64,000 nt of DNA from Methylobacterium sp. Lineage in GTDB: Bacteria; Pseudomonadota; Alphaproteobacteria; Rhizobiales; Beijerinckiaceae. The translations under genes and the position numbers were made by a program. Position 1 is the stretch's first letter. Each line of letters opens with the position of its first letter. The stretch spans positions 1 to 64,000 of the forward strand of contig PNLY01000003.1 in NCBI GenBank assembly GCA_013823325.1, written 5' to 3'. Positions 1 to 64,000 of the stretch are shown here, one piece after another. The notes beneath the pieces were generated by a model. It worked only from the letters and a program-made list of their open reading frames with translations. It was not told the DNA's origin and made no database searches.

Positions 1-3000
1 TCCACCAGCGAAGGAGACATTGCCGGAGACGGTCAGTGTCCCGATCGAATTGCCGGGCGCGACCGTCGCGCCAGTATTGGCGACGACGCCGCCGATCGTG
101 CCGGAACCGCCGAGCGTGCCGCCCGTGAGCGTCACCACAGAATTCGCGATCGAGCCGTTGACGACGAGCTTGCCGCCCGAGACCGTCGTCCCGCCGGTGT
201 AGCTGTTCGTGCCGGTCAGCGTCAGCGTGCCCGAGCCGCGCTTGGTCAGCGTGCCCGTGCCGTCGATCGCATTGGCGAAGCCGGCATCCGTCGGCTGGTC
301 GATGACGAGTGTGCCATTGTTCGTGATCTGGCCGGTGCCGAAGCTGCGGGCCGAGCCGATCAGCGTGCCCTGCGCGATCACTGTGCCGCCGGAATAGGTG
401 TTGGTACCGGAGAGGGTCAGCGAGCCCATGCCGCGCTTCTGGACGTCGCCCGTGCCCGAGATCGCGCCGGCGAAGGCGATGTCGTCCGAGCGGTTGAAGG
501 CGAGCGTGCTGTTGTTGACGACAGGGCCGGTGATCGAGCCGGAAGTGCCGCCATCGCCGATCTGCAGGACGCCGTCGGCGATCGTGGTGCCACCGGCATG
601 GCTGTTCGTTCCGGTCAGGATGAGCGTGCCGCTGCCGGTCTTCGTCAGGGCACCGCTGCCGCTGATGGCGCCGGACCAGGACAGATCGGCATCGGTCTGG
701 ACCATGCCGCCGCCCGCATTGATCGCGACATTGCGGGCCGAGGTGAAGCTCGCCGTCGTCCTCAGCGTACCGCCATCGAGGCTCAGGCCGCCGGAGATCG
801 CGCCGAGATTGGCATCGGCCGAGACCTGCAGCGTGCCGCCGGCAATCGTCGTCCCGCCGGTGTAGCTGTTGTTACCCGAGAGGATGAGCGTGCCGCCGCC
901 CACCTTGACGATGGCGGTGCCGCTGCCATCGACGATGGTCGAGCCGATGCTGGCGACGACGCCGTTGTCGACGTTGAAGCTGCCGGCCCCTCCGCTCGCG
1001 GGCACGATCGAGAGCGTGCCGCCGCTCAGCACATAGCCGTTGGTCGAGAACTGCAGCGTGTCGAAGCTCACCGTGCCCGACACGCTCACCGTACCGCCCG
1101 CGCTGCCGGCGAAAATGCCCACCGAGCCGCCCCAGCCGGCATTGGCGCTGCCGGCGCTGTCGGTCCAGTTGCTGCCGAAGCTGGACCAGCTGCCGGCGCC
1201 GCCGTCGACGGTGCCGTTGGCGGAGGTGTTGGCGCCATCCCAGAACTGCAGGGTCTGGCCGGTGCCGAGCACGACGAGGTTGACCTGCCCTGCCACGGTC
1301 GTGTCGACCTGCGCGCTGGCGATGGTGAAGCCGCCGCGGGTCGAGGTCACGCTCTGGCTGTCGAAGCTGCCGGTGAGCGTGCCGCCATAGTCGAACAGGC
1401 GATAATAGCCGGCGGCCGCCGCACGCGCGTCGAGCGCGCCGCCGAGCCTGAGATTGCCGGTGACCGCGACGAGGTCGTTGCCGGCGACGGGATCGCTGCC
1501 GCCGACCACCCCCGGTGTGTTCAGCTCGAAGACCGAAGTCGAGCCGCTGTTGAGCGTGAGCGATCCGACCGTCAGCGTGCCCGGGCTGTGGCCCGCCGAC
1601 AAGGTCCCGTCCACCGTCACGGACCCGGCGATGCTGCCGGTCCCGGACAGGGTCGCGCCGGCCGAGACCGTCACCGCCCCAAGCCCGGTCAGCGCGCCGT
1701 CGACGCGCAGCTCGCCGGCCGCCACCGTCGTGGCGCCGCCATAGGTGCTGGTCCCGCTCAGCGTCTGCCGGCCCGAGCCCTGCTTGGCGATGCCGCCGGT
1801 GCCGCCGATCGAGCCGGCAAAGAGCTGGTTCGTCGCATCGCCGAAGGTCAGCGTTCTTGCGCCGAGCGTAACGGTGCTGCCAGCCGCGCCGGATAGCCCG
1901 CCGATGGTCTGATCGGCGGCGGCAAAGCTGATGTCGAACTTGGCGCCGGCGGCGGCAAGGTTGAGGCTGCCGCTCGCGGCGAGGCTGCCCAGGCCGCTCA
2001 GCGCGAGCGTTCCGGCGTTGACCGTGGTGCCGCCGGTGTAGGTGTTGATGCCCGTCAGCGTCTGCGTGCCCGTGCCCTGCTTGACGATGCCGCCGGTGCC
2101 GTTGATCGAACCGCCGAAGCTCGTGTTCCCGGCACCGCCCAAGGTCAGCGTATTGGCGCCGAGCCAGATGGTGCTGCCGGTAACGCCCGACAGCCCGCCA
2201 ATGGTTCGGCTCCCAATGGCGGCGCCGATGTCGAACCCTGCGCCAGCACCGGCGAGATTGAGGCCGCCACTCGCGGCGAAGCTGCCAGCGTCGGCCAGCG
2301 CGAGCGTTCCGGCGTTGATCGTGGTGCCGCCGGTGTAGGTGTTGATGCCCGTCAGCGTCTGCCTGCCCGTGCCATCCTTGACGATGCCGCCGGTGCCGGA
2401 GATCGATCCGCTGAAAACGGAGCTCGCATTCTGCGAGCCTGCACTCAGACTCACTCCGGGACCGAGGACGATCAGCCCGCTGCCGCTGAGCCCATTGACC
2501 GACAGCGAAGCGTTCAGTTGGTGCGTACCGTCGATCTGGAGATCGGTGGAGCTTTCCACTGCCGCGGAATTGCTGGTCGTCAGCGTCACTCCGGGGACAA
2601 CCTCGAGAGTGCCGATGCTGCCGCCGGTGCCTGTCCAAGTGCTGTCGCCAGTGAATATGAGGCGCGACGCGCCCGTTATGCTGGTCGAGAATGTTCCGCC
2701 ATCGATGGTCAGCGGCGCGAAGATGCCGATAGAGCCGCCGCCCTCGAGCCGGCGAATCCGCGTCGCCTTGCTCGATAATTCAAGCCGGGCGTTGTTGTTG
2801 ATGGTGACCGATCGGATCACGCCCATCAAATCCTGAAGCCCGTACACGCTTAGCGGCGAGGCGAACACGGTGCCCCCGTCAATCACCAGGTCGGTCGGGT
2901 TGTTCCACCGGGCGGTCCATTTCAGGACATTGATCGTGCCGGTGTCGGTTGCTGAGCCGAGATAGAGCGTCGTCCCCTGCCGGAGCCAGTCGAGCGTCAC

Positions 3001-3405
3001 GCTCATCGTGTGGCCAGTTGTCGCTGAAAGCCGGGCGACCGCGTTGGCTTCGGTCTGCACCTGGCTTCCGAGATCTAGATCGGCCAGCGCACGAATATGC
3101 CCGTTGGTGCCAATGAAAGTCAGCGAACTGTAAGGATACGGATTACTGGTCGAAACCTCGTCGAAGCCGCCGATATTGCCATTCGATTGCGCCTGGACAC
3201 CTTGCACGCCGGCATAGGTGAAGGCGACCAAAAGCGCCGCGAACCGGACGATCCGAGATCGAGCACAAGGCCGACGTTCGACCGATCCGATCACGGGCTC
3301 TCTCGACGCGGCGCCAAGGACGCTCACGAGCTGTGTGGCGACCGCCTGAGCGAAGAGATATTGGTGTCTTGAATCAAACGGCCGCATGCGATGGAACAAG
3401 GCCAT
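1..3405 (-). CDS. Autotransporter passenger with PATR beta-strand repeats (3' end beyond window)
   Basis: The reading frame is open from the ATG at 3405 to the window edge: 1135 codons with no stop, so the C-terminal part is missing. Residues 1-51 are an unusually long charged N-region. A hydrophobic core (about 52-68) and a signal-peptidase-like site after VQA (residue 72) follow, so secretion is likely. The rest is Gly/Thr/Ser/Asn-rich. Units of the form GGIVKQGTGTQTLTG followed by NTYTGGTTINAGTLAL recur, which is the autotransporter-associated beta-strand repeat (PATR). I infer a surface-exposed or secreted beta-helix adhesin of the type V secretion family; the beta-barrel would lie outside the window. 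An in-frame TAG at 3450-3448 limits the start to 3405 or the TTG at 3423. The first ~250 codons are visibly less GC-rich than the repeats. An alternative is a PATR protein without a barrel. Confidence 0.85.
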   Translation of the reverse strand, partial: MALFHRMRPFDSRHQYLFAQAVATQLVSVLGAASREPVIGSVERRPCARSRIVRFAALLVAFTYAGVQGVQAQSNGNIGGFDEVSTSNPYPYSSLTFIGTNGHIRALADLDLGSQVQTEANAVARLSATTGHTMSVTLDWLRQGTTLYLGSATDTGTINVLKWTARWNNPTDLVIDGGTVFASPLSVYGLQDLMGVIRSVTINNNARLELSSKATRIRRLEGGGSIGIFAPLTIDGGTFSTSITGASRLIFTGDSTWTGTGGSIGTLEVVPGVTLTTSNSAAVESSTDLQIDGTHQLNASLSVNGLSGSGLIVLGPGVSLSAGSQNASSVFSGSISGTGGIVKDGTGRQTLTGINTYTGGTTINAGTLALADAGSFAASGGLNLAGAGAGFDIGAAIGSRTIGGLSGVTGSTIWLGANTLTLGGAGNTSFGGSINGTGGIVKQGTGTQTLTGINTYTGGTTVNAGTLALSGLGSLAASGSLNLAAAGAKFDISFAAADQTIGGLSGAAGSTVTLGARTLTFGDATNQLFAGSIGGTGGIAKQGSGRQTLSGTSTYGGATTVAAGELRVDGALTGLGAVTVSAGATLSGTGSIAGSVTVDGTLSAGHSPGTLTVGSLTLNSGSTSVFELNTPGVVGGSDPVAGNDLVAVTGNLRLGGALDARAAAAGYYRLFDYGGTLTGSFDSQSVTSTRGGFTIASAQVDTTVAGQVNLVVLGTGQTLQFWDGANTSANGTVDGGAGSWSSFGSNWTDSAGSANAGWGGSVGIFAGSAGGTVSVSGTVSFDTLQFSTNGYVLSGGTLSIVPASGGAGSFNVDNGVVASIGSTIVDGSGTAIVKVGGGTLILSGNNSYTGGTTIAGGTLQVSADANLGAISGGLSLDGGTLRTTASFTSARNVAINAGGGMVQTDADLSWSGAISGSGALTKTGSGTLILTGTNSHAGGTTIADGVLQIGDGGTSGSITGPVVNNSTLAFNRSDDIAFAGAISGTGDVQKRGMGSLTLSGTNTYSGGTVIAQGTLIGSARSFGTGQITNNGTLVIDQPTDAGFANAIDGTGTLTKRGSGTLTLTGTNSYTGGTTVSGGKLVVNGSIANSVVTLTGGTLGGSGTIGGVVANTGATVAPGNSIGTLTVSGNVSFAGG
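1744..2634 (-). repeat. Three tandem 297-bp in-frame repeats inside the autotransporter gene
   Basis: The same DNA landmark, the TYTGG-encoding segment followed by the QTLTG segment, recurs at 1744, 2041 and 2338. The spacing is exactly 297 bp (99 codons). The 2041 and 2338 copies are nearly identical over about 90 bp; the 1744 copy is more diverged. Because the period is a multiple of three, gain or loss of a unit by recombination would keep the protein in frame. Confidence 0.8.
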
Positions 3406-3449
3406 GACGACATCAGCCCGCAAAGTCCAAACTCTGCACGCATCCGGCT

Positions 3450-4385
3450 ATGCATGATGTCTCGGAACCGGCGACCCGCGCCGGCATGCTCCACCGCTCA
3501 ATCGCGCTCTACATCGACAGGGGTCCTTGGCCCTATGCCGCTAGCCTGATCTGCCGCAGCGGCTTTCGCGAGGCTCTGGGCTTATATTGCGCTGCGATGA
3601 TCCAGCGGCCTGACATGTCGTGGCCAGCGGACAAATTCTTCGGCCAGAGATTGCGCTATCTCGTCTGTTTTTCTCTGATCGCTCTCGATGCGCGCTGGCG
3701 CCGGAATATTGGCGAGGCGCCGACACTCGCGGCGCTCCAGCGTATCGCGCCAGCCAGCGCCCGGCAGATCGCGGAACTGGTCGGCGCGCTCAAGTTGAGC
3801 GGTTATGTCGTCGCGAGCCGGCTTGCGGCAGACGGCCGAGCTTTGCGGTTGAGTCCCTCGATGCCGCTGCTTCAGGAAATCGGCCGCTCACCCCTGGCTT
3901 TTCTCGAAGCCTGTGAACGCCTCGATCCGGCTACCTCGCCAATGGCGGCGAAGCTGCGGTCGGATGCTGCCGGGTTGGCGGATTGGCTCGGGGCCTCCTA
4001 CGAGATGTTTTTGCAGGAGGATCTCTACTTCGCTCCCTTCTCCAATGTGGTCGAGTTCACCGCGCAAGATTGCGGTTATCCGGTTCTCTCCGCCGTTCTT
4101 GCCGCACATTATGCCGCAGTGGCGGGCTTGGCTGCGCCTGCGCCCCTCTCCTATGGCGGATTGGCCGAACGCTTTCGGGTCTCACGGCAGCACGTCGGCA
4201 ATATCCTTGCGAATGCGGAACGACGCGGCTGTTTCAGCGTCGCCCGTGGTGGTCGCAGAGTGACCGTTTCAGCAGAGTTTTTATCCGAGTTCGAGACTTG
4301 GGCGGCGGGCCAGATGGCACATTACCGACTGCTCGCTGAGCGTGTACCCGGTACGCTCGGCTCGATGTCGCTCGTCGAATGGTGA
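3450..4385 (+). CDS. Putative transcriptional regulator with two winged-helix-like segments
   Basis: This 311-residue protein has no family name I can assign. Residues about 91-130 (TLAALQRIAP..., ending in a basic turn) and 234-270 (YGGLAERFRVSRQHVGNIL followed by RRGCFSVARGGRRV) both read as helix-turn-helix plus wing, the second clearly so. No membrane segment or signal is visible. It is divergent from the autotransporter gene with only 44 bp between the two start codons, which suggests, as inference, that it controls that gene or itself. An alternative start is Met13 at 3486. Codon use is less GC3-biased than in most neighbours, so the autotransporter start and this gene may have been acquired together. 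Confidence 0.6.
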   Translation: MHDVSEPATRAGMLHRSIALYIDRGPWPYAASLICRSGFREALGLYCAAMIQRPDMSWPADKFFGQRLRYLVCFSLIALDARWRRNIGEAPTLAALQRIAPASARQIAELVGALKLSGYVVASRLAADGRALRLSPSMPLLQEIGRSPLAFLEACERLDPATSPMAAKLRSDAAGLADWLGASYEMFLQEDLYFAPFSNVVEFTAQDCGYPVLSAVLAAHYAAVAGLAAPAPLSYGGLAERFRVSRQHVGNILANAERRGCFSVARGGRRVTVSAEFLSEFETWAAGQMAHYRLLAERVPGTLGSMSLVEW

Positions 4386-4603
4386 GCCAATAATTGGATG
4401 ACGTCGCCATGCCGGGAGCCGGCATCTGCCTTAACGCTGATAACGTCCGCTTCGGGCAAGGTGCCAAGGTCAGTTTCTGGCGCGAAATCGCTGTTCCCCG
4501 GCACTTGATCAGCATCCGTGGCGCCGTGCAAATGGCATCGGCAGGTCGGCCGCGGATCGCAGGGAGAACGTTCCGCAGTAGGGAAGCTACTTGCCTCAGA
4601 TGA

Positions 4604-5293
4604 TCAAATAAGGCGATTCTGAAACGCGAAATCGAGGCAGCCTTGGACGTGCCGCTCGAGGATTGCCTCGGCCTTCTGCGCGTCCCGCTTCAGGGCGCAT
4701 TCTAGCAGGGCCTTGTGCTCGTCAGCCGCAACGAGCCCGCGGAAGATCACAAAGACCATCTGGTAGCGCAGATAACGGTCATAGATGCCGGAGTGGATGT
4801 CGAGTTGGGCCTTGGACCCGCAGGCTGAGACGAGCGCCTGATGGAACTCCCAATCATAGCGTTTCCACTGCTGTGTGCGGGAGGCGTCGCCGGCCAGAAG
4901 GCTCGCCTCCAGTCGCGCCAGCTTATGATGGGAGGCGACGACGCGGCCTTCCCACTCCATGTCGCCGGCCTGAAATGACTTCACCAGCGCATCCTTCTCT
5001 ATCAGAAGCCGTAATGCCGCGATCTCCTTCAAATCCTCGGCCGAGCAGGGCGCAACCTGGAAACCGCGCTGCCCCTCTGCAGTCACCAGGCCTTCGGGCG
5101 TAAGTCGGCTGAGTATTTCGCGCAGGGTGCTGATGCCGACGCCGTAGGCCGGGCGCAGCTTTTCCAGCGTAAGGCGTTGCCCTGGTCGCAGTCGCCCGAA
5201 GACGATGTCAGAGCGAATACGCTCATAGGCCTGCTCGCCTGTCGAAGCCGGCGCGACCTCCTCCCCTCCGATGTCCGTCATCAAATCCGGCAT
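4604..5293 (-). CDS. GntR-family transcriptional regulator (FCD/FadR type)
   Basis: This 229-residue protein has an N-terminal GntR winged helix (about 14-80: YERIRSDIVFGRLRPGQRL, then GISTLREILSRL and the wing GLVTAEGQRGFQV). An all-helical FCD effector domain follows (about 88-215, with the His-bearing WEFHQAL segment). The FCD fold normally binds a carboxylic acid and often a metal. The start chosen is ATG 5293; ATG 5281 is also possible. The gene is divergent from the type II dehydroquinase gene, with a symmetric element between them at 5378-5407. This points to control of quinate/shikimate-type metabolism, which is inference. Confidence 0.85.
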   Translation of the reverse strand: MPDLMTDIGGEEVAPASTGEQAYERIRSDIVFGRLRPGQRLTLEKLRPAYGVGISTLREILSRLTPEGLVTAEGQRGFQVAPCSAEDLKEIAALRLLIEKDALVKSFQAGDMEWEGRVVASHHKLARLEASLLAGDASRTQQWKRYDWEFHQALVSACGSKAQLDIHSGIYDRYLRYQMVFVIFRGLVAADEHKALLECALKRDAQKAEAILERHVQGCLDFAFQNRLI

Positions 5294-5377
5294 GCCGCTG
5301 CTCGCATCTTTCCGGACCGATACTACGACGCGCTGCCCACGCAAAGTCGGATCGCTCAATGTCTGGCATAAATCCAA

Positions 5378-5407
5378 TCGACTGATGATTTTGTTATTAT
5401 CAGTTGA
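5378..5407. promoter_or_regulatory. Inverted repeat, candidate GntR operator
   Basis: TCGACTGAT and ATCAGTTGA are complementary at 8 of 9 positions and are separated by an AT-rich 12-bp spacer. The central ACTGAT/ATCAGT arms are perfect. The element lies in the 168-bp gap between the divergent GntR gene and the dehydroquinase gene, in locally AT-rich DNA suited to overlapping promoters. Confidence 0.5.
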
Positions 5408-5461
5408 TACTCGTCCGAACTGGTGCGACAACGCCAGGGTCGCGGCGGCAGGAATTCGGGC

Positions 5462-5905
5462 ATGGGCAATCGCATCTACATTCTCAACGGCCCGAACCTG
5501 AACCTGCTCGGGCAGCGCGAACCGGCCATCTACGGCACGACCACGCTCGACGAGATCCGCCAGCGCTGCGTCGACAAGTCCGGGACGCTCGGTTTCGAGG
5601 TCGAGTTCCGCCAGACGAATTTCGAGGGCGCTTTGGTGGAAAGTGTGCACCAGGCGCGCAACGAGGCCTGCGGCATCATCATCAACCCGGCAGGCTACAC
5701 CTTCACCTCGGTCGCGCTTCTGGATGCGCTGAAGATGTTCGACGGACCGAAGATCGAGTTGCACATCTCCAATGTCCACGCCCGCGAGAGCATCTACCAT
5801 AACTCGCTGATCTCCCGGACCGCGACCGGGATCATCATCGGGTTTGGCGCTGCCGGATACGAACTGGCCATTCAGGCCATTGCCGGGTTGGTCGAGCGAA
5901 GCTGA
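5462..5905 (+). CDS. aroQ: Type II 3-dehydroquinate dehydratase
   Basis: This enzyme interconverts 3-dehydroquinate and 3-dehydroshikimate in the shikimate pathway or in quinate catabolism, as a cytosolic dodecamer. The 147-residue length is typical of the type II family. The motif NGPNLNLLGQRE near the N-terminus carries the flexible lid and leads to the catalytic Tyr in PAIYG. INPAGYTFTSVALLDAL and ELHISNVHARE with its active-site His are also present. The ATG at 5462 has AGGA about 9 nt upstream; an in-frame ATG at 5423 lacks this support. The position beside a divergent FCD regulator, away from other aro genes, suggests an inducible catabolic copy, though I cannot prove that. Confidence 0.95.
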   Translation: MGNRIYILNGPNLNLLGQREPAIYGTTTLDEIRQRCVDKSGTLGFEVEFRQTNFEGALVESVHQARNEACGIIINPAGYTFTSVALLDALKMFDGPKIELHISNVHARESIYHNSLISRTATGIIIGFGAAGYELAIQAIAGLVERS

Positions 5906-5980
5906 GGCCGCGCTCACGTCATGGATCGCCTCCTTGCCATAGCAGACATGGACTTGATGGCGCGCCGGCAGCCTCGCCCG

Positions 5981-6655
5981 TCAAGGGGCGAGCATGCGCA
6001 GCACCGTATCGATTATGCTGGCGCGCCGGCGCTCGCGGGCGCCTGGCGCGCCCATGTCATGTCCGAACACCTGCAGGATGCTGGCCCGGTTCGAGACGTT
6101 GTAGAAGCTGAGCGCGCTGATCGTCAGGTGGATGTCGATGGGATCAAGCCCGGCGCGGAAGACGCCCTCGCGCAGGCCGCGCTCGTAGACCTCGCGTATC
6201 ATGTCGATCGCGGAGAGGTTGAGCTCACCGATCTCGGCGGAGTTCTCCAGGTGCCGGGCATGATGGATGTTTTCGACCATGACAAGACGGACGAAGTCCG
6301 GATTGTCGGCGTGATAATCGAAGGTGAAGCCCGCCAGCGTCGCGATCGCCTCCCGCGGCGGCAAGGCCGCAAGGTCGAGGCTGCGCTCGAAGTTGCGGAT
6401 GCGGGCGTACATTTCCTCGAGGACGGCGCGGTAGAGCCCCTCCTTGTCGCCGAAATAGTAGTAGATCATCCGCTTGCTGGTCGAGGTCTTGGCTGCGATC
6501 TCGTCGACCCGCGCCCCGCTCAGCCCGTTCTCGACGAACTCGGCGCGTGCGATCGCGAGTATGTTGCGACGGACGCCCTCGGGGTCCTGTGTCCAGCTCG
6601 CCGCCTTCTTTCCGCTGCCTGCCCGTCTCGGCGCGGCCGGCGCCATCTCTTCCAT
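5981..6655 (-). CDS. TetR-family transcriptional regulator
   Basis: This 224-residue protein has a TetR DNA-binding domain at about residues 27-75: RRNILAIARAEFVENG, then GARVDEIAAKTSTSKRMIYYYFGDKEGLY. The YYYFGDKEGLY segment is the diagnostic recognition-helix end. The C-terminal two thirds are helical and would form the ligand and dimer domain. The start used is ATG 6655; the frame stays open further upstream but enters the promoter region. The gene is divergent from the polar amino-acid ABC importer at 6908-9928. The palindrome at 6738-6747 between them is a plausible operator, so it probably represses that importer. Confidence 0.9.
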   Translation of the reverse strand: MEEMAPAAPRRAGSGKKAASWTQDPEGVRRNILAIARAEFVENGLSGARVDEIAAKTSTSKRMIYYYFGDKEGLYRAVLEEMYARIRNFERSLDLAALPPREAIATLAGFTFDYHADNPDFVRLVMVENIHHARHLENSAEIGELNLSAIDMIREVYERGLREGVFRAGLDPIDIHLTISALSFYNVSNRASILQVFGHDMGAPGARERRRASIIDTVLRMLAP

Positions 6656-6737
6656 GTCGAACCTTCCGGACGCCCGGCCATCCTCCCGCCATGAGACAGC
6701 AGAAATGGACCATGCGGTTAATTTGACTTGACCAATT

Positions 6738-6747
6738 GAACTAGTTC
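6738..6747. promoter_or_regulatory. GAACTAGTTC palindrome, candidate TetR operator
   Basis: A perfect 10-bp palindrome lies in the TetR-ABC importer intergenic region. TTGACC (6728-6733) and TACATT (6749-6754) bracket it with a 15-bp spacer, as in a weak sigma-70 promoter reading toward the importer. A repressor bound here would occlude that promoter. Confidence 0.45.
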
Positions 6748-6907
6748 GTACATTTAGCATCGATCGCCGATCGCGCAACCTCTTCTGCGGATCGCGATCC
6801 AAGCGCCCACACGAGGCGCCGGAACCAAGACGGACTTGCCACGACAAGATTGCACTGCCGCGACGTGGAGCGACCCATCCAGAAGGTCGGCCGTTCAGGG
6901 AAACGCC

Positions 6908-7576
6908 ATGAACTACAAGCTCGATTTCACACCGGTCTTGGAGGGGTTGCCGAGCCTGCTCGCCGCTTGTCTCGGCACGTTCGCGCTGGCGCTTGGCGGC
7001 ATGGCCCTCGCCATTGTCATCGGCATTGGCGGCGTGATGCTGCGCGACTCCCGCATCGCGCCGGTGCGCTGGTTCATCAAGTCCTTCGTCGAAGTGATCC
7101 GCAACACGCCCTTCCTGGTGCAGATCTACTTCATCTATTTTGCGCTGCCGCTGGCGGGCCTGCGGCTCGACCCGACGCCCACCGCGATCATCGCGCTCGG
7201 CATCAATGGCGGCGCCTACGCGATCGAGATCATTCGCGGCGGCGTCCAGTCGATCAGCCGCGGGCAGATCGAGGCCGGCCTGGCGCTCGGCCTGCACAAG
7301 ACGCAGGTCTTCCGGTTGATCGTGCTGAAGCCGGCGCTGCGGGCAATCTTTCCGTCGCTGACCAGCCAGTTCGTGCTGCTAACGCTGACGACCAGCATCG
7401 CCTCGGCGATCTCCGCCTATGAGCTGACCTCGGTGGCTCAGCAGATCGAAACCTCCAGCTTTCGCAGCTTCGAGGTCTATGGCGTCGTCACGGTGTTCTA
7501 CCTCGTCATCTCCTGGCTGATGATGCGCGGCTTCGGGCTGATCTCGGCGCGCTATTTCAGCTACCCGGTCAAGTGA
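6908..7576 (+). CDS. Polar amino-acid ABC transporter permease (HisM/GlnP type)
   Basis: This 222-residue inner-membrane permease has about five hydrophobic segments. The first is at residues 16-44 (ACLGTFALALGGMALAIVIGIGG). The conserved NTPFLVQIYFIYFALP signature of PAAT-family permeases follows. The cytoplasmic EAA-like loop (SISRGQIEAGLALGLHKTQVFRLIVLKPALR) contacts the ATPase. The start at 6908 is preceded by AGGGA. It is the first gene of a four-gene operon (two permeases, receptor, ATPase) and probably heterodimerizes with the next gene product. The substrate is an amino acid or related small zwitterion or acid that the sequence does not identify. Confidence 0.92.
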   Translation: MNYKLDFTPVLEGLPSLLAACLGTFALALGGMALAIVIGIGGVMLRDSRIAPVRWFIKSFVEVIRNTPFLVQIYFIYFALPLAGLRLDPTPTAIIALGINGGAYAIEIIRGGVQSISRGQIEAGLALGLHKTQVFRLIVLKPALRAIFPSLTSQFVLLTLTTSIASAISAYELTSVAQQIETSSFRSFEVYGVVTVFYLVISWLMMRGFGLISARYFSYPVK

Positions 7577-7586
7577 GGAGAACGTC

Positions 7587-8228
7587 ATGGGTTCCGACGA
7601 ATTCCTCTTTCTCCTCACCGGCCTGAAATGGACCGTGGCCCTATCGGTGGTCGGCTTCGTCGGGGGCGGCGTAGCAGGCCTTGCCGTCGCGCTGGCGCGG
7701 ACATCCGAGCTTCCGCTGCTGGAGCGCGTGACCGCGGGCTACATCGCGCTGTTCCAGGGCACGCCGCTGCTGATGCAGCTCTTCGTGGTCTATTACGGAC
7801 TGGCCCTGATCGGGCTCAAGCTCGATGCCTGGGTCGCGGTTTCGATCGGGTTCACGCTGCATGCCAGCGCCTATCTCGGCGAGATCTGGCGCGGCTCGAT
7901 CGAGGCGGTGCCCAAGGGGCAGACCGAGGCGGCCAAGGCGCTTAGCCTCGGCTATGTCTCGCGCATGAAGGACGTGATCCTGCCGCAGGCGATCCGGATC
8001 TCGCTGCCGGCGACGATCGGTTTCCTGGTCCAGCTGATCAAGGGCACCTCGCTCGCCGCCATCGTCGGCTTCACCGAGCTGACCCGGGCCGGAAACATCA
8101 TCTCGAACCAGATCTTCGCGCCGCTGCTCGTCTTCGGGATCGTCGGCGTTCTCTACTTCATCATGTGCTGGCCGCTGTCGCTCTACGGCGCGCGCCTGGA
8201 ACGCCAGTTCGCCACGACCACGCGCTAG
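7587..8228 (+). CDS. Polar amino-acid ABC transporter permease
   Basis: This is the second, 213-residue HisM-type permease, 10 bp after the first. It shows the family hallmarks FQGTPLLMQLFVVYYGLAL and the EAA loop AVPKGQTEAAKALSLGYVSRMKDVILPQAIR, with about five transmembrane segments. A GAGGAGAAC ribosome site overlaps the end of the upstream gene. Together with the 6908 product it would form the membrane channel served by the ATPase at 9155. Confidence 0.92.
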   Translation: MGSDEFLFLLTGLKWTVALSVVGFVGGGVAGLAVALARTSELPLLERVTAGYIALFQGTPLLMQLFVVYYGLALIGLKLDAWVAVSIGFTLHASAYLGEIWRGSIEAVPKGQTEAAKALSLGYVSRMKDVILPQAIRISLPATIGFLVQLIKGTSLAAIVGFTELTRAGNIISNQIFAPLLVFGIVGVLYFIMCWPLSLYGARLERQFATTTR

Positions 8229-8282
8229 CACACCGCCGATCACCAAAGGCCTCAAGGCCGTTTCAACAGAGGGAGAGACATT

Positions 8283-9125
8283 ATGAAGAAGCTGCTCAAG
8301 GGACTGCCCAGCCGCCGCCATCTGCTGCTCGGGGGCGCGCTCGCGCTTGCCGCGCCGGCACTGCTCTCGCAGTCGGCCTTCGCGATCACGCCGGCCGAGA
8401 TCAAGGCGAAGGGCAAGCTCGTTGTCGGCATCCAGGGCGACAACCCGCCCTGGGGGTTCGTGACCAGCGGCGGCAAGCAGGACGGGCTGGATGCCGATAT
8501 CGCCACGCTGTTCGCCAAGGAGCTCGGCGTCCCTGTCGAGTTCGTGCCGCTCGAGGTCAACAACCGCATCCCCGCGCTGACCACGGGCCGCGTCGACGTG
8601 CTGTTCGCGACGATGGCGATGCTGCCGGAGCGCGCCAAGGCGGTGCAGTTCTCCAAGCCCTATGTCGCCAACACGATCGTGCTGATCGGGAAGAAGAGCG
8701 ACACGATCAAGACGAACGAGGACATGGGCAAGTTCACCATCGGGGTCGCCAAGGGCGCGGCCCAGGACACCCAGGTGACCAAGAACGCCCCGTCCAGCAC
8801 GACGATCCGGCGCTATGACGGCGATGCGCCGAGCATCCAGGCTCTGGTCTCGGGCCAGGTCCAGGCGCTCGGCGGCAACATCTTCTACCTGCAGCGCATC
8901 GACCAGGCCCGCCCGGGCGAGTTCGAGAACAAGCTCGAATTCCAGAATCTCTACAACGGCGCCTGCACCCGTCTCGGCGAGAAGGAGATCAACGCCGCGA
9001 TCAACAGCTTCATCGACAAGATCAAGGCCAATGGCGAGCTCCAGAAAGTCTACGACAAGTGGATGAAGGTCCCGGTCCACAAGTTCCCGGACAGCCTCGA
9101 GGGCATCACCTTCACCGCCAGCTGA
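8283..9125 (+). CDS. ABC transporter periplasmic amino-acid-binding protein
   Basis: This 280-residue family-3 solute receptor starts with a signal region (residues 1-34) containing [19 protein letters not shown] and a site after SAFA. The adjacent arginines could allow Tat export, although the motif is imperfect. The mature part shows the family pattern: [14 protein letters not shown], the [16 protein letters not shown] lobe-1 segment, [18 protein letters not shown], and a C-terminal [10 protein letters not shown] strong GGGAGAGA site precedes the ATG. The receptor delivers substrate to the two permeases encoded upstream. Confidence 0.92.
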
Positions 9126-9154
9126 GCGGCCGGAAAACAGATCGGAGCCTTGGG

Positions 9155-9928
9155 ATGACCAGCCAGCCCTCGCATGCGCAAGCAGCCGGCGACGCCATGA
9201 TCAGCATGGCCGGCGTCGAGAAATGGTACGGTGATTTCAAGGCTCTCACCGATATCGACCTGTCGGTCCGCACGGGCGAGAGGATCGTCCTGTGCGGCCC
9301 GTCGGGTTCCGGCAAGTCGACGCTGATCCGTTGCATCAACCATCTCGAGGCCTATCAGAAGGGCGAGATCCGGGTCGGCGGCACCTTGCTGGGCGACGAC
9401 GCCAGGGCGATCGACGCGATCCGGCGCGAGGTCGGCATGGTCTTCCAGCACTTCAACCTGTTCCCGCATATGACGGTGCTGCAGAACTGCATGCTGGCGC
9501 CGATGCGCTCGCTGCGTGCCAGCAAGGCGGAAGCCGAGGCGACGGCCCGCCGCCTGCTCGCCCGCGTCAAGATCCTGGAGCAAGCGGAGAAGTACCCGGC
9601 TCAGCTCTCGGGCGGCCAGCAGCAGCGCGTCGCGATCGCGCGGGCGCTCTGCATGCAGCCCAAGGTCATGCTGTTCGACGAGCCGACCTCGGCGCTCGAC
9701 CCAGAGATGGTCAAGGAAGTGCTCGACACCATGATCGCGCTCGCCGAGGAGGGCATGACCATGATCTGCGTCACCCATGAGATGGGCTTTGCCCGCCAGG
9801 TCGCCGACCGGGTCATCTTCATGGCGAGCGGTGCGATCGTCGAGGAGGCGCCGCCGGCCGAGTTCTTCACGGCCCCCCGCCACGAGCGCACCCGTAAGTT
9901 CCTGGGCGAGATCCTTCGCAAGCACTGA
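9155..9928 (+). CDS. Polar amino-acid ABC transporter ATP-binding protein
   Basis: This 257-residue ATPase has all nucleotide-binding motifs in order: Walker [11 protein letters not shown]-loop [10 protein letters not shown], signature [15 protein letters not shown], Walker [15 protein letters not shown] and switch His in CVTHEM. It belongs to the GlnQ/HisP group and energizes the importer. ATG 9155 follows GGAG with 8-nt spacing. An open frame extends upstream into the receptor gene but has no ribosome site, so I rejected it. It closes the operon; downstream are only decayed fragments. Confidence 0.94.
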
Positions 9929-9954
9929 CAGGGGCAACATCACCTCGGCCGCAA

Positions 9955-10254
9955 AGAGCTGCTGCCGCTCCAACCGCCTGACGGGACTTCATCACCGAGA
10001 TGGACGGCGTCGACATTCATTTCATCCACGTGAAGTCGGAGCGTCGGAATGCGTTGCCGATGATCGTCACGCATGGCTGGACGACCTACGGCGCCGAGGA
10101 TCTCGCCGTCCCGCTGGCGGCCCTGGCATTCATGGCCGAGCGCGCAGATGCGCGGAAGGTGCAGATGGTGCCCGGCGCATCGCATGTCGTCATGATCTCG
10201 CACCCGCATGATGTGGCCGGCCTGATCGAACAGGTTGCGACAGCCACGAAGTAG
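9955..10254 (+). pseudogene. Remnant of an epoxide hydrolase / alpha-beta hydrolase gene
   Basis: From ATG 10000 the frame reads MDGVDIHFIHVKSE and then ALPMIVTHGW. This is the start of epoxide-hydrolase-type alpha/beta hydrolases, normally preceded by an N-terminal domain. It then jumps at once to a hydrolase C-terminus, GASHVVMISHPHDVAGLIEQ, carrying the catalytic-His segment. About 200 residues of the expected core are absent, including the nucleophile elbow. Upstream, an in-frame TGA just before DFITE and a frame change suggest further decay. It could be a chimera from two hydrolase genes or one gene with an internal deletion. The 84-residue product is unlikely to be active. Confidence 0.55.
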
Positions 10255-10343
10255 GAAACCTCACGTCCGGCGCGATCCCCTGCGGACGCGATGAGAGGGC
10301 GTGGCGGCAGCCAGGCCCCTTTTTCGTATCCGCGCCGGTCGCC

Positions 10344-10598
10344 ATGGCCATCGTTTTCGAAAGGCTGGCTTTCATTCTTATCGCAGGCCGCCCCATCGAG
10401 CATCTTCCGAGCGAGATCGTGATGCGCAGCGAGGACCTCGTCGATGCCGCTCCCATCGGGCTCGACCGAGGCGAGTTCGCCTCGATCCCCTCGCTCCAGG
10501 ACGGCACGCTCTCGGACGCCTACGAGAACGCCCGGCAGGCGATGATCGGCAAGCTCTCGACCGCCACCCCCGCCCTCCGCTATCGCGCCGCGGCCTGA
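10344..10598 (+). pseudogene. C-terminal fragment resembling a short-chain dehydrogenase
   Basis: The open frame encodes 84 residues. From about 10380 onward (AGRPIEHLPSEIVMRSEDLVDAA, ending STPALRYR) it looks like the C-terminal tail of a subgroup of SDR oxidoreductases. The Rossmann fold and the YxxxK active site are missing. The first dozen residues look unrelated. It follows the hydrolase remnant closely, so both may derive from one eroded accessory locus. The family assignment is from memory of the tail motif and is uncertain. Confidence 0.4.
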
Positions 10599-10628
10599 CC
10601 AGCCGCAGATCGGGCGGACGGGACAGTA

Positions 10629-11972
10629 TCACTCGGTCCCATAGAAATCGTCCTCCCGCGCGTTGAGCATGCCGACGAGCGTCCGCAAGGCGGCGTCGAG
10701 CTGCTCCATCGCCGGGGCCGCCAGCGCCAGCCTGACGGCGTTCGGCGCATGGCCGGGCGAGACCGCGAAAGTGGTCGAGGGCGTCAGCGCGATGTCGCGC
10801 CGTGCCGCCGCCGCGACGAAGCTCTGCGAGCGCCAGTGCGGCGGCAAGGTCAGCCACAGGTGGTAGCATTTGTCATTGGCCTGGATCTCAAACCCGGCGA
10901 GGCGCTCGGCCGCCAGCTTCTGGCGCGCTCGGGCGTCGCGGCGCTTCAACCTGACGAGTTCGGCGATCGTGCCGTCCGCCATCATCCGCTGCGCGGCGGC
11001 GAAGGCGAAGCCCGACGCCGCCCACCCGCCTGAGCGCACCGCGGCGGCCACGCCTTCGCGCAGATGCGGCGGCGGCACGACGAAGCCTAGCGTCAGGCCG
11101 GGCGCCGCCTTCTTCGACAGGCTGTCGAGGACGATGCAGCGCTCGGGGGCCAGCGCCGCGAGCGGCGGCGCGTCGTCGAGGAAGCCGTAGATATTGTCCT
11201 CGATGAGCGGGAGGTCGAGCGCCTCGACGACGCGCAGGAGATCGGTCCGGCGCGGCGCCGGCATCGTCGTGCCCAACGGATTCTGAACCGCCGGCTGGAC
11301 ATAGATCGCCGAGAGGTGGCCCTCGCGATGCGCCTTCTCCACCGCATCCGGCCGGACGCCGCCTTCGTCCATCGCCAGCGGTACAAGCCCGATGCCGAGC
11401 CGGGCGGCGATGCCCTTGATGAAGGGATAGGTCAGGGCTTCGACCCCGCAGCGCCCGCCCGTCGGAACGGTCGCGGCTAGCGCCGCGGCGATCGACTGAC
11501 GCCCGTTGCCGGTGAAGACCAGCTGTTCGGGCGCTGGAGACCATCCCCCTTGCGCCAAATAGGCAGCCGCAATGCTCCGAGCCGCCGGCGTGCCGACGCT
11601 GGTGCCCTGCTTCAGCGCCGCGTCGAGCACCGCGGGCTGGTCGAGCCCGGCCAGGCTCCTGGCGATCAGCGCCGTCTGCTCGGCCAGCACCGGATAGTTG
11701 AACTCGAGGTCGATGCGGGCGCCGTGCGGCTCGCCGGGCGCCGCCACGCCGCGCCTGGCCTCGCCCGAGATGAAGGTCCCGCGCCCGACCTCGCCGACCA
11801 CCAGCCCGCGCCGGAGCAACTCGGCATAGACGCGGCTCGCGGTGGAAACGGCGATATTGCGCTCATAGGCGAAGCTGCGCTGCGGCGGCAGGCGGTCCCC
11901 CGGCCTCAGACGGCCGTCGTCGATCTCCGCGGCGATGGCGTCGGCGAGCTGCAGATAATCGGCTTTCGGCAT
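10629..11972 (-). CDS. MocR/PdxR-type regulator: GntR winged helix fused to aminotransferase fold
   Basis: In this 447-residue protein, residues about 5-75 are a GntR DNA-binding domain (LADAIAAEIDDGRLRPGDRL, then STASRVYAELLRRGLVVGEVGRGTF). Residues about 100-440 are a class I aminotransferase fold. A PLP-binding Lys is expected in DSLSKKAAPG, and LIEDNIYGFLDD carries the cofactor-contacting Asp/Tyr region. MocR proteins sense PLP-linked ligands and control vitamin B6, GABA, taurine or other amine metabolism. The start chosen is ATG 11972; the open frame upstream has no ribosome site. It is divergent from the DUF1127/TauE pair, which it may regulate. Confidence 0.9.
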   Translation of the reverse strand: MPKADYLQLADAIAAEIDDGRLRPGDRLPPQRSFAYERNIAVSTASRVYAELLRRGLVVGEVGRGTFISGEARRGVAAPGEPHGARIDLEFNYPVLAEQTALIARSLAGLDQPAVLDAALKQGTSVGTPAARSIAAAYLAQGGWSPAPEQLVFTGNGRQSIAAALAATVPTGGRCGVEALTYPFIKGIAARLGIGLVPLAMDEGGVRPDAVEKAHREGHLSAIYVQPAVQNPLGTTMPAPRRTDLLRVVEALDLPLIEDNIYGFLDDAPPLAALAPERCIVLDSLSKKAAPGLTLGFVVPPPHLREGVAAAVRSGGWAASGFAFAAAQRMMADGTIAELVRLKRRDARARQKLAAERLAGFEIQANDKCYHLWLTLPPHWRSQSFVAAAARRDIALTPSTTFAVSPGHAPNAVRLALAAPAMEQLDAALRTLVGMLNAREDDFYGTE

Positions 11973-12147
11973 AATTGCACCGAGATCAATGTTTCGATTG
12001 CTCTGACTATCGTATCGGATCATCCTGCCTGCATCAACCGATTGCTTCGGGGGCGGCGGGAATGCCGCCTGTCGATGCGTGGACGCTCCGCTAGGCGCCT
12101 GCGCAGGCGATGCCGCGCGGCCCGAAGCGAGCCACAGGAGAACGGAT

Positions 12148-12387
12148 ATGGCTGCGCTCCTCGCGATGATCGCTCGGCCCATGACCACCCGGACATTTGT
12201 CAAGCCTTCCAAGCTGCTCGGCGCCTGCCACCGCGCGATTGCCCGCTATTTTGCCCGCCGGGAGGCCATTGCGCGGCTCCGCGAGTTCAGCGATGCCGAA
12301 CTGCGCGATATCGGGCTCGCACGGAACGAGATCGAGCCGGCGGTTCGCGGCCTCAAACCTCGCCTTCCCGACTGGCCGAGGCGGTGA
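12148..12387 (+). CDS. DUF1127 domain small protein (YjiS-like)
   Basis: This 79-residue basic protein has the DUF1127 signature at its C-terminal half: IARYFARREAIARLREFSD, then ELRDIGLARNEIE. Small DUF1127 proteins of alphaproteobacteria have been linked to RNA turnover and to phosphate or carbon adaptation, but this one is longer at the N-terminus than the shortest forms. ATG 12148 has AGGAG 7 nt upstream. The stop codon lies 2 bp before the ATG of the TauE-like gene, so the two are probably cotranscribed. Confidence 0.8.
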   Translation: MAALLAMIARPMTTRTFVKPSKLLGACHRAIARYFARREAIARLREFSDAELRDIGLARNEIEPAVRGLKPRLPDWPRR

Positions 12388-12389
12388 CG

Positions 12390-13163
12390 ATGATCGGCGG
12401 TGCAGCGCTCGACCTGACGCTCACGGTGGTCCTGGTCGCTTTCGCCGGCGTCTTCCTGATCTGCTTCATGAAGGGTGCCTTCGGCGGCGGCTTCGCCATC
12501 GTCGGCATTCCGCTCCTGTCCTTCGTGATGGACCCGGTCACGGCCGGCGGCCTACTCGCACCGCTCTTCGTCGCGATGGACCTCTATTCGCTGCGCTACT
12601 GGAAGGCCTCGACGTGGTCGAAGCCCGATCTCCTCCTGCTCCTGCCGGGCCTCGTGGTCGGGATCGGCTCCGGCTACCTGGTCTTCCGCTTCCTCGACCA
12701 TCGCGCCATCGCCATCGTCATGGCCGTGATCACGCTGGTCTTCGTCGGGCTCTGGTTCCTGCGAGGCGCGGAGGTGAAGGCCCGCCCGCGCTCGGCACCG
12801 AAGGCGGTCGCAGCCGGCTTCGCCTCAGGCGTCACTACCATGGTGGCGCATTCCGGCGGACCACCTCTGGCGATGTATCTGCTGCCGCTCGGCCTCGGCA
12901 AGGAGGTCTATGCCGGCACGACCAGCCTGTTCTTCACCGTCGGCAATCTCTTGAAGGCAGGGCCCTGGCTGCTGGTGGCGCCTCCCAACCATCAGGTCTG
13001 GGCATTGATGGCGATCTGCCTGCTCGCGATTCCGACCGGCGTCTGGCTGGGCTGGCGGCTGCATAGCGCGCTGGACCAGCGCCAGATCTACCGTGCCTGC
13101 TACGGCCTGCTGATCGTCACCGCGCTGAAGCTGCTCTGGGACGGCGTTTCCGGCTATCTCTGA
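12390..13163 (+). CDS. TauE/SafE family sulfite/anion permease
   Basis: This 257-residue polytopic membrane protein has about eight hydrophobic segments. It shows the two-fold GG repeats of the TauE/SafE family: MKGAFGGGFAIVGIPLLSF in the first half, and HSGGPPLAMYLLPLGL then TTSLFFTVGNLLK in the second. Family members export or import sulfite, sulfoacetate or related anions. The gene follows the DUF1127 stop with almost no gap and could also start at the GTG at 12384. The divergent MocR regulator hints at an amine or sulfonate context, which is inference. Confidence 0.85.
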   Translation: MIGGAALDLTLTVVLVAFAGVFLICFMKGAFGGGFAIVGIPLLSFVMDPVTAGGLLAPLFVAMDLYSLRYWKASTWSKPDLLLLLPGLVVGIGSGYLVFRFLDHRAIAIVMAVITLVFVGLWFLRGAEVKARPRSAPKAVAAGFASGVTTMVAHSGGPPLAMYLLPLGLGKEVYAGTTSLFFTVGNLLKAGPWLLVAPPNHQVWALMAICLLAIPTGVWLGWRLHSALDQRQIYRACYGLLIVTALKLLWDGVSGYL

Positions 13164-13182
13164 ACCGAGCGGGACGAGCCTT

Positions 13183-13631
13183 TCAGCTTGCAGGCCGGCG
13201 ATAGACGACCAGCTTGGCGGTCAGGATCTGCAGGATATCGCCGCGCTGGTTCAGCGTTTTGCTGACGATCGTGGCGATGCCGCGATCGGGGCACGACCTG
13301 GAGGCACGAGCGCCGTCACCTCGCTTTCGACATGGAGAATATCGACGGGACGCGTCGGTGCCGGCCAGGCGATCTCGCCACCGGCGCCGATGATGCCATT
13401 GGCAAGCGGCAGGCCCGACTCGACGTTCAGCCGCATGGTGACTGCGGCGGTATGCCAGACACTCGCGGCGAGACCACCGAACAGGGTCTTTTCCGCGGCT
13501 GCGCCATCGAGATGGAAGGGCTGCGGATCGAAAGCCCCAGCGAAAGCCTTGATCTGCTCCTCGTCGAGCGCATGCGAGCCGCTGATGAAGGTCTGTCCGG
13601 GCTTGCGATCGTCCAGCTGCAGCGGGGTCAT
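13183..13631 (-). pseudogene. MaoC-like hot-dog dehydratase gene interrupted by a frameshift
   Basis: From ATG 13631, with GGAGGG upstream, the frame encodes an (R)-specific enoyl-CoA hydratase-like protein: PGQTFISGSHALDEEQIKAF, then FDPQPFHLD, then FGGLAASVWHTAA. The reading is intact up to VESEVTALVPP near 13300. The expected continuation (RSCPDRGIATIVSKTLNQRG, then ILQILTAKLVVYRR) lies in another frame and ends at 13183. A one-base indel around 13295-13303 restores a normal ~150-residue protein. It is either a recent pseudogene or a sequencing error. Confidence 0.8.
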
Positions 13632-13713
13632 CGTCCATTTTCCCTCCGTTTTGCCACTGTCATTCGATGGTGGCCTCGCTGCGAACCTGTCAGGCCACGG
13701 GCGCCCGTCCGCT

Positions 13714-15324
13714 TTAATGGGCTCCCCCACCTCCCCCGCCGAGATTGACCTTCCGGGTGAAGAGCAGCGCGATCGCCGCGAGGCCGAGCACGGTGCCGAT
13801 CACCGCGAAGGTATCGCTGAAGCCCAGGATCAGCGCCTGGCGATGGACGCTCGCCCCGATCGCGGCGACCGCCTTCTGCTTGGCGACGGCGAGGTCGCTC
13901 ACCCCATGCGTCAGGAAATACTGGGTCAGATGGTCTATCCGCTCGCGCACCTCCTCGCGGTAGATCGTGACGGACTGGCCGATGATGTTGGAGTGGAACT
14001 GCTCGCGCTTGGTGAGGACCGTGCCGAGCACGGCCGTGCCGACTGCGCCGCCGAGGTTGCGCAGCATGTTCGAGAGGCCCGACGCCGCGGCCGCTTCGCT
14101 CGGCGCGATGCCGGAGGTGGTGATGAGGGTGATCGGCGTCAGCACCAGCGCCTGGCCGATGGCGCGCACGATGTTGGGCACGAAGAACTGGTCTCCGGCG
14201 CTATCGAGTGACAGGCCGATGTTCATGAAGCAGCTCGCCGCGAAGATGCTGATGCCGACGAAGCCGACCTGACGCGCGCCGAAGCGCTTCATCAGCAGCG
14301 GGACCAGCGGAATGATCAGCAATTGCGGCAGGCCGGTCCAGGCCAGCACGAAGCCGATCTGCTCGGCATTGTAGCGCTGCACCTGGCCGAGATACTGCGG
14401 CAGGATGTAGACGGTGCCGAAGAGAGCGACGCCGACCAGCACGTTCACCAGGACGCCGACACCGAAATTGCGCTGCTTCAGCAGGCGCAGCTGGACCAGC
14501 GGCTTCTCGACAGTGAGTTCGATGGCGATGAAAGCCGTCAGGAAGATCACCGCGATGATGGCGAGCTTGACGATGAAGGGCGACTGGAACCAGTCGTCCT
14601 TGTTGCCCTCCTCGAGCACGGTCTGCAGCGCCGAGAGGCCGATCGCCATGGTGACGATGCCGGCCCAGTCGCCCTGCCGGAGCAGCGTGAGCTGCATCGG
14701 CTTCTTCTCCAGCGTGAAGAAGAGCGCGACGGCCATGGCGATGCTGGGCGGCGTGTTGACAAAAAAGATCGACTGCCAGCCGTAATTCTCGGTCAGATAG
14801 CCGCCGATGGTCGGGCCGATGGCGGGGGCGAAGGTGACCGAGAGTGCGAAGAGCGCGAGCCCGAAGGGCTGCTGCGGCTTGGGCAGCCTGGTCAGCACCA
14901 TGGTGAAGGCCATCGGGATCAGCACGCCGCCGGCAAAGCCCTGGAGGCCGCGCAAGGCGATCATCGTGCCGAGGTCATGCGCGAAGGCGCAGGCCGCCGA
15001 GAAGATCGGGAACAGGATGGTGTTCACCAGCATGTAGCGCCGGAACGAGAAGACGCGGCTGAGATAGTCGGTGAGCGGGATCACCACGATCTCGCCGATC
15101 AGATAGGAGGTCGAGATCCAGGCGCCGTTGTCGACGCCGGTGCCGATGCCACCCTCGATATCGAGCAGCGAAGCGTTGGTGATCTGGATGTTCAGGATCG
15201 CCATGAAGGCGCCGATCATGCCGGCGCCGACCGCGATCCAGGCGGTGGCGCTCGCCTTCCCGGACGAGGGCGCCGCCGGTGCGACGGCAAGGCCAGGCGA
15301 AACCGTCGACGTGATGCTGGACAT
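13714..15324 (-). CDS. DHA2-family major facilitator drug efflux permease (EmrB-like)
   Basis: This 536-residue permease has about 14 hydrophobic helices. It shows the DHA2 hallmarks: a first helix ending in ILNIQITNASLLDI, the loop TDYLSRVFSFRRYM of motif A type, and the antiporter motif-C-like TFAPAIGPTIGGYL. The C-terminus is Gly-rich (LGGGGGGAH). ATG 15324 follows GGAGGG. It lies 46 bp after the HlyD-type adaptor gene, which together make a tripartite EmrAB-like pump; the outer-membrane channel is not in the window. Likely substrates are hydrophobic toxicants, and specificity is unknown. Confidence 0.92.
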   Translation of the reverse strand: MSSITSTVSPGLAVAPAAPSSGKASATAWIAVGAGMIGAFMAILNIQITNASLLDIEGGIGTGVDNGAWISTSYLIGEIVVIPLTDYLSRVFSFRRYMLVNTILFPIFSAACAFAHDLGTMIALRGLQGFAGGVLIPMAFTMVLTRLPKPQQPFGLALFALSVTFAPAIGPTIGGYLTENYGWQSIFFVNTPPSIAMAVALFFTLEKKPMQLTLLRQGDWAGIVTMAIGLSALQTVLEEGNKDDWFQSPFIVKLAIIAVIFLTAFIAIELTVEKPLVQLRLLKQRNFGVGVLVNVLVGVALFGTVYILPQYLGQVQRYNAEQIGFVLAWTGLPQLLIIPLVPLLMKRFGARQVGFVGISIFAASCFMNIGLSLDSAGDQFFVPNIVRAIGQALVLTPITLITTSGIAPSEAAAASGLSNMLRNLGGAVGTAVLGTVLTKREQFHSNIIGQSVTIYREEVRERIDHLTQYFLTHGVSDLAVAKQKAVAAIGASVHRQALILGFSDTFAVIGTVLGLAAIALLFTRKVNLGGGGGGAH

Positions 15325-15370
15325 CGTTCCCTCCTGCCAATCCCTTGGCTGGCCAGGCGCCTTGCGGCCC

Positions 15371-16576
15371 TCAGTTGATCTGTTCGGATGCCTGGGCGAT
15401 CTCGGTCGCCGCGGACCTGGTATCGATGGTCGGATAGACCGACATGCCGGGGCGCAGCACGACCGGGAGCGCACCCGTCTGGTCGAGCACGATCTTCACC
15501 GGGATGCGCTGCACCACCTTGGTGAAATTGCCGGTCGCGTTGTCGGGCGGCAGCAGCGCGAATTCCTGGCCGCTGGCCGGCGAGAGGCTGTCGACATGGC
15601 CCTGAAAGAGGCGACCGGGGAAGGTGTCGACCTCGACCGTCACCCTCTGTCCGGCCTGGACATGGGTGAGCTGCGTCTCCTTGTAGTTGGCGACGATGTA
15701 GGCGGCCTGGGTCGGCACCACGGCCATGAGCTGCGTGCCCGCCTGGACATACTGGCCGATGCGCAGGGTGCGATTGCCGACCACGCCGTCCACCGGCGCG
15801 ACGAGGGCGGTGTAGGAAAGGTTCAGCGCGGCCTGGTCCCGCGCCGCCTTGGCGCTGTCGAGCGCCGCCTGCGCCTGGGAGAGCTCGGCCTTGATCACGT
15901 CGAGCTGCCTGACCGCACTGGCGAGCGCCGCCGTATCGCGCGTCACCGCGGCGCGCGCCGTGGCGATCCGGGATGCCGCCTGCTGCGCCGTCTGGACGCT
16001 GCCATAGCCGGTCTTCGCAAGCTGCGCGTAGCGCTGGTTGTCCTGCTCGGCGAAGGTTTCCTCCGCCCTGGCGACGTCGATCGTCGCCTTCGCGGCATCG
16101 ATCGCCGATTGCTGGGCGGCAAGTGCAGCCTGCTTGCTGGCGATATTGGCCTCGGCCGCCTCGACCTGGGCACCGGCCTGCGCCAGGCTGACTCTGAAAT
16201 CGCGATCGTCGATGCGGGCCAGGACCTGCCCCGTCCCCACCGCCTCGTTGTCGCGCACCAGCACAGTCGCGATGTAGCCGGAGACCTTAGGCGCGATCGT
16301 CGTGCTGTCGGCCTTCACATAGGCATCGTCGGTCGAGACCTGGAAGCGCCCAGCCGTCCAGTAGCGCCAGCCGAGATCGGCCGCGCCCGCCAGAGCGGCG
16401 ATGGCGGCGGTGGCGAGCAGCAGCGGCCGCAATCGGCGCTTGCGGGCGGGCTGCGACATCTCGATCGAAGCGACCGGGGCCGGAGGAACCGGTTCGGCGG
16501 GGAGTCTCGTGCCGGCAACGGCTTCGGCAGCCGGAAGCGGCTTCTCCACCGTGAAAACTGTCTGGTGCTGGCTCAT
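15371..16576 (-). CDS. HlyD/EmrA-type membrane fusion protein
   Basis: This 401-residue adaptor has a cytoplasmic N-tail, one transmembrane helix (about 52-68) and a lipoyl half-motif (TTIAPKVSGYIATVLVRDN). A long Ala/Gln-rich helical hairpin follows (about 130-250), then the second lipoyl half (LVAPVDGVVGNRTLRIGQYV) and a beta-barrel domain (PGRLFQGHVDSLSPASGQEF). The order is typical of EmrA. It is the upstream gene of the pair with the DHA2 permease and bridges it to an outer-membrane factor. ATG 16576 is preferred over an in-frame upstream ATG at 16636. Confidence 0.92.
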   Translation of the reverse strand: MSQHQTVFTVEKPLPAAEAVAGTRLPAEPVPPAPVASIEMSQPARKRRLRPLLLATAAIAALAGAADLGWRYWTAGRFQVSTDDAYVKADSTTIAPKVSGYIATVLVRDNEAVGTGQVLARIDDRDFRVSLAQAGAQVEAAEANIASKQAALAAQQSAIDAAKATIDVARAEETFAEQDNQRYAQLAKTGYGSVQTAQQAASRIATARAAVTRDTAALASAVRQLDVIKAELSQAQAALDSAKAARDQAALNLSYTALVAPVDGVVGNRTLRIGQYVQAGTQLMAVVPTQAAYIVANYKETQLTHVQAGQRVTVEVDTFPGRLFQGHVDSLSPASGQEFALLPPDNATGNFTKVVQRIPVKIVLDQTGALPVVLRPGMSVYPTIDTRSAATEIAQASEQIN

Positions 16577-16647
16577 GGCTCGTCTCTTTTGGATTGCCGT
16601 CAGGTTTGAGCGAGGACGCGGAGGGTGATGAGGCACTCCTCCGCGCC

Positions 16648-16688
16648 GCTGTCTCGGCGCGAGGGAACGATCCGCCCGCCGAGACAGC
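16648..16688 (-). terminator. Hairpin downstream of the ohr gene
   Basis: GCCGAGACAGC (16678-16688) and GCTGTCTCGGC (16648-16658) are perfect 11-bp arms around a 19-nt loop, starting 9 nt beyond the ohr stop codon. No T-run follows, so it is a stem-loop or attenuating structure rather than a classical rho-independent terminator. Confidence 0.4.
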
Positions 16689-16696
16689 CATCGGGC

Positions 16697-17119
16697 TCAG
16701 GCGGAAACGGCGAGCGCGACGCTGGCGGCGATGCCGTTGCGGGTCATCTTCGAATAGGGGCAGGTCGCATGCGCCCGATCGACGAGCCGCTGTGCGAGAT
16801 CATCGGCGACGCCGGGGATGCTGACGTTCAAGCGAGCGCTCAGGACGTATCCGTCCGCCTCATCGAGCGACAGGTTCACCTCGGCATCGACCGCGGTCTC
16901 CGGCGGAAGCCTGATGCCCTGTTCCCGCGCCGCATTGGCGAGCGCGCCCTCGAAGCAGGCGGACCAGCCGGCCGCGAAGAGCTGCTCCGGGTTGGTGCCG
17001 GGGCGGTTTGATCCGGGCACCGACAGCTTGACGTCGAGCTGGCCGTCCGAGCTCTTGGCCCAGCCTTCGCGGCCTCCGACGGTGTGGACATTGGCGGTGA
17101 AGAGCGTCTTGGCAGTCAT
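16697..17119 (-). CDS. ohr: Organic hydroperoxide resistance protein (Ohr, OsmC superfamily)
   Basis: This thiol peroxidase reduces organic and lipid hydroperoxides in the cytosol, with lipoylated partners as reductant. The protein has 140 residues, the usual Ohr length. It has the two redox cysteines in conserved contexts, C55 (AAGWSACFEGAL) and C120 (RAHATCPYSKMTRNG), and the N-terminal GGREGW region with the catalytic Arg. ATG 17119 is the start; an open upstream extension has no ribosome site. No MarR-type OhrR gene is adjacent, which is unusual. A LysR remnant lies upstream instead. Confidence 0.93.
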   Translation of the reverse strand: MTAKTLFTANVHTVGGREGWAKSSDGQLDVKLSVPGSNRPGTNPEQLFAAGWSACFEGALANAAREQGIRLPPETAVDAEVNLSLDEADGYVLSARLNVSIPGVADDLAQRLVDRAHATCPYSKMTRNGIAASVALAVSA

Positions 17120-17266
17120 GTTAAGTCTCCGGTTTGGGCCTTCAGGATGCCCAATACCTAGGGGAGACTTCAGCCGGTCAGCAGACAGTGAAAGCGATAA
17201 GCAGCCTCTCAAGGGCTGAGATGGAAACCACGATCAGCTTTCAACGGCGGGCCAACGGAGGAAGGT

Positions 17267-17430
17267 CTATTCGCCGGGCCGTTCTTCCGCAGGCCCGGGC
17301 GCAGCGAGGTTCTTCAAGGCGCGCTTCAGCCGCGGCGCCGTCCAGTCGATGGACACCCGTGCCTTCAGCGGCAGCAGCCCCTGGCGGGCGTAGACCAGAC
17401 AGATTGGGAAAAATTGGCTCTCGCAAGTGG
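17267..17430 (-). pseudogene. C-terminal remnant resembling a LysR-family regulator
   Basis: One minus-strand frame ending in TAG at 17269-17267 reads FFPICLVYARQGLLPLKARV, then SIDWTAPRLKRAL. This closely resembles the end of LysR-type effector domains (the pattern YPxxRLLPLKxRxFIDW). No helix-turn-helix or upstream effector domain is present in the ~200 bp before the hemolysin-III gene. It is therefore a truncated gene, perhaps the lost regulator of a neighbour. The upstream boundary is approximate. Confidence 0.5.
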
Positions 17431-17633
17431 CCTGCTCCTCGCCGCCGTGATCAGGCGTCCAGCCGCTCGATCGCAGCGCGATGGTGGCTCACCGCCGCCC
17501 AGCGCAGCGTCGCTGCGAGCTCGCGTTCAGCCGGTCGCACTCCGCCTTCATCGGCTGCAATTCGCACGCGCGTGACGCCGCGCCAGCTTTGCGAGCTGTC
17601 CGGCTTTGACCATCCGGAAGGTCGAGAGCGCGG
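17431..17633. other. Intergenic stretch without a recognisable gene
   Basis: Together with the flanking LysR remnant this is about 0.5 kb without an intact gene, between ohr and the hemolysin-III gene. One minus-strand frame is open for about 60 codons, ending at 17451 (with LAATLRWAAVSHHRAAIERL), but it has no convincing start or homologue known to me. It may be more decayed coding DNA. Confidence 0.3.
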
Positions 17634-18371
17634 TCAGCTCGATGGCGTGATCGCATAGGCCTGAAAGACGGCCCCGTAGAAACAGCCCGAAGCAACGAGA
17701 ACGAAGGCATGCCAGATGGCGTTCTGGAACGGGAGCGTCTGCCAGACGTGGAAGACCACGCCCAGCGTGTAGAGCAGGCCGCCCGCCACGATCAACCACA
17801 AGGCGACGCTCGGAAGCTGGGCGATGCTCTCCCAGGCGAAGACGCCGCTCCAGCCGATCAGAAGATAGAGCGCGATCGAAACGCGATCGTATCGGCCGGG
17901 CAAGGCGACCTTGAGCAGGACTCCGACCGCCGATGCGATCCAGACGACGGCGAGCAGGATATGCGCCACCGCGCTCTCGCCCATTCGCGCCAGGAAAGGC
18001 GTATAGGTTCCCGCGATCAAAACGTAGATCGCCGAATGGTCGAAGCGCCGGATCAGCCACTTCAAAGGTGAAACCGGCAGCATGTTGTAGACGGCCGAGA
18101 TGATCAGCACTGCCATCAGCGCCGTGCTGTAGATCGCAACCGGGATCACCGCGGGCACCGGGGCCGCTGCGCCGACGCGCGCGATCAGATACGCGACCGC
18201 GCCGATGCCCAGCACGATTCCAAGCACATGGATCAGGCCATCGGCCCAAAGCTCGGCGCGATTGAAGTGGAAGCGCCCTTGTATCGGCTGGTGCAAATCA
18301 TGCCCCTTCACGGTCGTGCAATGTCGCTCGAACCCATCATGGAGCGACGTCGATAGCAGGTGAGTCTGCAA
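17634..18371 (-). CDS. Hemolysin III / TrhA family membrane protein
   Basis: This 245-residue protein has seven hydrophobic segments, belonging to the PAQR-like hemolysin-III family. Diagnostic features are the N-terminal RAELWADGLIHVLGI with an acidic residue and His, the central FDHSAIYVLIAGTYTPF, and the last-helix HAFVLVASGCFYGAV. The conserved His/Asp positions suggest metal-dependent chemistry as in PAQR proteins. In bacteria some members affect membrane energetics. The first ~35 residues are hydrophilic, so the true start may be internal. No partner gene is evident. Confidence 0.88.
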   Translation of the reverse strand: MQTHLLSTSLHDGFERHCTTVKGHDLHQPIQGRFHFNRAELWADGLIHVLGIVLGIGAVAYLIARVGAAAPVPAVIPVAIYSTALMAVLIISAVYNMLPVSPLKWLIRRFDHSAIYVLIAGTYTPFLARMGESAVAHILLAVVWIASAVGVLLKVALPGRYDRVSIALYLLIGWSGVFAWESIAQLPSVALWLIVAGGLLYTLGVVFHVWQTLPFQNAIWHAFVLVASGCFYGAVFQAYAITPSS

Positions 18372-18665
18372 CCCGTGTGACGACAGTCAAGGAAGGGCTC
18401 GCCAAACAACGCTCGGCGATCCTGCCTCGGAAACATCGGCGGATCAGGCCGCTTTGGCAACAGCCGTCGGGCTGGCCGGCCCGCCGAGCTGCATGGAGCG
18501 GAGCCGGCAATCGAGCAGATCTCCAACAGCGGCAAGAAGCTGCGAACGGCTCATATTGAGCCCAGCCGATGATCGCCCGGCCAAAGCAGATGGTTCGGCC
18601 AAGCATTTTTCAACACAATTGGCCAATAGCTGGTAGCCGTGAACACCCAGCTTGCCGAAGAGACC

Positions 18666-19553
18666 ATGCCCGAGCGGCCACAGCCCTGCATCCGGGTTCT
18701 CGTCAGCGGCGGGAGCGGCCGGCTCGCCCGGGCGCTGTCGCGCGTCGGCGGGGATCGGGTGCAGGCCCTGTCCCGCGCCGAGCTCGACATCTCCGAACCC
18801 GCCGCCTTTCAGGCCGCGCTCGCCAGGCTGAAACCGGACGTCGTCGTCAATGCGGCGGCGATCGCCAGCCTCGAAGCCTGCGAACGCGCGCCGGAGCGGG
18901 CACGGGCCGTCAACGCGCTGGCTCCGGGCCAGATGGCCCGCGCCTGCGCCCGGGCCGGAACGCCGTTCATCCAGATCTCGACCGACTATGTCTTCGGCGC
19001 TCCGACGCAGCGTCCATGGCGCGAAAGCGACCCGGTGTCGCCGGTCAACCTCTACGGCCAGCTCAAGGCAGAGGCCGAGCGACAGGTGCTCGCCGCCGGC
19101 GGCAATGTCTGTATTGCCCGGGTGGCCTGGCTGTTCGGCGACGGCAAGGACTTCATCGCCCATCTCCTGCGCGGGCAGGACGACAGCGTCAGGATCGCCC
19201 GCGACCAGATCGGCTCGCCGACGCCGATTTTCCCGCTCGCCGGGCGGCTCCTGGAGCTGGCCGAACGCATGGCGGGAAGGCTGCCTGTCCCTCGCCTGCT
19301 CCATCTCGCCGGTTCGCCCGCCGTGTCGCGGGCCGACTGGGTCGCCACCGCCTTCGAGGCGCTGCGCCTTGCCGGGCGTCGGACGCCCGACCTGATCCCC
19401 GTCCCGATGAGCGATCTCGGCTCCTCGGTCGTCCGCCCCCATTACAGCGCCCTCGACTCCAGCCTGGCGGCGGAGCTCTTCGGCGGCGAGCTCGATTGGC
19501 GCGCCGCAGCCATGCAGGCCGAAACCTTCGCCGACCGGCCGGTATCGAGCTAG
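18666..19553 (+). CDS. RmlD-like sugar-nucleotide reductase (extended SDR)
   Basis: This 295-residue protein resembles dTDP-4-dehydrorhamnose reductase. It has the nucleotide motif GGSGRLARAL at the N-terminus, DVVVNAAAIASLEACE, the ISTDYVFG serine/threonine segment, and the catalytic pair in YGQLKAEAE (YxxxK). No rmlA/B/C genes are nearby, so the substrate may be another NDP-sugar or keto-sugar. The start is uncertain: GTG 18639 lengthens it by 9 residues but lacks a ribosome site; ATG 18666 follows GAAGAG. It converges with the glucokinase gene 13 bp away. The 294 bp before it hold nothing I recognise. Confidence 0.8.
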   Translation: MPERPQPCIRVLVSGGSGRLARALSRVGGDRVQALSRAELDISEPAAFQAALARLKPDVVVNAAAIASLEACERAPERARAVNALAPGQMARACARAGTPFIQISTDYVFGAPTQRPWRESDPVSPVNLYGQLKAEAERQVLAAGGNVCIARVAWLFGDGKDFIAHLLRGQDDSVRIARDQIGSPTPIFPLAGRLLELAERMAGRLPVPRLLHLAGSPAVSRADWVATAFEALRLAGRRTPDLIPVPMSDLGSSVVRPHYSALDSSLAAELFGGELDWRAAAMQAETFADRPVSS

Positions 19554-19566
19554 CAGCGTCAGAGTC

Positions 19567-20553
19567 TCAGCGCGGGCAGGCGCGCGACGCTGCCGCGATC
19601 CGCAGCCATTCGACGCAACCGATCAGGGCGATGCGATCGTCGAGCAGAAGATGCGCGTCGAAATCCGCCATGAACGGCCCCATTCGGCCCTTGGCGCGGA
19701 ACGCATCGCGGAAGGTGTCGGTGGTGACGATCAAGGGGGCCAGGGCCCGGCAGACACCACCATAGAGATAGATGCCGCCATGCGGCAGGAAGGTCAGGGC
19801 GAGATCGCCGGCGACCCGTCCGAGCAGCCGCAGGAAGAGATGGGCGGCCGCGACGGCCTGCTCGTCGCTTCCTGCCACCGCGGCCGCGGCGATCTCGGCG
19901 CTCGTCTGCGCCCTGCAGGGCCGGCCGGCGCGGCCGCAGACAAAGGCATAAATCTCGCGCAGGCCATTGCCGGACAAGGCCCGCTCGACCGAGGCGCGAC
20001 CGCGGCCCGCCGCCAGCGCGGCCTGGAGCGCGCATTCCTCATCGCCCTCGATCGCCAGCGTCGTGTGGCCGCATTCAGCGGCAGCGACATGGGGAGCTCC
20101 GCCGGACGCCGGCCAATGGCAGGCGGCAGCATTGAAGCCGGTGCCGGCGCCCAGGACCATGCGGGTGGCTCGCAGTGGCGGCGGCATGGCCGATGCGAGA
20201 ACCGGCTGCGTTTCCAATCGCTCCGGCGCGATGAGCGAATATCCCAGCGCCTCGAAATCGTTCAGGAAGCCGATGAAGGGCGCGCCCGTCAGCGCCTGCA
20301 GCCCGGTTCGGGCGATCGTCCAGTCGCGGTTCGTCAGTTGCGCCCCGTCCGGCGTCGGAGCTGCTGCAAGCGCGATGCAGCAGGCATCGAGGCGCCGTTG
20401 CCCGAGCCGGTCCAGATAGGTCTCGACCACCGCCTCATAGCTGTCGAAATCGTCATTGGCGAAGCTGTCCAGGCTCGAGGCGACGAGCTGACCGTCCTCG
20501 ACGAGGCCGAGCCGCGTATTGGTGCCGCCGATATCGGAGACCAGCGCGGTCAT
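19567..20553 (-). CDS. glk: Glucokinase (ROK-independent Glk family)
   Basis: This cytosolic enzyme phosphorylates glucose at C6 with ATP. The 328-residue protein has the phosphate-1 motif DIGGTNTRLGL at the N-terminus, the catalytic-Asp segment GFLNDFEALG, the phosphate-2 loop LGAGTGFNAA and the downstream AECGHTTLA segment. These define the E. coli-type Glk family. It is the last gene of the minus-strand block that begins at 26249 with an ABC importer and two Gfo/Idh/MocA oxidoreductases. That placement suggests the imported compound yields glucose or a close analogue. Confidence 0.9.
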   Translation of the reverse strand: MTALVSDIGGTNTRLGLVEDGQLVASSLDSFANDDFDSYEAVVETYLDRLGQRRLDACCIALAAAPTPDGAQLTNRDWTIARTGLQALTGAPFIGFLNDFEALGYSLIAPERLETQPVLASAMPPPLRATRMVLGAGTGFNAAACHWPASGGAPHVAAAECGHTTLAIEGDEECALQAALAAGRGRASVERALSGNGLREIYAFVCGRAGRPCRAQTSAEIAAAAVAGSDEQAVAAAHLFLRLLGRVAGDLALTFLPHGGIYLYGGVCRALAPLIVTTDTFRDAFRAKGRMGPFMADFDAHLLLDDRIALIGCVEWLRIAAASRACPR

Positions 20554-20623
20554 CGGGTCACGCCCAATGCGCTACTGCGCTCGCCGAGCTTCTGGCTCGC
20601 CATGGCGTCGTTCGCTTCTCTGC

Positions 20624-21655
20624 TCAAGCCTTGACCGGCTCGGCCCGGCCGGAGCGCACCGAGCGATAGGCCGCGTCGATCATCGCGAAGGCCTGACGGC
20701 CATCATCGAGCGTGACCGGCATGGGTCCGCCCTCCCTGAGCGCTTTGACGAAGGCCCAGGCAACATGCTCGTGGAACACGCCGGTCTTGAAATGTGGCAC
20801 GGTCGGCGACGACGCCCAGCTCCCGCCGCCCGCGTCGCGGCGGAACACCCTCAGGAACTCGCTCTCGCGCGTCGGGCGCGAGGCGATGTCGACGCCGCCG
20901 AGCAGGATGGTGCCTTCCGTGCCGTAGATCTCGATGGAGGTGTCCGCCGCAGCGAAAGCCCAGCTCGTCGTGACCTCGGCGATCATCCCGTTTTCGTAGC
21001 GGAAGACTGCCGCGGCGGTATCCTCGACCGGCAGGCCGAAGGTATCGGACGAGGTCGTCGCATAGGCGCTCTCCGGCATCCCGAACAGCCAGTGCAGGAA
21101 ATCGGCGGCATGCACGCCCTCGTCGAGCAGGGTGCCCCCGCCCGATTGCGCGGGATCGACGAACCAGCCCTTGCGGAAATTCGGGTCGAAGCCGTGGCTG
21201 TGTCCATGACGGATGCGCACCAGCGTGATGCGCCCGACGACACCCTGGCGTAGCAGATCGGCGATCTCGTGGTTCACCGGGTCGAAGCGCTTCGGGAAGC
21301 TCTGCATGAAGCGGATGCGGGTCTCCGCGACGATGGCGGCGATGGCGTCGCATTGCGCCATGGTGGCGCCGAGCGGCTTCTCGCAGAGGACCGGCAGCCC
21401 CCTCTCGGCAGCGGCGCGGACCAGCGCCGGATGGTTCACGGTCTCCGAGCAGATCGCCACCGCATCGCTGCCGGAGAGCAGCGTCGCGAGGTCGGCGACC
21501 ACAGCGATGCCGTGCTGGCTGGCGAAAGCCTCGAGGCGCGCGGGCTCGGCATCGTAGGCGCCGGCAACCGCGACGCCCTCGCTCGCCAGGAAGGCCTTCG
21601 TCCAGAAATTGGCATGGTAATGAGCGACCCCCAGGATCGCGATCCGCAGGCTCAT
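20624..21655 (-). CDS. Gfo/Idh/MocA family oxidoreductase
   Basis: This 343-residue NAD(P)-dependent sugar or polyol dehydrogenase has an N-terminal Rossmann fold (RIAILGVAHYHANFW; the usual GxGxxG is degenerate here) and the signature LCEKPLGATMAQCD with the catalytic Lys. The C-terminal substrate domain has GGGTLLDEGVHAADFLHWL, where the expected D/H pair is visible. Its ATG overlaps the stop of the upstream oxidoreductase gene by 4 bp, so the two are translationally coupled. Family members oxidize inositols, glucosides or uronates. The atypical nucleotide loop suggests an unusual member. Confidence 0.88.
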   Translation of the reverse strand: MSLRIAILGVAHYHANFWTKAFLASEGVAVAGAYDAEPARLEAFASQHGIAVVADLATLLSGSDAVAICSETVNHPALVRAAAERGLPVLCEKPLGATMAQCDAIAAIVAETRIRFMQSFPKRFDPVNHEIADLLRQGVVGRITLVRIRHGHSHGFDPNFRKGWFVDPAQSGGGTLLDEGVHAADFLHWLFGMPESAYATTSSDTFGLPVEDTAAAVFRYENGMIAEVTTSWAFAAADTSIEIYGTEGTILLGGVDIASRPTRESEFLRVFRRDAGGGSWASSPTVPHFKTGVFHEHVAWAFVKALREGGPMPVTLDDGRQAFAMIDAAYRSVRSGRAEPVKA

Positions 21656-22716
21656 CTTCGCTCCATGGGTGCTGTGGGGGTGGCCGGCACGCGCTGCCCG
21701 GTCCGCGCCGCCTGATAGATGGCCTCGGCGATCTCGACCGAGCGCAGACCGGCCTCGGCGGTGCCGTCGGCTGGCGCGAGCCCGCGCACGACGTCGAGCC
21801 AGTGGCGGTGATGGGCCTGTCCGAGCGGCGCATCGAGCAGCGGCGGGGTGACCCAGTCCGTCTCGCCGGTCAGATCGGGGGCGAAGAGCGCGGCCGGGCC
21901 GCGTTCCGTGCGCAGGAAGACCGTGCCGGCATCGCTATAGAGTTCGAGCCGGAAGCGGTCGCAGCCGGCCCGTTCGGTATAGCTCATCTCATGGCTGGCG
22001 ATCGCGCCATCCGAAAGGCCGTAGCTCGCGGCGACGGTGTCCTCCAGTTCGGTGCGGACGGTCCGGCCATCGGCCAGCCGCCGCTCGGGCCGCGCGGTCC
22101 GTGCGCGCGCCGCGACATCATCGATCTCGCCGAAGAGATGGCGGCACAGATCGATTCCATGCACGCCGAGCTGCATCACGACGCCGCCGGAGACCTCGCC
22201 GGGCCGGAAGAACCAGTCGGCCCAGTCGGCGCCGGGCGTGGCATTGCGCAGCCGCAACGAATGAATCCTGCCGAGCCTGCCGCTCCCCAGCAGCTCGCGC
22301 AGCCAGAGCACCTCCGGGAAATAGCGATGCATGAAGCTGACGCTCAATGGCGCCGAGGCCTGGGACGCGGCCGCGAGAATGGCGCGGCACTGCGCGCTGT
22401 CGAGCGCCATCGGCTTTTGCAGCAGCACCGCCTTGCCGGCGGCGAGCGCATCGACGGCGATGCGCTCATGAGTGTTGTCGGGCGAGGCGATGACGACCGC
22501 GTCGATCGCGGGATCGTCGAGCACCGCCCGATAGTCGACCTCGACACTGGGGATACCGAGCGCGGCGGCGCGCGCTTCGGCGGCCTCGCGTCGCCGTCCG
22601 ACGAGGGCCGCGATCTCGGCTCCGCCCGCAGCGCGGAGGCCACCGACATGGTAGTCGGCGATGAAGCCCGCGCCGATCAGCGCCACGCAGACCGTGTCCG
22701 ACGAAGAGCGGCTCAT
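21652..22716 (-). CDS. Gfo/Idh/MocA family oxidoreductase with QKP in place of EKP
   Basis: This 354-residue member has a normal nucleotide motif (ALIGAGFIADYHVGGL), DAVVIASPDNTHE, and LLQKPMALDSAQC, where the family usually has EKP. The catalytic Lys is retained. The C-domain has GGVVMQLGVHGIDLCRHLFG with the Asp/His pair. ATG 22716 is preferred; upstream codons cover the gap to the receptor gene. The coupled pair of paralogous oxidoreductases could carry out an oxidation followed by a reduction, as in C3-keto-sugar routes. The substrate is not identifiable from sequence. Confidence 0.88.
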   Translation of the reverse strand: MSRSSSDTVCVALIGAGFIADYHVGGLRAAGGAEIAALVGRRREAAEARAAALGIPSVEVDYRAVLDDPAIDAVVIASPDNTHERIAVDALAAGKAVLLQKPMALDSAQCRAILAAASQASAPLSVSFMHRYFPEVLWLRELLGSGRLGRIHSLRLRNATPGADWADWFFRPGEVSGGVVMQLGVHGIDLCRHLFGEIDDVAARARTARPERRLADGRTVRTELEDTVAASYGLSDGAIASHEMSYTERAGCDRFRLELYSDAGTVFLRTERGPAALFAPDLTGETDWVTPPLLDAPLGQAHHRHWLDVVRGLAPADGTAEAGLRSVEIAEAIYQAARTGQRVPATPTAPMERR

Positions 22717-22793
22717 GATGCCTCGCGCAACGACATGGGTTCGGGAGTTGGGGAGCGCGGCGGCCTCCGGGAGAAGGCCGACCCATCCGGCGA

Positions 22794-23843
22794 TCAGGGC
22801 TTCCATCGGCCCTCGACCGCGACCAGAGCCGGATCCACCGCCTTCAGCGGAGCCGTATAGGTGTAGGTCAGCGCGTCGATGGGCTGGCCGGGGATGCGGT
22901 TGGTCGCCTTCAGGAAGCCGACGATCGCCGCCATGTCGTCGACATAGGCCTGGTCGACTTTCGAGTTGAAGCTGTAGTCGGCGAGCAGCGCCTCGTTCAT
23001 CTCGGCCGGCTGCTTCTGGACATCCGAGAAGATCTTGATCACCTCCGCCTTGTTGGCGGGATCGGCGACATAGGCCTGTGCCTTGAGCAGCACCTTGACC
23101 AAAGCGTTCGCCGCGTTCGGGTTCTTGCGCACCCAGTCCTGCGAGGCGACCCAGATCGTGCGGTTGTTGGAGACCGGGGCGGCCTCGCCCTTGTTCTTGG
23201 CGAAATAGCTGGTCGTGCCGCTATGGACGATCCTGGCGCCCTGTTCCTTGACCGCGCGGTACGGGAACGGCTCCCAGAACACCATGCCCTGGATCTCGTT
23301 GCTGGCCATGGCAGCCATCGCTTCCGGCGGGGCGAGGTTGACAGTCTTGATCTTGCTGGCATCCAGCCCATAGCGCTTGGCGACATTGTCGAGCAGCGCG
23401 CCGGAGGTCGAGCTCACCAGCAGGCCGAGCTTGACCTTGTAGAGGTCCTCCGGATTCTCGACGCCGGCATCCTTGCGGACGACGATCTTCTCCAGCCCGT
23501 GGCTGACGGCATTCGTGCCGAGGATGACCACCGGCACGCCGTTATGCGCCATCGAGACCGGCGGCAGGTTGCCGGGCGTCCAGAGCTGGATCTGGTCGGC
23601 GAGCAGCGCTTCGCCGGCGAGATTACCAGAGGCGAAGGTCTTGAACTCGACGGTCTTGAAGCCGGCCTCGGCGAACCAGCCCTTCTCCTTCGCGACGATG
23701 TGGACGAGGAAGGGCAGGTCCGGCCCGATGCTGATCGAGAGCTTGTCGGTCTCGATCTTCTGCGCCGCCGCCGGCAAGAGACCGGCCAGAGTCAGCAGCC
23801 CGGCGAGCGCCGCGCTGCGCAACTGCGTCGAAAATGCCTTCAT
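22794..23843 (-). CDS. NitT/TauT-type ABC transporter substrate-binding protein
   Basis: This 349-residue receptor has a signal peptide cleaved after about residue 27 (LAGLLPAAAQ). The body matches the SsuA/TauA/ThiY-like fold: LSISIGPDLPFLVHIVAKEK, KGWFAEAGFKTVEF, TPGNLPPVSMAHNG and NEIQGMVFWEPFPYRA. The family binds sulfonates, nitrate, pyrimidines and other anions. A GGGGAGG ribosome site precedes ATG 23843. It is encoded with two permeases and an ATPase upstream, and with two sugar-type oxidoreductases and glucokinase downstream, so the ligand may be a sugar derivative, perhaps sulfated or sulfonated (inference). Confidence 0.9.
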   Translation of the reverse strand: MKAFSTQLRSAALAGLLTLAGLLPAAAQKIETDKLSISIGPDLPFLVHIVAKEKGWFAEAGFKTVEFKTFASGNLAGEALLADQIQLWTPGNLPPVSMAHNGVPVVILGTNAVSHGLEKIVVRKDAGVENPEDLYKVKLGLLVSSTSGALLDNVAKRYGLDASKIKTVNLAPPEAMAAMASNEIQGMVFWEPFPYRAVKEQGARIVHSGTTSYFAKNKGEAAPVSNNRTIWVASQDWVRKNPNAANALVKVLLKAQAYVADPANKAEVIKIFSDVQKQPAEMNEALLADYSFNSKVDQAYVDDMAAIVGFLKATNRIPGQPIDALTYTYTAPLKAVDPALVAVEGRWKP

Positions 23844-23875
23844 TCGAACCTCCCCTTTTTGGTTTTCAGTCGCTT

Positions 23876-24649
23876 CTAGCTGCCGTGCCAGCGGCCGACC
23901 CAATGTCGGATCGCCACGCCGATGGCCGCGTCGGTCAGGAGATTGAGGGCACCGATCAAGAGGATGCCGACGATGATGACGCCGACCGATCCGCCGGCAT
24001 TGCGCTCGGCGATGATCATGTAGCCGAGGCCCCTGTCGGCCGCGATCAGCTCGGCGGCGACGAGCACGCCGAAGCTCAGGCCCCAGCCGATGCGCAGGCC
24101 TGTGGCGAGGTCGGGCGCAGCCGCGGGTATCGCGACGCGCAGCAGCAGCGGCACGCCCGAGAGGCCCATGGTCTGGCCGGCGCGCAGCAGCATCGGATCG
24201 ACGCTGCGCATGCCCTGATAGGCGGCGGTGACGACCGGGAAGAAGGCGCCGAGGAAGATGATGAAGAACTTGGAGGGCTCGCCGAGGCCGAACCAGATGA
24301 TCGCGAGCGGGATCCAGGCGAGTGGCGGGATCGGCCGCAGCAGCTCGACGAGCGGACTCACGACCAGCCCGAAGCGGCGATACCAGCCGGCGAGGACCCC
24401 GACCAAGACGCCGGCGAGCGCCCCGAGGGCAAAGCCGGAGAAGACCCGGGCCAGGCTCCAGGACAGGTTCTCGCCGAGCTGGCGCGCCGTCAGGCGTTCG
24501 CTGGCGGCGGCGATGGCGAGCGAGGGGCTCGGGAACACTGCGGGATCGATCAGCCCCGTGCGCACCGAGGTTTCCCAAAGCAGGATCACCGCCAGCGTGC
24601 CGATGAGGCCGAGTGCGAGATCGTTGCTGCGAAGTGCGGTTCCGCTCAT
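23876..24649 (-). CDS. NitT/TauT-type ABC transporter permease (first)
   Basis: This 257-residue BPD-type permease has about six transmembrane segments. It includes LRPIPPLAWIPLAIIWFGLG, the conserved ssuC/tauC segment with the FGLGEPSKFF end, and the EAA loop (RAGQTMGLSGVPLLLRVAIP). Its ATG overlaps the stop of the other permease by 4 bp. Two non-identical permeases are unusual in this subfamily, which often uses a homodimer, so this one is probably heterodimeric. Confidence 0.9.
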   Translation of the reverse strand: MSGTALRSNDLALGLIGTLAVILLWETSVRTGLIDPAVFPSPSLAIAAASERLTARQLGENLSWSLARVFSGFALGALAGVLVGVLAGWYRRFGLVVSPLVELLRPIPPLAWIPLAIIWFGLGEPSKFFIIFLGAFFPVVTAAYQGMRSVDPMLLRAGQTMGLSGVPLLLRVAIPAAAPDLATGLRIGWGLSFGVLVAAELIAADRGLGYMIIAERNAGGSVGVIIVGILLIGALNLLTDAAIGVAIRHWVGRWHGS

Positions 24650-25437
24650 CGCCGCACCTGATCGAGATTGCCGGCCCAGGGCATGAGGACGCGCTCGAGC
24701 CCGGCGAGGCCGCTGGAGATCAGGAAGCCGAGCAGGCCGATCACCAGCATGCCGACGATGGTGATCTCGCTGCGATAGAAGGTGCGCGCCTCCATGATCA
24801 GGGCGCCCAGCCCCTGGATCGTGCCGATCATCTCGGCGCCGACGATGACCATGAAGCCGACGCCGAGCGCCATGCGCGCGCCGGCGAAGATGCGCGGCAG
24901 CGCCGCCGGCAGCACGATCTCGCGATAGAGCTCCGGCCCCTGCAGCCCGCAGGAGCGCGCCGCCCGCACCAGCACGGGGTCGACATAGCGGACGCCGGCG
25001 ATGACGTTGGACAGCATCGTCCAGAAGCAGCCATAGCCGATCAGCACGACCTTGGTCAGTTCGCCCGCGCCGAACCAGACGATGACGAGCGGCAGCAGGC
25101 TCAGCGTCGCGACCGAGCGGCAGAACACGATGAGCGGGGCGCTCAGCTTGTCGAGCACCGGCAGGGCTCCGATCAGCAGGCCGAGCGGCACGGCGAGCAG
25201 GATGGCCGCGACATAGCCTTGCAGCACGCGCCAGATCGTCACGCCGGTATGGGTCCAGAGCGAAACGCCGGTCGGAAAGCCGGTGAGCGACAATTCGACG
25301 AAGCCGCGGGCGATCTTGCTCGGTGGCGGAAACTGATAGGCCTTCAGCAGGCCGTAGCCGACGGCAAGCTCCCAGGCCGCGAGCAGCACGGCGATCACCG
25401 CGAGCGAACTGGCGGCGCGGGCGAGCCGGGCGTTCAT
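24646..25437 (-). CDS. NitT/TauT-type ABC transporter permease (second)
   Basis: This 263-residue permease has RSVATLSLLPLVIVWFGAGE, the family core motif, with the EAA loop RAARSCGLQGPELYREIVLP. About six transmembrane helices are predicted by eye. It overlaps the ATPase gene by 4 bp upstream and the next permease by 4 bp downstream, so the block is tightly coupled. It would pair with the 23876-24649 product to form the channel. Confidence 0.9.
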   Translation of the reverse strand: MNARLARAASSLAVIAVLLAAWELAVGYGLLKAYQFPPPSKIARGFVELSLTGFPTGVSLWTHTGVTIWRVLQGYVAAILLAVPLGLLIGALPVLDKLSAPLIVFCRSVATLSLLPLVIVWFGAGELTKVVLIGYGCFWTMLSNVIAGVRYVDPVLVRAARSCGLQGPELYREIVLPAALPRIFAGARMALGVGFMVIVGAEMIGTIQGLGALIMEARTFYRSEITIVGMLVIGLLGFLISSGLAGLERVLMPWAGNLDQVRR

Positions 25438-26249
25438 GACGACAACTCGCTCCAGATCTCGTCGTAGAGCGCATTGAAGGCCGGCTCGGTGCGTGAGCGC
25501 GGGCGCGGCATCGGCACCTCGAAGATCCGCTGGATCCGGCCGGGATTGGGCGCGAGCAGCACGATCCGGTCCGATAGCATCAGGGCTTCGTCGATCGAAT
25601 GGGTGACGAAGACCACGGTCTTGCGCCGCGCCTGCCAGATGCGCAGCAGCTCCTGCTGCAACTCGATGCGGGTCAACTCGTCGAGGGCGCCGAAGGGCTC
25701 GTCCATCAGCAGGATCTGCGGATCGAGTGCGAGCGCGCGGGCGATCGACACACGCTGCTGCATGCCGCCCGACATCTCGCGCGGATATTTGTTCGCCGCC
25801 GCCTCCAGCCCGACCAGGCGCAGCAATTCGAGGCTGCGCTCGCGGCGCTCTTCGAGCGGCAGGCCGGCTTTGCGGAAGCCGAAGGAGACGTTGCCGAGCG
25901 CGGTGAGCCAGGGGAACAGCGCATGCTGCTGGAAGACGACGCCCTGCCCCTGGCCGGGGCCGGTCACCGGCCGCTCGCCGATCGCGATCCGGCCGGAGGT
26001 CGCGGCGTCGAGGCCGGCGATGATGTTGAGCAGCGTGGTCTTGCCGCAGCCGCTGCGACCGATCAGGGAGACGAACTCGTTCTCGGCGATGTCGAGGTCA
26101 ATACTGTCGAGGACCATGAGTTCGCCGCCCTGGCGCGCGGCGAAGGCCTTGTGCACGGCCTCGATCCGAATGAACGGCGCTCGCGTCCGACGGCCCGCCT
26201 GGGGCGTCGCGTCCGGCTCGCGCATCGAGATATCGCCGGCGCAGCTCAT
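25434..26249 (-). CDS. NitT/TauT-type ABC transporter ATP-binding protein
   Basis: This 271-residue ATPase of the SsuB/TauB group has Walker A GRSGCGKTT, Q-loop VVFQQHALFPWL, signature MSGGMQQRVSIARAL, Walker B ILLMDEPFGALDE and switch His in VTHSIDEA. ATG 26249 has GGAGGA 6 nt upstream; the GTG at 26255 overlaps that site and is less likely. It is the first gene of the minus-strand operon, transcribed away from the hybrid regulator at 26455. Confidence 0.93.
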   Translation of the reverse strand: MSCAGDISMREPDATPQAGRRTRAPFIRIEAVHKAFAARQGGELMVLDSIDLDIAENEFVSLIGRSGCGKTTLLNIIAGLDAATSGRIAIGERPVTGPGQGQGVVFQQHALFPWLTALGNVSFGFRKAGLPLEERRERSLELLRLVGLEAAANKYPREMSGGMQQRVSIARALALDPQILLMDEPFGALDELTRIELQQELLRIWQARRKTVVFVTHSIDEALMLSDRIVLLAPNPGRIQRIFEVPMPRPRSRTEPAFNALYDEIWSELSS

Positions 26250-26305
26250 CGGCACTCCTCCCCCGGTCTTCGAGCCGGCCCTCAGGTTAGGCTAATGCAA
26301 GAAGG

Positions 26306-26330
26306 CAAATTGTAAAGTGCAATTTGTATT
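26306..26330. promoter_or_regulatory. AT-rich inverted repeat, candidate operator for the hybrid regulator
   Basis: CAAATTG (26306-26312) and CAATTTG (26320-26326) are perfect arms separated by 7 bp in the divergent gap between the ABC operon and the regulator. The right part (TGCAATTTGTATT, 26318-26330) matches 11 of 13 bases of a site at 27746-27758 before the PHP-hydrolase operon. Sharing between the two flanks suggests binding by the regulator encoded between them. Confidence 0.55.
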
Positions 26331-26454
26331 TGAGCGCGTATGATGAGGCTCGGCGAGTCGAAGCCGGTATCTGCGGTTGCAGCGCGCCGGCGGCGATTGT
26401 ATGCGGCCAGGACGCTTCGGCGCCGTCGCATCGGGAGGCTGTCGAGAGGGACCC

Positions 26455-27558
26455 ATGCGCAACGGATCGGCGAACATCGTCCTGAAGACGCTCTCCGAGA
26501 TGATCGAGCGGCTCGAGGATGGCGCGCGCCTGCCCACCGTGCGGGACCTGATGAAGAAGCATCAGGTCAGCCAGGCGACCGTCCAGGAAGCGCTCGATCA
26601 CCTGAAGAGCGAAGGCCTCCTGGTCTCGCAGGTCGGGCGCGGCACCTATGTCACCCGCGGCGGCGCGGCACGGGCCGGCGAGAGCAGCCGCGAGACCGGG
26701 CTCGACAGCCTTCTCATCCTGTCGAACGCCAGCATGAACGAGCGCTGCGCTTTGGTGCAGAACTACATCGTCGAGGAGATGTCGCGGCAGGACGCCAAGG
26801 TGGTGCAGATCTCCTACCACCACACCGATCATCTGCTCGAGATCCTCAATTCGATCCCGGATTTCGATGCGGTCGTGCTGCAGTCGCATTACGAGAGCAT
26901 CCCCATCCGCCTGCTGCACCTCCTGCAGCAGAAGGCGAAGGCGCTGGTCGTCGATGGCCACACCGTCTCCGGCGTCGATATCGACCGTATCGGCACCGAT
27001 TGGGAGGATGCGCTGGAGATGGCGCTGCGCCAGCTCGTCGATCTCGGCCATCGCTCCTTCGGCCTGGTGTCGATCAACACCATGGCCCAGCCGATCCTGG
27101 CAGCACGCCGCGCCTTCGGCCGTCATGCAGCGATCGAGCGGGGCCGGTTCAGCTTCCATCCGCCGATCGTGCTGGAGCGCGTCCAGCATCCCAGCCACAG
27201 TGTGCTCGACGCCGTCGCCGACACGCTGGAGCCGCTCCTGTCCGAGGATGGCCGGCTGCCGTTCACCGCGCTGCTGACGCTCGGCATCTCCGACACGCTG
27301 GGCGTCACCCAGGGACTGCAAAGGCTCGGCATCGACTGGCCGAACGATCTGAGCGTGGTCGTGCTCGGCCATCGCGACGTCCCCAGCGAGCATCTCGGCG
27401 TCATGACGATCGCCGGCAGCTCGCAGCGCAAGGCGGCCGAGAAGCTGGTCGAGACGATCCGCCGCCGGATCGAGCAGCCGCAGCTCTCGCCGCAGATCGT
27501 CTACCTGCATTGCGACCAGGTCGTCCGGGGCAGCACGGCGCAGCCGAAGCACCTCTAA
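26455..27558 (+). CDS. GntR-headed regulator with LacI-type sugar-binding domain
   Basis: In this 367-residue protein, residues about 5-70 are a GntR-type winged helix: ERLEDGARLPTVRDLMKKHQ, then SQATVQEALDHLKSEGLLV and the wing QVGRGTYVT. Residues about 90-360 look like a periplasmic-binding-protein effector domain of LacI/GalR type (FDAVVLQSHYESIP, DLGHRSFGLVSINT, WPNDLSVVVLGHRD). This is the arrangement of AraR/RhaR-like sugar regulators. ATG 26455 follows GAGAGGGA. It sits between the ABC/Gfo/Glk operon and the PHP/sulfatase operon, and similar AT-rich sites lie on both sides, so it probably controls both arms in response to a sugar. Confidence 0.88.
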   Translation: MRNGSANIVLKTLSEMIERLEDGARLPTVRDLMKKHQVSQATVQEALDHLKSEGLLVSQVGRGTYVTRGGAARAGESSRETGLDSLLILSNASMNERCALVQNYIVEEMSRQDAKVVQISYHHTDHLLEILNSIPDFDAVVLQSHYESIPIRLLHLLQQKAKALVVDGHTVSGVDIDRIGTDWEDALEMALRQLVDLGHRSFGLVSINTMAQPILAARRAFGRHAAIERGRFSFHPPIVLERVQHPSHSVLDAVADTLEPLLSEDGRLPFTALLTLGISDTLGVTQGLQRLGIDWPNDLSVVVLGHRDVPSEHLGVMTIAGSSQRKAAEKLVETIRRRIEQPQLSPQIVYLHCDQVVRGSTAQPKHL

Positions 27559-27584
27559 GATTCGGATTGAAAACTCTGCGAACC

Positions 27585-27700
27585 CTCATCCTGAGGAGCC
27601 ATTTCGTCAGAAATGGTGTCTCGAAGGATGGCTCAGGAGGCTCCGAAACCATCTGGAGCATCCTTCGAGACGCCGCTGGCGCGGCTCCTCAGGACGAGGG
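27585..27700. repeat. Dispersed palindromic intergenic repeat, copy 1
   Basis: CCCTCATCCTGAGGAGC at the left end is complementary, with few mismatches, to GCTCCTCAGGACGAGGG at the right end. An inner TCTCGAAGGATG pairs with CATCCTTCGAGA. The same nested architecture and ends occur at 59677-59787. Such elements are common between genes in Hyphomicrobiales. It lies downstream of the regulator gene, where it could also act as a transcript-end structure. Confidence 0.75.
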
Positions 27701-27745
27701 CGGGGGCTCCAAACGGGCTCTGGCGAGATCGCGTCAGAGGTACAT

Positions 27746-27759
27746 TGCAATATATATTG
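27746..27759. promoter_or_regulatory. Palindrome before the PHP-hydrolase operon, candidate operator
   Basis: CAATATATATTG (27748-27759) is a perfect 12-bp palindrome about 50 bp before the ATG at 27810. Starting at 27746 it shares TGCAAT-n-T-n-TATT with the site at 26318-26330. It is the most AT-rich spot in the gap and may overlap the promoter. Confidence 0.5.
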
Positions 27760-27809
27760 ACCCGCGCTAGCGTGCCCACCTGAAAGATCAATAAGCGGGT
27801 GGGAACGGC

Positions 27810-29360
27810 ATGCTTGGCGAGCGCCTTCCGGAAAGGCTGTCACCTTTGGCCTCGCAGGCCGGGGTCAGGCCGTATTACGGCGATCTGCACAATCACTGCG
27901 GCATTTCCTACGGGCATGGCAGCCTCGAGCAGGCGTTGAAGCGGGCGCGCCGGCAGCTCGATTTCGTCTCGGTGACCGGTCATGCCTACTGGCCCGACAT
28001 GCCGGTCGACGACGCCAGCGTCGCCCATATCGTCGACTTCCACGTCAAGGGCTTCGCCCGGCTGGACAGGCTCTGGCCCGGGCACTTCGCCACGCTCGCC
28101 GCAGCCGACGAACCCGGCCGCTTCATCGTCTTTCCCGGCTACGAGATCCATTCCTTCGCCCATGGCGACTACACGATCGTCTATCGCGACCTGACGCAGC
28201 GCCCGATCCTCAAGGCCGACAGCCCGGCGGAGCTGAAACCGATGCTGCAGGCCGAAGCCGGTACGGGCGCCTTCGCCTTCCCGCATCATATCGGCTACCG
28301 GCTCGGCGCCCGCGGCATCAACTGGACCTCGCTCGATCCCGAGCTGTCGCCGGTGCTGGAGATCGTCTCCATGCATGGTTGCTCCGAGACCTCGATCATG
28401 GACCGGCCCTTCCTGCATTCGATGGGCCCGAGCGACGGCCATTCGACCGTGCGGCACGGGCTCGATCTCGGGCACCGCTTCGGCTTCCTGGGGAACACCG
28501 ACCACCATAGCGGCTATCCCGGCTCCTACGGGCATGGCCGTTCCGTGGTCTATGCCGGCAGCAATGATCGCGGCGCGCTCTGGGACGCGATCATGCAGCG
28601 GCGCACCGGCGCGCTGACCGGCGACAATGCCCATCTCTTCTTCACCCTCGGCGGGGCGATGCCGGGTGGCGAGGTCGAGGCGGCCGCGGATCAGACTCTT
28701 CGCCTCGAAGCCGTCGCGCCGGGCCATATCGACTATATCGACGTCATCCGGAACGGCGCGCTGGTGCGGCGCGTGGTGCCGGAGGTCGAGGCATCCCCGA
28801 TCGATGGCGACAGCGCCGGGCTGGAGACCATCGTCGTCCTGGAACTGGGCTGGGGTGCCCGCGGCAGGCAGCATCGCTGGAGCGGATCGCTGCGGGTCGA
28901 GGGCGGCGAGATTCTCTCGGTCGAACCGCGCCTGCGCGGCAACGAGGTCGTCTCGCCGCTCGAAGGCGATGCCGACGGGCAGGACGAGGACGAGGTCTTT
29001 CTCGACGGCAACCGGATCGGCTTCTCGATCACCGCCTCGTCGAACCCGAACAACCTGACGCCGGCAATGCAGGCGGTCGCAGCGCGCGTGCGGCTCGGCA
29101 GCGATGCCCGCCTCGTGCTCGACGCCAACGGCCAGCGTTTCGAGGTGACGGCGGAGCGCCTGCTCGGCGGGGCGCTTGCGGCCAATCTCGGCCCGATCGA
29201 CAGCCCCGCCTTCAGGCTCTTCCCCCTGCCCCGTCCGCATCAGTGGCAATGGCAGGGTAAGATCGCACTCGAACCGCTGCGATCAGGCGACTGGGTCTAT
29301 GTTCGGATGCGCCAGGCCAACGGCCAGTGGGCCTGGGCCAGCCCGGTCTTCTGCCGGTAA
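27810..29360 (+). CDS. PHP-type metallohydrolase, DUF3604-like
   Basis: This 516-residue cytosolic protein (no signal peptide) begins its catalytic domain with YYGDLHNHCGISYGHGSLEQ. This is the first metal-binding motif of PHP-superfamily phosphoesterases (DxHxH, D25/H27/H29). DFVSVTGHAY (H58), PGYEIHSFAHGDYT, FPHHIGYR and NTDHHSGYPG are plausible further metal ligands. The C-terminal ~200 residues are beta-rich (DYIDVIRNGALVRRV onward), as in DUF3604 proteins. The reaction is unknown; related PHP enzymes cleave phosphomonoesters or diesters. It heads an operon with a sugar importer and a sulfatase, so it may process the imported compound. An adjacent palindrome at 27748 probably controls it. 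Confidence 0.75.
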   Translation: MLGERLPERLSPLASQAGVRPYYGDLHNHCGISYGHGSLEQALKRARRQLDFVSVTGHAYWPDMPVDDASVAHIVDFHVKGFARLDRLWPGHFATLAAADEPGRFIVFPGYEIHSFAHGDYTIVYRDLTQRPILKADSPAELKPMLQAEAGTGAFAFPHHIGYRLGARGINWTSLDPELSPVLEIVSMHGCSETSIMDRPFLHSMGPSDGHSTVRHGLDLGHRFGFLGNTDHHSGYPGSYGHGRSVVYAGSNDRGALWDAIMQRRTGALTGDNAHLFFTLGGAMPGGEVEAAADQTLRLEAVAPGHIDYIDVIRNGALVRRVVPEVEASPIDGDSAGLETIVVLELGWGARGRQHRWSGSLRVEGGEILSVEPRLRGNEVVSPLEGDADGQDEDEVFLDGNRIGFSITASSNPNNLTPAMQAVAARVRLGSDARLVLDANGQRFEVTAERLLGGALAANLGPIDSPAFRLFPLPRPHQWQWQGKIALEPLRSGDWVYVRMRQANGQWAWASPVFCR

Positions 29361-29431
29361 GAACACGGGATGTCGGAAAGCCGTTAAGCTGACGGCCGAC
29401 CAGCGTGGAACGGTTTCGCAGGGAGGATGAC

Positions 29432-30790
29432 ATGAGCTTCGACTTTCGCTTGCCGCGACGCGATCTCCTGAAGGGGATGGGGGCCACCGGTCTCGGCGCT
29501 GCGCTCGGCACCGGCAGCATCCGGCCGCTCTACGCCAAGGGCCAGGCGCCGATCACCATCGTGGTGAACCAGTCGCCCTGGTTCGCCAGCTTCCGCCGCA
29601 CGGTCGAGGCCTATGAGGCGGCGACTGGCAACAAGGTCGAGCTCGACGTTAATCCCTTCGCCGGCTCGCTGGAGAAGCAGCGCAACTCGGTGCGCGCCCA
29701 GCGCGGCCAGTACGACATCCTGATCATGAACTCGGGCTGGTTCACCGAGATGTATGCCGGCGGCTTCCTCGATGCGATCACCGACATCGATCCCGGCTTC
29801 AAGCTCGATCCCGAGATCTACACGCTCGGCGACACCATCTACTACAACGCCCAGAAGAAGACGGTGACGGCCGACGGCAAGCTGATGTCGCTGCCGGTCT
29901 CGCCGCTGATCCCGCTGCTCTATTACCGCGGCGACCTCTACAAGCAGGCCGGGCTTGCGGCGCCGAAGACTTTCGCCGAGCTCGAGGCGAATGCGGCCAG
30001 GTTCCACAAGCCCCCTGGCATGTACGGCATCGTCCAGCGTGGCGCGCGCGGCCCCCATACCGTCGCCTATGATTTCTACCCCTACCTCTACGGGTTCGGC
30101 GGCGGCATCTTCAAGGACCAGTCGGCCGGCGACTATTCGGTGACGCTGAACTCGCCCGAGGGACGCGCGGCGCTCGACTACTACATCCGGTTGGCGCGCA
30201 CCGTCGGCCACCCCAAGACCGCCGCCTCCGACCAAGCCGAGGTGATCCAGGCAATGGTGACCGGCCATGCCGCGCACATCATGATGGTGATCGCCGCCTG
30301 GTCGCAGATGGACGATCCCAACAAATCGGCCGTCGTCGACAAGATCGAATTCGCGCCGCCGCCCTCGCAACCGGGATTGCCGACTGCCCCGGGCCTCGGG
30401 CACTGGCTCGCGGGCATCTCCCGCAACGTCCCGGATGACCGCAAGCGCGCGGCGGTCGAGTTCCTGCGCTGGTTCCAGACCAAGGACGCCCAGATGGAGA
30501 CGGCGAAGGCCGGCGGCATCCCGGTGCATGCCGCGGTCTACAAGGACCCGATCGCGCAGGAGCGCAAATATCGCTGGATGAAGCCGCTGGCAGAGGCGCT
30601 GCCGCACGCGGTCAACATCTACCAGTTCCCCGAGGCCAACGACGTCATCGCCGTGCTCGAGATCGGGCTCAACCGGGCCGTGGCCGGCGAGATCAGCAGC
30701 GTCGACGCCCTCAACGGCATGTCGGCCGAGATCCACAAGATCATGGAGAAGTATTCCTACAAGACCGGCGGGCTCCAGCCGCTCAAGTGA
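29432..30790 (+). CDS. Sugar ABC transporter substrate-binding protein (family 1), Tat signal
   Basis: In this 452-residue receptor, residues 6-14 are LPRRDLLKG, a convincing twin-arginine motif before a hydrophobic stretch ending near YAKG. The body has family-1 features: EAYEAATGNKVELDVNPFAG, QYDILIMNSGWFTEMYAGGF, YRGDLYKQAGLAAPKTFAEL and GLGHWLAGISR. ATG 29432 follows GGGAGGA. It feeds the two permeases downstream. Tat export suggests folding before secretion, as in several alphaproteobacterial sugar receptors. The ligand is unknown; the neighbouring sulfatases suggest a sulfated sugar. Confidence 0.9.
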   Translation: MSFDFRLPRRDLLKGMGATGLGAALGTGSIRPLYAKGQAPITIVVNQSPWFASFRRTVEAYEAATGNKVELDVNPFAGSLEKQRNSVRAQRGQYDILIMNSGWFTEMYAGGFLDAITDIDPGFKLDPEIYTLGDTIYYNAQKKTVTADGKLMSLPVSPLIPLLYYRGDLYKQAGLAAPKTFAELEANAARFHKPPGMYGIVQRGARGPHTVAYDFYPYLYGFGGGIFKDQSAGDYSVTLNSPEGRAALDYYIRLARTVGHPKTAASDQAEVIQAMVTGHAAHIMMVIAAWSQMDDPNKSAVVDKIEFAPPPSQPGLPTAPGLGHWLAGISRNVPDDRKRAAVEFLRWFQTKDAQMETAKAGGIPVHAAVYKDPIAQERKYRWMKPLAEALPHAVNIYQFPEANDVIAVLEIGLNRAVAGEISSVDALNGMSAEIHKIMEKYSYKTGGLQPLK

Positions 30791-30816
30791 CGTCCGGGCG
30801 GCGAGGAGGACGGAGC

Positions 30817-31746
30817 ATGGCAGGAGTTGCGGCAAAGGGCGATGCACGGGGCATCGCCGGACAGACGGAGAGTGCCGACCAGCGTCTCTGGCGCTGGCTG
30901 ACACTCGCACCTGCTCTGGTGATGCTGCTGGCGCTCAGCATCATCCCGCTCGTCGGGCTCGTCCTCACCAGTTTCCAGAACGTCGCCTGGGCCGAGGGCC
31001 GGGCGGTGCGTAGCTGGGCCGGGCTCGACCACTACCGGGCCCTGTTCAGCGATGCGCTGTTCGGCGCCGGCCTCTGGAACACCGGCTTGTTCGCGCTCGG
31101 GGCGGTGACCGGGCAGATGCTGCTCGGCTTTTCGCTGGCGCTGCTGGTCAGCAAGGTCAGCCGGGCGCGCGTGCTCTATCGGACGATCTTCATTCTGCCG
31201 ATCCTGATCCCCGGCATCGTCATCGGCGCGATCTGGAAGCTGATGCTCAATTTCGATTTCGGGCTGGCGAACCAGATCCTCGGCCTCGTCGGGCTCGGGC
31301 CGGTCGACTGGCTCGGCGATGGCCGGATCGCGCTGCTCTCGGTCATCATGGTCGATATCTGGCACTGGACGCCGTTCTGCTTCCTGCTCTTCCTGGCCGG
31401 GCTGGAATCGCTGCCGCAGGACGTCTACGAGGCCACCAAGATCGATGGCGCCAATGCCTGGCAGGAGCTGCTCTATGTCACCCTGCCGCTGATGGTGCCG
31501 ACCATCGTCGTCACCTTCGCCTTCCGCCTCGTCCTCGCCTTCAAAGTCTTCGACGAGGTCTATCTGCTGACCAAGGGCGGGCCGGGCACGGCGACGGAAG
31601 TCATCAGCTTCACGCTCTACCAGCGCTTCTTCACCGAGGACAAGGCAGGCTACGGCTCGGCGATGTCGGTGACGGTGATCTTCCTGGTCTGCCTGCTACT
31701 GGTGGTGGCGCTGTCGGCGCGCCGACGCTCGGAGGGCCGGGCATGA
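30817..31746 (+). CDS. Sugar ABC transporter permease (MalF/UgpA type)
   Basis: This 309-residue permease has six hydrophobic segments. The first is WLTLAPALVMLLALSIIPL at about residues 27-45. The EAA loop LPQDVYEATKIDGANAWQEL is the CUT1-family signature. ATG 30817 has GGAG just upstream. A GTG at 30787 overlapping the receptor stop is possible but leaves a long hydrophilic tail. It pairs with the MalG-type permease that overlaps it by 4 bp. Confidence 0.92.
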   Translation: MAGVAAKGDARGIAGQTESADQRLWRWLTLAPALVMLLALSIIPLVGLVLTSFQNVAWAEGRAVRSWAGLDHYRALFSDALFGAGLWNTGLFALGAVTGQMLLGFSLALLVSKVSRARVLYRTIFILPILIPGIVIGAIWKLMLNFDFGLANQILGLVGLGPVDWLGDGRIALLSVIMVDIWHWTPFCFLLFLAGLESLPQDVYEATKIDGANAWQELLYVTLPLMVPTIVVTFAFRLVLAFKVFDEVYLLTKGGPGTATEVISFTLYQRFFTEDKAGYGSAMSVTVIFLVCLLLVVALSARRRSEGRA

Positions 31747-32576
31747 GCGGCCGGTCGGGCGCTCCCTCGGGCTGGCCGATCCACGTCGCCCTCCTCGTCA
31801 GCGCGGCGATCGTGCTGGTGCCGGTGATCTGGACGGTCGCCGCCGGCTTCCGCACCCAGATCTCGCTGCTGATGGGCGAGGTCGCCTTCTCGCCGGTGCT
31901 CTTCAATTTCCACGAGGTGCTGTTCTCCAAGACCTCGGAATTCCTGGTCAACTACCGCAACTCGATCATCGTCGGCGTGGCGAGCACCGTGCTCTGCGTC
32001 GGCGCGGCGACGCTTGCCGCCTTCTCGCTCAACCGCACGCTCTGGCGCCGCTGGGTCGTGCAGGTTTTCCTGGCTTGGACGCTGGTCTTCCACATGATCC
32101 CGCCGGTCGCGCTCGCCAGCGCCTGGTTCACCATGCTGCGCACCGTCGGCCTGGAGAACAGCTTCACCGGCCTGATCCTGGCGCATGCGACCCTCAATCT
32201 GCCGATGGCGATCTGGCTGATGAGCGTCTTCGTGCGCGAGGTGCCGAAGGAACTGGAAGAGGCCGCGCTGATGGATGGCGCGACCACGCCCGTCCTGCTC
32301 TGGAACGTCGTGCTGCCGGTGATCGCGCCGGGCCTCGCCGCGACATCGGTCCTGACCTTCGTCTTCTCCTGGAACGAGTTCGCGGTCTCGCTGGCGCTGA
32401 CGATGAAGCAGACCGCGACCGTCCCCGTCGCGATCGCCAAGTTCGCCCAGGAATTCGAGATCCAGTACACCCAGATGGCGGCCAGCGCCGGCCTCGCCAT
32501 GCTGCCGGCCCTGATCGTGATGCTCTTCGCCCAACGCTACATCGTCAAAGGCCTGACCCAGGGCGCCGTGAAATAG
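31743..32576 (+). CDS. Sugar ABC transporter permease (MalG/UgpE type)
   Basis: This 277-residue permease has six transmembrane segments and the EAA loop VPKELEEAALMDGATTPVLL, typical of CUT1 MalG-type partners. It is translationally coupled to the MalF-type gene by an ATGA overlap. No ATPase gene follows, so the importer must borrow a shared MsmK/UgpC-like ATPase encoded elsewhere. The NitT-type ATPase at 25434 belongs to a different subfamily and is an unlikely partner. Confidence 0.92.
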   Translation: MSGRSGAPSGWPIHVALLVSAAIVLVPVIWTVAAGFRTQISLLMGEVAFSPVLFNFHEVLFSKTSEFLVNYRNSIIVGVASTVLCVGAATLAAFSLNRTLWRRWVVQVFLAWTLVFHMIPPVALASAWFTMLRTVGLENSFTGLILAHATLNLPMAIWLMSVFVREVPKELEEAALMDGATTPVLLWNVVLPVIAPGLAATSVLTFVFSWNEFAVSLALTMKQTATVPVAIAKFAQEFEIQYTQMAASAGLAMLPALIVMLFAQRYIVKGLTQGAVK

Positions 32577-32608
32577 CGCCTGGAGCGGGACCGAGCCGGG
32601 AGACCATT

Positions 32609-34135
32609 GTGAAGGCCGTATTCGTCCTCTTCGATTCGCTGAACCGCCACATGCTCGGCTGCTATGGCGGCACGCGCGTGCCGACGCCGAATTTCGACAG
32701 GCTGGCGCGCCGGTCGGTGAGCTTCGACCAGCACTATGTCGGCAGCCTCCCCTGCATGCCGGCGCGGCGCGACATGCTGACCGGGCGGCTGACCTTCCTG
32801 CATCGCAGCTGGGGGCCGCTCGAACCCTTCGACAACGCCTTCCCGGAGATCCTGCACAGGGAAACCGGGACCTACAGCCACCTGATCACCGACCACTTCC
32901 ATTATTGGGAGGATGGCGGCGCGACCTACCACAACCGCTACGATTCCTACGAGTTCGTGCGCGGACAGGAAGGCGACCGCTGGAAGGCGATGGTCCAGCC
33001 GCATTGGGAGCGGCTGCGCGAGAAATACCATGCGCGCCAGTTCAGCGACGCCCGCCGCAGCTATTTCGGCCAGAACATCATCAACCGCGAGTTCATCAAG
33101 GCGGAGGAGGACTTCCCCTCGGTACGCTGCTTCGCCGAGGGCTTCGACTTCCTCGAGCGCAACAAGGACGCCGACAACTGGCTGCTGCAGATCGAGACCT
33201 TCGACCCGCACGAGCCCTTCACCGCCCCGGCCCGCTTCAAGGAAGCCTTCGACACCGGCTGGAACGGCCCGATCCGCGACTGGCCGCGCTATGGCCGCGT
33301 CGACGAATTGCCGGCGGAATGCGAGGAGCTGCGCGCCAACTACTACGCCGTCGTGGCGATGTGCGACGACTTGCTCGGCCAGCTCCTCGACTGGTTCGAC
33401 GCCAACGAGATGTGGAAGGACACCGCCCTCGTCGTCACCACCGACCACGGCTTCCTGCTCGGCGAGCATGATTTCTGGGCTAAGAACCGGATGAACCTCT
33501 ATGAGGAGGTCGCCCATATCCCGCTTTTCCTGCACGATCCCCGCCATCCCGAGCGCGCCGGTACGCGCTCGCAGGCGCTGACCCAGTCGATCGACCTCGC
33601 GCCGACCTTCCTCGATTTGTTCGGCGCCACGCCGCCGGCCGAGAACGAGGGCATCTCGCTCTGCCGCATGGCGGATGGCGCCGCGCCGCGCGACGGCGTC
33701 CTGTTCGGCTATTTCGGCGGAGCGGTGAACGTCGCCGACGGGCGCTACACCTATCACCGCTTCCCGGAGGACCTGTCGAAGCAGGAACTCTACCAGTACA
33801 CGCTGATGCCGACGCACATCTTCTCGCCCTTCTCGACCGAGGAGTTGGCCGGCACGACCATCTCGCCGCCGCTCGGCTTTACCAAGGGCGCGAACCTGCT
33901 GAAGGTGCCGGTGATCGAGCGCTCGCCGATGTACAACAACTACGGCCCCGGAGCGCTGTTGGAGTCCGAGACGCGCCTCTACGACCTCGCGACAGATCCA
34001 GGACAGGAAGCGCCTCTGAGCGACGCAGCGGTCGAGGGGCGGCTCGCCGCGCTGATGCGGCGCCTCATGACGGAAAACGGCGCGCCGCCTGAGGCCTTCG
34101 CCCGCATCGACCTCGACCCGAGCGCGGCCGGCTGA
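32609..34135 (+). CDS. Type I sulfatase (alkaline phosphatase superfamily), cytoplasmic
   Basis: This 508-residue protein starts at a GTG with GGGAG 7 nt before it. The core begins at once with KAVFVLFDSLNRH (metal Asp), so no signal peptide is present and the enzyme is cytosolic. C49 in PCMPARRDMLTG fits the CxPxR sulfatase motif, in which Cys is converted to formylglycine by an FGE-type enzyme. TTDHGFLLGEHDFW supplies the second metal site. The family hydrolyses sulfate esters; some relatives act on phosphonate mono- or phosphodiesters. It lies in the operon after the sugar importer, which suggests intracellular desulfation of the imported compound. The maturation enzyme is not in this window. 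Confidence 0.9.
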   Translation: MKAVFVLFDSLNRHMLGCYGGTRVPTPNFDRLARRSVSFDQHYVGSLPCMPARRDMLTGRLTFLHRSWGPLEPFDNAFPEILHRETGTYSHLITDHFHYWEDGGATYHNRYDSYEFVRGQEGDRWKAMVQPHWERLREKYHARQFSDARRSYFGQNIINREFIKAEEDFPSVRCFAEGFDFLERNKDADNWLLQIETFDPHEPFTAPARFKEAFDTGWNGPIRDWPRYGRVDELPAECEELRANYYAVVAMCDDLLGQLLDWFDANEMWKDTALVVTTDHGFLLGEHDFWAKNRMNLYEEVAHIPLFLHDPRHPERAGTRSQALTQSIDLAPTFLDLFGATPPAENEGISLCRMADGAAPRDGVLFGYFGGAVNVADGRYTYHRFPEDLSKQELYQYTLMPTHIFSPFSTEELAGTTISPPLGFTKGANLLKVPVIERSPMYNNYGPGALLESETRLYDLATDPGQEAPLSDAAVEGRLAALMRRLMTENGAPPEAFARIDLDPSAAG

Positions 34136-34137
34136 CG

Positions 34138-35064
34138 ATGCGCAAACCGGCGACCTTCCCGCGCCATCTCGCTGCCGATCCCCGGCAGTTCGCCAGCGTG
34201 CGCCGTATCATCCTGGCCGAAGGACAAGAGGCCGGCATCGAGACGCTGGCCTTCTCGACCGGGGGCGGGCTCGATTTCTGGGTGACCGTCGGCCGGCTGA
34301 TGGACATCGCGACCCTGTCCTGGCGCGGCGTCCAGCTCGGCTGGCAGAGCCCCGCCGGCCTGCGCCGGCCCGATACCGGGCCGGCCGACCGCGAGCGCCG
34401 CTTCAGCAATGCCTTCGGCGGCTTCCTCAACACCACCGGCTTCGACCATATCCGCCAGCCGGCCGACGGGCGGCCCCTGCACGGCTCGGCTCCGTTCACG
34501 CCGGCGCGGCTCATCGCCTATGGCGAGGATTGGGACGCCGCCGTGCCGATGCTGTTCTGCGAGGGCGAGGCGATCTGCTGGGCCCATGGCGGCCTCGGCT
34601 ATCGCCTGCATCGTCGGATCGAGGCGCCGATCGGCGGCAATTCGCTCAGCCTTCGCGACCGCGTCACGGTGATCGGCGCCGAGCCCGCCCCGATCATGGC
34701 GCTCTACCATTTTAATCTCGGCTATCCGATGATCGAGGGCAGCACGATCGAACTCGACGGCGAGCGCCTGGCCGGGCCGCTGTCCGCGCCTGAGCACGCG
34801 ATGGTGCCGGCCTCCTTGCACCCCGCGACCAGCGCGCAGGCGAGCTGCAGCGTGCATGGCAAGGCTGCGACCGTCGCCTTTCACTGGAACACCGTAGAAC
34901 TGCCCTGGCTGCAGCTCTGGCGCGATTTGCGGGCGGGCGCCGGCGTGATGTCGATCGAACCCTGCTCGATCGGGCGCTGCGACGACGGACGTAATGCTCC
35001 CTCACCCCTGCTCGAGCCGGGCAGCAGCCGCGTCTTCGCCATCGACGTCGATGTGGCCGACTGA
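34138..35064 (+). CDS. DUF4432 aldose-1-epimerase-like protein
   Basis: This 308-residue beta-rich protein starts 2 bp after the sulfatase stop. Features include AGIETLAFSTGGGLDFWVTVGR near the N-terminus (broken here by GGG), FGGFLNTTGFDHIR, HGSAPFTPARLIAYGEDW, and YHFNLGYPMIEGST. These are typical of the DUF4432 branch of the galactose-mutarotase-like fold. Such proteins are often encoded in sugar-use operons, where they presumably bind or epimerize a sugar. It has no signal peptide and is the last gene of the PHP/importer/sulfatase operon. Confidence 0.8.
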   Translation: MRKPATFPRHLAADPRQFASVRRIILAEGQEAGIETLAFSTGGGLDFWVTVGRLMDIATLSWRGVQLGWQSPAGLRRPDTGPADRERRFSNAFGGFLNTTGFDHIRQPADGRPLHGSAPFTPARLIAYGEDWDAAVPMLFCEGEAICWAHGGLGYRLHRRIEAPIGGNSLSLRDRVTVIGAEPAPIMALYHFNLGYPMIEGSTIELDGERLAGPLSAPEHAMVPASLHPATSAQASCSVHGKAATVAFHWNTVELPWLQLWRDLRAGAGVMSIEPCSIGRCDDGRNAPSPLLEPGSSRVFAIDVDVAD

Positions 35065-35078
35065 GAGGGGCGGCGAAA

Positions 35079-36551
35079 TCAGGTCCCGCAGAACGTCGCC
35101 AGCACGCGCTCATGCGCAGCCGGCGGCCGGGCATGGTCCTCCCGGCCCGGCTGGTCCTCGAAGGGATCGGCGAGGACGCCCAGCAGTGTCTCGAATGGGC
35201 CGAGATCGTGGCGCTCGACGGCGGCCTCGATCGCCGCTTCGACCAGGTGGTTGCGCGGGATGAACAGCGGGTTGGCGCGCAGCATCGCCTCCCGGCGTGT
35301 TTCCGCCGGCGCGGGCTCCTGCAGCAGGCGCTGGCGCCAGCGGCCCTCCCAGGCGTCGAACTCGGCCGGGTCGGTGAAGAGGCTGCGACAGGCCTGCGCG
35401 CCCTCTGCCTGCCCCGCTGCCTCGCTCAGGCGCCGGAAGACCAGGGTGAAATCGGCCTCGCCGCGCTGCATCGTCTCGAGCAGCGCCTTGATGAGCTCGA
35501 CATCCTCCGCCTCCTCGGTGGCAAGCCCGAGCTTCCGGCGGAACCCTGCGATCAGATGTGCCTGGAATTGCGGATCGAACCGGCCGAGCGCCTCCTGCGC
35601 GATCGACACCGCCTCGTCGGCGTCCTCGGCCAGCAACGGCAACAGCGTCTCGGCGAAGCGCGCCAGATTCCAGCGCGCGATCGGGGGCTGGTTGCCGAAG
35701 GCATAGCGCCCGCGCTCGTCGATCGAGCTGAACACCGTCGTCGGGTGATAGACGTCCATGAAGGCGCAAGGGCCGTAGTCGATGGTCTCGCCGGCGATCG
35801 ACATGTTGTCGGTGTTCATCACGCCGTGGATGAAACCGATCGTCATCCATTGCGCGACGAGCGCGGCCTGCGCGGCGAGGACGGCCTCGAACAGAGCAAG
35901 ATAGCGACCATCGCCGGTGCATTCCGGATAGTGCCGTGCGATCACGTGGTCGGCGAGCAGGCGCAGCGCCTCGACATCCCCGCGGGCGGCGAAGAACTGG
36001 AAGGTGCCGATGCGGATATGGCTGGAGGCGACGCGGGTCAGGATCGCGCCGGGCAGCAGCGTCTCTCGCCTGACGACCTCCCCGGTCAGCACTGCAGCGA
36101 GCGCGCGCGTGGTCGGGATGCCCAGGGCGGCCATCGTCTCGCTGACGATGTATTCGCGCAGGACCGGCCCGAGCGCCGCCCGGCCATCGCCGCGGCGCGA
36201 GAACGGCGTCGGGCCCGCGCCCTTGAGCTGGAGATCCCGCCGCCGGCCATGCCGATCGACGAGCTCGCCGAGCAGGATCGCGCGCCCGTCGCCGAGCTGG
36301 GGGCTGAAGCCGCCGAACTGGTGGCCGGCATAGGCGGTCGCGATCGACGCCGCGCCGGCCGGCACGCTGTTGCCGGACAGCATCGCCAGACCGTCCGGGC
36401 CCTCCAGCCAAGCGGGATCCAGCCCGAGCTCCGCCGCAAGCGGCGCGTTCACTCGGATCAGCAGGGGCGCGGCGACGATGGTCGGCGCGACGGTGGCATA
36501 GAAGCGCGGTGGCAGCCGCGCATAGGAATTGTCGAAGGCGATCGGGTGCAT
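35079..36551 (-). CDS. selO: Protein adenylyltransferase SelO (YdiU family)
   Basis: This 490-residue pseudokinase-fold enzyme transfers AMP from ATP to Ser/Thr/Tyr of target proteins. SelO AMPylates redox proteins in other bacteria. Seen here: the N-terminal [14 protein letters not shown], the hallmark [33 protein letters not shown] with the nucleotide-contacting Lys, and [14 protein letters not shown] with DYGPCAFMD carrying the metal ligands. The bacterial form ends without the eukaryotic selenocysteine; here the C-terminus is ATFCGT, with a Cys three residues from the end. It converges with the DUF4432 gene (14 bp) and probably belongs to a separate unit from the sulfatase operon. Confidence 0.95.
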
Positions 36552-36623
36552 GGCTCGAAGATAAGCGCAACAAGCCACACCGCAACACGAAGCGAGACCA
36601 GCGAGCCGCCCGGCGGCCTATGC

Positions 36624-38180
36624 TCAGCCCGAGCCGACCGCCTTGGCCGGATCGGTGAGCGGGATCGGCGGGTAATGCAGGCCGCGCTGCCCCGACAGCC
36701 CGCGATTGGGCGCAGACGACAAAGCGGGCTCGGCCATCCCCACGAGCGCGCCGTCGCGCAGCCAGGCCTCGTCGCCGCCATAGAGCTGGCCGGCAAGGGC
36801 GCGACTGAGCCGTTCCAGCGTCTGCGCATGGGCGGCCTCGGCGGCAAGATCGCGCGCCTCATGCGGATCGCGTTCGAGGTCGAAGAGTTGCAGGCGGTTG
36901 CCGGCGGGATACCAGATCAGCTTGTAGCGGCCGTCATGGACCATGCGTGTCGCCTTGGCGCCGACGAGCGATTCCCCGTACAGGATCTCGCGGCGGCGCT
37001 CGCCGACCATGGACAGCCCCTCGCAGCTTGCCGGCACCGGCACGCCGCAGAGGTCGAGCAGCGTCGGCATGATGTCCTGCAGGCCGACGAGGCGGCCATC
37101 GGTGGCGCCGACGCCGACCCGCTTGTCGCCGGTCGGGCCGGCGAGCAGCATCGGCACGGCGGCCGAGCCCTCATACATCAACCGCTTCGCATAGAGGCCG
37201 TTGTCGCCGAGCATGTCGCCATGATCGCCGCAGATCAGGATGACGGTGTCGTCGAGCAGGCCCTCCTCGCGCAGCGTCCCGATCAGGATGCGCAATTGAT
37301 GGTCGATATGGGTGCAGAGCGCATAGACGGCGCGGCGCATATCGGCGAGCTGCGCCGGCGGCAATTGCTCCCAATAGTTCCAGGCGACGCGCACCGCATA
37401 GGGCAGCGCCTCCGGATCCCTCGCCCAGTCGGCCATGCGCGGCGCGTCGACCTCGCGTGCCCGATAGCGCTCGAAATAGCTCGCCAGCGGCACCAGCGGC
37501 GGATGCGGATGGGTGTAGGAAACGTGCCAGAAGCCGGGCCGCGTCGGGTCGCGCCGCTTGATCGTCCGCGCCGCCGCCCAGGTCGTCCAGTTGGTGACGT
37601 GCAGCTCCTCCGGCAGGTGCCAGCTGCGCCAGCCATATTCATTGTTGCTCATGCCGTGCATGAACTGCTGGCCGGGGTAGCCGCGATCGGCGAGGAAGAG
37701 CTCGTAATCGTCGACGCCGCCGAGATGGCCGCGCCCCTCCTCCGCCAGCAGCGCCTCCTCGAAACCGATGCGGTTGCGCTGCGAATAGACATGCAGCTTG
37801 CCGACCGCCGCGGTCTGGTAGCCGGCGTCGCGGAAGCTCTGCGCCAGGGTCGGCAGCTGCGCCGGCATCGGCAGGGCCGGCTGGAACTCGCGGTCGCCAT
37901 GGCCGCGCGGGCTGGTGCCGGTCATCATCGAGCGCCGCGCCGGGATGCAGATCGGACACTCGGCATAGGCGTTGGTGTAGCGCGTGCCGACACGGGCGAT
38001 CTGGTCGAGCGTCGGCGTCTCCACCACCGGATGGCCGGCGATGCCGAGCAGCCGCGCCGGCCATTGGTCGACCGTCACGAACAGGACGTGGTTGCGCCGG
38101 GGCACCTCTGACGCGGCCTGCGCCGGCGGAACGGCCTCGCCGGCGAGTTCCTCGTAACGGTCGGCGGCTGCGTCCGGCAT
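36624..38180 (-). CDS. Second type I sulfatase, cytoplasmic
   Basis: This 518-residue protein has a ~30-residue polar N-tail, then NHVLFVTVDQWPARLLG (metal Asp) and no signal peptide. CPICIPARRSMMTG contains the CxPxR motif expected to be modified to formylglycine. CGDHGDMLGDNGLYAKR provides the distal metal ligands, and RMVHDGRYKLIWYPAGN is the C-terminal subdomain common in sulfatases. It is clearly diverged from the sulfatase at 32609. AGGA precedes ATG 38180, 10 bp after the Bug-receptor stop, so it forms a two-gene unit with that receptor. A phosphonate monoester hydrolase activity is a known alternative in this superfamily. Confidence 0.88.
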   Translation of the reverse strand: MPDAAADRYEELAGEAVPPAQAASEVPRRNHVLFVTVDQWPARLLGIAGHPVVETPTLDQIARVGTRYTNAYAECPICIPARRSMMTGTSPRGHGDREFQPALPMPAQLPTLAQSFRDAGYQTAAVGKLHVYSQRNRIGFEEALLAEEGRGHLGGVDDYELFLADRGYPGQQFMHGMSNNEYGWRSWHLPEELHVTNWTTWAAARTIKRRDPTRPGFWHVSYTHPHPPLVPLASYFERYRAREVDAPRMADWARDPEALPYAVRVAWNYWEQLPPAQLADMRRAVYALCTHIDHQLRILIGTLREEGLLDDTVILICGDHGDMLGDNGLYAKRLMYEGSAAVPMLLAGPTGDKRVGVGATDGRLVGLQDIMPTLLDLCGVPVPASCEGLSMVGERRREILYGESLVGAKATRMVHDGRYKLIWYPAGNRLQLFDLERDPHEARDLAAEAAHAQTLERLSRALAGQLYGGDEAWLRDGALVGMAEPALSSAPNRGLSGQRGLHYPPIPLTDPAKAVGSG

Positions 38181-38190
38181 CGTCCTGCCC

Positions 38191-39186
38191 TCAGTTCGCC
38201 TTGGCGCCGGAGATGCGGACGAGCTCCGCGATCTTGCCGGCCTCGGCCTTGATGAAATCGCCGAAGGCGGCCGGCGTGCCGCCGACCAGATCGATGTTGA
38301 GTGCCGCCATGCGCTCGCGCACCGCAGGGTCGGCGACGACCTTGTTGAGCTCGGCATTGAGCCGCCCGACGATCGCCGCAGGCGTCTTCGCCGGCACGAA
38401 GAGTCCGTGCCAGGAGGCGAACTCGTAGCCTGGCGCGCCCGCCTCGGCGATGGTAGGCACATCCGGCAGGGCGGCCGAGCGCTTCGGCCCGGTGACGCCG
38501 AGCGCCCGCAGCGCGCCCTCGCGTGCCATCGGCACGGCGGTACCGTCGATCATCGCCGTGACATGGCCGGCGACGAGGTCGTTGATCGCGGGAGCCGACC
38601 CACGATAGGGCACATGCGTGCCCAGCATCCCGGTCTTCGCCTTCAGCAGCTCGAAGGCGAGATGCTGCGGCGTGCCGAGGCCGGCCGAGGCATAGGTCAG
38701 CTTGTCCGGATTGGCCTTGCCGAAGGCGATGAGTTCGGCGAGGTCCTTGGCCGGCCCCTTGGGATTGACCACCAGCAGCAGCGAGACCGAGGTCAGCCGG
38801 ATCACCGGCGTGAAATCCTCCATCGGCCGGTAGGAGAGCTTGTCCTGCAGCGCCGGGTTGATGGCGTGGGTGGCGATGTCGCCGATCAGCAGCGTGTGGC
38901 CGTCAGGCTCGGCATGGGCGGCGTCGGCGGTCCCGATCGCGCCGGCCGCGCCGGGCTTGTTGTCGATCACAACCGGCTGGCCGAGCGCCTCGCTGAGCTT
39001 GGGGCCGATCAGCCGCCCGAGCAGGTCGACATTGCCGCCGGCCGGATAGGGCACGACGATCCGGATCGGCTTGCTCGGCCAGGGCGCCTGCGCTGCCGCC
39101 GGCACGGCCCAAAGCCCGGCCGTCGCCGCAAGCACGGCAAGCAGCATGCTGCGCCTCGAGCCGTCTGCACCATCCCGACCGGTCAT
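38191..39186 (-). CDS. Tripartite tricarboxylate transporter (Bug) receptor
   Basis: This 331-residue periplasmic receptor has a signal peptide (residues 1-33, with a twin Arg at SRRSMLLAV, cleaved after AAA). Family motifs are PIRIVVPYPAGGNVDLLGR, VIDNKPGAAGAIGT, ATHAINPAL and VPYRGSAPAINDLVAGHV. Bug receptors bind carboxylates, sometimes with no cognate TctA/B nearby, as here. GGGAGGA precedes ATG 39186. It is divergent from the broken LysR gene at 39305, the usual regulator arrangement, and cotranscribed with the second sulfatase. This could mean the sulfatase substrate carries a carboxylate such as a uronate (inference). Confidence 0.9.
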   Translation of the reverse strand: MTGRDGADGSRRSMLLAVLAATAGLWAVPAAAQAPWPSKPIRIVVPYPAGGNVDLLGRLIGPKLSEALGQPVVIDNKPGAAGAIGTADAAHAEPDGHTLLIGDIATHAINPALQDKLSYRPMEDFTPVIRLTSVSLLLVVNPKGPAKDLAELIAFGKANPDKLTYASAGLGTPQHLAFELLKAKTGMLGTHVPYRGSAPAINDLVAGHVTAMIDGTAVPMAREGALRALGVTGPKRSAALPDVPTIAEAGAPGYEFASWHGLFVPAKTPAAIVGRLNAELNKVVADPAVRERMAALNIDLVGGTPAAFGDFIKAEAGKIAELVRISGAKAN

Positions 39187-39304
39187 CGCTCAATCCTCCC
39201 GCGCGAGGCAGGCATTGCTTGCGCCCGCTCGAACATGAAAATCTGCGACTGGAAAGCCATCGAGAAATTAGTTTTGCTTATAAGTGATTTGCTCCGGAGG
39301 CCGC

Positions 39305-40223
39305 ATGGACCAGAGACAATTGTCCTCCTTCGTCACCCTGGCGGAGGAGCTCCATCGTCACCCTGGCGGAGGAGCTCCATTTCGTCCGCGCCGCGGCGCG
39401 CCTCGGCGTGACCCAGCCGGCGCTCAGCCAGCAGATCGCCAGGCTGGAGGAAACGCTCGCGGTCAGGCTGTTCGAGCGGACCAAGCGCCGCGTCGCCCTG
39501 ACCGATGCCGGCCGCGTCTTCCTCACCGACGCGCTCGCCATCCTGCGCCAGTTCGAGCAGGCGGCCATGGGAGCGCGGCGGGCGGCGAAGGGCCAGATCG
39601 GCCGCCTGACCATCGGCTTCGTCGAGGCTTCACCCTTCAACGTGCTGCCGCGATTGGTCTCCCGGCTCAGCCGCGACTTGCCGGAAGTCTCCCTCTTCCT
39701 GCAGGAGATGGTGACCGAGGAGCAGGTCGAGGCGCTGCGCTCGGGCCGGATCGATGTCGGCCTGCTCAGGCCGATGTTCAACGAGCCGGATTTCGGCAGA
39801 CTGCCACTGCTGCGCGAGAGCTATCTTGTCGCCCTGCCTGTGGGCCACCCGCTGGCGGAGGCGGACTCGGTCCCGCTCTCGGCACTGCGTGAGGAGCGCT
39901 TCATCGTCACCCCGGCCCGCAAGCGGCGCTATGTCGAGGGGCGCTTCCGCGCCGCCTTCAGGCGGGCAGGCTTCGAGCCGCAGGTGGCGCAGGAGGTCAA
40001 CCAGCTCCACACCATCATCGGGCTGGTCGGCGGCGGCATCGGCGTCGCGCTGGTGCCGCATTCGGTCTCGCGGCTCGATCTCGAAGGCGTGGTCTACCGG
40101 CCGCTGCGGGACAAGGATGCTCCCGTGGCCGAGCTTGTCGCGGCCTGGTCGCTCGAGCGCGAGACACCGGTCCTGCGCCGCTTCCTGGCGATCGCGCAGG
40201 CGACGGCTTCGACTGGAGGATGA
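39305..40223 (+). pseudogene. LysR-family regulator gene frameshifted by a 25-bp tandem duplication
   Basis: From ATG 39305 the frame gives MDQRQLSSFVTLAEELH and then goes out of frame. Removing one copy of the duplicated 25 bp (39331-39380) restores a standard LysR start: LHFVRAAARLGVTQPALSQQI, then RLEETLAVRLFERTKRRVALTD. The rest is intact to 40223: a full effector domain (IGRLTIGFVEASPFNVLPRL onward) of ~270 residues. As written, the helix-turn-helix is disrupted. Translation restart at GTG 39408 would lack half of it. The regulator would have controlled the divergent Bug receptor/sulfatase unit. The perfect duplication suggests the event is very recent or reversible. Confidence 0.9.
39331..39380. 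repeat. Perfect 25-bp tandem duplication
   Basis: Two exact, adjacent copies (39331-39355 and 39356-39380) of a 25-bp unit starting CGTCACCCTG and ending GCTCCAT lie in the LysR helix-turn-helix coding region. Twenty-five is not a multiple of three, so the duplication causes a frameshift. Confidence 0.97.
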
Positions 40224-40409
40224 ACCGGCTACGGGCGGTGGGCCGAACCTTCACGCCGATCCAGCGGTCGCCGGTGATGGAATGGCCGAGGCCGCTTCCT
40301 TGAGGATCGCCCCGCTCGCGCTCGTCAGCGGCAGGGCAAAGGCCGCCCCCTCCGCATCGCCGTCCTCGGCACGTATCCGCGATCCCCGACGACGGCCCTG
40401 GCGGGCCGG

Positions 40410-41369
40410 TCAGCCCGCCCGCCTTGCGGCGCCGTCACCGGCTCCCGAGGAGTCATCAACGCGCGTCCCGCGCAGCGCGCCGGCCGATTGCCGCACCACC
40501 TCCGCGATCTCCAGCAGCTGCCGCGCCAGCGGACTGGTCTTGCGCCAGACCATGCCGATGGTCCGGGAGGGCTCCGGCGCCTTGAAATGCGTGATCGCGA
40601 CAGAGGCCGAGCGTGTCTCGACCGGCACCGCCATTTCCGGGATCAGCGTGACGCCGAGCCCGGCATCGACCATCTGCACCAGCGTCGACAGCGAGCTGGC
40701 ATCGAGCAGATCGCGCGACTGCACCGTGCGCGGCTTGGTGCTGCAGAACGACAGGGCCTGCTCGCGGAAGCAGTGCCCCTCCTCCAGCAGTAGCAACCGC
40801 ATCTCGCGCAAGGCCTCACGGTCCGGCGCCGGCTCACCCTCCTGCGCACGCGGCCGGACCAGCACGAAGCGCTCGGTGAACAGCGCGACTTCCGCCAATG
40901 ACGGCTCCGATACCGGCAGGGCGACGATCGCCATGTCCAGGCGCCCTTCGTTCAACTCCTGGACCAGCTTCGGCGTCAGCGTCTCCCGCACATTGAGGTC
41001 GAGTTCGCCATGCAGGCGCGTCAGATCGCCGATCAGGCCGGGCAGCAGATAGGGCGCCACCGTCGGGATCACGCCGATGCGCAGGCGCGTGACCTGCCCC
41101 TCCCGCGAGGCGTGCGCATACCCCTCCAGCTCGTCGAGCGAACGCAGGACGTCCCTGGCCCGGGCGGCGATCTCCTCGCCGAAGCGCGTCAGCCGGACCT
41201 GGCGCCGGTCCCGCTCGAACAGCTCGGCGCCGAACTCCGCCTCCAGCGCCTTGATCTGCTGCGACAGGGCCGGCTGCGAGATCGCGCAGGCCTCCGCCGC
41301 GCGGCCGAAATGGCCGTGCCGCACCAGCGCATCGAAATAGCGCAGCTGCTTGAAGGTCAGATTTGTCAT
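40410..41369 (-). CDS. oxyR: Hydrogen-peroxide-sensing LysR regulator OxyR
   Basis: This 319-residue LysR protein has a helix-turn-helix at about 4-62 (LRYFDALVRHGHFGRAAEAC, then SQPALSQQIKALE). The effector domain carries the OxyR redox pair in EEGHCFREQALSFC: two cysteines separated by eight residues in the position of E. coli C199/C208, which form a disulfide on peroxide exposure. It is divergent from katG across a 99-bp gap, the classic OxyR-KatG pairing. No ribosome site is obvious at ATG 41369. The 186 bp before its convergent neighbour hold nothing I recognise. Confidence 0.93.
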   Translation of the reverse strand: MTNLTFKQLRYFDALVRHGHFGRAAEACAISQPALSQQIKALEAEFGAELFERDRRQVRLTRFGEEIAARARDVLRSLDELEGYAHASREGQVTRLRIGVIPTVAPYLLPGLIGDLTRLHGELDLNVRETLTPKLVQELNEGRLDMAIVALPVSEPSLAEVALFTERFVLVRPRAQEGEPAPDREALREMRLLLLEEGHCFREQALSFCSTKPRTVQSRDLLDASSLSTLVQMVDAGLGVTLIPEMAVPVETRSASVAITHFKAPEPSRTIGMVWRKTSPLARQLLEIAEVVRQSAGALRGTRVDDSSGAGDGAARRAG

Positions 41370-41408
41370 AATCTGAGCTTATCGTCGCGATCAGAAAATC
41401 GGAATTAA

Positions 41409-43733
<2,325 letters not shown>

Positions 43734-43741
43734 AAACAGCG

Positions 43742-43771
43742 ATGCGCGGCCGCCCGGCGGCGGCCGCGCAT
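43742..43771. terminator. Strong hairpin between convergent katG and sensor-kinase genes
   Basis: ATGCGCGGCCGC (43742-43753) and GCGGCCGCGCAT (43760-43771) are perfect 12-bp arms around a 6-nt loop, 8 bp after the katG stop and 28 bp before the end of the convergent kinase gene. There is no T-run, but the position suits a bidirectional transcript end. Confidence 0.6.
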
Positions 43772-43799
43772 ACACTTCAAGGGCGCCGCCAGAGATCGG

Positions 43800-45131
43800 C
43801 TATGGATGTCCGGCCGGAAGCGTGATCGTCGCCCTGAGCCCTGCGGCCGGGGTGCGATTTTCGAGTGACAGCGAGGCGCCCAGGCGCGCAAGGGCAGTCT
43901 CGACGATCGACAATCCGAGGCCGGTCCCGGCGGTCTTGGCACTGCGCCCCCGATAGAAGCGCTGCGTCACCAGCGCGACCTCTTCAGCGGGAATGCCAGG
44001 GCCATCATCCTCTACAGCGAGGGCAGTCTCGGCGATGCGAAACCAGCGCACCTGCCCGCCTGCCGGACTATGACCGCAGGCATTCTCGTGCAGGTTGCGC
44101 AAGGCCAGCCGCAGATTCTCGGCCTGTCCCGAGAGGACGAGATCATCGAGAGCCGGATCGATCTCGACGGTGAGCTCCGGCCATTTCCGCTCGCCATCGA
44201 TCTCGCGTAGCAGCGGACCGACGCGGATGCGCTGCCGATCGGAGCTGGCTGCAGCAGCATCGAGCCTGGCAAGCGCCAGCAACTGGCTGATCAGCCGTGC
44301 CGTCCTGTCGACGCCCTGCACGATCCTGTCGAGCGCCGAGAGGCGTATCGCGTCGTTGCCGGCTGCCTTCGCGATCTGCGCCTGCGTACGGATGCCGGCA
44401 AGCGGGGTGCGCAGCTCGTGCGCGGCGAAGGCCGTGATCTCGCGCTCGTGCCGCCTGGCCAAATCGAGGCGCCGGAACAGCCCGTTCAGCGCGTCGGTGA
44501 GCGGGCGGATTTCCCTGACCGCATTGGCGCCGACAGGGCTGAGATCATCGGCCGGACGGCTCTGGAGGTCCCTGGCGATCTGCCGCAGCGGGGCAAGCCC
44601 CCTGCCGACGCTGAGCCAGATCAACCCGGCAAAGAGCGGCAGCATCAGCAGGGTCGGCGCCACCAGCCCGAGCACGAGATCCTGCACGAGCCGCTCGCGC
44701 AGGCCGAGGCGGTCGCCGACCAGCACCCGCACCCCCTTGGCCGCATCCTCGATGGCATAGACGCGCCACGCCTCGCCATTGATCACGCTGTCATGGAAGC
44801 CGCTGCCATGCGCTGAAAGCCGCTCGGCCGGGGCCGTCGTCGACGCCGCGACGAGACGCCCGCCCAGCGACCAGATCTGGCAGGAGAGCTGACGCTCGTA
44901 GCCGGCCGTCTCCACGGCATTGAACTGTGGAGTGCCGGCGATCGCCGCTTGGGAGGAGCGATCATCCTGCACCAGCGAGGCGACCATACGCGCCGCTTCC
45001 TGCAGGCGCGTGTCGAGCACGCGCTCGAGCTCGTTCTTGGTTCCGAGATAGATCCAGGCCGTCGCGGCAAGCCAGATCAGGCTCGTGGTGACGACCAGGA
45101 TCGCGAACAGCCGGCCGCGCAGCGAGCTCAT
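43800..45131 (-). CDS. Two-component sensor histidine kinase (QseC/PmrB-like)
   Basis: This 443-residue inner-membrane kinase has transmembrane segments at about 8-29 and 152-176. They flank a ~120-residue periplasmic sensor (NELERVLDTRLQEAARMVAS onward), followed by a HAMP-like linker. The H-box is AFAAHELRTPLAGIRTQAQ (phospho-His), the N-box is LHENACGHSPAGG, and the G-boxes are VEDDGPGIPAEEV and AGTGLGLSIVE. It overlaps the response-regulator gene by 4 bp. The periplasmic sensor type and the PmrA-like box upstream of the pair suggest envelope or metal/polymyxin-type sensing, which is inference. Confidence 0.92.
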   Translation of the reverse strand: MSSLRGRLFAILVVTTSLIWLAATAWIYLGTKNELERVLDTRLQEAARMVASLVQDDRSSQAAIAGTPQFNAVETAGYERQLSCQIWSLGGRLVAASTTAPAERLSAHGSGFHDSVINGEAWRVYAIEDAAKGVRVLVGDRLGLRERLVQDLVLGLVAPTLLMLPLFAGLIWLSVGRGLAPLRQIARDLQSRPADDLSPVGANAVREIRPLTDALNGLFRRLDLARRHEREITAFAAHELRTPLAGIRTQAQIAKAAGNDAIRLSALDRIVQGVDRTARLISQLLALARLDAAAASSDRQRIRVGPLLREIDGERKWPELTVEIDPALDDLVLSGQAENLRLALRNLHENACGHSPAGGQVRWFRIAETALAVEDDGPGIPAEEVALVTQRFYRGRSAKTAGTGLGLSIVETALARLGASLSLENRTPAAGLRATITLPAGHP

Positions 45132-45790
45132 GACACGTCCTTGAGGCGGTAGCCGAGGCCACGCACCGTCTCGATCAGCTCGCGCCCGAGCTTCTGCCTG
45201 AGATTATGGATATGAACCTCGATCGCGTTGCTCTCGACATCCTCCTGCCAGCCATAGAGCCGCTCCTCCAGTTGCGCGCGCGAGCGGATGACGCCCGGCC
45301 GCTCCGCCAGCGCGCGCAGAACGGCGAACTCCCGGCGCGTCACATCGATCGTCGTGCCGTCTCGCGCCACCGCGTGGCGCTCAGGATCGAGGACGAGGCC
45401 CACAGCCATGATCGCGGGCGCTGCCCGGCCCTCGCCACGCCGCCCGATCGAGCGCAGCCTCGCCGCGAGCTCGTCGAGATCGAACGGCTTGCCGAGATAA
45501 TCGTCGGCGCCCCGATCGAGTCCGACGATGCGGTCGCGGGTCTGGTCGAGCGCGGTCAGCAGCAGGATCGGGCAGCGCTCCCCCTGTGTCCGCAGGTCCC
45601 GGAGCAGATCGAGGCCAGATCCGTCCGGCAGCATGATGTCGAGTACCATCGCGTCGAAGGCGCCGGCCGCCAGCGCATGCCGCGCATCGCCGCAACTTCC
45701 GACCAGCTCGGCGTTCATGCCGTGCAACCTCAGCCCGACGGCAAGACCGTCGGCGAGAAGCGGGTCGTCTTCGACGATGAGCACGCGCAT
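45128..45790 (-). CDS. OmpR-family response regulator (PmrA/QseB-like)
   Basis: In this 220-residue protein, the receiver domain has the acidic pocket VEDD, the phospho-acceptor Asp in AMVLDIMLPDGSG, and Lys in DDYLGKPFDLDEL. The C-terminal OmpR winged helix ends with NAIEVHIHNLRQKLG and TVRGLGYRL. ATG 45790 is the start. A perfect CTTAAG-N5-CTTAAG direct repeat lies 32-48 bp upstream of the start, so the gene pair probably autoregulates. It is divergent from the DsbA/L,D-transpeptidase pair, which may share the site. Confidence 0.93.
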   Translation of the reverse strand: MRVLIVEDDPLLADGLAVGLRLHGMNAELVGSCGDARHALAAGAFDAMVLDIMLPDGSGLDLLRDLRTQGERCPILLLTALDQTRDRIVGLDRGADDYLGKPFDLDELAARLRSIGRRGEGRAAPAIMAVGLVLDPERHAVARDGTTIDVTRREFAVLRALAERPGVIRSRAQLEERLYGWQEDVESNAIEVHIHNLRQKLGRELIETVRGLGYRLKDVS

Positions 45791-45821
45791 GTGACCTCCA
45801 CGGCCCAGCATCGCCGCCGAG

Positions 45822-45838
45822 CTTAAGGCTGGCTTAAG
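45822..45838. promoter_or_regulatory. PmrA-type box upstream of the two-component operon
   Basis: CTTAAG (45822-45827), a 5-bp spacer GCTGG, then CTTAAG (45833-45838) form a direct repeat with an 11-bp period. This is the consensus geometry of PmrA/BasR and QseB-like OmpR-family binding sites. It lies between the response regulator and the divergent dsbA-like gene. Confidence 0.75.
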
Positions 45839-45966
45839 CTGGGTAGCGCCGATGGCCCGCATCCGTCCACCGCCGGGGACGTGACGATGCGACCGCCGCG
45901 AGCCGCGCCTGGCTCCCGGATCGGCAGGCGCAGCGCGATCCCGGCAGCCGAGAGAGCCGCAAGCCC

Positions 45967-46587
45967 ATGCTTCACGACCGTCGCACCATCCTCCTTGGCC
46001 TTTCGCTTCTGGCTGCGGCCTTGCCGGAGGCCGTCTTGGCCGAGGAGAACAAGATCGACGTCGAGGCCATCCTGAACGACCCGGAAGCGCCAATCTCGGG
46101 CAATCGCAACGGCGATGTCACCATCGTCGCCTTCCTCGACTACAACTGCCCCTACTGCAAGATATCGGCTCCGGACCTCGCCCGCATCGTCAAGGAGGAC
46201 GGCAAGATCCGGCTCGTCTACAAGGACTGGCCGGTCATCGCCGAGACCTCGGTCTATGCCGCGCAGCTTGCGCTCGCCGCGGCCTATCAGGGCGCCTATG
46301 AGCGCGCACACCATGCGCTGATGGCGACCAAGGGGCGGCTGAACAAGGCGCAGATCTCGGCGGCGATCCAGGGCGCCGGCATCGACATGACGCGTCTCCA
46401 GGCCGATCTCGACGCCAATGGCGACAAGATCACCGCACTGCTGCGCCGGAACCTGGCCCAGGCCGACTCGCTCGGTCTGCAGGGCACGCCGACCTATCTG
46501 GTCGGCCCGTTCCGGACCTCGACGCTCGACTACAAGGGCTTCAAGCAGGTCGTCGCCGATGCCCGCGCCAAGCCGGTGTCCCAGTGA
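45967..46587 (+). CDS. DsbA-family thiol-disulfide oxidoreductase
   Basis: This 206-residue exported thioredoxin-fold protein has a signal peptide at residues 1-25 (RRTILLGLSLLAAALPEAVLA). The active site is C61-P-Y-C64 in AFLDYNCPYCK, and the cis-Pro loop is GTPTYLVG. The helical insertion between them resembles the DsbA-like group that acts on envelope proteins (as in BdbD and ScsC). It oxidizes or isomerizes periplasmic cysteines. It overlaps or abuts the L,D-transpeptidase gene downstream, whose catalytic Cys could be a client. The 176-bp upstream gap contains the PmrA-like box. Confidence 0.92.
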   Translation: MLHDRRTILLGLSLLAAALPEAVLAEENKIDVEAILNDPEAPISGNRNGDVTIVAFLDYNCPYCKISAPDLARIVKEDGKIRLVYKDWPVIAETSVYAAQLALAAAYQGAYERAHHALMATKGRLNKAQISAAIQGAGIDMTRLQADLDANGDKITALLRRNLAQADSLGLQGTPTYLVGPFRTSTLDYKGFKQVVADARAKPVSQ

Positions 46588-46604
46588 GACCGGACGCACG
46601 GATC

Positions 46605-47276
46605 ATGGCCGATCTTTCAGTTCCGACCCGGCGCATGGCCGGTCTTGCCCTCGCCTTGCTGGCCGCCGGCTGCACGACGGTCACGCAGCGCACTGCGCCG
46701 CCGCCCGCGCCCGCATCACGGTTCAGCGCCCTCGACCTCGCGCGCTATGGCGCCGTCGAGAGCGAGCCTTTCCGCGTCCCCGCCGTCTCGCTGGAGGATC
46801 TGCGTTCGCGCAATCTGCGCCAGCTCGTCGACTATCCGACGAGCCACGCGCCGGGCACGCTGGTCGTCGATCCCGGAAGCCGCTTCCTCTATCTCGTCCA
46901 GGAGGGCGGCAAGGCGTTGCGCTACGGTGTCGGGGTGGGACGCGAAGGGCTCGAATTCACCGGCACCGCGACCGTGCAGCGCAAGGCGCAGTGGCCGCGC
47001 TGGACGCCGACTCCCGACATGATCCGGCGCGAGCCCAAGCGCTACGCCAGGTGGTCGGGCGGCATGGCCGGCGGCGAGAACAACCCGCTCGGCGCCCGCG
47101 CGCTCTATCTGTTCAAGGACGGGCGGGACACGCTCTATCGCATCCATGGCACCAACGAGCCCGATACGATCGGAGAAGCCGTGTCCTCGGGCTGCATCCG
47201 GATGATGAATCAGGACGTGATCGACCTCTACAACCGCATCCCCAAAGGCGCGAAAGTCGTCGTTCTGCCTGCCTGA
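46605..47276 (+). CDS. L,D-transpeptidase (YkuD family) lipoprotein
   Basis: This 223-residue lipoprotein has the signal RRMAGLALALLAAGC with lipobox LAAGC, so it would be anchored by a lipidated Cys. The YkuD catalytic domain has RIHGTNEPDTIGEAVSSGCI: the His and the nucleophilic Cys of the HGTxxxxxIGxxxSxGC signature are intact. It forms 3-3 peptidoglycan cross-links or attaches proteins to peptidoglycan. ATG 46605 is used; a GTG at 46584 overlapping the dsbA-like stop is possible. Coupling with a disulfide oxidoreductase makes biological sense for a Cys-dependent periplasmic enzyme. Confidence 0.92.
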   Translation: MADLSVPTRRMAGLALALLAAGCTTVTQRTAPPPAPASRFSALDLARYGAVESEPFRVPAVSLEDLRSRNLRQLVDYPTSHAPGTLVVDPGSRFLYLVQEGGKALRYGVGVGREGLEFTGTATVQRKAQWPRWTPTPDMIRREPKRYARWSGGMAGGENNPLGARALYLFKDGRDTLYRIHGTNEPDTIGEAVSSGCIRMMNQDVIDLYNRIPKGAKVVVLPA

Positions 47277-47507
47277 CCAGAGAACCCTGCTGGTGCTTCC
47301 AGCCGCCCGCCCGGTGCCTCCTGTCTGGAATCATCGAGTATTATAGGTTAGCCGCGCTGTTTCACGGGTAGAGCGCCGGCCCCTCTCTCAGATTTTGGCG
47401 ACATCGCACGAGCTCATCGTCAGCATTGGCCGACGGGGCCGAATTTCATAGTCCGTTCATTATCCATGCAATAGACATCCATGTGGGCGATACGAAGGAG
47501 AGAAATC

Positions 47508-47753
47508 ATGGACCGTCGTTCATTCGTCACTGCACTGTTTGGCGGCATCGCGGCAAGTGCTATCGGCGCGAGCATTGCGAGTGCGCCAGCCAAGGCTGCT
47601 TCCCTGCCGGTCGATGACGCCGCCAGGCTCGATGCGGCTCCGGCCGAGTTCAGCCAGTATTGGCGTCGTCCGCGCCGTCGTCGGACGGTCTGCAGCGTCC
47701 GGCGCAACCGCTATGGCCGTCGCGTGCGCGTCTGCCGCACCGTCTATTATTGA
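47508..47753 (+). CDS. Small exported Arg-rich protein of unknown function
   Basis: This 81-residue protein has AAGGAG 7 nt before ATG 47508. Its N-terminus MDRRSFVTALFGGIAASAIG is a twin-arginine-like signal followed by AAKA-type cleavage candidates (PAKAASLP). The mature part ends in a very basic tail (RRPRRRRTVCSVRRNRYGRR, then VRVCRTVYY) with two cysteines that could form a disulfide. Similar short Tat/Sec-exported basic proteins are widespread in Hyphomicrobiales, without a known role. A terminator follows immediately, so it is monocistronic. The 231 bp upstream hold no other gene. Confidence 0.8.
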   Translation: MDRRSFVTALFGGIAASAIGASIASAPAKAASLPVDDAARLDAAPAEFSQYWRRPRRRRTVCSVRRNRYGRRVRVCRTVYY

Positions 47754-47760
47754 CGCCATC

Positions 47761-47786
47761 GCCCCGGCCATAAGCGCCGGGGCTTT
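47761..47786 (+). terminator. Rho-independent terminator of the small Arg-rich gene
   Basis: GCCCCGGC (47761-47768) and GCCGGGGC (47776-47783) form a GC-rich stem with a 7-nt loop, followed by TTTGT, 7 bp after the stop codon. Confidence 0.75.
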
Positions 47787-47860
47787 GTCCCCTGGCTGGC
47801 GGAATTCTGTCTGTCAGGGCTGGCCTTTTCGTCTACGAGAAGCTCCGCTTCCGAGCGAAA

Positions 47861-48055
47861 TCACTGCGGCGACGATCTACCCCGCCCGGTTTCGCCAGTT
47901 TGCGTCTCGCCCTGCGCGTCATCGTCTTGCAGCACCCGCCAGGCAGCGCCGTCAAGATCGGCATACTGGGCGCTGCGCATGCACCAGAAGAAGGCTCCCA
48001 GCCCGAGCAGGCCGAGGCCGAGCGCCAGCGGGAACAGGATCATGATGATATTCAT
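47861..48055 (-). CDS. ccoS: cbb3 oxidase maturation protein CcoS/FixS
   Basis: This 64-residue membrane protein has one N-terminal helix (MILFPLALGLGLLGLGAFFW) and a CMRSAQYADLDGAAWRVL segment, the CcoS/FixS hallmark. The tail is polar. CcoS is needed for insertion of heme b/copper into the cbb3 oxidase core. Its ATG overlaps the ccoI stop by 4 bp, and it is the last gene of the ccoNOQP-fixGHIS transcription unit. Confidence 0.9.
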   Translation of the reverse strand: MNIIMILFPLALGLGLLGLGAFFWCMRSAQYADLDGAAWRVLQDDDAQGETQTGETGRGRSSPQ

Positions 48056-50241
48056 GGCCGGACCTCCCCCGCTGCGCGGGCGCGCAGCGCATTGAGCGTC
48101 ACCACCAGCGAAGAGCCGGACATGGCGACGGCGGCGACCAAAGGCGTCGCCAGCCCGGCAATGGCGATCGGCACCGCCACCGCATTGTAGAGCACGGCGA
48201 AGAAGAGGTTCTGCAGCATCAGCCGACGTGCCTTGCGGGCGATCGTCAGCGCGGCCGCGACCGGCGCCAGGCTCTCGCCGAGGAAGACGATGTCGGCCGC
48301 CGCCTGCGCCAGATGCGTGGCGCTGACCGGCGAGAGCGAGACATGCGCCCCCGCCAGCGCCGGAGCGTCGTTGAGCCCGTCGCCGACCATCAGCACCTTG
48401 TGGCCACCGGCAGCCATCTGATCGAGCAAAGCGAGCTTGTCGCCCGGCATCAGGCCGGCATGCAGTTCGGTGACGCCGAGCTCGGCGGCGATCGGCGCCA
48501 CCGCCTCGAAGCGGTCGCCGGAGAGGATCGCGACCCGAAGCCCGGACTTGCGCAGGGCCGCGATCGTCTCGCGCGCCTGCGGGCGCAAAGCCTGTCCGAG
48601 CGCCAGCACGGTGCGGAAGGCGCCATGGCGATAGGCGATCAGCGAGGCGCCGGGATGCAGCGCCGCGACCATGGCCGCCTCGGCCTGCGCGCCGCAGAAG
48701 GCGACGCTGCCGAGACGGCGCTCGCCATAACCCTGCCCCTCGGAGAGACCCAGCCCCTTCTCCTCATGCACATCGCCGGCGGGCGGCGGCGCACCGAGCG
48801 CCCGGGCGAGCGCCTGCGCCAGCGGGTGCCCGCTTGCCGCCGCGAGCGCGCCGATCTCGGCACGCCGCTCCACCGGCAGTGCCTCCGGATTGAGAATCTC
48901 CGGCTCGGGCAGGGTCAGCGTGCCGGTCTTGTCGAAGACGGCCATATCGGCCTCGGCCAGGCGCTCCAGCGCATCGCCTTCCTTCAGCATGATCTTGCGC
49001 TTGAACAGGGCGGAGGCCGCGACGACCTGCACTGCGGGAATGGCGAGGCCGAGCGCGCAGGGGCAGGTGATGATCAGCACGGTGACGGCGATCATCAGCG
49101 CTTCCGGCCAGGAGAGGCCGAAGGCCAGCCAGCCGAGGAAGGTCGAGGCCGCCAGCGTATGCACGACCGGGGCGTAGAGCCGCGCCGCCCGGTCGGAGAG
49201 GCGGACATAGCGCGAGCGGTTGCCGACCGCCTGGTCCATCAGCCGGTCGATCTCGTCGAGCAGCGTGCCCTGCCCGGCCGCCTCGACCCGCACGGTCAAG
49301 GCGCCGGCCAGGTTCAGCGTGCCGGCATGGACGCGCTCGCCCTGTCCGATCGCGGCCGGTGCGGTCTCGCCGGTGACGAGGCTCTGGTCGAGCTCGGAGC
49401 GGCCGGTCTCGACGATGCCGTCGACGCAGACGCGCTCGCCCGGCCGCACCAGCACGAGATCGCCTGGCCCGATCGCGGCGATCGGCATCACCGTCGTGCT
49501 GCCATCGGTGGCGAGCCTGGTTGCGGTCTCGGCCTTCAGCGCGGCGAGATTGCCGGCAAGGTCGCGGGTGCGCCGGCGCATCAGCTGGTCGAGATAGCGC
49601 CCGATCAGCAGGAAGAAGAGCAGCATAACCACGCCGTCGAAATAGGCGTGGCGGCCATGGTTCCAGGTCTCCGCGACCGACATGGCGAGCGCCAGCACGA
49701 CGCCGATGGTGATCGGCACGTCCATGTTGACGGCGCCGGCCTTCAGCGCCCGAAGTGCGCTCTCGAAGAAGGGGCGGCCGGCATAGGCCGCCGTCGGCAG
49801 CGCGATCAGGGCGGAGAGCCAGTGGAAGAAGTCGCGCGTCGTCGGATCGATGTCGCCGCTATTGCCGGACCAGACCGCGACCGAGAGCAGCATGATGTTC
49901 ATCGAGGCGAAGCCGGCGACGCCGAGCGCGCGCAGCAGAGAGCGCTCCTCGACGGCCGCCCCATCCGCCTGCCGTTCGGCCACGAAGGGATAGGCCTTGA
50001 AGCCGAGAGCGGCCAGCTTCTCGACCACCGCTTCCGGCCGCAGCAGCGCCTCGCGCCATTCCACCGAGACGCGCTTCAGCGCCAGGTTGACGCGAGCACC
50101 GAGAATAGCCGGCTCGCGGGCGAGCCCGCCCTCGATCGCCTGCATGCAGCCGGCGCAGCGTATCCCGTCGACCGCCAGCTCCATGCTGGCGATGCCATCG
50201 TCGCGATGGCGCACGAAGACGGAGAGGTCCTGCGCCGCCAT
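48052..50241 (-). CDS. ccoI: Copper-translocating P-type ATPase CcoI/FixI
   Basis: This 729-residue P1B ATPase delivers copper for the CuB site of the cbb3 oxidase. An N-terminal heavy-metal domain carries C29 and C32 (GIRCAGCMQAIEGG). The transmembrane metal site is CPC in ITCPCALGLAIPAVQ, the phosphorylation site is DKTGTLT, and the hinge is GDGLNDAPALAGAHV. About eight transmembrane helices are seen. It lies 1 bp after the fixH stop. Without it, low-oxygen respiration through cbb3 fails in model rhizobia. Confidence 0.95.
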   Translation of the reverse strand: MAAQDLSVFVRHRDDGIASMELAVDGIRCAGCMQAIEGGLAREPAILGARVNLALKRVSVEWREALLRPEAVVEKLAALGFKAYPFVAERQADGAAVEERSLLRALGVAGFASMNIMLLSVAVWSGNSGDIDPTTRDFFHWLSALIALPTAAYAGRPFFESALRALKAGAVNMDVPITIGVVLALAMSVAETWNHGRHAYFDGVVMLLFFLLIGRYLDQLMRRRTRDLAGNLAALKAETATRLATDGSTTVMPIAAIGPGDLVLVRPGERVCVDGIVETGRSELDQSLVTGETAPAAIGQGERVHAGTLNLAGALTVRVEAAGQGTLLDEIDRLMDQAVGNRSRYVRLSDRAARLYAPVVHTLAASTFLGWLAFGLSWPEALMIAVTVLIITCPCALGLAIPAVQVVAASALFKRKIMLKEGDALERLAEADMAVFDKTGTLTLPEPEILNPEALPVERRAEIGALAAASGHPLAQALARALGAPPPAGDVHEEKGLGLSEGQGYGERRLGSVAFCGAQAEAAMVAALHPGASLIAYRHGAFRTVLALGQALRPQARETIAALRKSGLRVAILSGDRFEAVAPIAAELGVTELHAGLMPGDKLALLDQMAAGGHKVLMVGDGLNDAPALAGAHVSLSPVSATHLAQAAADIVFLGESLAPVAAALTIARKARRLMLQNLFFAVLYNAVAVPIAIAGLATPLVAAVAMSGSSLVVTLNALRARAAGEVRP

Positions 50242-50242
50242 G

Positions 50243-50788
50243 TCAGCGCTCCGCCACAGTGACGCGGCTGCGCGAGACGTAGACGACCTCCTCGCCGCGC
50301 TTGGCCTGCAGTTCGAGGATCCAGGAGCCGGCCTCGATCGTCTCGAACCGGGCCTCGTAGCGCCCCGGCCGGCTCTCGCTCAACGCAAGGTCGTGGTCGC
50401 GGGCGGATGTCGCGGGGTGGCGCAGGCGGGCGCTGGCGGCGAGGCCGACGAGGGGCCCGCCGCTGCGATCGGCCAGGGTGACGGTGAGCGTGGCGCCTTC
50501 GCCTTGCCGGGCCAGCGTCGTGGTCGCCGACCAGCCGCGCGCATCGCGCTCATGCTGGCGGGCGATTTCCTCGTTGTAGTGCTGGCTCGTCTCATAGGCG
50601 CTGCGGGTCTCGACGCCCGGCATCGTCCGCAGCGCCATCGTCAGGATCGTCGCATTAACCGAGACGACCACGCCGAAGAACAGGATCAGCATGGCGGCGA
50701 CCATGCCGCCGGTCAGTTCGAAGGGGCGGCGCGGGGCAATCGGGCTCGGATTCTCATAGGGCATGATGATGACTCCGCAGCAGCTCAT
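50243..50788 (-). CDS. fixH: FixH family protein
   Basis: This 181-residue protein has one transmembrane helix (FELTGGMVAAMLILFFGVVV), followed by a periplasmic beta-rich domain of the FixH type (YNEEIARQHERDARGWSATT, then GPLVGLAASARLRHP). FixH is needed for cbb3 assembly, probably in copper delivery with FixI. Two candidate starts, 50788 and 50764, each have GGAG at 8-nt spacing. I used 50788, which overlaps the fixG stop (ATGA). The extra eight residues include a CC pair. Confidence 0.9.
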   Translation of the reverse strand: MSCCGVIIMPYENPSPIAPRRPFELTGGMVAAMLILFFGVVVSVNATILTMALRTMPGVETRSAYETSQHYNEEIARQHERDARGWSATTTLARQGEGATLTVTLADRSGGPLVGLAASARLRHPATSARDHDLALSESRPGRYEARFETIEAGSWILELQAKRGEEVVYVSRSRVTVAER

Positions 50789-52239
50789 CGATGGGACTCC
50801 GGCGCGATGAAATGGTCGTCGGCGCGCACGGTCTCGCCGGCGAAGAGGTCGGAGGCGGTGATGGTGATCGCCTGCGAGGGCGAAAGCGGCACGCCGGCGG
50901 GGACGGTGACGAGCACCCGCACCTCGCGCGACGAGTCGGGGTCGACGGTGACGACCGGGCGCAGGTCGGCGCTCGGCGCGATCCCGACCGCCTCGATCCT
51001 TATGCCCGGCAGGCCCGAGACCGTCAGGGCGAAAGGCCGGTGCTCCGGGCGCTTGTTGAGCAGGCGCACCGCATAGGCGTTGCGGATCGAGCCGTCGCTC
51101 AGCGTGACGAACAGCGGGGCGCGCTCGTGCAGCACGGAGATGCCGGCGGTGCTGCGGGTCGCGAGCTGCCAGAGCATGGCGCCGCCGACGACGGCGATCA
51201 GCGCCGCATAGACAAGAGTGCGCAGGCGCACCGGCCGGTAGATCGCGGCGAGCCCGGCGAGCCGGCGCTGGACATTGCCATCGGTGTCATAGGCGATCAG
51301 CCGGTTCGGGCGGCCGATCTTGGTCATCACCGTATCGCAGGCGTCGATGCACAGCCCGCACTGGATGCAGTCGATCTGGGCGCCGTCGCGAATGTCGATC
51401 CCGGTCGGGCAGACCGCGACGCATTGGAAGCAGTCGATGCAGTCGCCCGCAGGCGCGCCCTGCGCCTTGAGCTTCGCTGCCTGTTTCACCGAGACCCGCG
51501 GCTCGCCGCGATCATAGCGATAGGTGACGTTGAGCGCTTCGTCGTCGGTCAGGGCCGCCTGGATGCGCGGCCACGGGCACATATACTTGCAGACCTGCTC
51601 GCGCATGATGCCGGCGAGCGCGTAGGTCGTGAAGGTCAGGATCGCGATCCAGACATAGGCCGAGAGCGGCGCGGTGAAGGTCGCAAGCTCGCGCACGAGC
51701 GTCGGCGCATCCGCGAAGTAGAGCACCCAGGCGCCGCCGGTCCACCAGGCGATGACCAGCCAGACCGCATGCTTGGCGACCTTGCGCCAGAGCGTGTCGA
51801 AGCCCCAGGGCTCGGCGTCGCGGCGCATGCGCTCGCGCCGGTCGCCCTCGAAGAAGCGCTCGACCGAAAGGAACAGGTCGGTCCAGACCGTCTGCGGGCA
51901 GAGATAGCCGCACCAGACCCGGCCGGCGACGGCGTTCATCAGGAAGAGGACGAAGGCAGCCAGGATCAGCAGGCCGGTGAAGTAATAGACCTCCTGCGGC
52001 CAGATCTCGATGAAGAAGAAGTAGAAGCGGTTGTTGGCGATGTCGGCCAGCACCGCCTGGTTGGGCAGATACGGGCCACGATCCCAGCGCAGGAAGGGCA
52101 GGAGGTAGTAGACGCCCAGGCACAGGACGAGGATAAGCCACTTCGCGCGCCGGAACGGGCCCGACACGCTTTGCGGATAGACCTTCCGCGACGCCGCGAA
52201 GAGCGGGATGTCGTCCTGGTCGGCCTCTGCGGTGCTCAC
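50785..52239 (-). CDS. ccoG: Polyferredoxin-like cbb3 maturation protein CcoG/FixG
   Basis: This 484-residue inner-membrane protein has about five transmembrane helices. Two [4Fe-4S] motifs, CIDCFQCVAVCPTG and CIQCGLCIDACDT, are followed by an Ig-like periplasmic C-terminal domain. CcoG reduces copper for the cbb3 oxidase. I chose the GTG at 52239, which has GGGGGAGGG about 8 nt upstream and slightly overlaps the ccoP stop. An ATG at 52269 lies inside ccoP and has no ribosome site. The order is ccoP-fixG-fixH-fixI-fixS as in Rhizobium. Confidence 0.93.
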   Translation of the reverse strand: MSTAEADQDDIPLFAASRKVYPQSVSGPFRRAKWLILVLCLGVYYLLPFLRWDRGPYLPNQAVLADIANNRFYFFFIEIWPQEVYYFTGLLILAAFVLFLMNAVAGRVWCGYLCPQTVWTDLFLSVERFFEGDRRERMRRDAEPWGFDTLWRKVAKHAVWLVIAWWTGGAWVLYFADAPTLVRELATFTAPLSAYVWIAILTFTTYALAGIMREQVCKYMCPWPRIQAALTDDEALNVTYRYDRGEPRVSVKQAAKLKAQGAPAGDCIDCFQCVAVCPTGIDIRDGAQIDCIQCGLCIDACDTVMTKIGRPNRLIAYDTDGNVQRRLAGLAAIYRPVRLRTLVYAALIAVVGGAMLWQLATRSTAGISVLHERAPLFVTLSDGSIRNAYAVRLLNKRPEHRPFALTVSGLPGIRIEAVGIAPSADLRPVVTVDPDSSREVRVLVTVPAGVPLSPSQAITITASDLFAGETVRADDHFIAPESHR

Positions 52240-52240
52240 G

Positions 52241-53125
52241 CTACTGCCCTCCCCCCAGCGAGTGGACATAGACGGTCAGCGCCTTGATCGTGGTCTCGTC
52301 GAGACGTCCGGCCCAGCCCGGCATCACCCCGTTTCGGCTGTTGGCGATGGTTTCGGTCAGCGAGGCCATGTCCATGCCATAGAGGCTGATCGCGTCGGTG
52401 AGGTTGGGCGCGCCGAGCTCCTGGTTGCCTTTGCCCGCAGCGCCATGGCAGGCGGCGCAGTTGTCGGCGTAGACCTTGCGCCCGAGCGGCAGATCCGCCT
52501 TCGGCTCGGTCGACAGGCCAGCGAGCTCGCGGACATGGCTGGCGACGGCTGCGATCTCCTCGCGCTTCAGCACGCCATCGCGCCCGAAGGCCGGCATCTG
52601 GCTGACGCGGGTGTCGTTGTCGCCGGCGACGCGGATACCGTGACGGATGGTCTGCTGGATCGCCGGGAGCGAACCGCCCCAGAGCCAGTCGTCGTCGTTG
52701 AGGTTGGGATAGCCCTTGGCGCCGGCGCCGCCGACGCCGTGGCAGGCGGCGCAATTGTCGCCGAAGGCGGCCTTGCCCTGCGCCATCGCGATCTGGAACA
52801 GCGTCGGGTCGGCCTTGATCTGTGCCGGGCTGGCCTCGGTCATGCCGGCGGCTTGCGCCGCCCGCTGCGCCTTGAGCTTGGCCAGGTCGGCGCTGATGTC
52901 GGCGCGGCTGGCGTAGCCGATCACGCCTTTGGTCGCGTCGGTCAGCAGCGGCCAGGCCGGATAGACGATCCAGTAGCCGATGGACCAGACGATGGTGGCG
53001 TAGAAGATGCCGAGCCACCAGCGCGGCAGCGGCGTGTTGAGTTCACGGATGCCGTCCCATTCATGGCCGGTCGTCGGCATGCCTGTGGCGGCATCGACAT
53101 GCGGATCCTCGTGCTTCTGGTCCAT
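52241..53125 (-). CDS. ccoP: cbb3 cytochrome oxidase subunit III, diheme CcoP/FixP
   Basis: This 294-residue membrane-anchored diheme cytochrome c passes electrons from the bc1 complex or soluble cytochromes to CcoO/CcoN. It has one N-terminal helix (WWLGIFYATIVWSIGYW), heme sites DNCAACHGVGGAG and DNCAACHGAAGKG, and a Met ligand in each domain (VSQMPAFG and GVMPGWAG). The start is ATG 53125, 3 bp after the ccoQ stop. Confidence 0.95.
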   Translation of the reverse strand: MDQKHEDPHVDAATGMPTTGHEWDGIRELNTPLPRWWLGIFYATIVWSIGYWIVYPAWPLLTDATKGVIGYASRADISADLAKLKAQRAAQAAGMTEASPAQIKADPTLFQIAMAQGKAAFGDNCAACHGVGGAGAKGYPNLNDDDWLWGGSLPAIQQTIRHGIRVAGDNDTRVSQMPAFGRDGVLKREEIAAVASHVRELAGLSTEPKADLPLGRKVYADNCAACHGAAGKGNQELGAPNLTDAISLYGMDMASLTETIANSRNGVMPGWAGRLDETTIKALTVYVHSLGGGQ

Positions 53126-53128
53126 CGG

Positions 53129-53284
53129 TCAGTCCTCGCGCAGCGGGTTGAGCGCGGCTTCTTCGAAACGGGCGCGGTTCTTCGGCCAGAAGGCGTAGAC
53201 ACAGACCCCGAGGAAGACGGCGACGAAGTAGAGGAGCCCGGCGGATTGGGCGAAGCCGGCGAGCCAGTGATAGGTCGTTTGCAT
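53129..53284 (-). CDS. ccoQ: cbb3 oxidase small subunit CcoQ/FixQ
   Basis: This 51-residue single-helix membrane protein begins MQTTYHWLAGFAQSAG, followed by the hydrophobic LLYFVAVFLGVCVYAFWP and a charged tail KNRARFEEAALNPLRED. Size, topology and position between ccoO and ccoP identify CcoQ, which stabilizes the oxidase, notably the CcoP association. It starts 8 bp after the ccoO stop. Confidence 0.93.
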   Translation of the reverse strand: MQTTYHWLAGFAQSAGLLYFVAVFLGVCVYAFWPKNRARFEEAALNPLRED

Positions 53285-53292
53285 GGTCGGGC

Positions 53293-54057
53293 TCAGCGGA
53301 TGTTGGCTTTGTCGTCGTAGAGCTTGAAGTCGACCATCGTGCCGAGCGCCTGCAGATAGGCGATCAGGGCGTCGGCTTCGGTGATGCGCTGCGGATTGCC
53401 GTCGAAATCGCGCGACTGCGCCTTGGGATAGCGCTTCTCCAGATCGGCCTGGCCGGGATGGTCCGGCGTCGCCTGAGCCCTGAGGTCGGCCTGCGCCTGC
53501 GCGATCATCTCGTCGCTATAGGGCACGCCGCCGGCGCGGTTGGCGCGCAGCTCATCGGCGATGTCGCCGAACGCCAGCTCGGTCTTCTCCAGGAAGGGAT
53601 AGCCCGGCATGATCGACTGCGGCACGATCGCGCGCGGCTCGGCCAGATGCGCCCGCTGCCATTCGTCGGAGTACTTGCCGCCGACGCGGGCGAGATCCGG
53701 CCCAGTCCGCTTCGAGCCCCATTGGAACGGCTTGTCGTACATGCTCTCGGCCGCGAGCGAATAATGCCCGTAGCGCTCGACCTCGTCGCGCAGCGGCCGG
53801 ATCATCTGGCTGTGGCAATTGTAGCAGCCCTCGCGCACATAGATGCCGCGGCCGGCGAGCTCGAGCGGCGTATAGGGCCGCATGCCCTGCACGGTCTCGA
53901 TCGTGTTCCGGAGGTAGAACAGCGGCGCGATCTCGACCAGGCCGCCGATCGAGATCACCAGCAGGACGCCGATGACCAGGATGATCGAATTGGTCTCGAA
54001 GATCTTGTGCTTGGCCCAGAGCGAACGCCGCGGAGCCTTATGTTCGATGCTCGTCAT
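53293..54057 (-). CDS. ccoO: cbb3 cytochrome oxidase subunit II, monoheme CcoO/FixO
   Basis: This 254-residue subunit has an N-terminal helix ([20 protein letters not shown]) and a periplasmic cytochrome c domain. The heme site is [17 protein letters not shown], and a downstream Met ligand is in [24 protein letters not shown] is diagnostic for CcoO. It relays electrons from CcoP to the CcoN core, and its gene lies 9 bp after ccoN. Confidence 0.96.
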
Positions 54058-54066
54058 GACGGCTCC

Positions 54067-55734
54067 TCAGGCGGTGGCGAGTTGGCCGGACGGCAGCGCC
54101 GTGGCTCCCGGCATCTCGGAAGCTTCCTCCGAGCGCACGGTCATCCAGAGATTGAAGGCCATGATCAGCGCGCCGCTCAGGAAGAGCGCGCCGCCCAGCG
54201 CCCGGATCACATAGAACGGGTGCATCGCCGCGACGGTCTCGATGAACGAGTATTCGAGGAAGCCGAGCGAGGTGTAGGCCCGCCACATCAGGCCCTGCAG
54301 GATGCCCGAGACCCACATCGCCGTGATGTAGAAGACGATGCCGAGCGTCGAGACCCAGAAATGCCAGCTCACCAGCTTGAGCGAATAGAGCCCCTTGCGG
54401 TTCCACAGCCAGGGCACGAGGCAGTAGATCGCACCGAAGGAGATGTAGGCGACCCAGCCGAGCGCACCGGAATGGACGTGGCCGATGGTCCAGTCGGTAT
54501 AGTGCGAGAGCCCGTTCACCGCCTTGATCGACATCAGCGGCCCCTCGAAGGTCGACATGCCGTAGAAGGCGAGCGAGACGACCATCATCCGCAGCACGGG
54601 ATCGGTGCGCAGGCGGTCCCAGGCCCCCGACAGCGTCATGATGCCGTTGATCATGCCGCCCCAGGAGGGCATCCACAGCATGATCGAGAAGGTCATGCCG
54701 AGCGTCTGCGCCCAGTCGGGCAGCGCGGTGTAGTGGAGATGGTGCGGGCCGGCCCAGATGTAGATGAAGATCAGGGCCCAGAAGTGGATGATCGAGAGCC
54801 GGTAGCTATAGATCGGCCGCTCGGCTCGCTTGGGCACGAAATAGTACATGATCGCGAGGAAGCCGGCGGTCAGGAAGAAGCCGACCGCATTGTGGCCGTA
54901 CCACCACTGGAACATCGCATCCTGTACGCCCGACCACAGGCCATAGGACTTCGGCGACAGGATCGAGACCGGCACGGCGACATTGTTGCCGATATGCAGG
55001 ACGGCGATGGTGACAATGAAGCCGAGATAGAACCAGTTCGCCACATAGATGTGCGGCTCCTTGCGCTTCATCAGCGTCGCCAGGAAGACGAGGAGATAGG
55101 CGACCCAGACCAGGGTCAGCCAGAGATCGGCGTACCATTCCGGCTCGGCGTATTCCTTGCTCTGGGTGATCCCGAGCAGATAGCCGGTGCCGGCGATGAC
55201 GATGAACAGGTTGTAGCCGAGCACGACGAACCAGGGCGAGAGATCGCCGGCGAGCCGCGCCCGGCAGGTGCGCTGCACGACGTAGAACGAGGTGCCGATC
55301 AGGACGTTGCCGCCGAAGGCGAAGATCACCGCAGAGGTGTGCAGCGGCCGTAAGCGACCGAAATTGGTCCAAGGCAGGTCGAAGTTCAGCACCGGGAAGG
55401 CGAGCTGCAGCGCGATGATCAGCCCGACGGCGAAGCCGGCGATGCCCCAGACCATCGCCGCGACGGTCGCGAACTTGACCGGCCCCATACTGTAGTTGGG
55501 CTTGCCATCGATCTCCTGCGGCGGAACCGCCGGTGAGCCGTCGAAGCAGCGATTGCCGATCAGGATGATGCTGGCCACAGCCGCAGCCGCGCCGAGCAGG
55601 GCGTGGAAGGCGTAGCCGGAGTTCTCGGTCAGCGCGCCGATCAGGATCAGCGGCAGCACGCAGGCTCCCGCGATCAGCATCCCGATCATCTCGCCGACCG
55701 TCATTGCCCGGACAGGGCTCGTCGTCGCCGTCAC
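54067..55734 (-). CDS. ccoN: cbb3 cytochrome oxidase catalytic subunit I, CcoN/FixN
   Basis: This 555-residue heme-copper oxidase core has about 12 or more transmembrane helices. Metal-ligand histidines are visible in [15 protein letters not shown] (heme b), [15 protein letters not shown] (CuB His plus the cross-linked Tyr region), [11 protein letters not shown] (CuB), and [15 protein letters not shown] (heme ligands). It reduces O2 to water with proton pumping at high oxygen affinity. ATG 55734 is the first gene of the cco-fix unit, 77 bp after an FNR box, so it should be induced under oxygen limitation. Confidence 0.97.
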
Positions 55735-55810
55735 CGCTGACTCCTGCTTCGTAGCAGGCGCTGGGATGCGCCCTCAACAGGAGGCTTAGCCGCCGGTCCG
55801 GCGGGAGGCT

Positions 55811-55824
55811 TTGATCCAGGTCAA
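55811..55824 (-). promoter_or_regulatory. FNR/FixK-type box upstream of ccoN
   Basis: TTGACCTGGATCAA on the minus strand matches the TTGAT-N4-ATCAA anaerobox with one mismatch. Its centre at 55817.5 puts a class II (-41.5) transcription start near 55776, about 42 nt before the ccoN ATG, as expected for an FNR-activated promoter. Confidence 0.85.
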
Positions 55825-55862
55825 GGGCAGGAACGGGACGGACTGCGGCCGGGCGGCGCAGC

Positions 55863-56582
55863 TCAAGCCGCGACCGCGTGCATCCGTTCGGGGTTCATCA
55901 CGCGTACGCCGCCGGGCACGATCAGGATCGTCTTGTCCTTGGCGAGGCGGGTGAAGGTGCGGCTGACCGTCTCGATCGTCAGGCCGAGGAAATCGGCGAT
56001 GTCCTGCCGCGTCATCGGCAGCTGTACCGTGACCGAGGGCTTGCCGAGCCTGGCCCAGCGCTGCTGCATGCCGAGCAGGAAGCAGATCAGCTTCTCCTCG
56101 GCGGTGCGGCGGCCAAGCAGCATCATCTGTTCATGGGCGAGCGTCAGCTCATGCGTCGCGAACTCGTGCAGGCGCTTGAGCAGATGCGGCTTGGCGTCGA
56201 CCAGCGCGGTATAGGCCGCGCGCGAGAAGGCGCAGACCGCGACATCGCCGATCGCATCGGCCGAGAAACCATAGGCGTCGCGCATGGCGAGCCCGAGAAA
56301 ATCGCCCGGCAGCGCGAAGCCGACGACTTGGCGGCGCCCGTCGGACAGGAGCTTGTAGAGACGCACGACACCGGCAGTGACGTTGTAAACGCAATGCGCC
56401 TCGGAGCCCTGCGTGAACAGCGTGTCGCCCGAAGCGAAATGCGTCGGCGTCGCCAGCTGCTCCAGCACGGCGAGCTCGTCGTCGGTGAGGGAGGCGCAGA
56501 CGCTGACGAGGCGGACCATGCAATTGCGGCACAGGCCGTCGTCGCGGGCGGCAGTGCTGCACGCCGGGGGCTGGCAACTCAC
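55863..56582 (-). CDS. fnrN: FNR/FixK-family oxygen-responsive regulator (FnrN type)
   Basis: This 239-residue Crp/Fnr protein has an N-terminal cysteine cluster: C3, C8, then C18, C21 and C29 with Cx2Cx7C spacing as in rhizobial FnrN. C117 in VAVCAF matches the fourth [4Fe-4S] ligand of FNR. A cNMP-like barrel covers about 40-150. The helix-turn-helix is TRQDIADFLGLTIETVSRTF; its ETVSR recognition helix reads TTGAT half-sites. The GTG start at 56582 has AGGAAGG at 7-nt spacing. It is encoded just upstream of ccoN, with a perfect box at 56666 before it, so autoregulation and control of cbb3 are likely. Confidence 0.92.
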   Translation of the reverse strand: MSCQPPACSTAARDDGLCRNCMVRLVSVCASLTDDELAVLEQLATPTHFASGDTLFTQGSEAHCVYNVTAGVVRLYKLLSDGRRQVVGFALPGDFLGLAMRDAYGFSADAIGDVAVCAFSRAAYTALVDAKPHLLKRLHEFATHELTLAHEQMMLLGRRTAEEKLICFLLGMQQRWARLGKPSVTVQLPMTRQDIADFLGLTIETVSRTFTRLAKDKTILIVPGGVRVMNPERMHAVAA

Positions 56583-56665
56583 GATCGCACCTTCCTGCTC
56601 GCATGACCGCCTCGCTGACGGACGCTCGGGGCGATGGCAGCATAGCTGCCATGGCGGCAGACGAA

Positions 56666-56679
56666 TTGATCGAGATCAA
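56666..56679. promoter_or_regulatory. Perfect FNR box between fnrN and the divergent gene
   Basis: TTGATCGAGATCAA is an exact TTGAT-N4-ATCAA consensus. Its centre (56672.5) is 65 bp before ATG 56738, giving a predicted -41.5 start near 56714. On the other strand a start near 56631 would leave a ~49-nt leader for fnrN. One box could thus serve both genes. Confidence 0.85.
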
Positions 56680-56737
56680 TGCGCCTCGACGGCCGGCGAA
56701 CCGAGGCTGCCGCTCCGCAATTCTGGAGAGCCGCGGC

Positions 56738-57202
56738 ATGGGCGATGACATCTTCGAAGTCGCGCGCATCGGGTCCGACAGCGCCGACACGGTCTACGGG
56801 CTCGTCACCCTGCTGCATCCAGAGCTCACGCCGGATGGCTGGGCCGCCTTTGTGCGCGACAATTCGCAGGACGGAGCCCAGCCATCCGGCGTCTTCGCCC
56901 TGCGTGACGCGCGCGGCATGCCGCATGCCCTGTTCGGCTTCCGCGTCGCGCGCACGATCGCGGGCGGCACGACGCTGGAGATCTCCGAGATCGCGATGAT
57001 GCGCCTGCCCGGGACCTGCCTCGTCGACGCGCTGCTGCGCTTCGCCAACCAGCTCGCGGCACAGCTCGACCTGCCGCGCATCGCGATCTCGCTGGAGCGA
57101 TCGGCCGCCTGGCCGCAGGATCACGATGCGCTCAAGCGCTGCGGCTTCCAGATCGATCGCGTCATGGTTCTCGGCCGCGCCCGGCTCGAGCCGGCGGCGT
57201 GA
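56738..57202 (+). CDS. Hypothetical protein, possibly GNAT-like acetyltransferase
   Basis: This 154-residue protein starts at ATG 56738 with GGAGAG 9 nt upstream. The frame is open further upstream to 56603, but that part reads through a perfect FNR box and lacks a ribosome site. The order IFEVARIGSDSADTVYGLV, GVFALRDARGMPHALFGFRV, then LEISEIAMMRLPG, followed by a helix and a final strand (RVMVLGRARLE), is compatible with a GNAT fold. The acetyl-CoA loop is not clear. It is probably a member of the FnrN regulon. The role is unknown. Confidence 0.65.
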   Translation: MGDDIFEVARIGSDSADTVYGLVTLLHPELTPDGWAAFVRDNSQDGAQPSGVFALRDARGMPHALFGFRVARTIAGGTTLEISEIAMMRLPGTCLVDALLRFANQLAAQLDLPRIAISLERSAAWPQDHDALKRCGFQIDRVMVLGRARLEPAA

Positions 57203-57302
57203 TCGCCCGCCGGCGGCAGCGTCTAGAGCCGCCACCGGTTCGTCGCCCACCATGCTCCCGCTGCGATGGCGACCATGGCGAGCGCGACTAAAATGGCCTC
57301 GC

Positions 57303-57500
57303 CTATCGCGCCGGCTCCTTCCGTGCGGTCATGAAACTCGCGAACCAGGCGCCGTCGCCGCTCCCGCCAGAGCCCTCGTGCTGCTCCGCCCTGATCCGGC
57401 ACAGCAGCTCGATCTCCTCGAAGGAGAGATCGAAGAACGGCAGCAGCATCGGATTGCCGACGATCGAGCGCTCGCTCTCGGCCACAGCCTCGCCCTCCAT
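57303..57500 (-). CDS. Small hypothetical protein
   Basis: The 65-residue product begins MEGEAVAESERSIVG, has a hydrophobic patch NPMLLPFFDLSFEEIELLC and ends polar and Gly/Arg-rich. It is acidic at the N-terminus, with no signal peptide and no family I recognise. ATG 57500 has AAAGGGGAGAG about 5 nt upstream, one of the best ribosome sites in the region, and codon use is GC3-rich. An open extension beyond it reaches into repeat DNA and is not credible. Confidence 0.6.
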   Translation of the reverse strand: MEGEAVAESERSIVGNPMLLPFFDLSFEEIELLCRIRAEQHEGSGGSGDGAWFASFMTARKEPAR

Positions 57501-57662
57501 GAATCTCTCCCCCTTTGCAATTGCACTCCGAACCCGCTTCTGCGGAGTGTGACGAGGCAACAGCAATCGCTTGCGTCCCGCCACACCCAAATGGGGGGTG
57601 AGGCGGAGATTATTGTTCCGCATGGTACCGATTTTGGCGAATTCGCATAGACCCCTCGGCGC

Positions 57663-57715
57663 TAGAGCATTGCGCGAAAAAGTGGGAACCGGTTTTTCGC
57701 AGAAGCAATGCTCTA
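57663..57715. repeat. Dispersed palindromic repeat with 11-bp perfect arms
   Basis: TAGAGCATTGC (57663-57673) and GCAATGCTCTA (57705-57715) are perfect complements. The inner parts GCGAAAAA and TTTTTCGC pair too, around GTGGGAACCGG. The AGAGCATT...GTGGGAACCGG core is a widespread Hyphomicrobiales intergenic repeat. Confidence 0.8.
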
Positions 57716-57728
57716 AACTTCTAGAATC

Positions 57729-57776
57729 GATCACGGTTTTCGCATTTTGACGGTTCCGTCAAAATGCGACGTGATC
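57729..57776. repeat. Long perfect hairpin (cruciform-type inverted repeat)
   Basis: CGCATTTTGACGG (57741-57753) and CCGTCAAAATGCG (57756-57768) are perfect 13-bp arms with a 2-bp centre. Outer arms GATCACG (57729-57735) and CGTGATC (57770-57776) extend the structure. It lies 13 bp after the preceding repeat and 86 bp before the LLM oxidoreductase gene. Confidence 0.85.
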
Positions 57777-57862
57777 TGACGCATCTTGAATGGCGGCGAT
57801 GCCAGCGCCAGATGGCGCGGGCGCCGGCAAAATGGCGTGCTGCACCAGTTTCGGACCTGCCC

Positions 57863-58897
57863 ATGCCCGCCTCCCTCCAGCTCGGCCTCGACACCTTCGG
57901 CGACGTCACCGCCGGCCCGGACGGCGCCCTGCTGCCGCATGCGCAGGTGATCCGCGACCTTGTCGAGCAGGCCGTGCTCGCCGACGAGACCGGCATCGAC
58001 TTCTTCGGCCTCGGCGAACATCACCGCTCCGATTTCGCGGTGTCCTCGCCCGAGACCGTTCTCGCCGGCATCGCCACCCGCACCAGCCGCATCCGCGTCG
58101 GCTCGGCCGTCACCGTGCTGAGCTCGGACGATCCGATCCGCGTCTTCCAGCGCTTCTCGACGGTCGATGCGCTCTCGAACGGCCGCGCCGAGGTCATCCT
58201 CGGCCGTGGCTCCTTCACCGAATCCTTTCCGCTCTTCGGCTTCGATCTCAGGCAATATGAAGTGCTGTTCGAAGAGAAGCTCGACCTCTTCGTCGAGCTG
58301 ATCCGCAAGAAGAACATCACCTGGGAAGGCAGCCTTCGCCCGCCGCTGCGCGACCAGCAGGTCTTCCCCCCGATCGAAAAGGGCGAGCTGACGACCTGGA
58401 TCGGCGTCGGCGGCAGCCCGGAATCGGTGGTGCGGGCCGCGCGCTACGACCTGCCGCTGATGCTCGCCATCATCGGCGGCCCGGCCCAGCGCTTCGCGCC
58501 CTACGCCCAGCTTTATCGCGATGCGATGGGGCGCCTTGGCCAGGCCGAGCGCCCGATCGGCGTGCATTCGCCGGGCTATGTCGCGGCGAGCGATGCGCAG
58601 GCGGCCGAGGAGTTCTTCCCCGCCTTCAAGGCGATGCGCGACCGCATCGGCGCCGAACGCGGCTGGGGTCCGCTGTCGCGCGAGGAGTTCGAGCGCGAGG
58701 TTTCGGGCGGGGCGCTCTATCTCGGCTCGCCCGAGACCGTCGCCCGCAAGATCGCCGCGACGGTGAAGGCGCTCGGACTGCAGCGCTTCCAGCTCAAGAT
58801 CAGCGCAGGTCCCCTCACGCAGGACAAGCTGCTGCGCTGCATTGAGCTCTATGGCCGGCAGGTCATTCCGATGGTGCGGGAATTGCTGGCGGCCTGA
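57863..58897 (+). CDS. LLM-class flavin-dependent oxidoreductase (luciferase-like)
   Basis: This 344-residue TIM-barrel oxidoreductase uses FMN or F420-type chemistry on unknown substrates. The hallmarks are LQLGLDTFGDV at the start, DFFGLGEHHRSDFAVSSPET (the bacterial luciferase-like GEHH motif), RIRVGSAVTVLSSDDPIRVF, DALSNGRAEVILGRGSF and YLGSPETVARKI. The subgroup with GEHHR and GRGSF is widespread and poorly characterized. ATG 57863 is chosen because homologous sequence starts there. It is convergent with the RraA-like gene and probably monocistronic. Confidence 0.9.
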   Translation: MPASLQLGLDTFGDVTAGPDGALLPHAQVIRDLVEQAVLADETGIDFFGLGEHHRSDFAVSSPETVLAGIATRTSRIRVGSAVTVLSSDDPIRVFQRFSTVDALSNGRAEVILGRGSFTESFPLFGFDLRQYEVLFEEKLDLFVELIRKKNITWEGSLRPPLRDQQVFPPIEKGELTTWIGVGGSPESVVRAARYDLPLMLAIIGGPAQRFAPYAQLYRDAMGRLGQAERPIGVHSPGYVAASDAQAAEEFFPAFKAMRDRIGAERGWGPLSREEFEREVSGGALYLGSPETVARKIAATVKALGLQRFQLKISAGPLTQDKLLRCIELYGRQVIPMVRELLAA

Positions 58898-58915
58898 GGC
58901 CGTCAGCAGGCCGCT

Positions 58916-59635
58916 TCACTTCCAGTCCGGCCGCCACCTTGCGAACTCGGCCTTGGTCTCGGCATTGGCCGGATAGAGGCCGAAGATGCCGTGCCCTTCG
59001 CGCACTTTCATCTCGACGAAGTCCTCATAGGCGGTCTGCTCATAAGCCTCGGCCGCGATCTCGTTGGCGAGATGGGAGGGGATCACGCAGACGCCCTCGC
59101 TGTCGCCGACGACGATGTCGCCGGGATAGACCGGCACGTCGCCGCAACCGATCGGCGCGTTGATGTCGAGCGCATGATGATGGATCAGGTTGGTCGGCGC
59201 GCTCGGTCGGTTGTGATAGGCGGGGAAGCCGAGCATCGCGATCTCCGGGCTGTCGCGGAAGCCGCCATCGGTCACCACGCCGGCGACGCCGCGCTGCATC
59301 AGGCGCGTCACCAGGATACCGCCGGCCGAGGCGGCGCGCGCATCCTTGCGGCTGTCGATCACCATGACATGGCCGGGCGGGCAGGTCTCGACCGCGACGC
59401 GCTGCGGATGCTGCGTGCCCTCGAACACGCTGAGATGGTCAAGATCCTCGCGCGCCGGGATGTAGCGCAAGGTGAAGGCCTCGCCGACCATGCGCGGCGC
59501 GTTCGGCGAAAGCGGGCGCACATCCTGGATGAACTGATTGCGCAGCCCGCGCTTGAACAGCGCCGTGGTCAGGGTCGCGGTCGAGACGCGCTTCAGCTTC
59601 TCGCGATTCTCGGGGGTCAGGGCAGTCGATGTCAT
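58916..59635 (-). CDS. RraA-like / HMG-aldolase family protein
   Basis: This 239-residue protein of the RraA fold has STATLTTALFKRGLRNQF, GEAFTLRYIPAREDLDH, ASAGGILVTRLMQRGVAGVV followed by TDGGFRDS (metal and pyruvate-binding region with the conserved GGxxD-like segment), and HALDINAPIGCGDVPVYPGD. Family members are 4-hydroxy-4-methyl-2-oxoglutarate/oxaloacetate aldolases or RNase E inhibitors. Next to sugar-acid genes, an aldolase or decarboxylase role in catabolism fits better. The start is ATG 59635. A palindromic repeat separates it from the Bug receptor, so cotranscription is uncertain. Confidence 0.85.
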   Translation of the reverse strand: MTSTALTPENREKLKRVSTATLTTALFKRGLRNQFIQDVRPLSPNAPRMVGEAFTLRYIPAREDLDHLSVFEGTQHPQRVAVETCPPGHVMVIDSRKDARAASAGGILVTRLMQRGVAGVVTDGGFRDSPEIAMLGFPAYHNRPSAPTNLIHHHALDINAPIGCGDVPVYPGDIVVGDSEGVCVIPSHLANEIAAEAYEQTAYEDFVEMKVREGHGIFGLYPANAETKAEFARWRPDWK

Positions 59636-59676
59636 AGCTCTGGAAAATCCTGGCTGTCGGGGAAGGGAGAACTCAG

Positions 59677-59787
59677 CCCTCATCCTGAGGAGCGATCGCA
59701 GATCGCGTCTCGAAGGATGCTCCAGCTAGTTCCGGAGCTCCTGAAGCATCCTTCGAGACGCCGCTTCGCGCCTCCTCAGGATGAGGG
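59677..59787. repeat. Dispersed palindromic intergenic repeat, copy 2
   Basis: CCCTCATCCTGAGGAG at the left pairs with CTCCTCAGGATGAGGG at the right, and TCTCGAAGGATGC pairs with GCATCCTTCGAGA inside. It is the same element as 27585-27700, with a different central loop. It lies between the RraA-like and Bug-receptor genes. Confidence 0.8.
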
Positions 59788-59815
59788 CTCGCGAGGCGGC
59801 GGTCGAGCGCAGCGG

Positions 59816-60802
59816 TTATTCGATCTTCACATTGGCCTTCTGCGCCACCTCGGCCCAGCGCTTGGTCTCGTTGGCGATATGGGCCGTGAACTCGGCCTGG
59901 CTGGATCCGACCGGATCGACGCCGAGCTTCTTGAGCTGCTCGATCACGGCCGGTTCGCGCATGATCGCCTGCGTCTCGGTCGAGAGCCTCGCGACGATCT
60001 CAGGCGGCACCTTCGCCGGCGCGAAGAAGCCGTGCCAGGAGCTGGCGTCATAGCCCGGGATGAACTCGGATAGGGCCGGCAGGTCGGGCGCGACCGCGAG
60101 CCGTTTCGGTGTCGCCGTCGCCAGAGCCCGGATCTTGCCGGCTTCGACATGCGGCCAGGCGATGGTGATGTTGTCGAAGCTGAGCTGGATCTGGCCGGAG
60201 AGCAGGTCCTGCGTCACCTGCCCGCTCGACCGGTAGGGCACATGAGCCATGTCGGTCCCGGTCGCGACCTTGAACAGCTCCGCCGCCATATGGGTCGAGG
60301 TGCCGGCACCCGAGGAGCCGAAGGAGTATTTGCCCGGATTTTTCTTCAGGAGCTCGATCAGCTCCGGCACCGTCTTGGCCGGCAAATCGAGATTGACCAT
60401 CAGGATGTTCGGCACGCTCGCCACCTGCGAGATCGGCGCGAAATCCTTGATGTGGTCATAGGGCATCTTCGAGTAGACGGCCGGATTGATCGCATGGCTG
60501 GAGACCGTGCCCATGGTCAGCATGTAGCCGTCCGGATCGGCCTTCGCGACCGCCGCCGCACCGGTATTGCCGCCGGCCCCGGCCCGGTTCTCGACGATGA
60601 ACTTGCCGCCGAGGCGCGCGCTCAGCCGGTCGGCCAGAATACGGCCGAGCAGGTCGGTGGTTCCACCGGCGGCGAAGGGCACCACGATGGTGACGACCCT
60701 GCTGCCGGGATAGCCGCTCTGCGCCCAGGCAGGCGTCAAGGCCGATGCTGCCAGCATGGCGCCGGCTCCGGCGAGCAGGCCGCGGCGTGTGATCGATGTC
60801 AT
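59816..60802 (-). CDS. Tripartite tricarboxylate transporter (Bug) receptor
   Basis: This 328-residue periplasmic receptor has a signal MTSITRRGLLAGAGAMLAAS with a twin-arginine-like start, ending TPAWAQ. Motifs are VTIVVPFAAGGTTDLLGRIL, FIVENRAGAGGNTGAAAV, SSHAINPAVYSKMPYD and VPYRSSGQVTQDLLSGQ. GGGAGGA precedes ATG 60802. No TctA/TctB genes are in the window. It is divergent from the FCD regulator at 61009 with a compound palindrome between them. The sugar-acid dehydratases beyond that suggest a sugar-acid ligand. Confidence 0.92.
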   Translation of the reverse strand: MTSITRRGLLAGAGAMLAASALTPAWAQSGYPGSRVVTIVVPFAAGGTTDLLGRILADRLSARLGGKFIVENRAGAGGNTGAAAVAKADPDGYMLTMGTVSSHAINPAVYSKMPYDHIKDFAPISQVASVPNILMVNLDLPAKTVPELIELLKKNPGKYSFGSSGAGTSTHMAAELFKVATGTDMAHVPYRSSGQVTQDLLSGQIQLSFDNITIAWPHVEAGKIRALATATPKRLAVAPDLPALSEFIPGYDASSWHGFFAPAKVPPEIVARLSTETQAIMREPAVIEQLKKLGVDPVGSSQAEFTAHIANETKRWAEVAQKANVKIE

Positions 60803-60886
60803 CCAATCCTCCCTCTCGTGATCCATCCGGCCCTTGCCGTTCCGGCGTCTTGCGGCCGTCTTGCTCGACTCCATAGCACGCAATTC

Positions 60887-60910
60887 CAGATTTGAAATCT
60901 GAAATTTCAG
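60887..60910. promoter_or_regulatory. Two overlapping palindromes, candidate FCD-regulator operator
   Basis: CAGATTTGAAATCTG (60887-60901, 7-bp arms around one base) and CTGAAATTTCAG (60899-60910, perfect 12-bp palindrome) share the central CTG. They sit in the only AT-rich patch of the divergent gap between the Bug receptor and the GntR/FCD gene. Confidence 0.65.
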
Positions 60911-61008
60911 ACTTGATGTCGCTTGCGCTTTATGGTGTCTGGTGAGGCAATGGCGACAGGCTAGCTCCGGCAATCGAATCGTGCCGCGGCCTCGCCAGGG
61001 GAATGGGA

Positions 61009-61713
61009 ATGTCGAACGCGCTCGCCATCGAACCGGTCTCGCCGCATCTGCTGCGCTCGCTGCGCGAGCATGTGCACGAGCGCCTGCGCCGGGCGATCGT
61101 CGCGGGAACGTTCCGCGAGGGCGAGCGGCTGAACGAGCGCCAGCTCGCCGACATGCTGGGGGTCTCGACCACGCCGGTGAAGGACGCGATCCGCATGCTG
61201 GAGAGCGAAGGGCTGGTCCGGACCGAGGCGCGCCGCGGCGTCTTCGTCGAGTTTTCGGCCCGCCAGGCGCTGGAAATGGCGCTCGGCCGCGCCGCGCTCG
61301 AAAGCGTCATGACCCATATCGCCGCCAACCGGATCAGCCAGGCCGAGATCGCCGAGATGGCCCGCCTGATCGACGAGATGGCGCAGGCGACCGAGCACGG
61401 CGACCTGGAAGACCTCGTCAACCTGAACGAGGCCTATCACGGCATGATCCATCGCATCTCGGGTTGCGGCTATCTCGAGCGCCGGCTCGACGGCCAGCGC
61501 ATGTACGACCACGCCCAGCGCATCGCCCTGCTCGGCGAGGCCAGCGAGCGCGCCCGTGGCTTCGAGGAGCATCGCGGCATCTTCGAGGCGCTGCGCGCGC
61601 ATGAGCCGGCAAGGGCCGAGCAGCGCATGCGCAGCCATATCGTGCGCTCCGCCAAGAGCCATGTGCGCCAGGTCTTCGGCGCCGACGCGGAAGGATTGGA
61701 TTACGATGAGTGA
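61009..61713 (+). CDS. GntR-family transcriptional regulator (FCD type)
   Basis: In this 234-residue protein, the winged helix covers about 14-78 (LREHVHERLRRAIVAGTFRE, ERQLADMLGVSTTPVKDAIR, wing VRTEARRGVFV). The FCD helical domain covers about 85-215, with metal-ligand candidates in LVNLNEAYHGMIHRISG and HRGIFEALRAHEPARAEQRM. ATG 61009 is better spaced to AGGGGA than ATG 61003. Its stop overlaps the start of the DHDPS-family gene by 8 bp, so regulator and enzymes form one operon. It most likely represses the locus until a sugar acid or its keto-acid appears. Confidence 0.92.
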   Translation: MSNALAIEPVSPHLLRSLREHVHERLRRAIVAGTFREGERLNERQLADMLGVSTTPVKDAIRMLESEGLVRTEARRGVFVEFSARQALEMALGRAALESVMTHIAANRISQAEIAEMARLIDEMAQATEHGDLEDLVNLNEAYHGMIHRISGCGYLERRLDGQRMYDHAQRIALLGEASERARGFEEHRGIFEALRAHEPARAEQRMRSHIVRSAKSHVRQVFGADAEGLDYDE

Positions 61714-62620
61714 CAAGGTTCGCAGCGCGCTGCGCGGCATTTCCGGCGTTCACGTCACCGCCTGGAAGGGCGATGGCGAGGCCGACTGGGCGCTGACCGG
61801 CAAGATCGTCGCGCGCATCGCGCAGGCCGGCATTCACAATATCGTCTCGGCCGGCAATACCGGCGAGTTCTACCCGATGACCACGGACGAGGTGGTCCGC
61901 AGCCATGCCGTCGCCGCCGAAGCCGCTGCCGGCAAGGCGCTGGTCACCGCCGGCATCGGCCGGTCGCTGCGGGAAGCCGTCGCCACCGGCAAGCTCGCCG
62001 CCAGGGCCGGCTGCGACGCGGTGATGGTGCATCACCCGCTCGATCCCTTCGCCGCGCCGCAGAGCCAGGCCGACTACATCCTCGCCATCGCCGAGGCGCT
62101 GACGATCCCGCTCGTCGCCTATATCCGCTCCGACGCGATCGGCGTGAAGGATCTCGCCCGCGTCGCGACGCATCCCAATGTCGCAGGCGTCAAGTTCGCC
62201 TCGCCGAACGTGATGTTGCTCGCCGAATGCGTCCGCGCCACGCAGGGGTCGAGCGCCAACTGGATTTGCGGCCTCGCCGAAGGCTGGGCCGCGCCTTTCC
62301 ACGCGCTCGGCGCCCGCGGCTTCACCTCCGGTCTGGTCAATGTCGCGCCCGAGCGCTCGCTGGCGATCTGGCAGGCGCTGGAGGCGAGCGACTACAACCG
62401 GGCCCGCCGCCTGGTCGACGAGATCGCCGGCTTCGAGACGCTGCGGACCAAATACGGCAACGGCGCCAACGTCACCGTGGTGAAGGAGGCGCTCGGCCTG
62501 CTCGGCACCGATGTCGGGCCGGTGCGCCTGCCCGGCCTGCCGGAGCTGAACGACAGCGAGCGCGCCGAACTGCGCAAGATCGTCGGAAGCTGGGGCAGCC
62601 AGCGCGTGGCGGCGGAGTAA
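61706..62620 (+). CDS. DHDPS/NAL-family aldolase or dehydratase for sugar-acid catabolism
   Basis: This 304-residue class I TIM-barrel enzyme has the substrate loop SAGNTGEFYPMT (GxTGE type), the Tyr region in PLVAYIRSD and the Schiff-base Lys in VAGVKFASPN. The family includes dihydrodipicolinate synthase, KDG aldolase, 5-dehydro-4-deoxyglucarate dehydratase and 2-keto-3-deoxy-pentonate enzymes. The neighbouring IlvD/Edd-type sugar-acid dehydratase and Bug receptor favour action on a 2-keto-3-deoxy sugar acid rather than lysine synthesis. ATG 61706 overlaps the regulator gene. Confidence 0.88.
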   Translation: MSDKVRSALRGISGVHVTAWKGDGEADWALTGKIVARIAQAGIHNIVSAGNTGEFYPMTTDEVVRSHAVAAEAAAGKALVTAGIGRSLREAVATGKLAARAGCDAVMVHHPLDPFAAPQSQADYILAIAEALTIPLVAYIRSDAIGVKDLARVATHPNVAGVKFASPNVMLLAECVRATQGSSANWICGLAEGWAAPFHALGARGFTSGLVNVAPERSLAIWQALEASDYNRARRLVDEIAGFETLRTKYGNGANVTVVKEALGLLGTDVGPVRLPGLPELNDSERAELRKIVGSWGSQRVAAE

Positions 62621-62624
62621 CCTC

Positions 62625-62751
62625 TGTCATTCCGGGGCATCGCGCAGCGATGAACCCGGAACCCACGACCGGGTGAGCCCCTGTCCAGTGAAAGTCGTAT
62701 CACCCAGTCGTGGGTTCCGGGTTCGACCCTGCGGGCCGCCTCGGAATGACA
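62625..62751. repeat. Dispersed inverted repeat between catabolic genes
   Basis: TGTCATTCCGGGG at the left faces CGGAATGACA at the right, and inner GAACCCGGAACCCACGAC pairs perfectly with GTCGTGGGTTCCGGGTTC. The centre is about 30 bp. The TGTCATTCC/GGAATGACA ends are typical of a mobile-like intergenic repeat of Hyphomicrobiales. It separates two genes of one apparent operon. Confidence 0.8.
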
Positions 62752-62790
62752 AGTCGTTGCATTGACGAAGAACGCACCGAGGAAACGCCG

Positions 62791-64000
62791 ATGTCCCATC
62801 CCCGCAAGACGCCCGACACGTTGCGCTCGAAGCGCTGGTTCGGCGCCAGCGACCTGCGCTCCTTCGGGCATCGCTCGCGGGCGCTGCAGATGGGGCTCAA
62901 CCATGACGAGTTCATGGGCAAGCCGGTGATCGGCATCCTCAACACCTGGTCCGAGATCAACCCCTGCCACACCCATCTACGCGACCGCGCCGAGGCGGTG
63001 AAGCGCGCGGTCTGGGCAGCAGGCGGCTTCCCGGTCGAGATCCCGGTGATGTCGGCTTCCGAGCAGTACCAGAAGCCGACGACCATGCTCTATCGCAACT
63101 TCCTGGCGATGGAGGCGGAGGAATCGATCCGCTCCCACCCGCTCGATGGCGCGGTGCTGCTGGGCGGCTGCGACAAGTCCACGCCGGCTTTGATCATGGG
63201 CGCCTGCAGCGCCGGCCTGCCCTTCATCTTCGTGCCGGCCGGACCGATGCTGCGCGGCAACTGGGCCGGCAAGACGCTCGGCTCCGGCGCCGATGTCTGG
63301 AAGTATTGGGCCGAGAAGGAGGCCGGCAACATCTCCGATGCGCAATGGCGCGACATGGAGAGCGGCATCGCCCGCTCGCACGGCACCTGCATGGTGATGG
63401 GCACGGCCGCGACCATGATGAGCCATGCCGAGGTGCTGGGCCTTACTTTGCCAGGCGCCTCCGCCATCCCTGCCGCCGACGCCGCTCATCCGCGCATGGC
63501 CGCCGCCTCTGGCAAGCGCATCGTCGAAATGGTCTGGGAAGACCTGACGCCCGACCGCATCCTCACCCGCGAGAGCTTCGAGAACGCGCTCACCGTCCAC
63601 ATGGCGGTCGCCGGCTCGACCAATGCGATCATCCATCTCGTCGCCATGGCCGGCCGCGCCGGCGTGCCGCTTACCCCCGACGATTTCGACGCATTCTCGC
63701 GCAAGGTCCCGGTGATCGCCAACCTGCGCCCCTCAGGCGACTTCCTGATGGAGGACTTCTTCTATGCCGGCGGCCTGCCGGCTTTGCTGAAGCAGCTCGA
63801 GAGCAAGCTCCACACCGGCGCGATGACCGTGACCGGCAAGCCGCTCGCCGAGACGATCGCGCTCGCCAAGGTCTATGACGACAACGTCATCCGCCCACTC
63901 GACAGGCCGGTCTCGACCGCCAACGGCCTTGCCGTCCTGAAGGGCAACCTCGCCCCCGGCGGTTGCGTCATCAAGCCGTCCGCCGCCGAGGAGCGCCTGC
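62791..64000 (+). CDS. IlvD/Edd-family sugar-acid dehydratase (3' end beyond window)
   Basis: 403 codons are present with no stop before the window edge; family length is about 570-600 residues. C59 (SEINPCHTH), C127 (GGCDKSTPA) and C200 (HGTCMVMGTA) are the three cysteines expected for the Fe-S cluster. VMSASEQYQKPTTML and VAGSTNAIIHLVAMA are typical. The N-terminal RSKRWFGASDLRSFGHRSR resembles the arabinonate/xylonate/galactonate-type branch rather than IlvD of valine synthesis. GAGGAAA precedes ATG 62791. With the DHDPS-family enzyme it would convert an aldonic acid to a 2-keto-3-deoxy acid and onward. Confidence 0.92.
   Translation, partial: MSHPRKTPDTLRSKRWFGASDLRSFGHRSRALQMGLNHDEFMGKPVIGILNTWSEINPCHTHLRDRAEAVKRAVWAAGGFPVEIPVMSASEQYQKPTTMLYRNFLAMEAEESIRSHPLDGAVLLGGCDKSTPALIMGACSAGLPFIFVPAGPMLRGNWAGKTLGSGADVWKYWAEKEAGNISDAQWRDMESGIARSHGTCMVMGTAATMMSHAEVLGLTLPGASAIPAADAAHPRMAAASGKRIVEMVWEDLTPDRILTRESFENALTVHMAVAGSTNAIIHLVAMAGRAGVPLTPDDFDAFSRKVPVIANLRPSGDFLMEDFFYAGGLPALLKQLESKLHTGAMTVTGKPLAETIALAKVYDDNVIRPLDRPVSTANGLAVLKGNLAPGGCVIKPSAAEERL

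Follow-up and report, generated by a model that had tools for sequence, protein, structure and literature searches.

Does the region around a single GntR/Peripla_BP_3 regulator in the window (the whole stretch of 64,000 nucleotides of Methylobacterium sp. DNA analyzed here) encode one pathway for one sulfated sugar, under common control, as a first-pass annotation had proposed? A conserved catabolic cluster is built around this regulator at 19567-35064 (genus Bosea; Table 1), and it is a fusion of two modules, A and B, each of which also exists separately. Module A is formed by a NitT/TauT-type importer, two Gfo/Idh oxidoreductases, a glucokinase, the regulator and a PHP-fold metalloenzyme, joined in some relatives by a NagB-II-like deaminase; module B is formed by a sugar ABC importer, an FGly-type sulfatase (Sulf1) and a DUF4432 protein, and elsewhere adjoins a LysR gene and an ATPase gene. 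The proposal of a sugar-sulfate-type cluster with two importers, one regulator and hydrolases lacking visible signals was supported, and Pfam confirmed the named genes at their coordinates, apart from the label given to the PHP protein.

Table 1. Genes and candidate operators of the cluster at 19567-35064
Feature	Position	Strand	Assignment and remarks
Glucokinase-family kinase	19567..20553	-	PF02685, 238 bits; orthologs in module A of relatives
GfoA, Gfo/Idh/MocA oxidoreductase	20624..21655	-	PF01408/PF22725
GfoB, Gfo/Idh/MocA oxidoreductase	21652..22716	-	PF01408/PF22725; start picked by reading
NitT/TauT-type solute-binding protein (NMT1)	22794..23843	-	PF13379/PF09084; signal peptide by reading
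ABC permease, NitT-type importer	23876..24649	-	PF00528; start picked by reading
ABC permease, NitT-type importer	24646..25437	-	PF00528
ABC ATPase, NitT-type importer	25434..26255	-	PF00005; NtrCD/SaoA/TauB-like, below cut-offs
Candidate operator 1	26306..26326		Inverted repeat CAAATTG-N7-CAATTTG; divergent promoter
Regulator	26455..27558	+	GntR DNA-binding (PF00392) and Peripla_BP_3, LacI-type sensor (PF13377)
Candidate operator 2	27748..27759		Palindrome CAATATATATTG; upstream of PHP gene
PHP-fold metalloenzyme	27810..29360	+	C-terminal beta-sandwich part; CehA/McbA-like outlier
Sugar-type solute-binding protein (SBP_bac_1)	29432..30790	+	PF01547; Tat-like signal by reading
Sugar ABC permease 1	30787..31746	+	PF00528
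Sugar ABC permease 2	31743..32576	+	PF00528
Sulf1, FGly-type sulfatase	32609..34135	+	PF00884, 138 bits; CMPAR; no visible signal
DUF4432, aldose-1-epimerase-like protein	34138..35064	+	PF14486, 139 bits

Gene content of the cluster

The NitT/TauT-type importer is complete, with an NMT1-type binding protein, BPD permeases and an ATPase; no NCBIfam equivalog for a named substrate scored above its cut-off, and against the SsuA family the binding protein reached 106 bits (cut-off 163.5). The nearest solved relatives of the module B binding protein are maltose- (103 bits) and trehalose/maltose-binding (99 bits) proteins. No ATPase gene lies beside the sugar importer in the window; in six relatives, an ATPase gene follows Sulf1 or DUF4432 (one typed by Pfam). 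The kinase scored below the cut-off of every NCBIfam glucokinase model. GfoA is 57-72% identical in those of loci L001-L020 outside Bosea that hold it, and GfoB has 45 solved relatives, at 91 bits or less, including glucose-fructose oxidoreductase, 6a3f and DgpA. For the DUF4432 protein a solved relative is 3ty1, a 'hypothetical aldose 1-epimerase' (30 bits). NagB-II-like SIS genes occur in L004, L005, L007, L015 and L067, with a weaker one in L093 (two typed); the proteins of L007 and L005 score 272 and 263 bits against NF046059 (NagB-II), below the 430 bits needed for membership, and among solved chains the closest are phosphosugar isomerases and a GlcN6P deaminase. This gene is absent from the window's copy of the cluster and from the same-genus genome G013, and the window's genome has one with a better score outside the cluster.

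Sulf1 is an FGly type I sulfatase by its PF00884 domain, its C-x-P-x-R motif and the presence of one FGE-family protein in the genome (PF03781, 184 bits); residues D9, C49, P51, R53, D279, H280 and K292 are invariant in 15 aligned sequences. Its structure prediction (mean pLDDT 59.7, pTM 0.68) was too poor for a fold search. The substrate of module B is probably a sulfated sugar or glycoside. GlcNAc-6-sulfate or N-sulfoglucosamine, hinted at by the NagB-II-like and kinase genes, is not claimed, since Sulf1 is without a close solved relative (best, 104 bits).

Inspection of the PHP protein, the sulfatase, DUF4432, the Gfo proteins and the glucokinase revealed no signal peptide, in line with the earlier annotation; one was seen in both binding proteins. 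A hydropathy check gave no clean separation (GfoB, 2.59; NitT binding protein, 2.23; Tat-like sugar binding protein, 1.02), the high score of GfoB being, by reading, its Rossmann strand. The cluster enzymes are presumably cytosolic. A second sulfatase (36624-38180), a Bug receptor (38191-39186) and SelO are real genes; the first two had been counted as members, but we leave all three out of the cluster. Orthologs are absent from the 26 cluster loci or stretches compared (L001-L020, L064-L069), where the second sulfatase found matches of at most 32% identity, and SelO and the Bug receptor found none at E 1e-8.

Conservation and probable common control of the two modules

Both arms flank the PHP gene in nine of 40 PHP loci (L001, L002, L003, L007, L012, L013, L015, L018 and L020; in L002 and L012 the contig end falls inside the sulfatase), as well as in two same-genus genomes, G013 and G023. 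Conserved co-occurrence, the test set beforehand, was seen in several genera; among the 40 loci, no fused cluster lies outside the Alphaproteobacteria. Across 397 genomes of the order, the NitT binding protein (E 1e-100) is found in four, all PHP-positive (without the window's own genome, 3/3 vs 13/396 overall; p 2.8e-5), and Sulf1 (E 1e-200) in 14, five of which also carry PHP (without the own genome, 13 with Sulf1, 13 with PHP and four in common; p 4e-4); nine of the 14 have no PHP match at E 1e-60. At E 1e-100, Sulf1 is missing from two Nitratireductor genomes, in which the NitT/PHP arm thus stands on its own, and from the L014 genome, which also bears PHP. Since there are PHP genomes lacking Sulf1 and Sulf1 genomes lacking PHP, neither arm needs the other.

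Because the arms are also found apart, a single pathway for a single sulfated sugar is just one reading of the fusion. The arms might instead serve unrelated substrates and share the divergent promoter merely through a chance fusion, which would agree with the separate occurrence of modules A and B and with the LysR gene present beside module B, when apart from A, in all eight cases tested. However, the arms come together in several genera, module B adjoins PHP in several gene orders (L006, L009, L010, L011 and L012), and where the GntR/LacI regulator is common to both, no LysR neighbor of module B was seen; a chance fusion seems to us quite improbable.

Outside Bosea the regulator is 51-70% identical in relatives, falling to 29-30% in L014, L017 and L019. 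The two candidate operators are conserved inverted repeats with similar half-sites. At candidate operator 1, an identical 24-mer is shared by eight distinct sources, the window included, from at least four genera; a search of the 6.0 Mb genome at three mismatches or fewer gave this site as its sole match, and the control gave 0. Candidate operator 2 has as its counterpart in relatives the near-palindrome CAATACATATTG; CAATATATATTG or CAATACATATTG occurs in 10 of the 23 sources scanned, upstream of PHP every time, and in none of 100 shuffles of the window. A promoter and terminator scan yielded no more than it did in shuffled sequence. The earlier proposal of common control of both arms is therefore supported, in this lineage, by two conserved repeats with similar half-sites, at both of which the regulator would act. 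That the genes form a conserved, co-regulated cluster is very likely.

The PHP-fold protein and its neighbors

The PHP protein has a predicted PHP fold with conserved residues of the metal-ligand type. It matched no Pfam family at E 0.001, and the DUF3604 label had to give way to a match with the CehA/McbA model NF038032 (67.7 bits, residues 22-325), itself under the cut-off of 80 bits that defines membership. The DUF3604 model (PF12228) had no match in the genome, a search that is weak alone, control genomes likewise giving nothing. Against solved structures, the sequence gave no match at E 0.01 and its profile none at E 1. PHP enzymes with a known function hydrolyze phosphate or carbamate esters and are not known to act on glycosides.

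The subfamily is spread from Alphaproteobacteria to Spirochaetes. In several phyla its genes have sulfatases nearby more often than chance would give, and Gfo/Idh genes are frequent neighbors as well. A sulfatase is present in 21 of the 35 PHP loci with genome counts (1.5 expected) and, outside the Alphaproteobacteria, in eight of 17 (0.98 expected), by a calculation that assumes uniform placement and takes related genomes as independent, which makes its p values too small; L002, L012, L024, L026 and L035, without genome counts, were left out. Over all 40 loci, 24 have a sulfatase, counting L008 and L019, where the gene is no Sulf1 ortholog; none was found in 16, nor, among the 20 distant loci, in 11 (L021-L027, L030, L031, L036 and L038), which were counted as misses. 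In a Pseudarthrobacter genome, the one gene that matches a sulfatase (E 1e-10) immediately precedes PHP. Gfo/Idh genes accompany PHP in 22 of the 40 loci, at 100 bases or less in nine, as a raw count without chance expectation, and were not found in 18, including L006, L009 and L011. At the distant loci L021, L022 and L025 the neighbors are unrelated to sugars, and at L039 a GH88 glycoside hydrolase lies near PHP; the weak matches L045-L052 were left out of the counts.

As to function, the PHP protein could simply hydrolyze an ester, carbamate or amide as CehA/McbA does, taking an acyl, carbamoyl or similar group off an imported sugar derivative; the sulfate would then fall to the sulfatase, and oxidation of the bare (amino) sugar or cyclitol to the Gfo enzymes. 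NF038032 is its sole family match, CehA is called an oxamyl hydrolase and a carbaryl hydrolase in the titles and abstracts of papers, the top-scoring model for the Gfo proteins is one of inositol dehydrogenase (130 and 132 bits, with a cut-off of 355), and the kinase and NagB-II-like deaminase would fit a free hexosamine. Yet the NF038032 score is below the curated cut-off, and the repeated finding of Gfo/Idh genes close to PHP, while compatible with such a role, would be left unexplained; we judge this role somewhat unlikely. The nearest folds, predicted phosphoesterases and PsfC, would suit a phosphoesterase in a cluster handling a sugar phosphate or phosphodiester besides the sulfate ester, as would the best NCBIfam match of Sulf1, PehA, a phosphoric/sulfuric ester hydrolase whose cut-off of 900 lies far above the 130 bits reached; but the FGly motif is kept in Sulf1 and the neighbors are sugar importers and Gfo/Idh enzymes, and we give this role little credence.

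A proposed route and its relation to known systems

The genes of this soil bacterium are probably under one switch, and the compound appears to be imported intact, to lose its sulfate inside the cell and to be taken apart there by an uncharacterized metal enzyme. Our preferred account, a fused two-module catabolic regulon for a sulfated sugar or glycoside, is held tentatively, as possible rather than probable, and we infer its substrate and every reaction step. The sugar ABC transporter of module B would bring in the sulfated sugar or glycoside; the formylglycine-generating-type enzyme of the genome would activate Sulf1 to strip the sulfate in the cytosol, where DUF4432 would probably equilibrate the anomers. 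The NitT-type transporter of module A may import a second, smaller compound, perhaps an unsulfated or aglycone-linked form. The two modules would converge on the same central steps: one Gfo/Idh enzyme would oxidize the sugar, the PHP metalloenzyme would break the remaining bond (glycosidic, if the reaction is like known 3-keto-glycoside cleavage, possibly through a 3-keto intermediate) and the other Gfo/Idh enzyme would restore the released sugar. The glucokinase would send the hexose or hexosamine to glycolysis, helped in some relatives by the NagB-II-like protein as a glucosamine-6-phosphate deaminase, and the GntR/LacI-type regulator would sense a sugar and act at two operators.

The cleavage chemistry assigned to the Gfo and PHP enzymes is a doubtful part of this account. 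Pfam found no glycoside hydrolase among the cluster proteins of the window, and the boldest version, which we think unlikely, would make the PHP protein the founder of a new metal-dependent class cleaving oxidized (3-keto) glycosides, at work between a pair of Gfo/Idh enzymes and a cytosolic sulfatase, in a cross-phylum route for sulfated glycosides that dispenses with a classical glycoside hydrolase. If our preferred account is right, soil and marine bacteria would have in common an undescribed route by which sulfated sugars are desulfated and dismantled intracellularly, so that a search aimed at exported sulfatases and glycoside hydrolases would overlook it, and a PHP subfamily with no Pfam or solved-sequence match would gain a gene context and hence testable substrates.

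The first-pass annotation knew of no pathway with this gene set, and no description turned up in searches of open-licence PubMed Central papers, judging by titles and the start of abstracts. Sulfoquinovose pathways (sulfo-SMO and others) take up a sulfur-bearing sugar through a sugar ABC importer, and the module B binding protein is weakly similar to SmoF (41 bits); unlike them, the cluster has a sulfatase for sulfate esters in place of sulfonate chemistry, and Pfam found no monooxygenase or sulfoquinovosidase family among its proteins. In choline-O-sulfate (bet) operons an intact sulfate ester is imported and then meets a cytosolic FGly sulfatase (compare PMC5870055). The cluster would resemble them in placing such a sulfatase after import, whereas Sulf1 reaches 109 bits against choline-sulfatase (cut-off 433) and its partners are sugar genes. 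With the CehA/McbA carbaryl hydrolase family the cluster shares a metallohydrolase match, short of the required score and set in a context of sugar and sulfatase genes. As described in PMC10628242, an Agrobacterium operon breaks glycosides by oxidizing them at C3 and employing a barrel enzyme that depends on Mn, together with a Gfo reductase. The cluster differs from such 3-keto-glycoside operons in its PHP enzyme, sulfatase and two importers, and its Pfam results, with Gfo/Idh present, hold no sugar phosphate isomerase/epimerase-type lyase and no DUF1080 protein, which sets it outside that pathway as defined. What it would have in common with them (Agrobacterium tumefaciens AtOGE, PUE C-glycoside and levoglucosan; PMC10628242) is oxidoreductases, including a Gfo reductase, beside a metal-dependent barrel enzyme, with the sugar released to glycolysis.

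Gene content and right edge of the cluster

Pfam and NCBIfam scans of the window confirmed the genes that the first-pass annotation had named for the two arms, here divided into module A (a NitT/TauT-type importer, the Gfo/Idh oxidoreductases GfoA and GfoB, glucokinase, the GntR/Peripla_BP_3 regulator and the PHP-fold metalloenzyme, PHP) and module B (a sugar ABC importer, the FGly-type sulfatase Sulf1 and DUF4432). The cluster proposed there is thus real, conserved and mostly as stated, but it is modular, shorter at its right end, and its key enzyme was misnamed (see below). The second sulfatase and Bug receptor, which had been counted as members, and the SelO gene were ruled out, since none has an ortholog among 26 cluster loci or stretches. 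No ATPase gene lies beside the plus-arm importer in the window; in six loci around PHP homologs of other genomes (L001, L003, L013, L015, L018 and L020) one is found 3' of the sulfatase or DUF4432 gene, that of L001, the only one typed, being MalK-type (Pfam).

Coordinates and properties of features in the window
Feature	Position	Strand	Remarks
Cluster	19567-35064		arms either side of the regulator
First candidate operator	26306..26326		divergent promoter
Palindromic repeat, copy 1	27584-27699		branched hairpin, z -6.8
Second candidate operator	27748..27759		upstream of the PHP gene
PHP	27810..29360	+	
Sulf1	32609..34135	+	CMPAR
SelO-type protein adenylyltransferase gene	35079-36578		PF02696, 387 bits; between cluster and unrelated second sulfatase
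Arylsulfatase-like gene and adjoining TctC/Bug receptor	36624-39186		candidate separate small unit; sulfatase 391 bits to PRK13759, cut-off 481
Palindromic repeat, copy 2	59678-59786		

Distribution and arrangement of the two modules

The closest named relative of PHP is from Bosea sp. Root483D1 (92%). PHP orthologs of at least 85% identity occur in 4 of 101 genomes (its own included), a patchy distribution of the cluster within the genus. PHP turned up in 14 of the 397 genomes surveyed across the order; the NitT binding protein was found in four, all PHP genomes with the two genes 2-4 kb apart, and Sulf1 (E 1e-200) in 14, five of which also have PHP.

The arms were scored with our own HMMs in 40 named loci around PHP homologs. 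Both were present in nine (L001, L002, L003, L007, L012, L013, L015, L018 and L020); three (L004, L005 and L008) have the NitT arm but no Sulf1 in the locus, and four (L006, L009, L010 and L011) have the sulfatase arm but no NitT importer. Another four (L014, L016, L017 and L019) pair PHP with a single Gfo and another sugar importer; the remaining 20 are distant, nine of them with a sulfatase. The L008 genome carries a Sulf1 ortholog (75%) on the contig of that locus, some 15 kb off, and none was found at E 1e-100 in the genomes of L004, L005 and L014. In all 11 Sulf1 neighbourhoods examined from the survey genomes (L082-L091 and L099), the sugar importer and sulfatase occur with no PHP in the stretch, PHP lying elsewhere in the genomes of L088-L091; DUF4432 adjoins the importer or sulfatase in eight of the 11, as does an ATPase. 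All eight regulator genes tested beside the module B importer are of the LysR type. Since modules A and B also occur apart, the window most plausibly represents their fusion, with neither a LysR regulator nor an ATPase beside B.

Module B forms a unit of its own, with no PHP beside it, in L072, L082-L091 and L099: a sugar ABC importer and a GS[LM]PCMPARRD-type sulfatase, usually with DUF4432 and an ATPase, occasionally with FGE or a second sulfatase, and with LysR in the eight tested. In a third arrangement (L014, L016, L017, L019 and L094-L097), PHP and a single Gfo/Idh are accompanied by another sugar ABC importer together with its ATPase, and by a Reg-like gene except in L016, where none was seen; its sulfatases are a weak edge match in L094 alone and a non-Sulf1 one in L019.

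Candidate operators and a palindromic repeat

The divergent intergenic region was aligned across 15 sources (L069 is the L007 region again). CAAATTGTAAAGTGCAATTTGTAT, which contains the inverted repeat CAAATTG-N7-CAATTTG, is unchanged in the window, L001, L007, L013, L015, L018, L020 and L064, and has one or two changes in L067 and L002; L003, L004, L005, L008 and L012 have just an ATTGTAAAG- or TGTAAAG-like core. No other match to the site, at up to three mismatches, occurs in the 6.0 Mb genome. In 10 of the 23 sources scanned, the region upstream of PHP carries a second element, CAATAYATATTG, which often lies within TACAATACATATTGTA. Both have ATTGTA/TACAAT-type half-sites, although those of the second are weaker in its Bosea form, and the regulator would bind both. 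In L006 and L009-L011, our HMMs found no GntR/Peripla_BP_3-type regulator gene within the locus, and the sequences upstream of module B differ from the candidate operators; a LysR gene is present there in L010.

Between the regulator and PHP genes lies one copy of a palindromic repeat of roughly 110 bp with CCTCATCCTGAGGAGC ends, not seen at that place in L007 and L064. The end motif has 67 genome matches (35 + 32) at up to one mismatch (control, 0); many of these form facing pairs separated by about 95 bp.

Association and possible role of PHP

Of the 40 PHP loci, 24 contain sulfatase genes and 22 contain Gfo/Idh genes, the latter within 100 bases in nine. Where sulfatases were counted across the whole genome (35 loci), 21 loci have one (1.5 expected); outside the Alphaproteobacteria the figure is 8 of 17 against 0.98 expected (p 7e-7, a statistic that ignores relatedness). 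The one sulfatase match in the 4.8 Mb of Pseudarthrobacter is the gene directly before PHP; sugar importer genes, an FGE gene and, by reading, a LacI-like gene adjoin it. The order in the Spirochaete loci L029 and L032 is importer, Gfo, Gfo, PHP, sulfatase, and in L037 NMT1-type importer, histidine kinase, PHP, two sulfatases (one CMPAR-type, 44-47% to Sulf1) and a phosphoglucose-isomerase-like gene. Against a cross-phylum association, the genes around PHP in several distant loci are unrelated to sugars, and a GH88 gene lies close to PHP in L039.

A SIS protein is encoded between GfoA and the kinase in L004, L005, L007, L015 and L067; the two tested most resemble NagB-II (272 and 263 bits, below the cut-off of 430), and L093 has a weaker one adjoining a ROK protein. 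This NagB-II-like gene beside the kinase in relatives points to a hexose or hexosamine as product. The Pfam scan found no glycoside hydrolase family among the cluster proteins of the window.

PHP itself, labelled DUF3604-like in the first-pass annotation, matched no Pfam family and scored 67.7 bits against the CehA/McbA model of NCBIfam (cut-off, 80). It may be a carbamate, ester or amide hydrolase, a reading we hold tentatively; a phosphoesterase seems unlikely. By analogy, PHP could instead fill the metal-enzyme part in oxidation-assisted (3-keto) glycoside cleavage, alongside the two Gfo/Idh enzymes, an assignment that is likewise possible but doubtful. In that process, 3-keto-glycosides are the substrate of a Mn-dependent barrel enzyme, and the released sugar is reduced by a Gfo enzyme (PMC10628242); DUF1080 hydrolases are covered by a second source cited for it (PMC9007349). 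The two Gfo/Idh and the metal enzyme of the cluster resemble this process in logic only. The cluster is a further form of an already known kind, importer-sulfatase catabolic clusters, and may contain a new enzyme activity.
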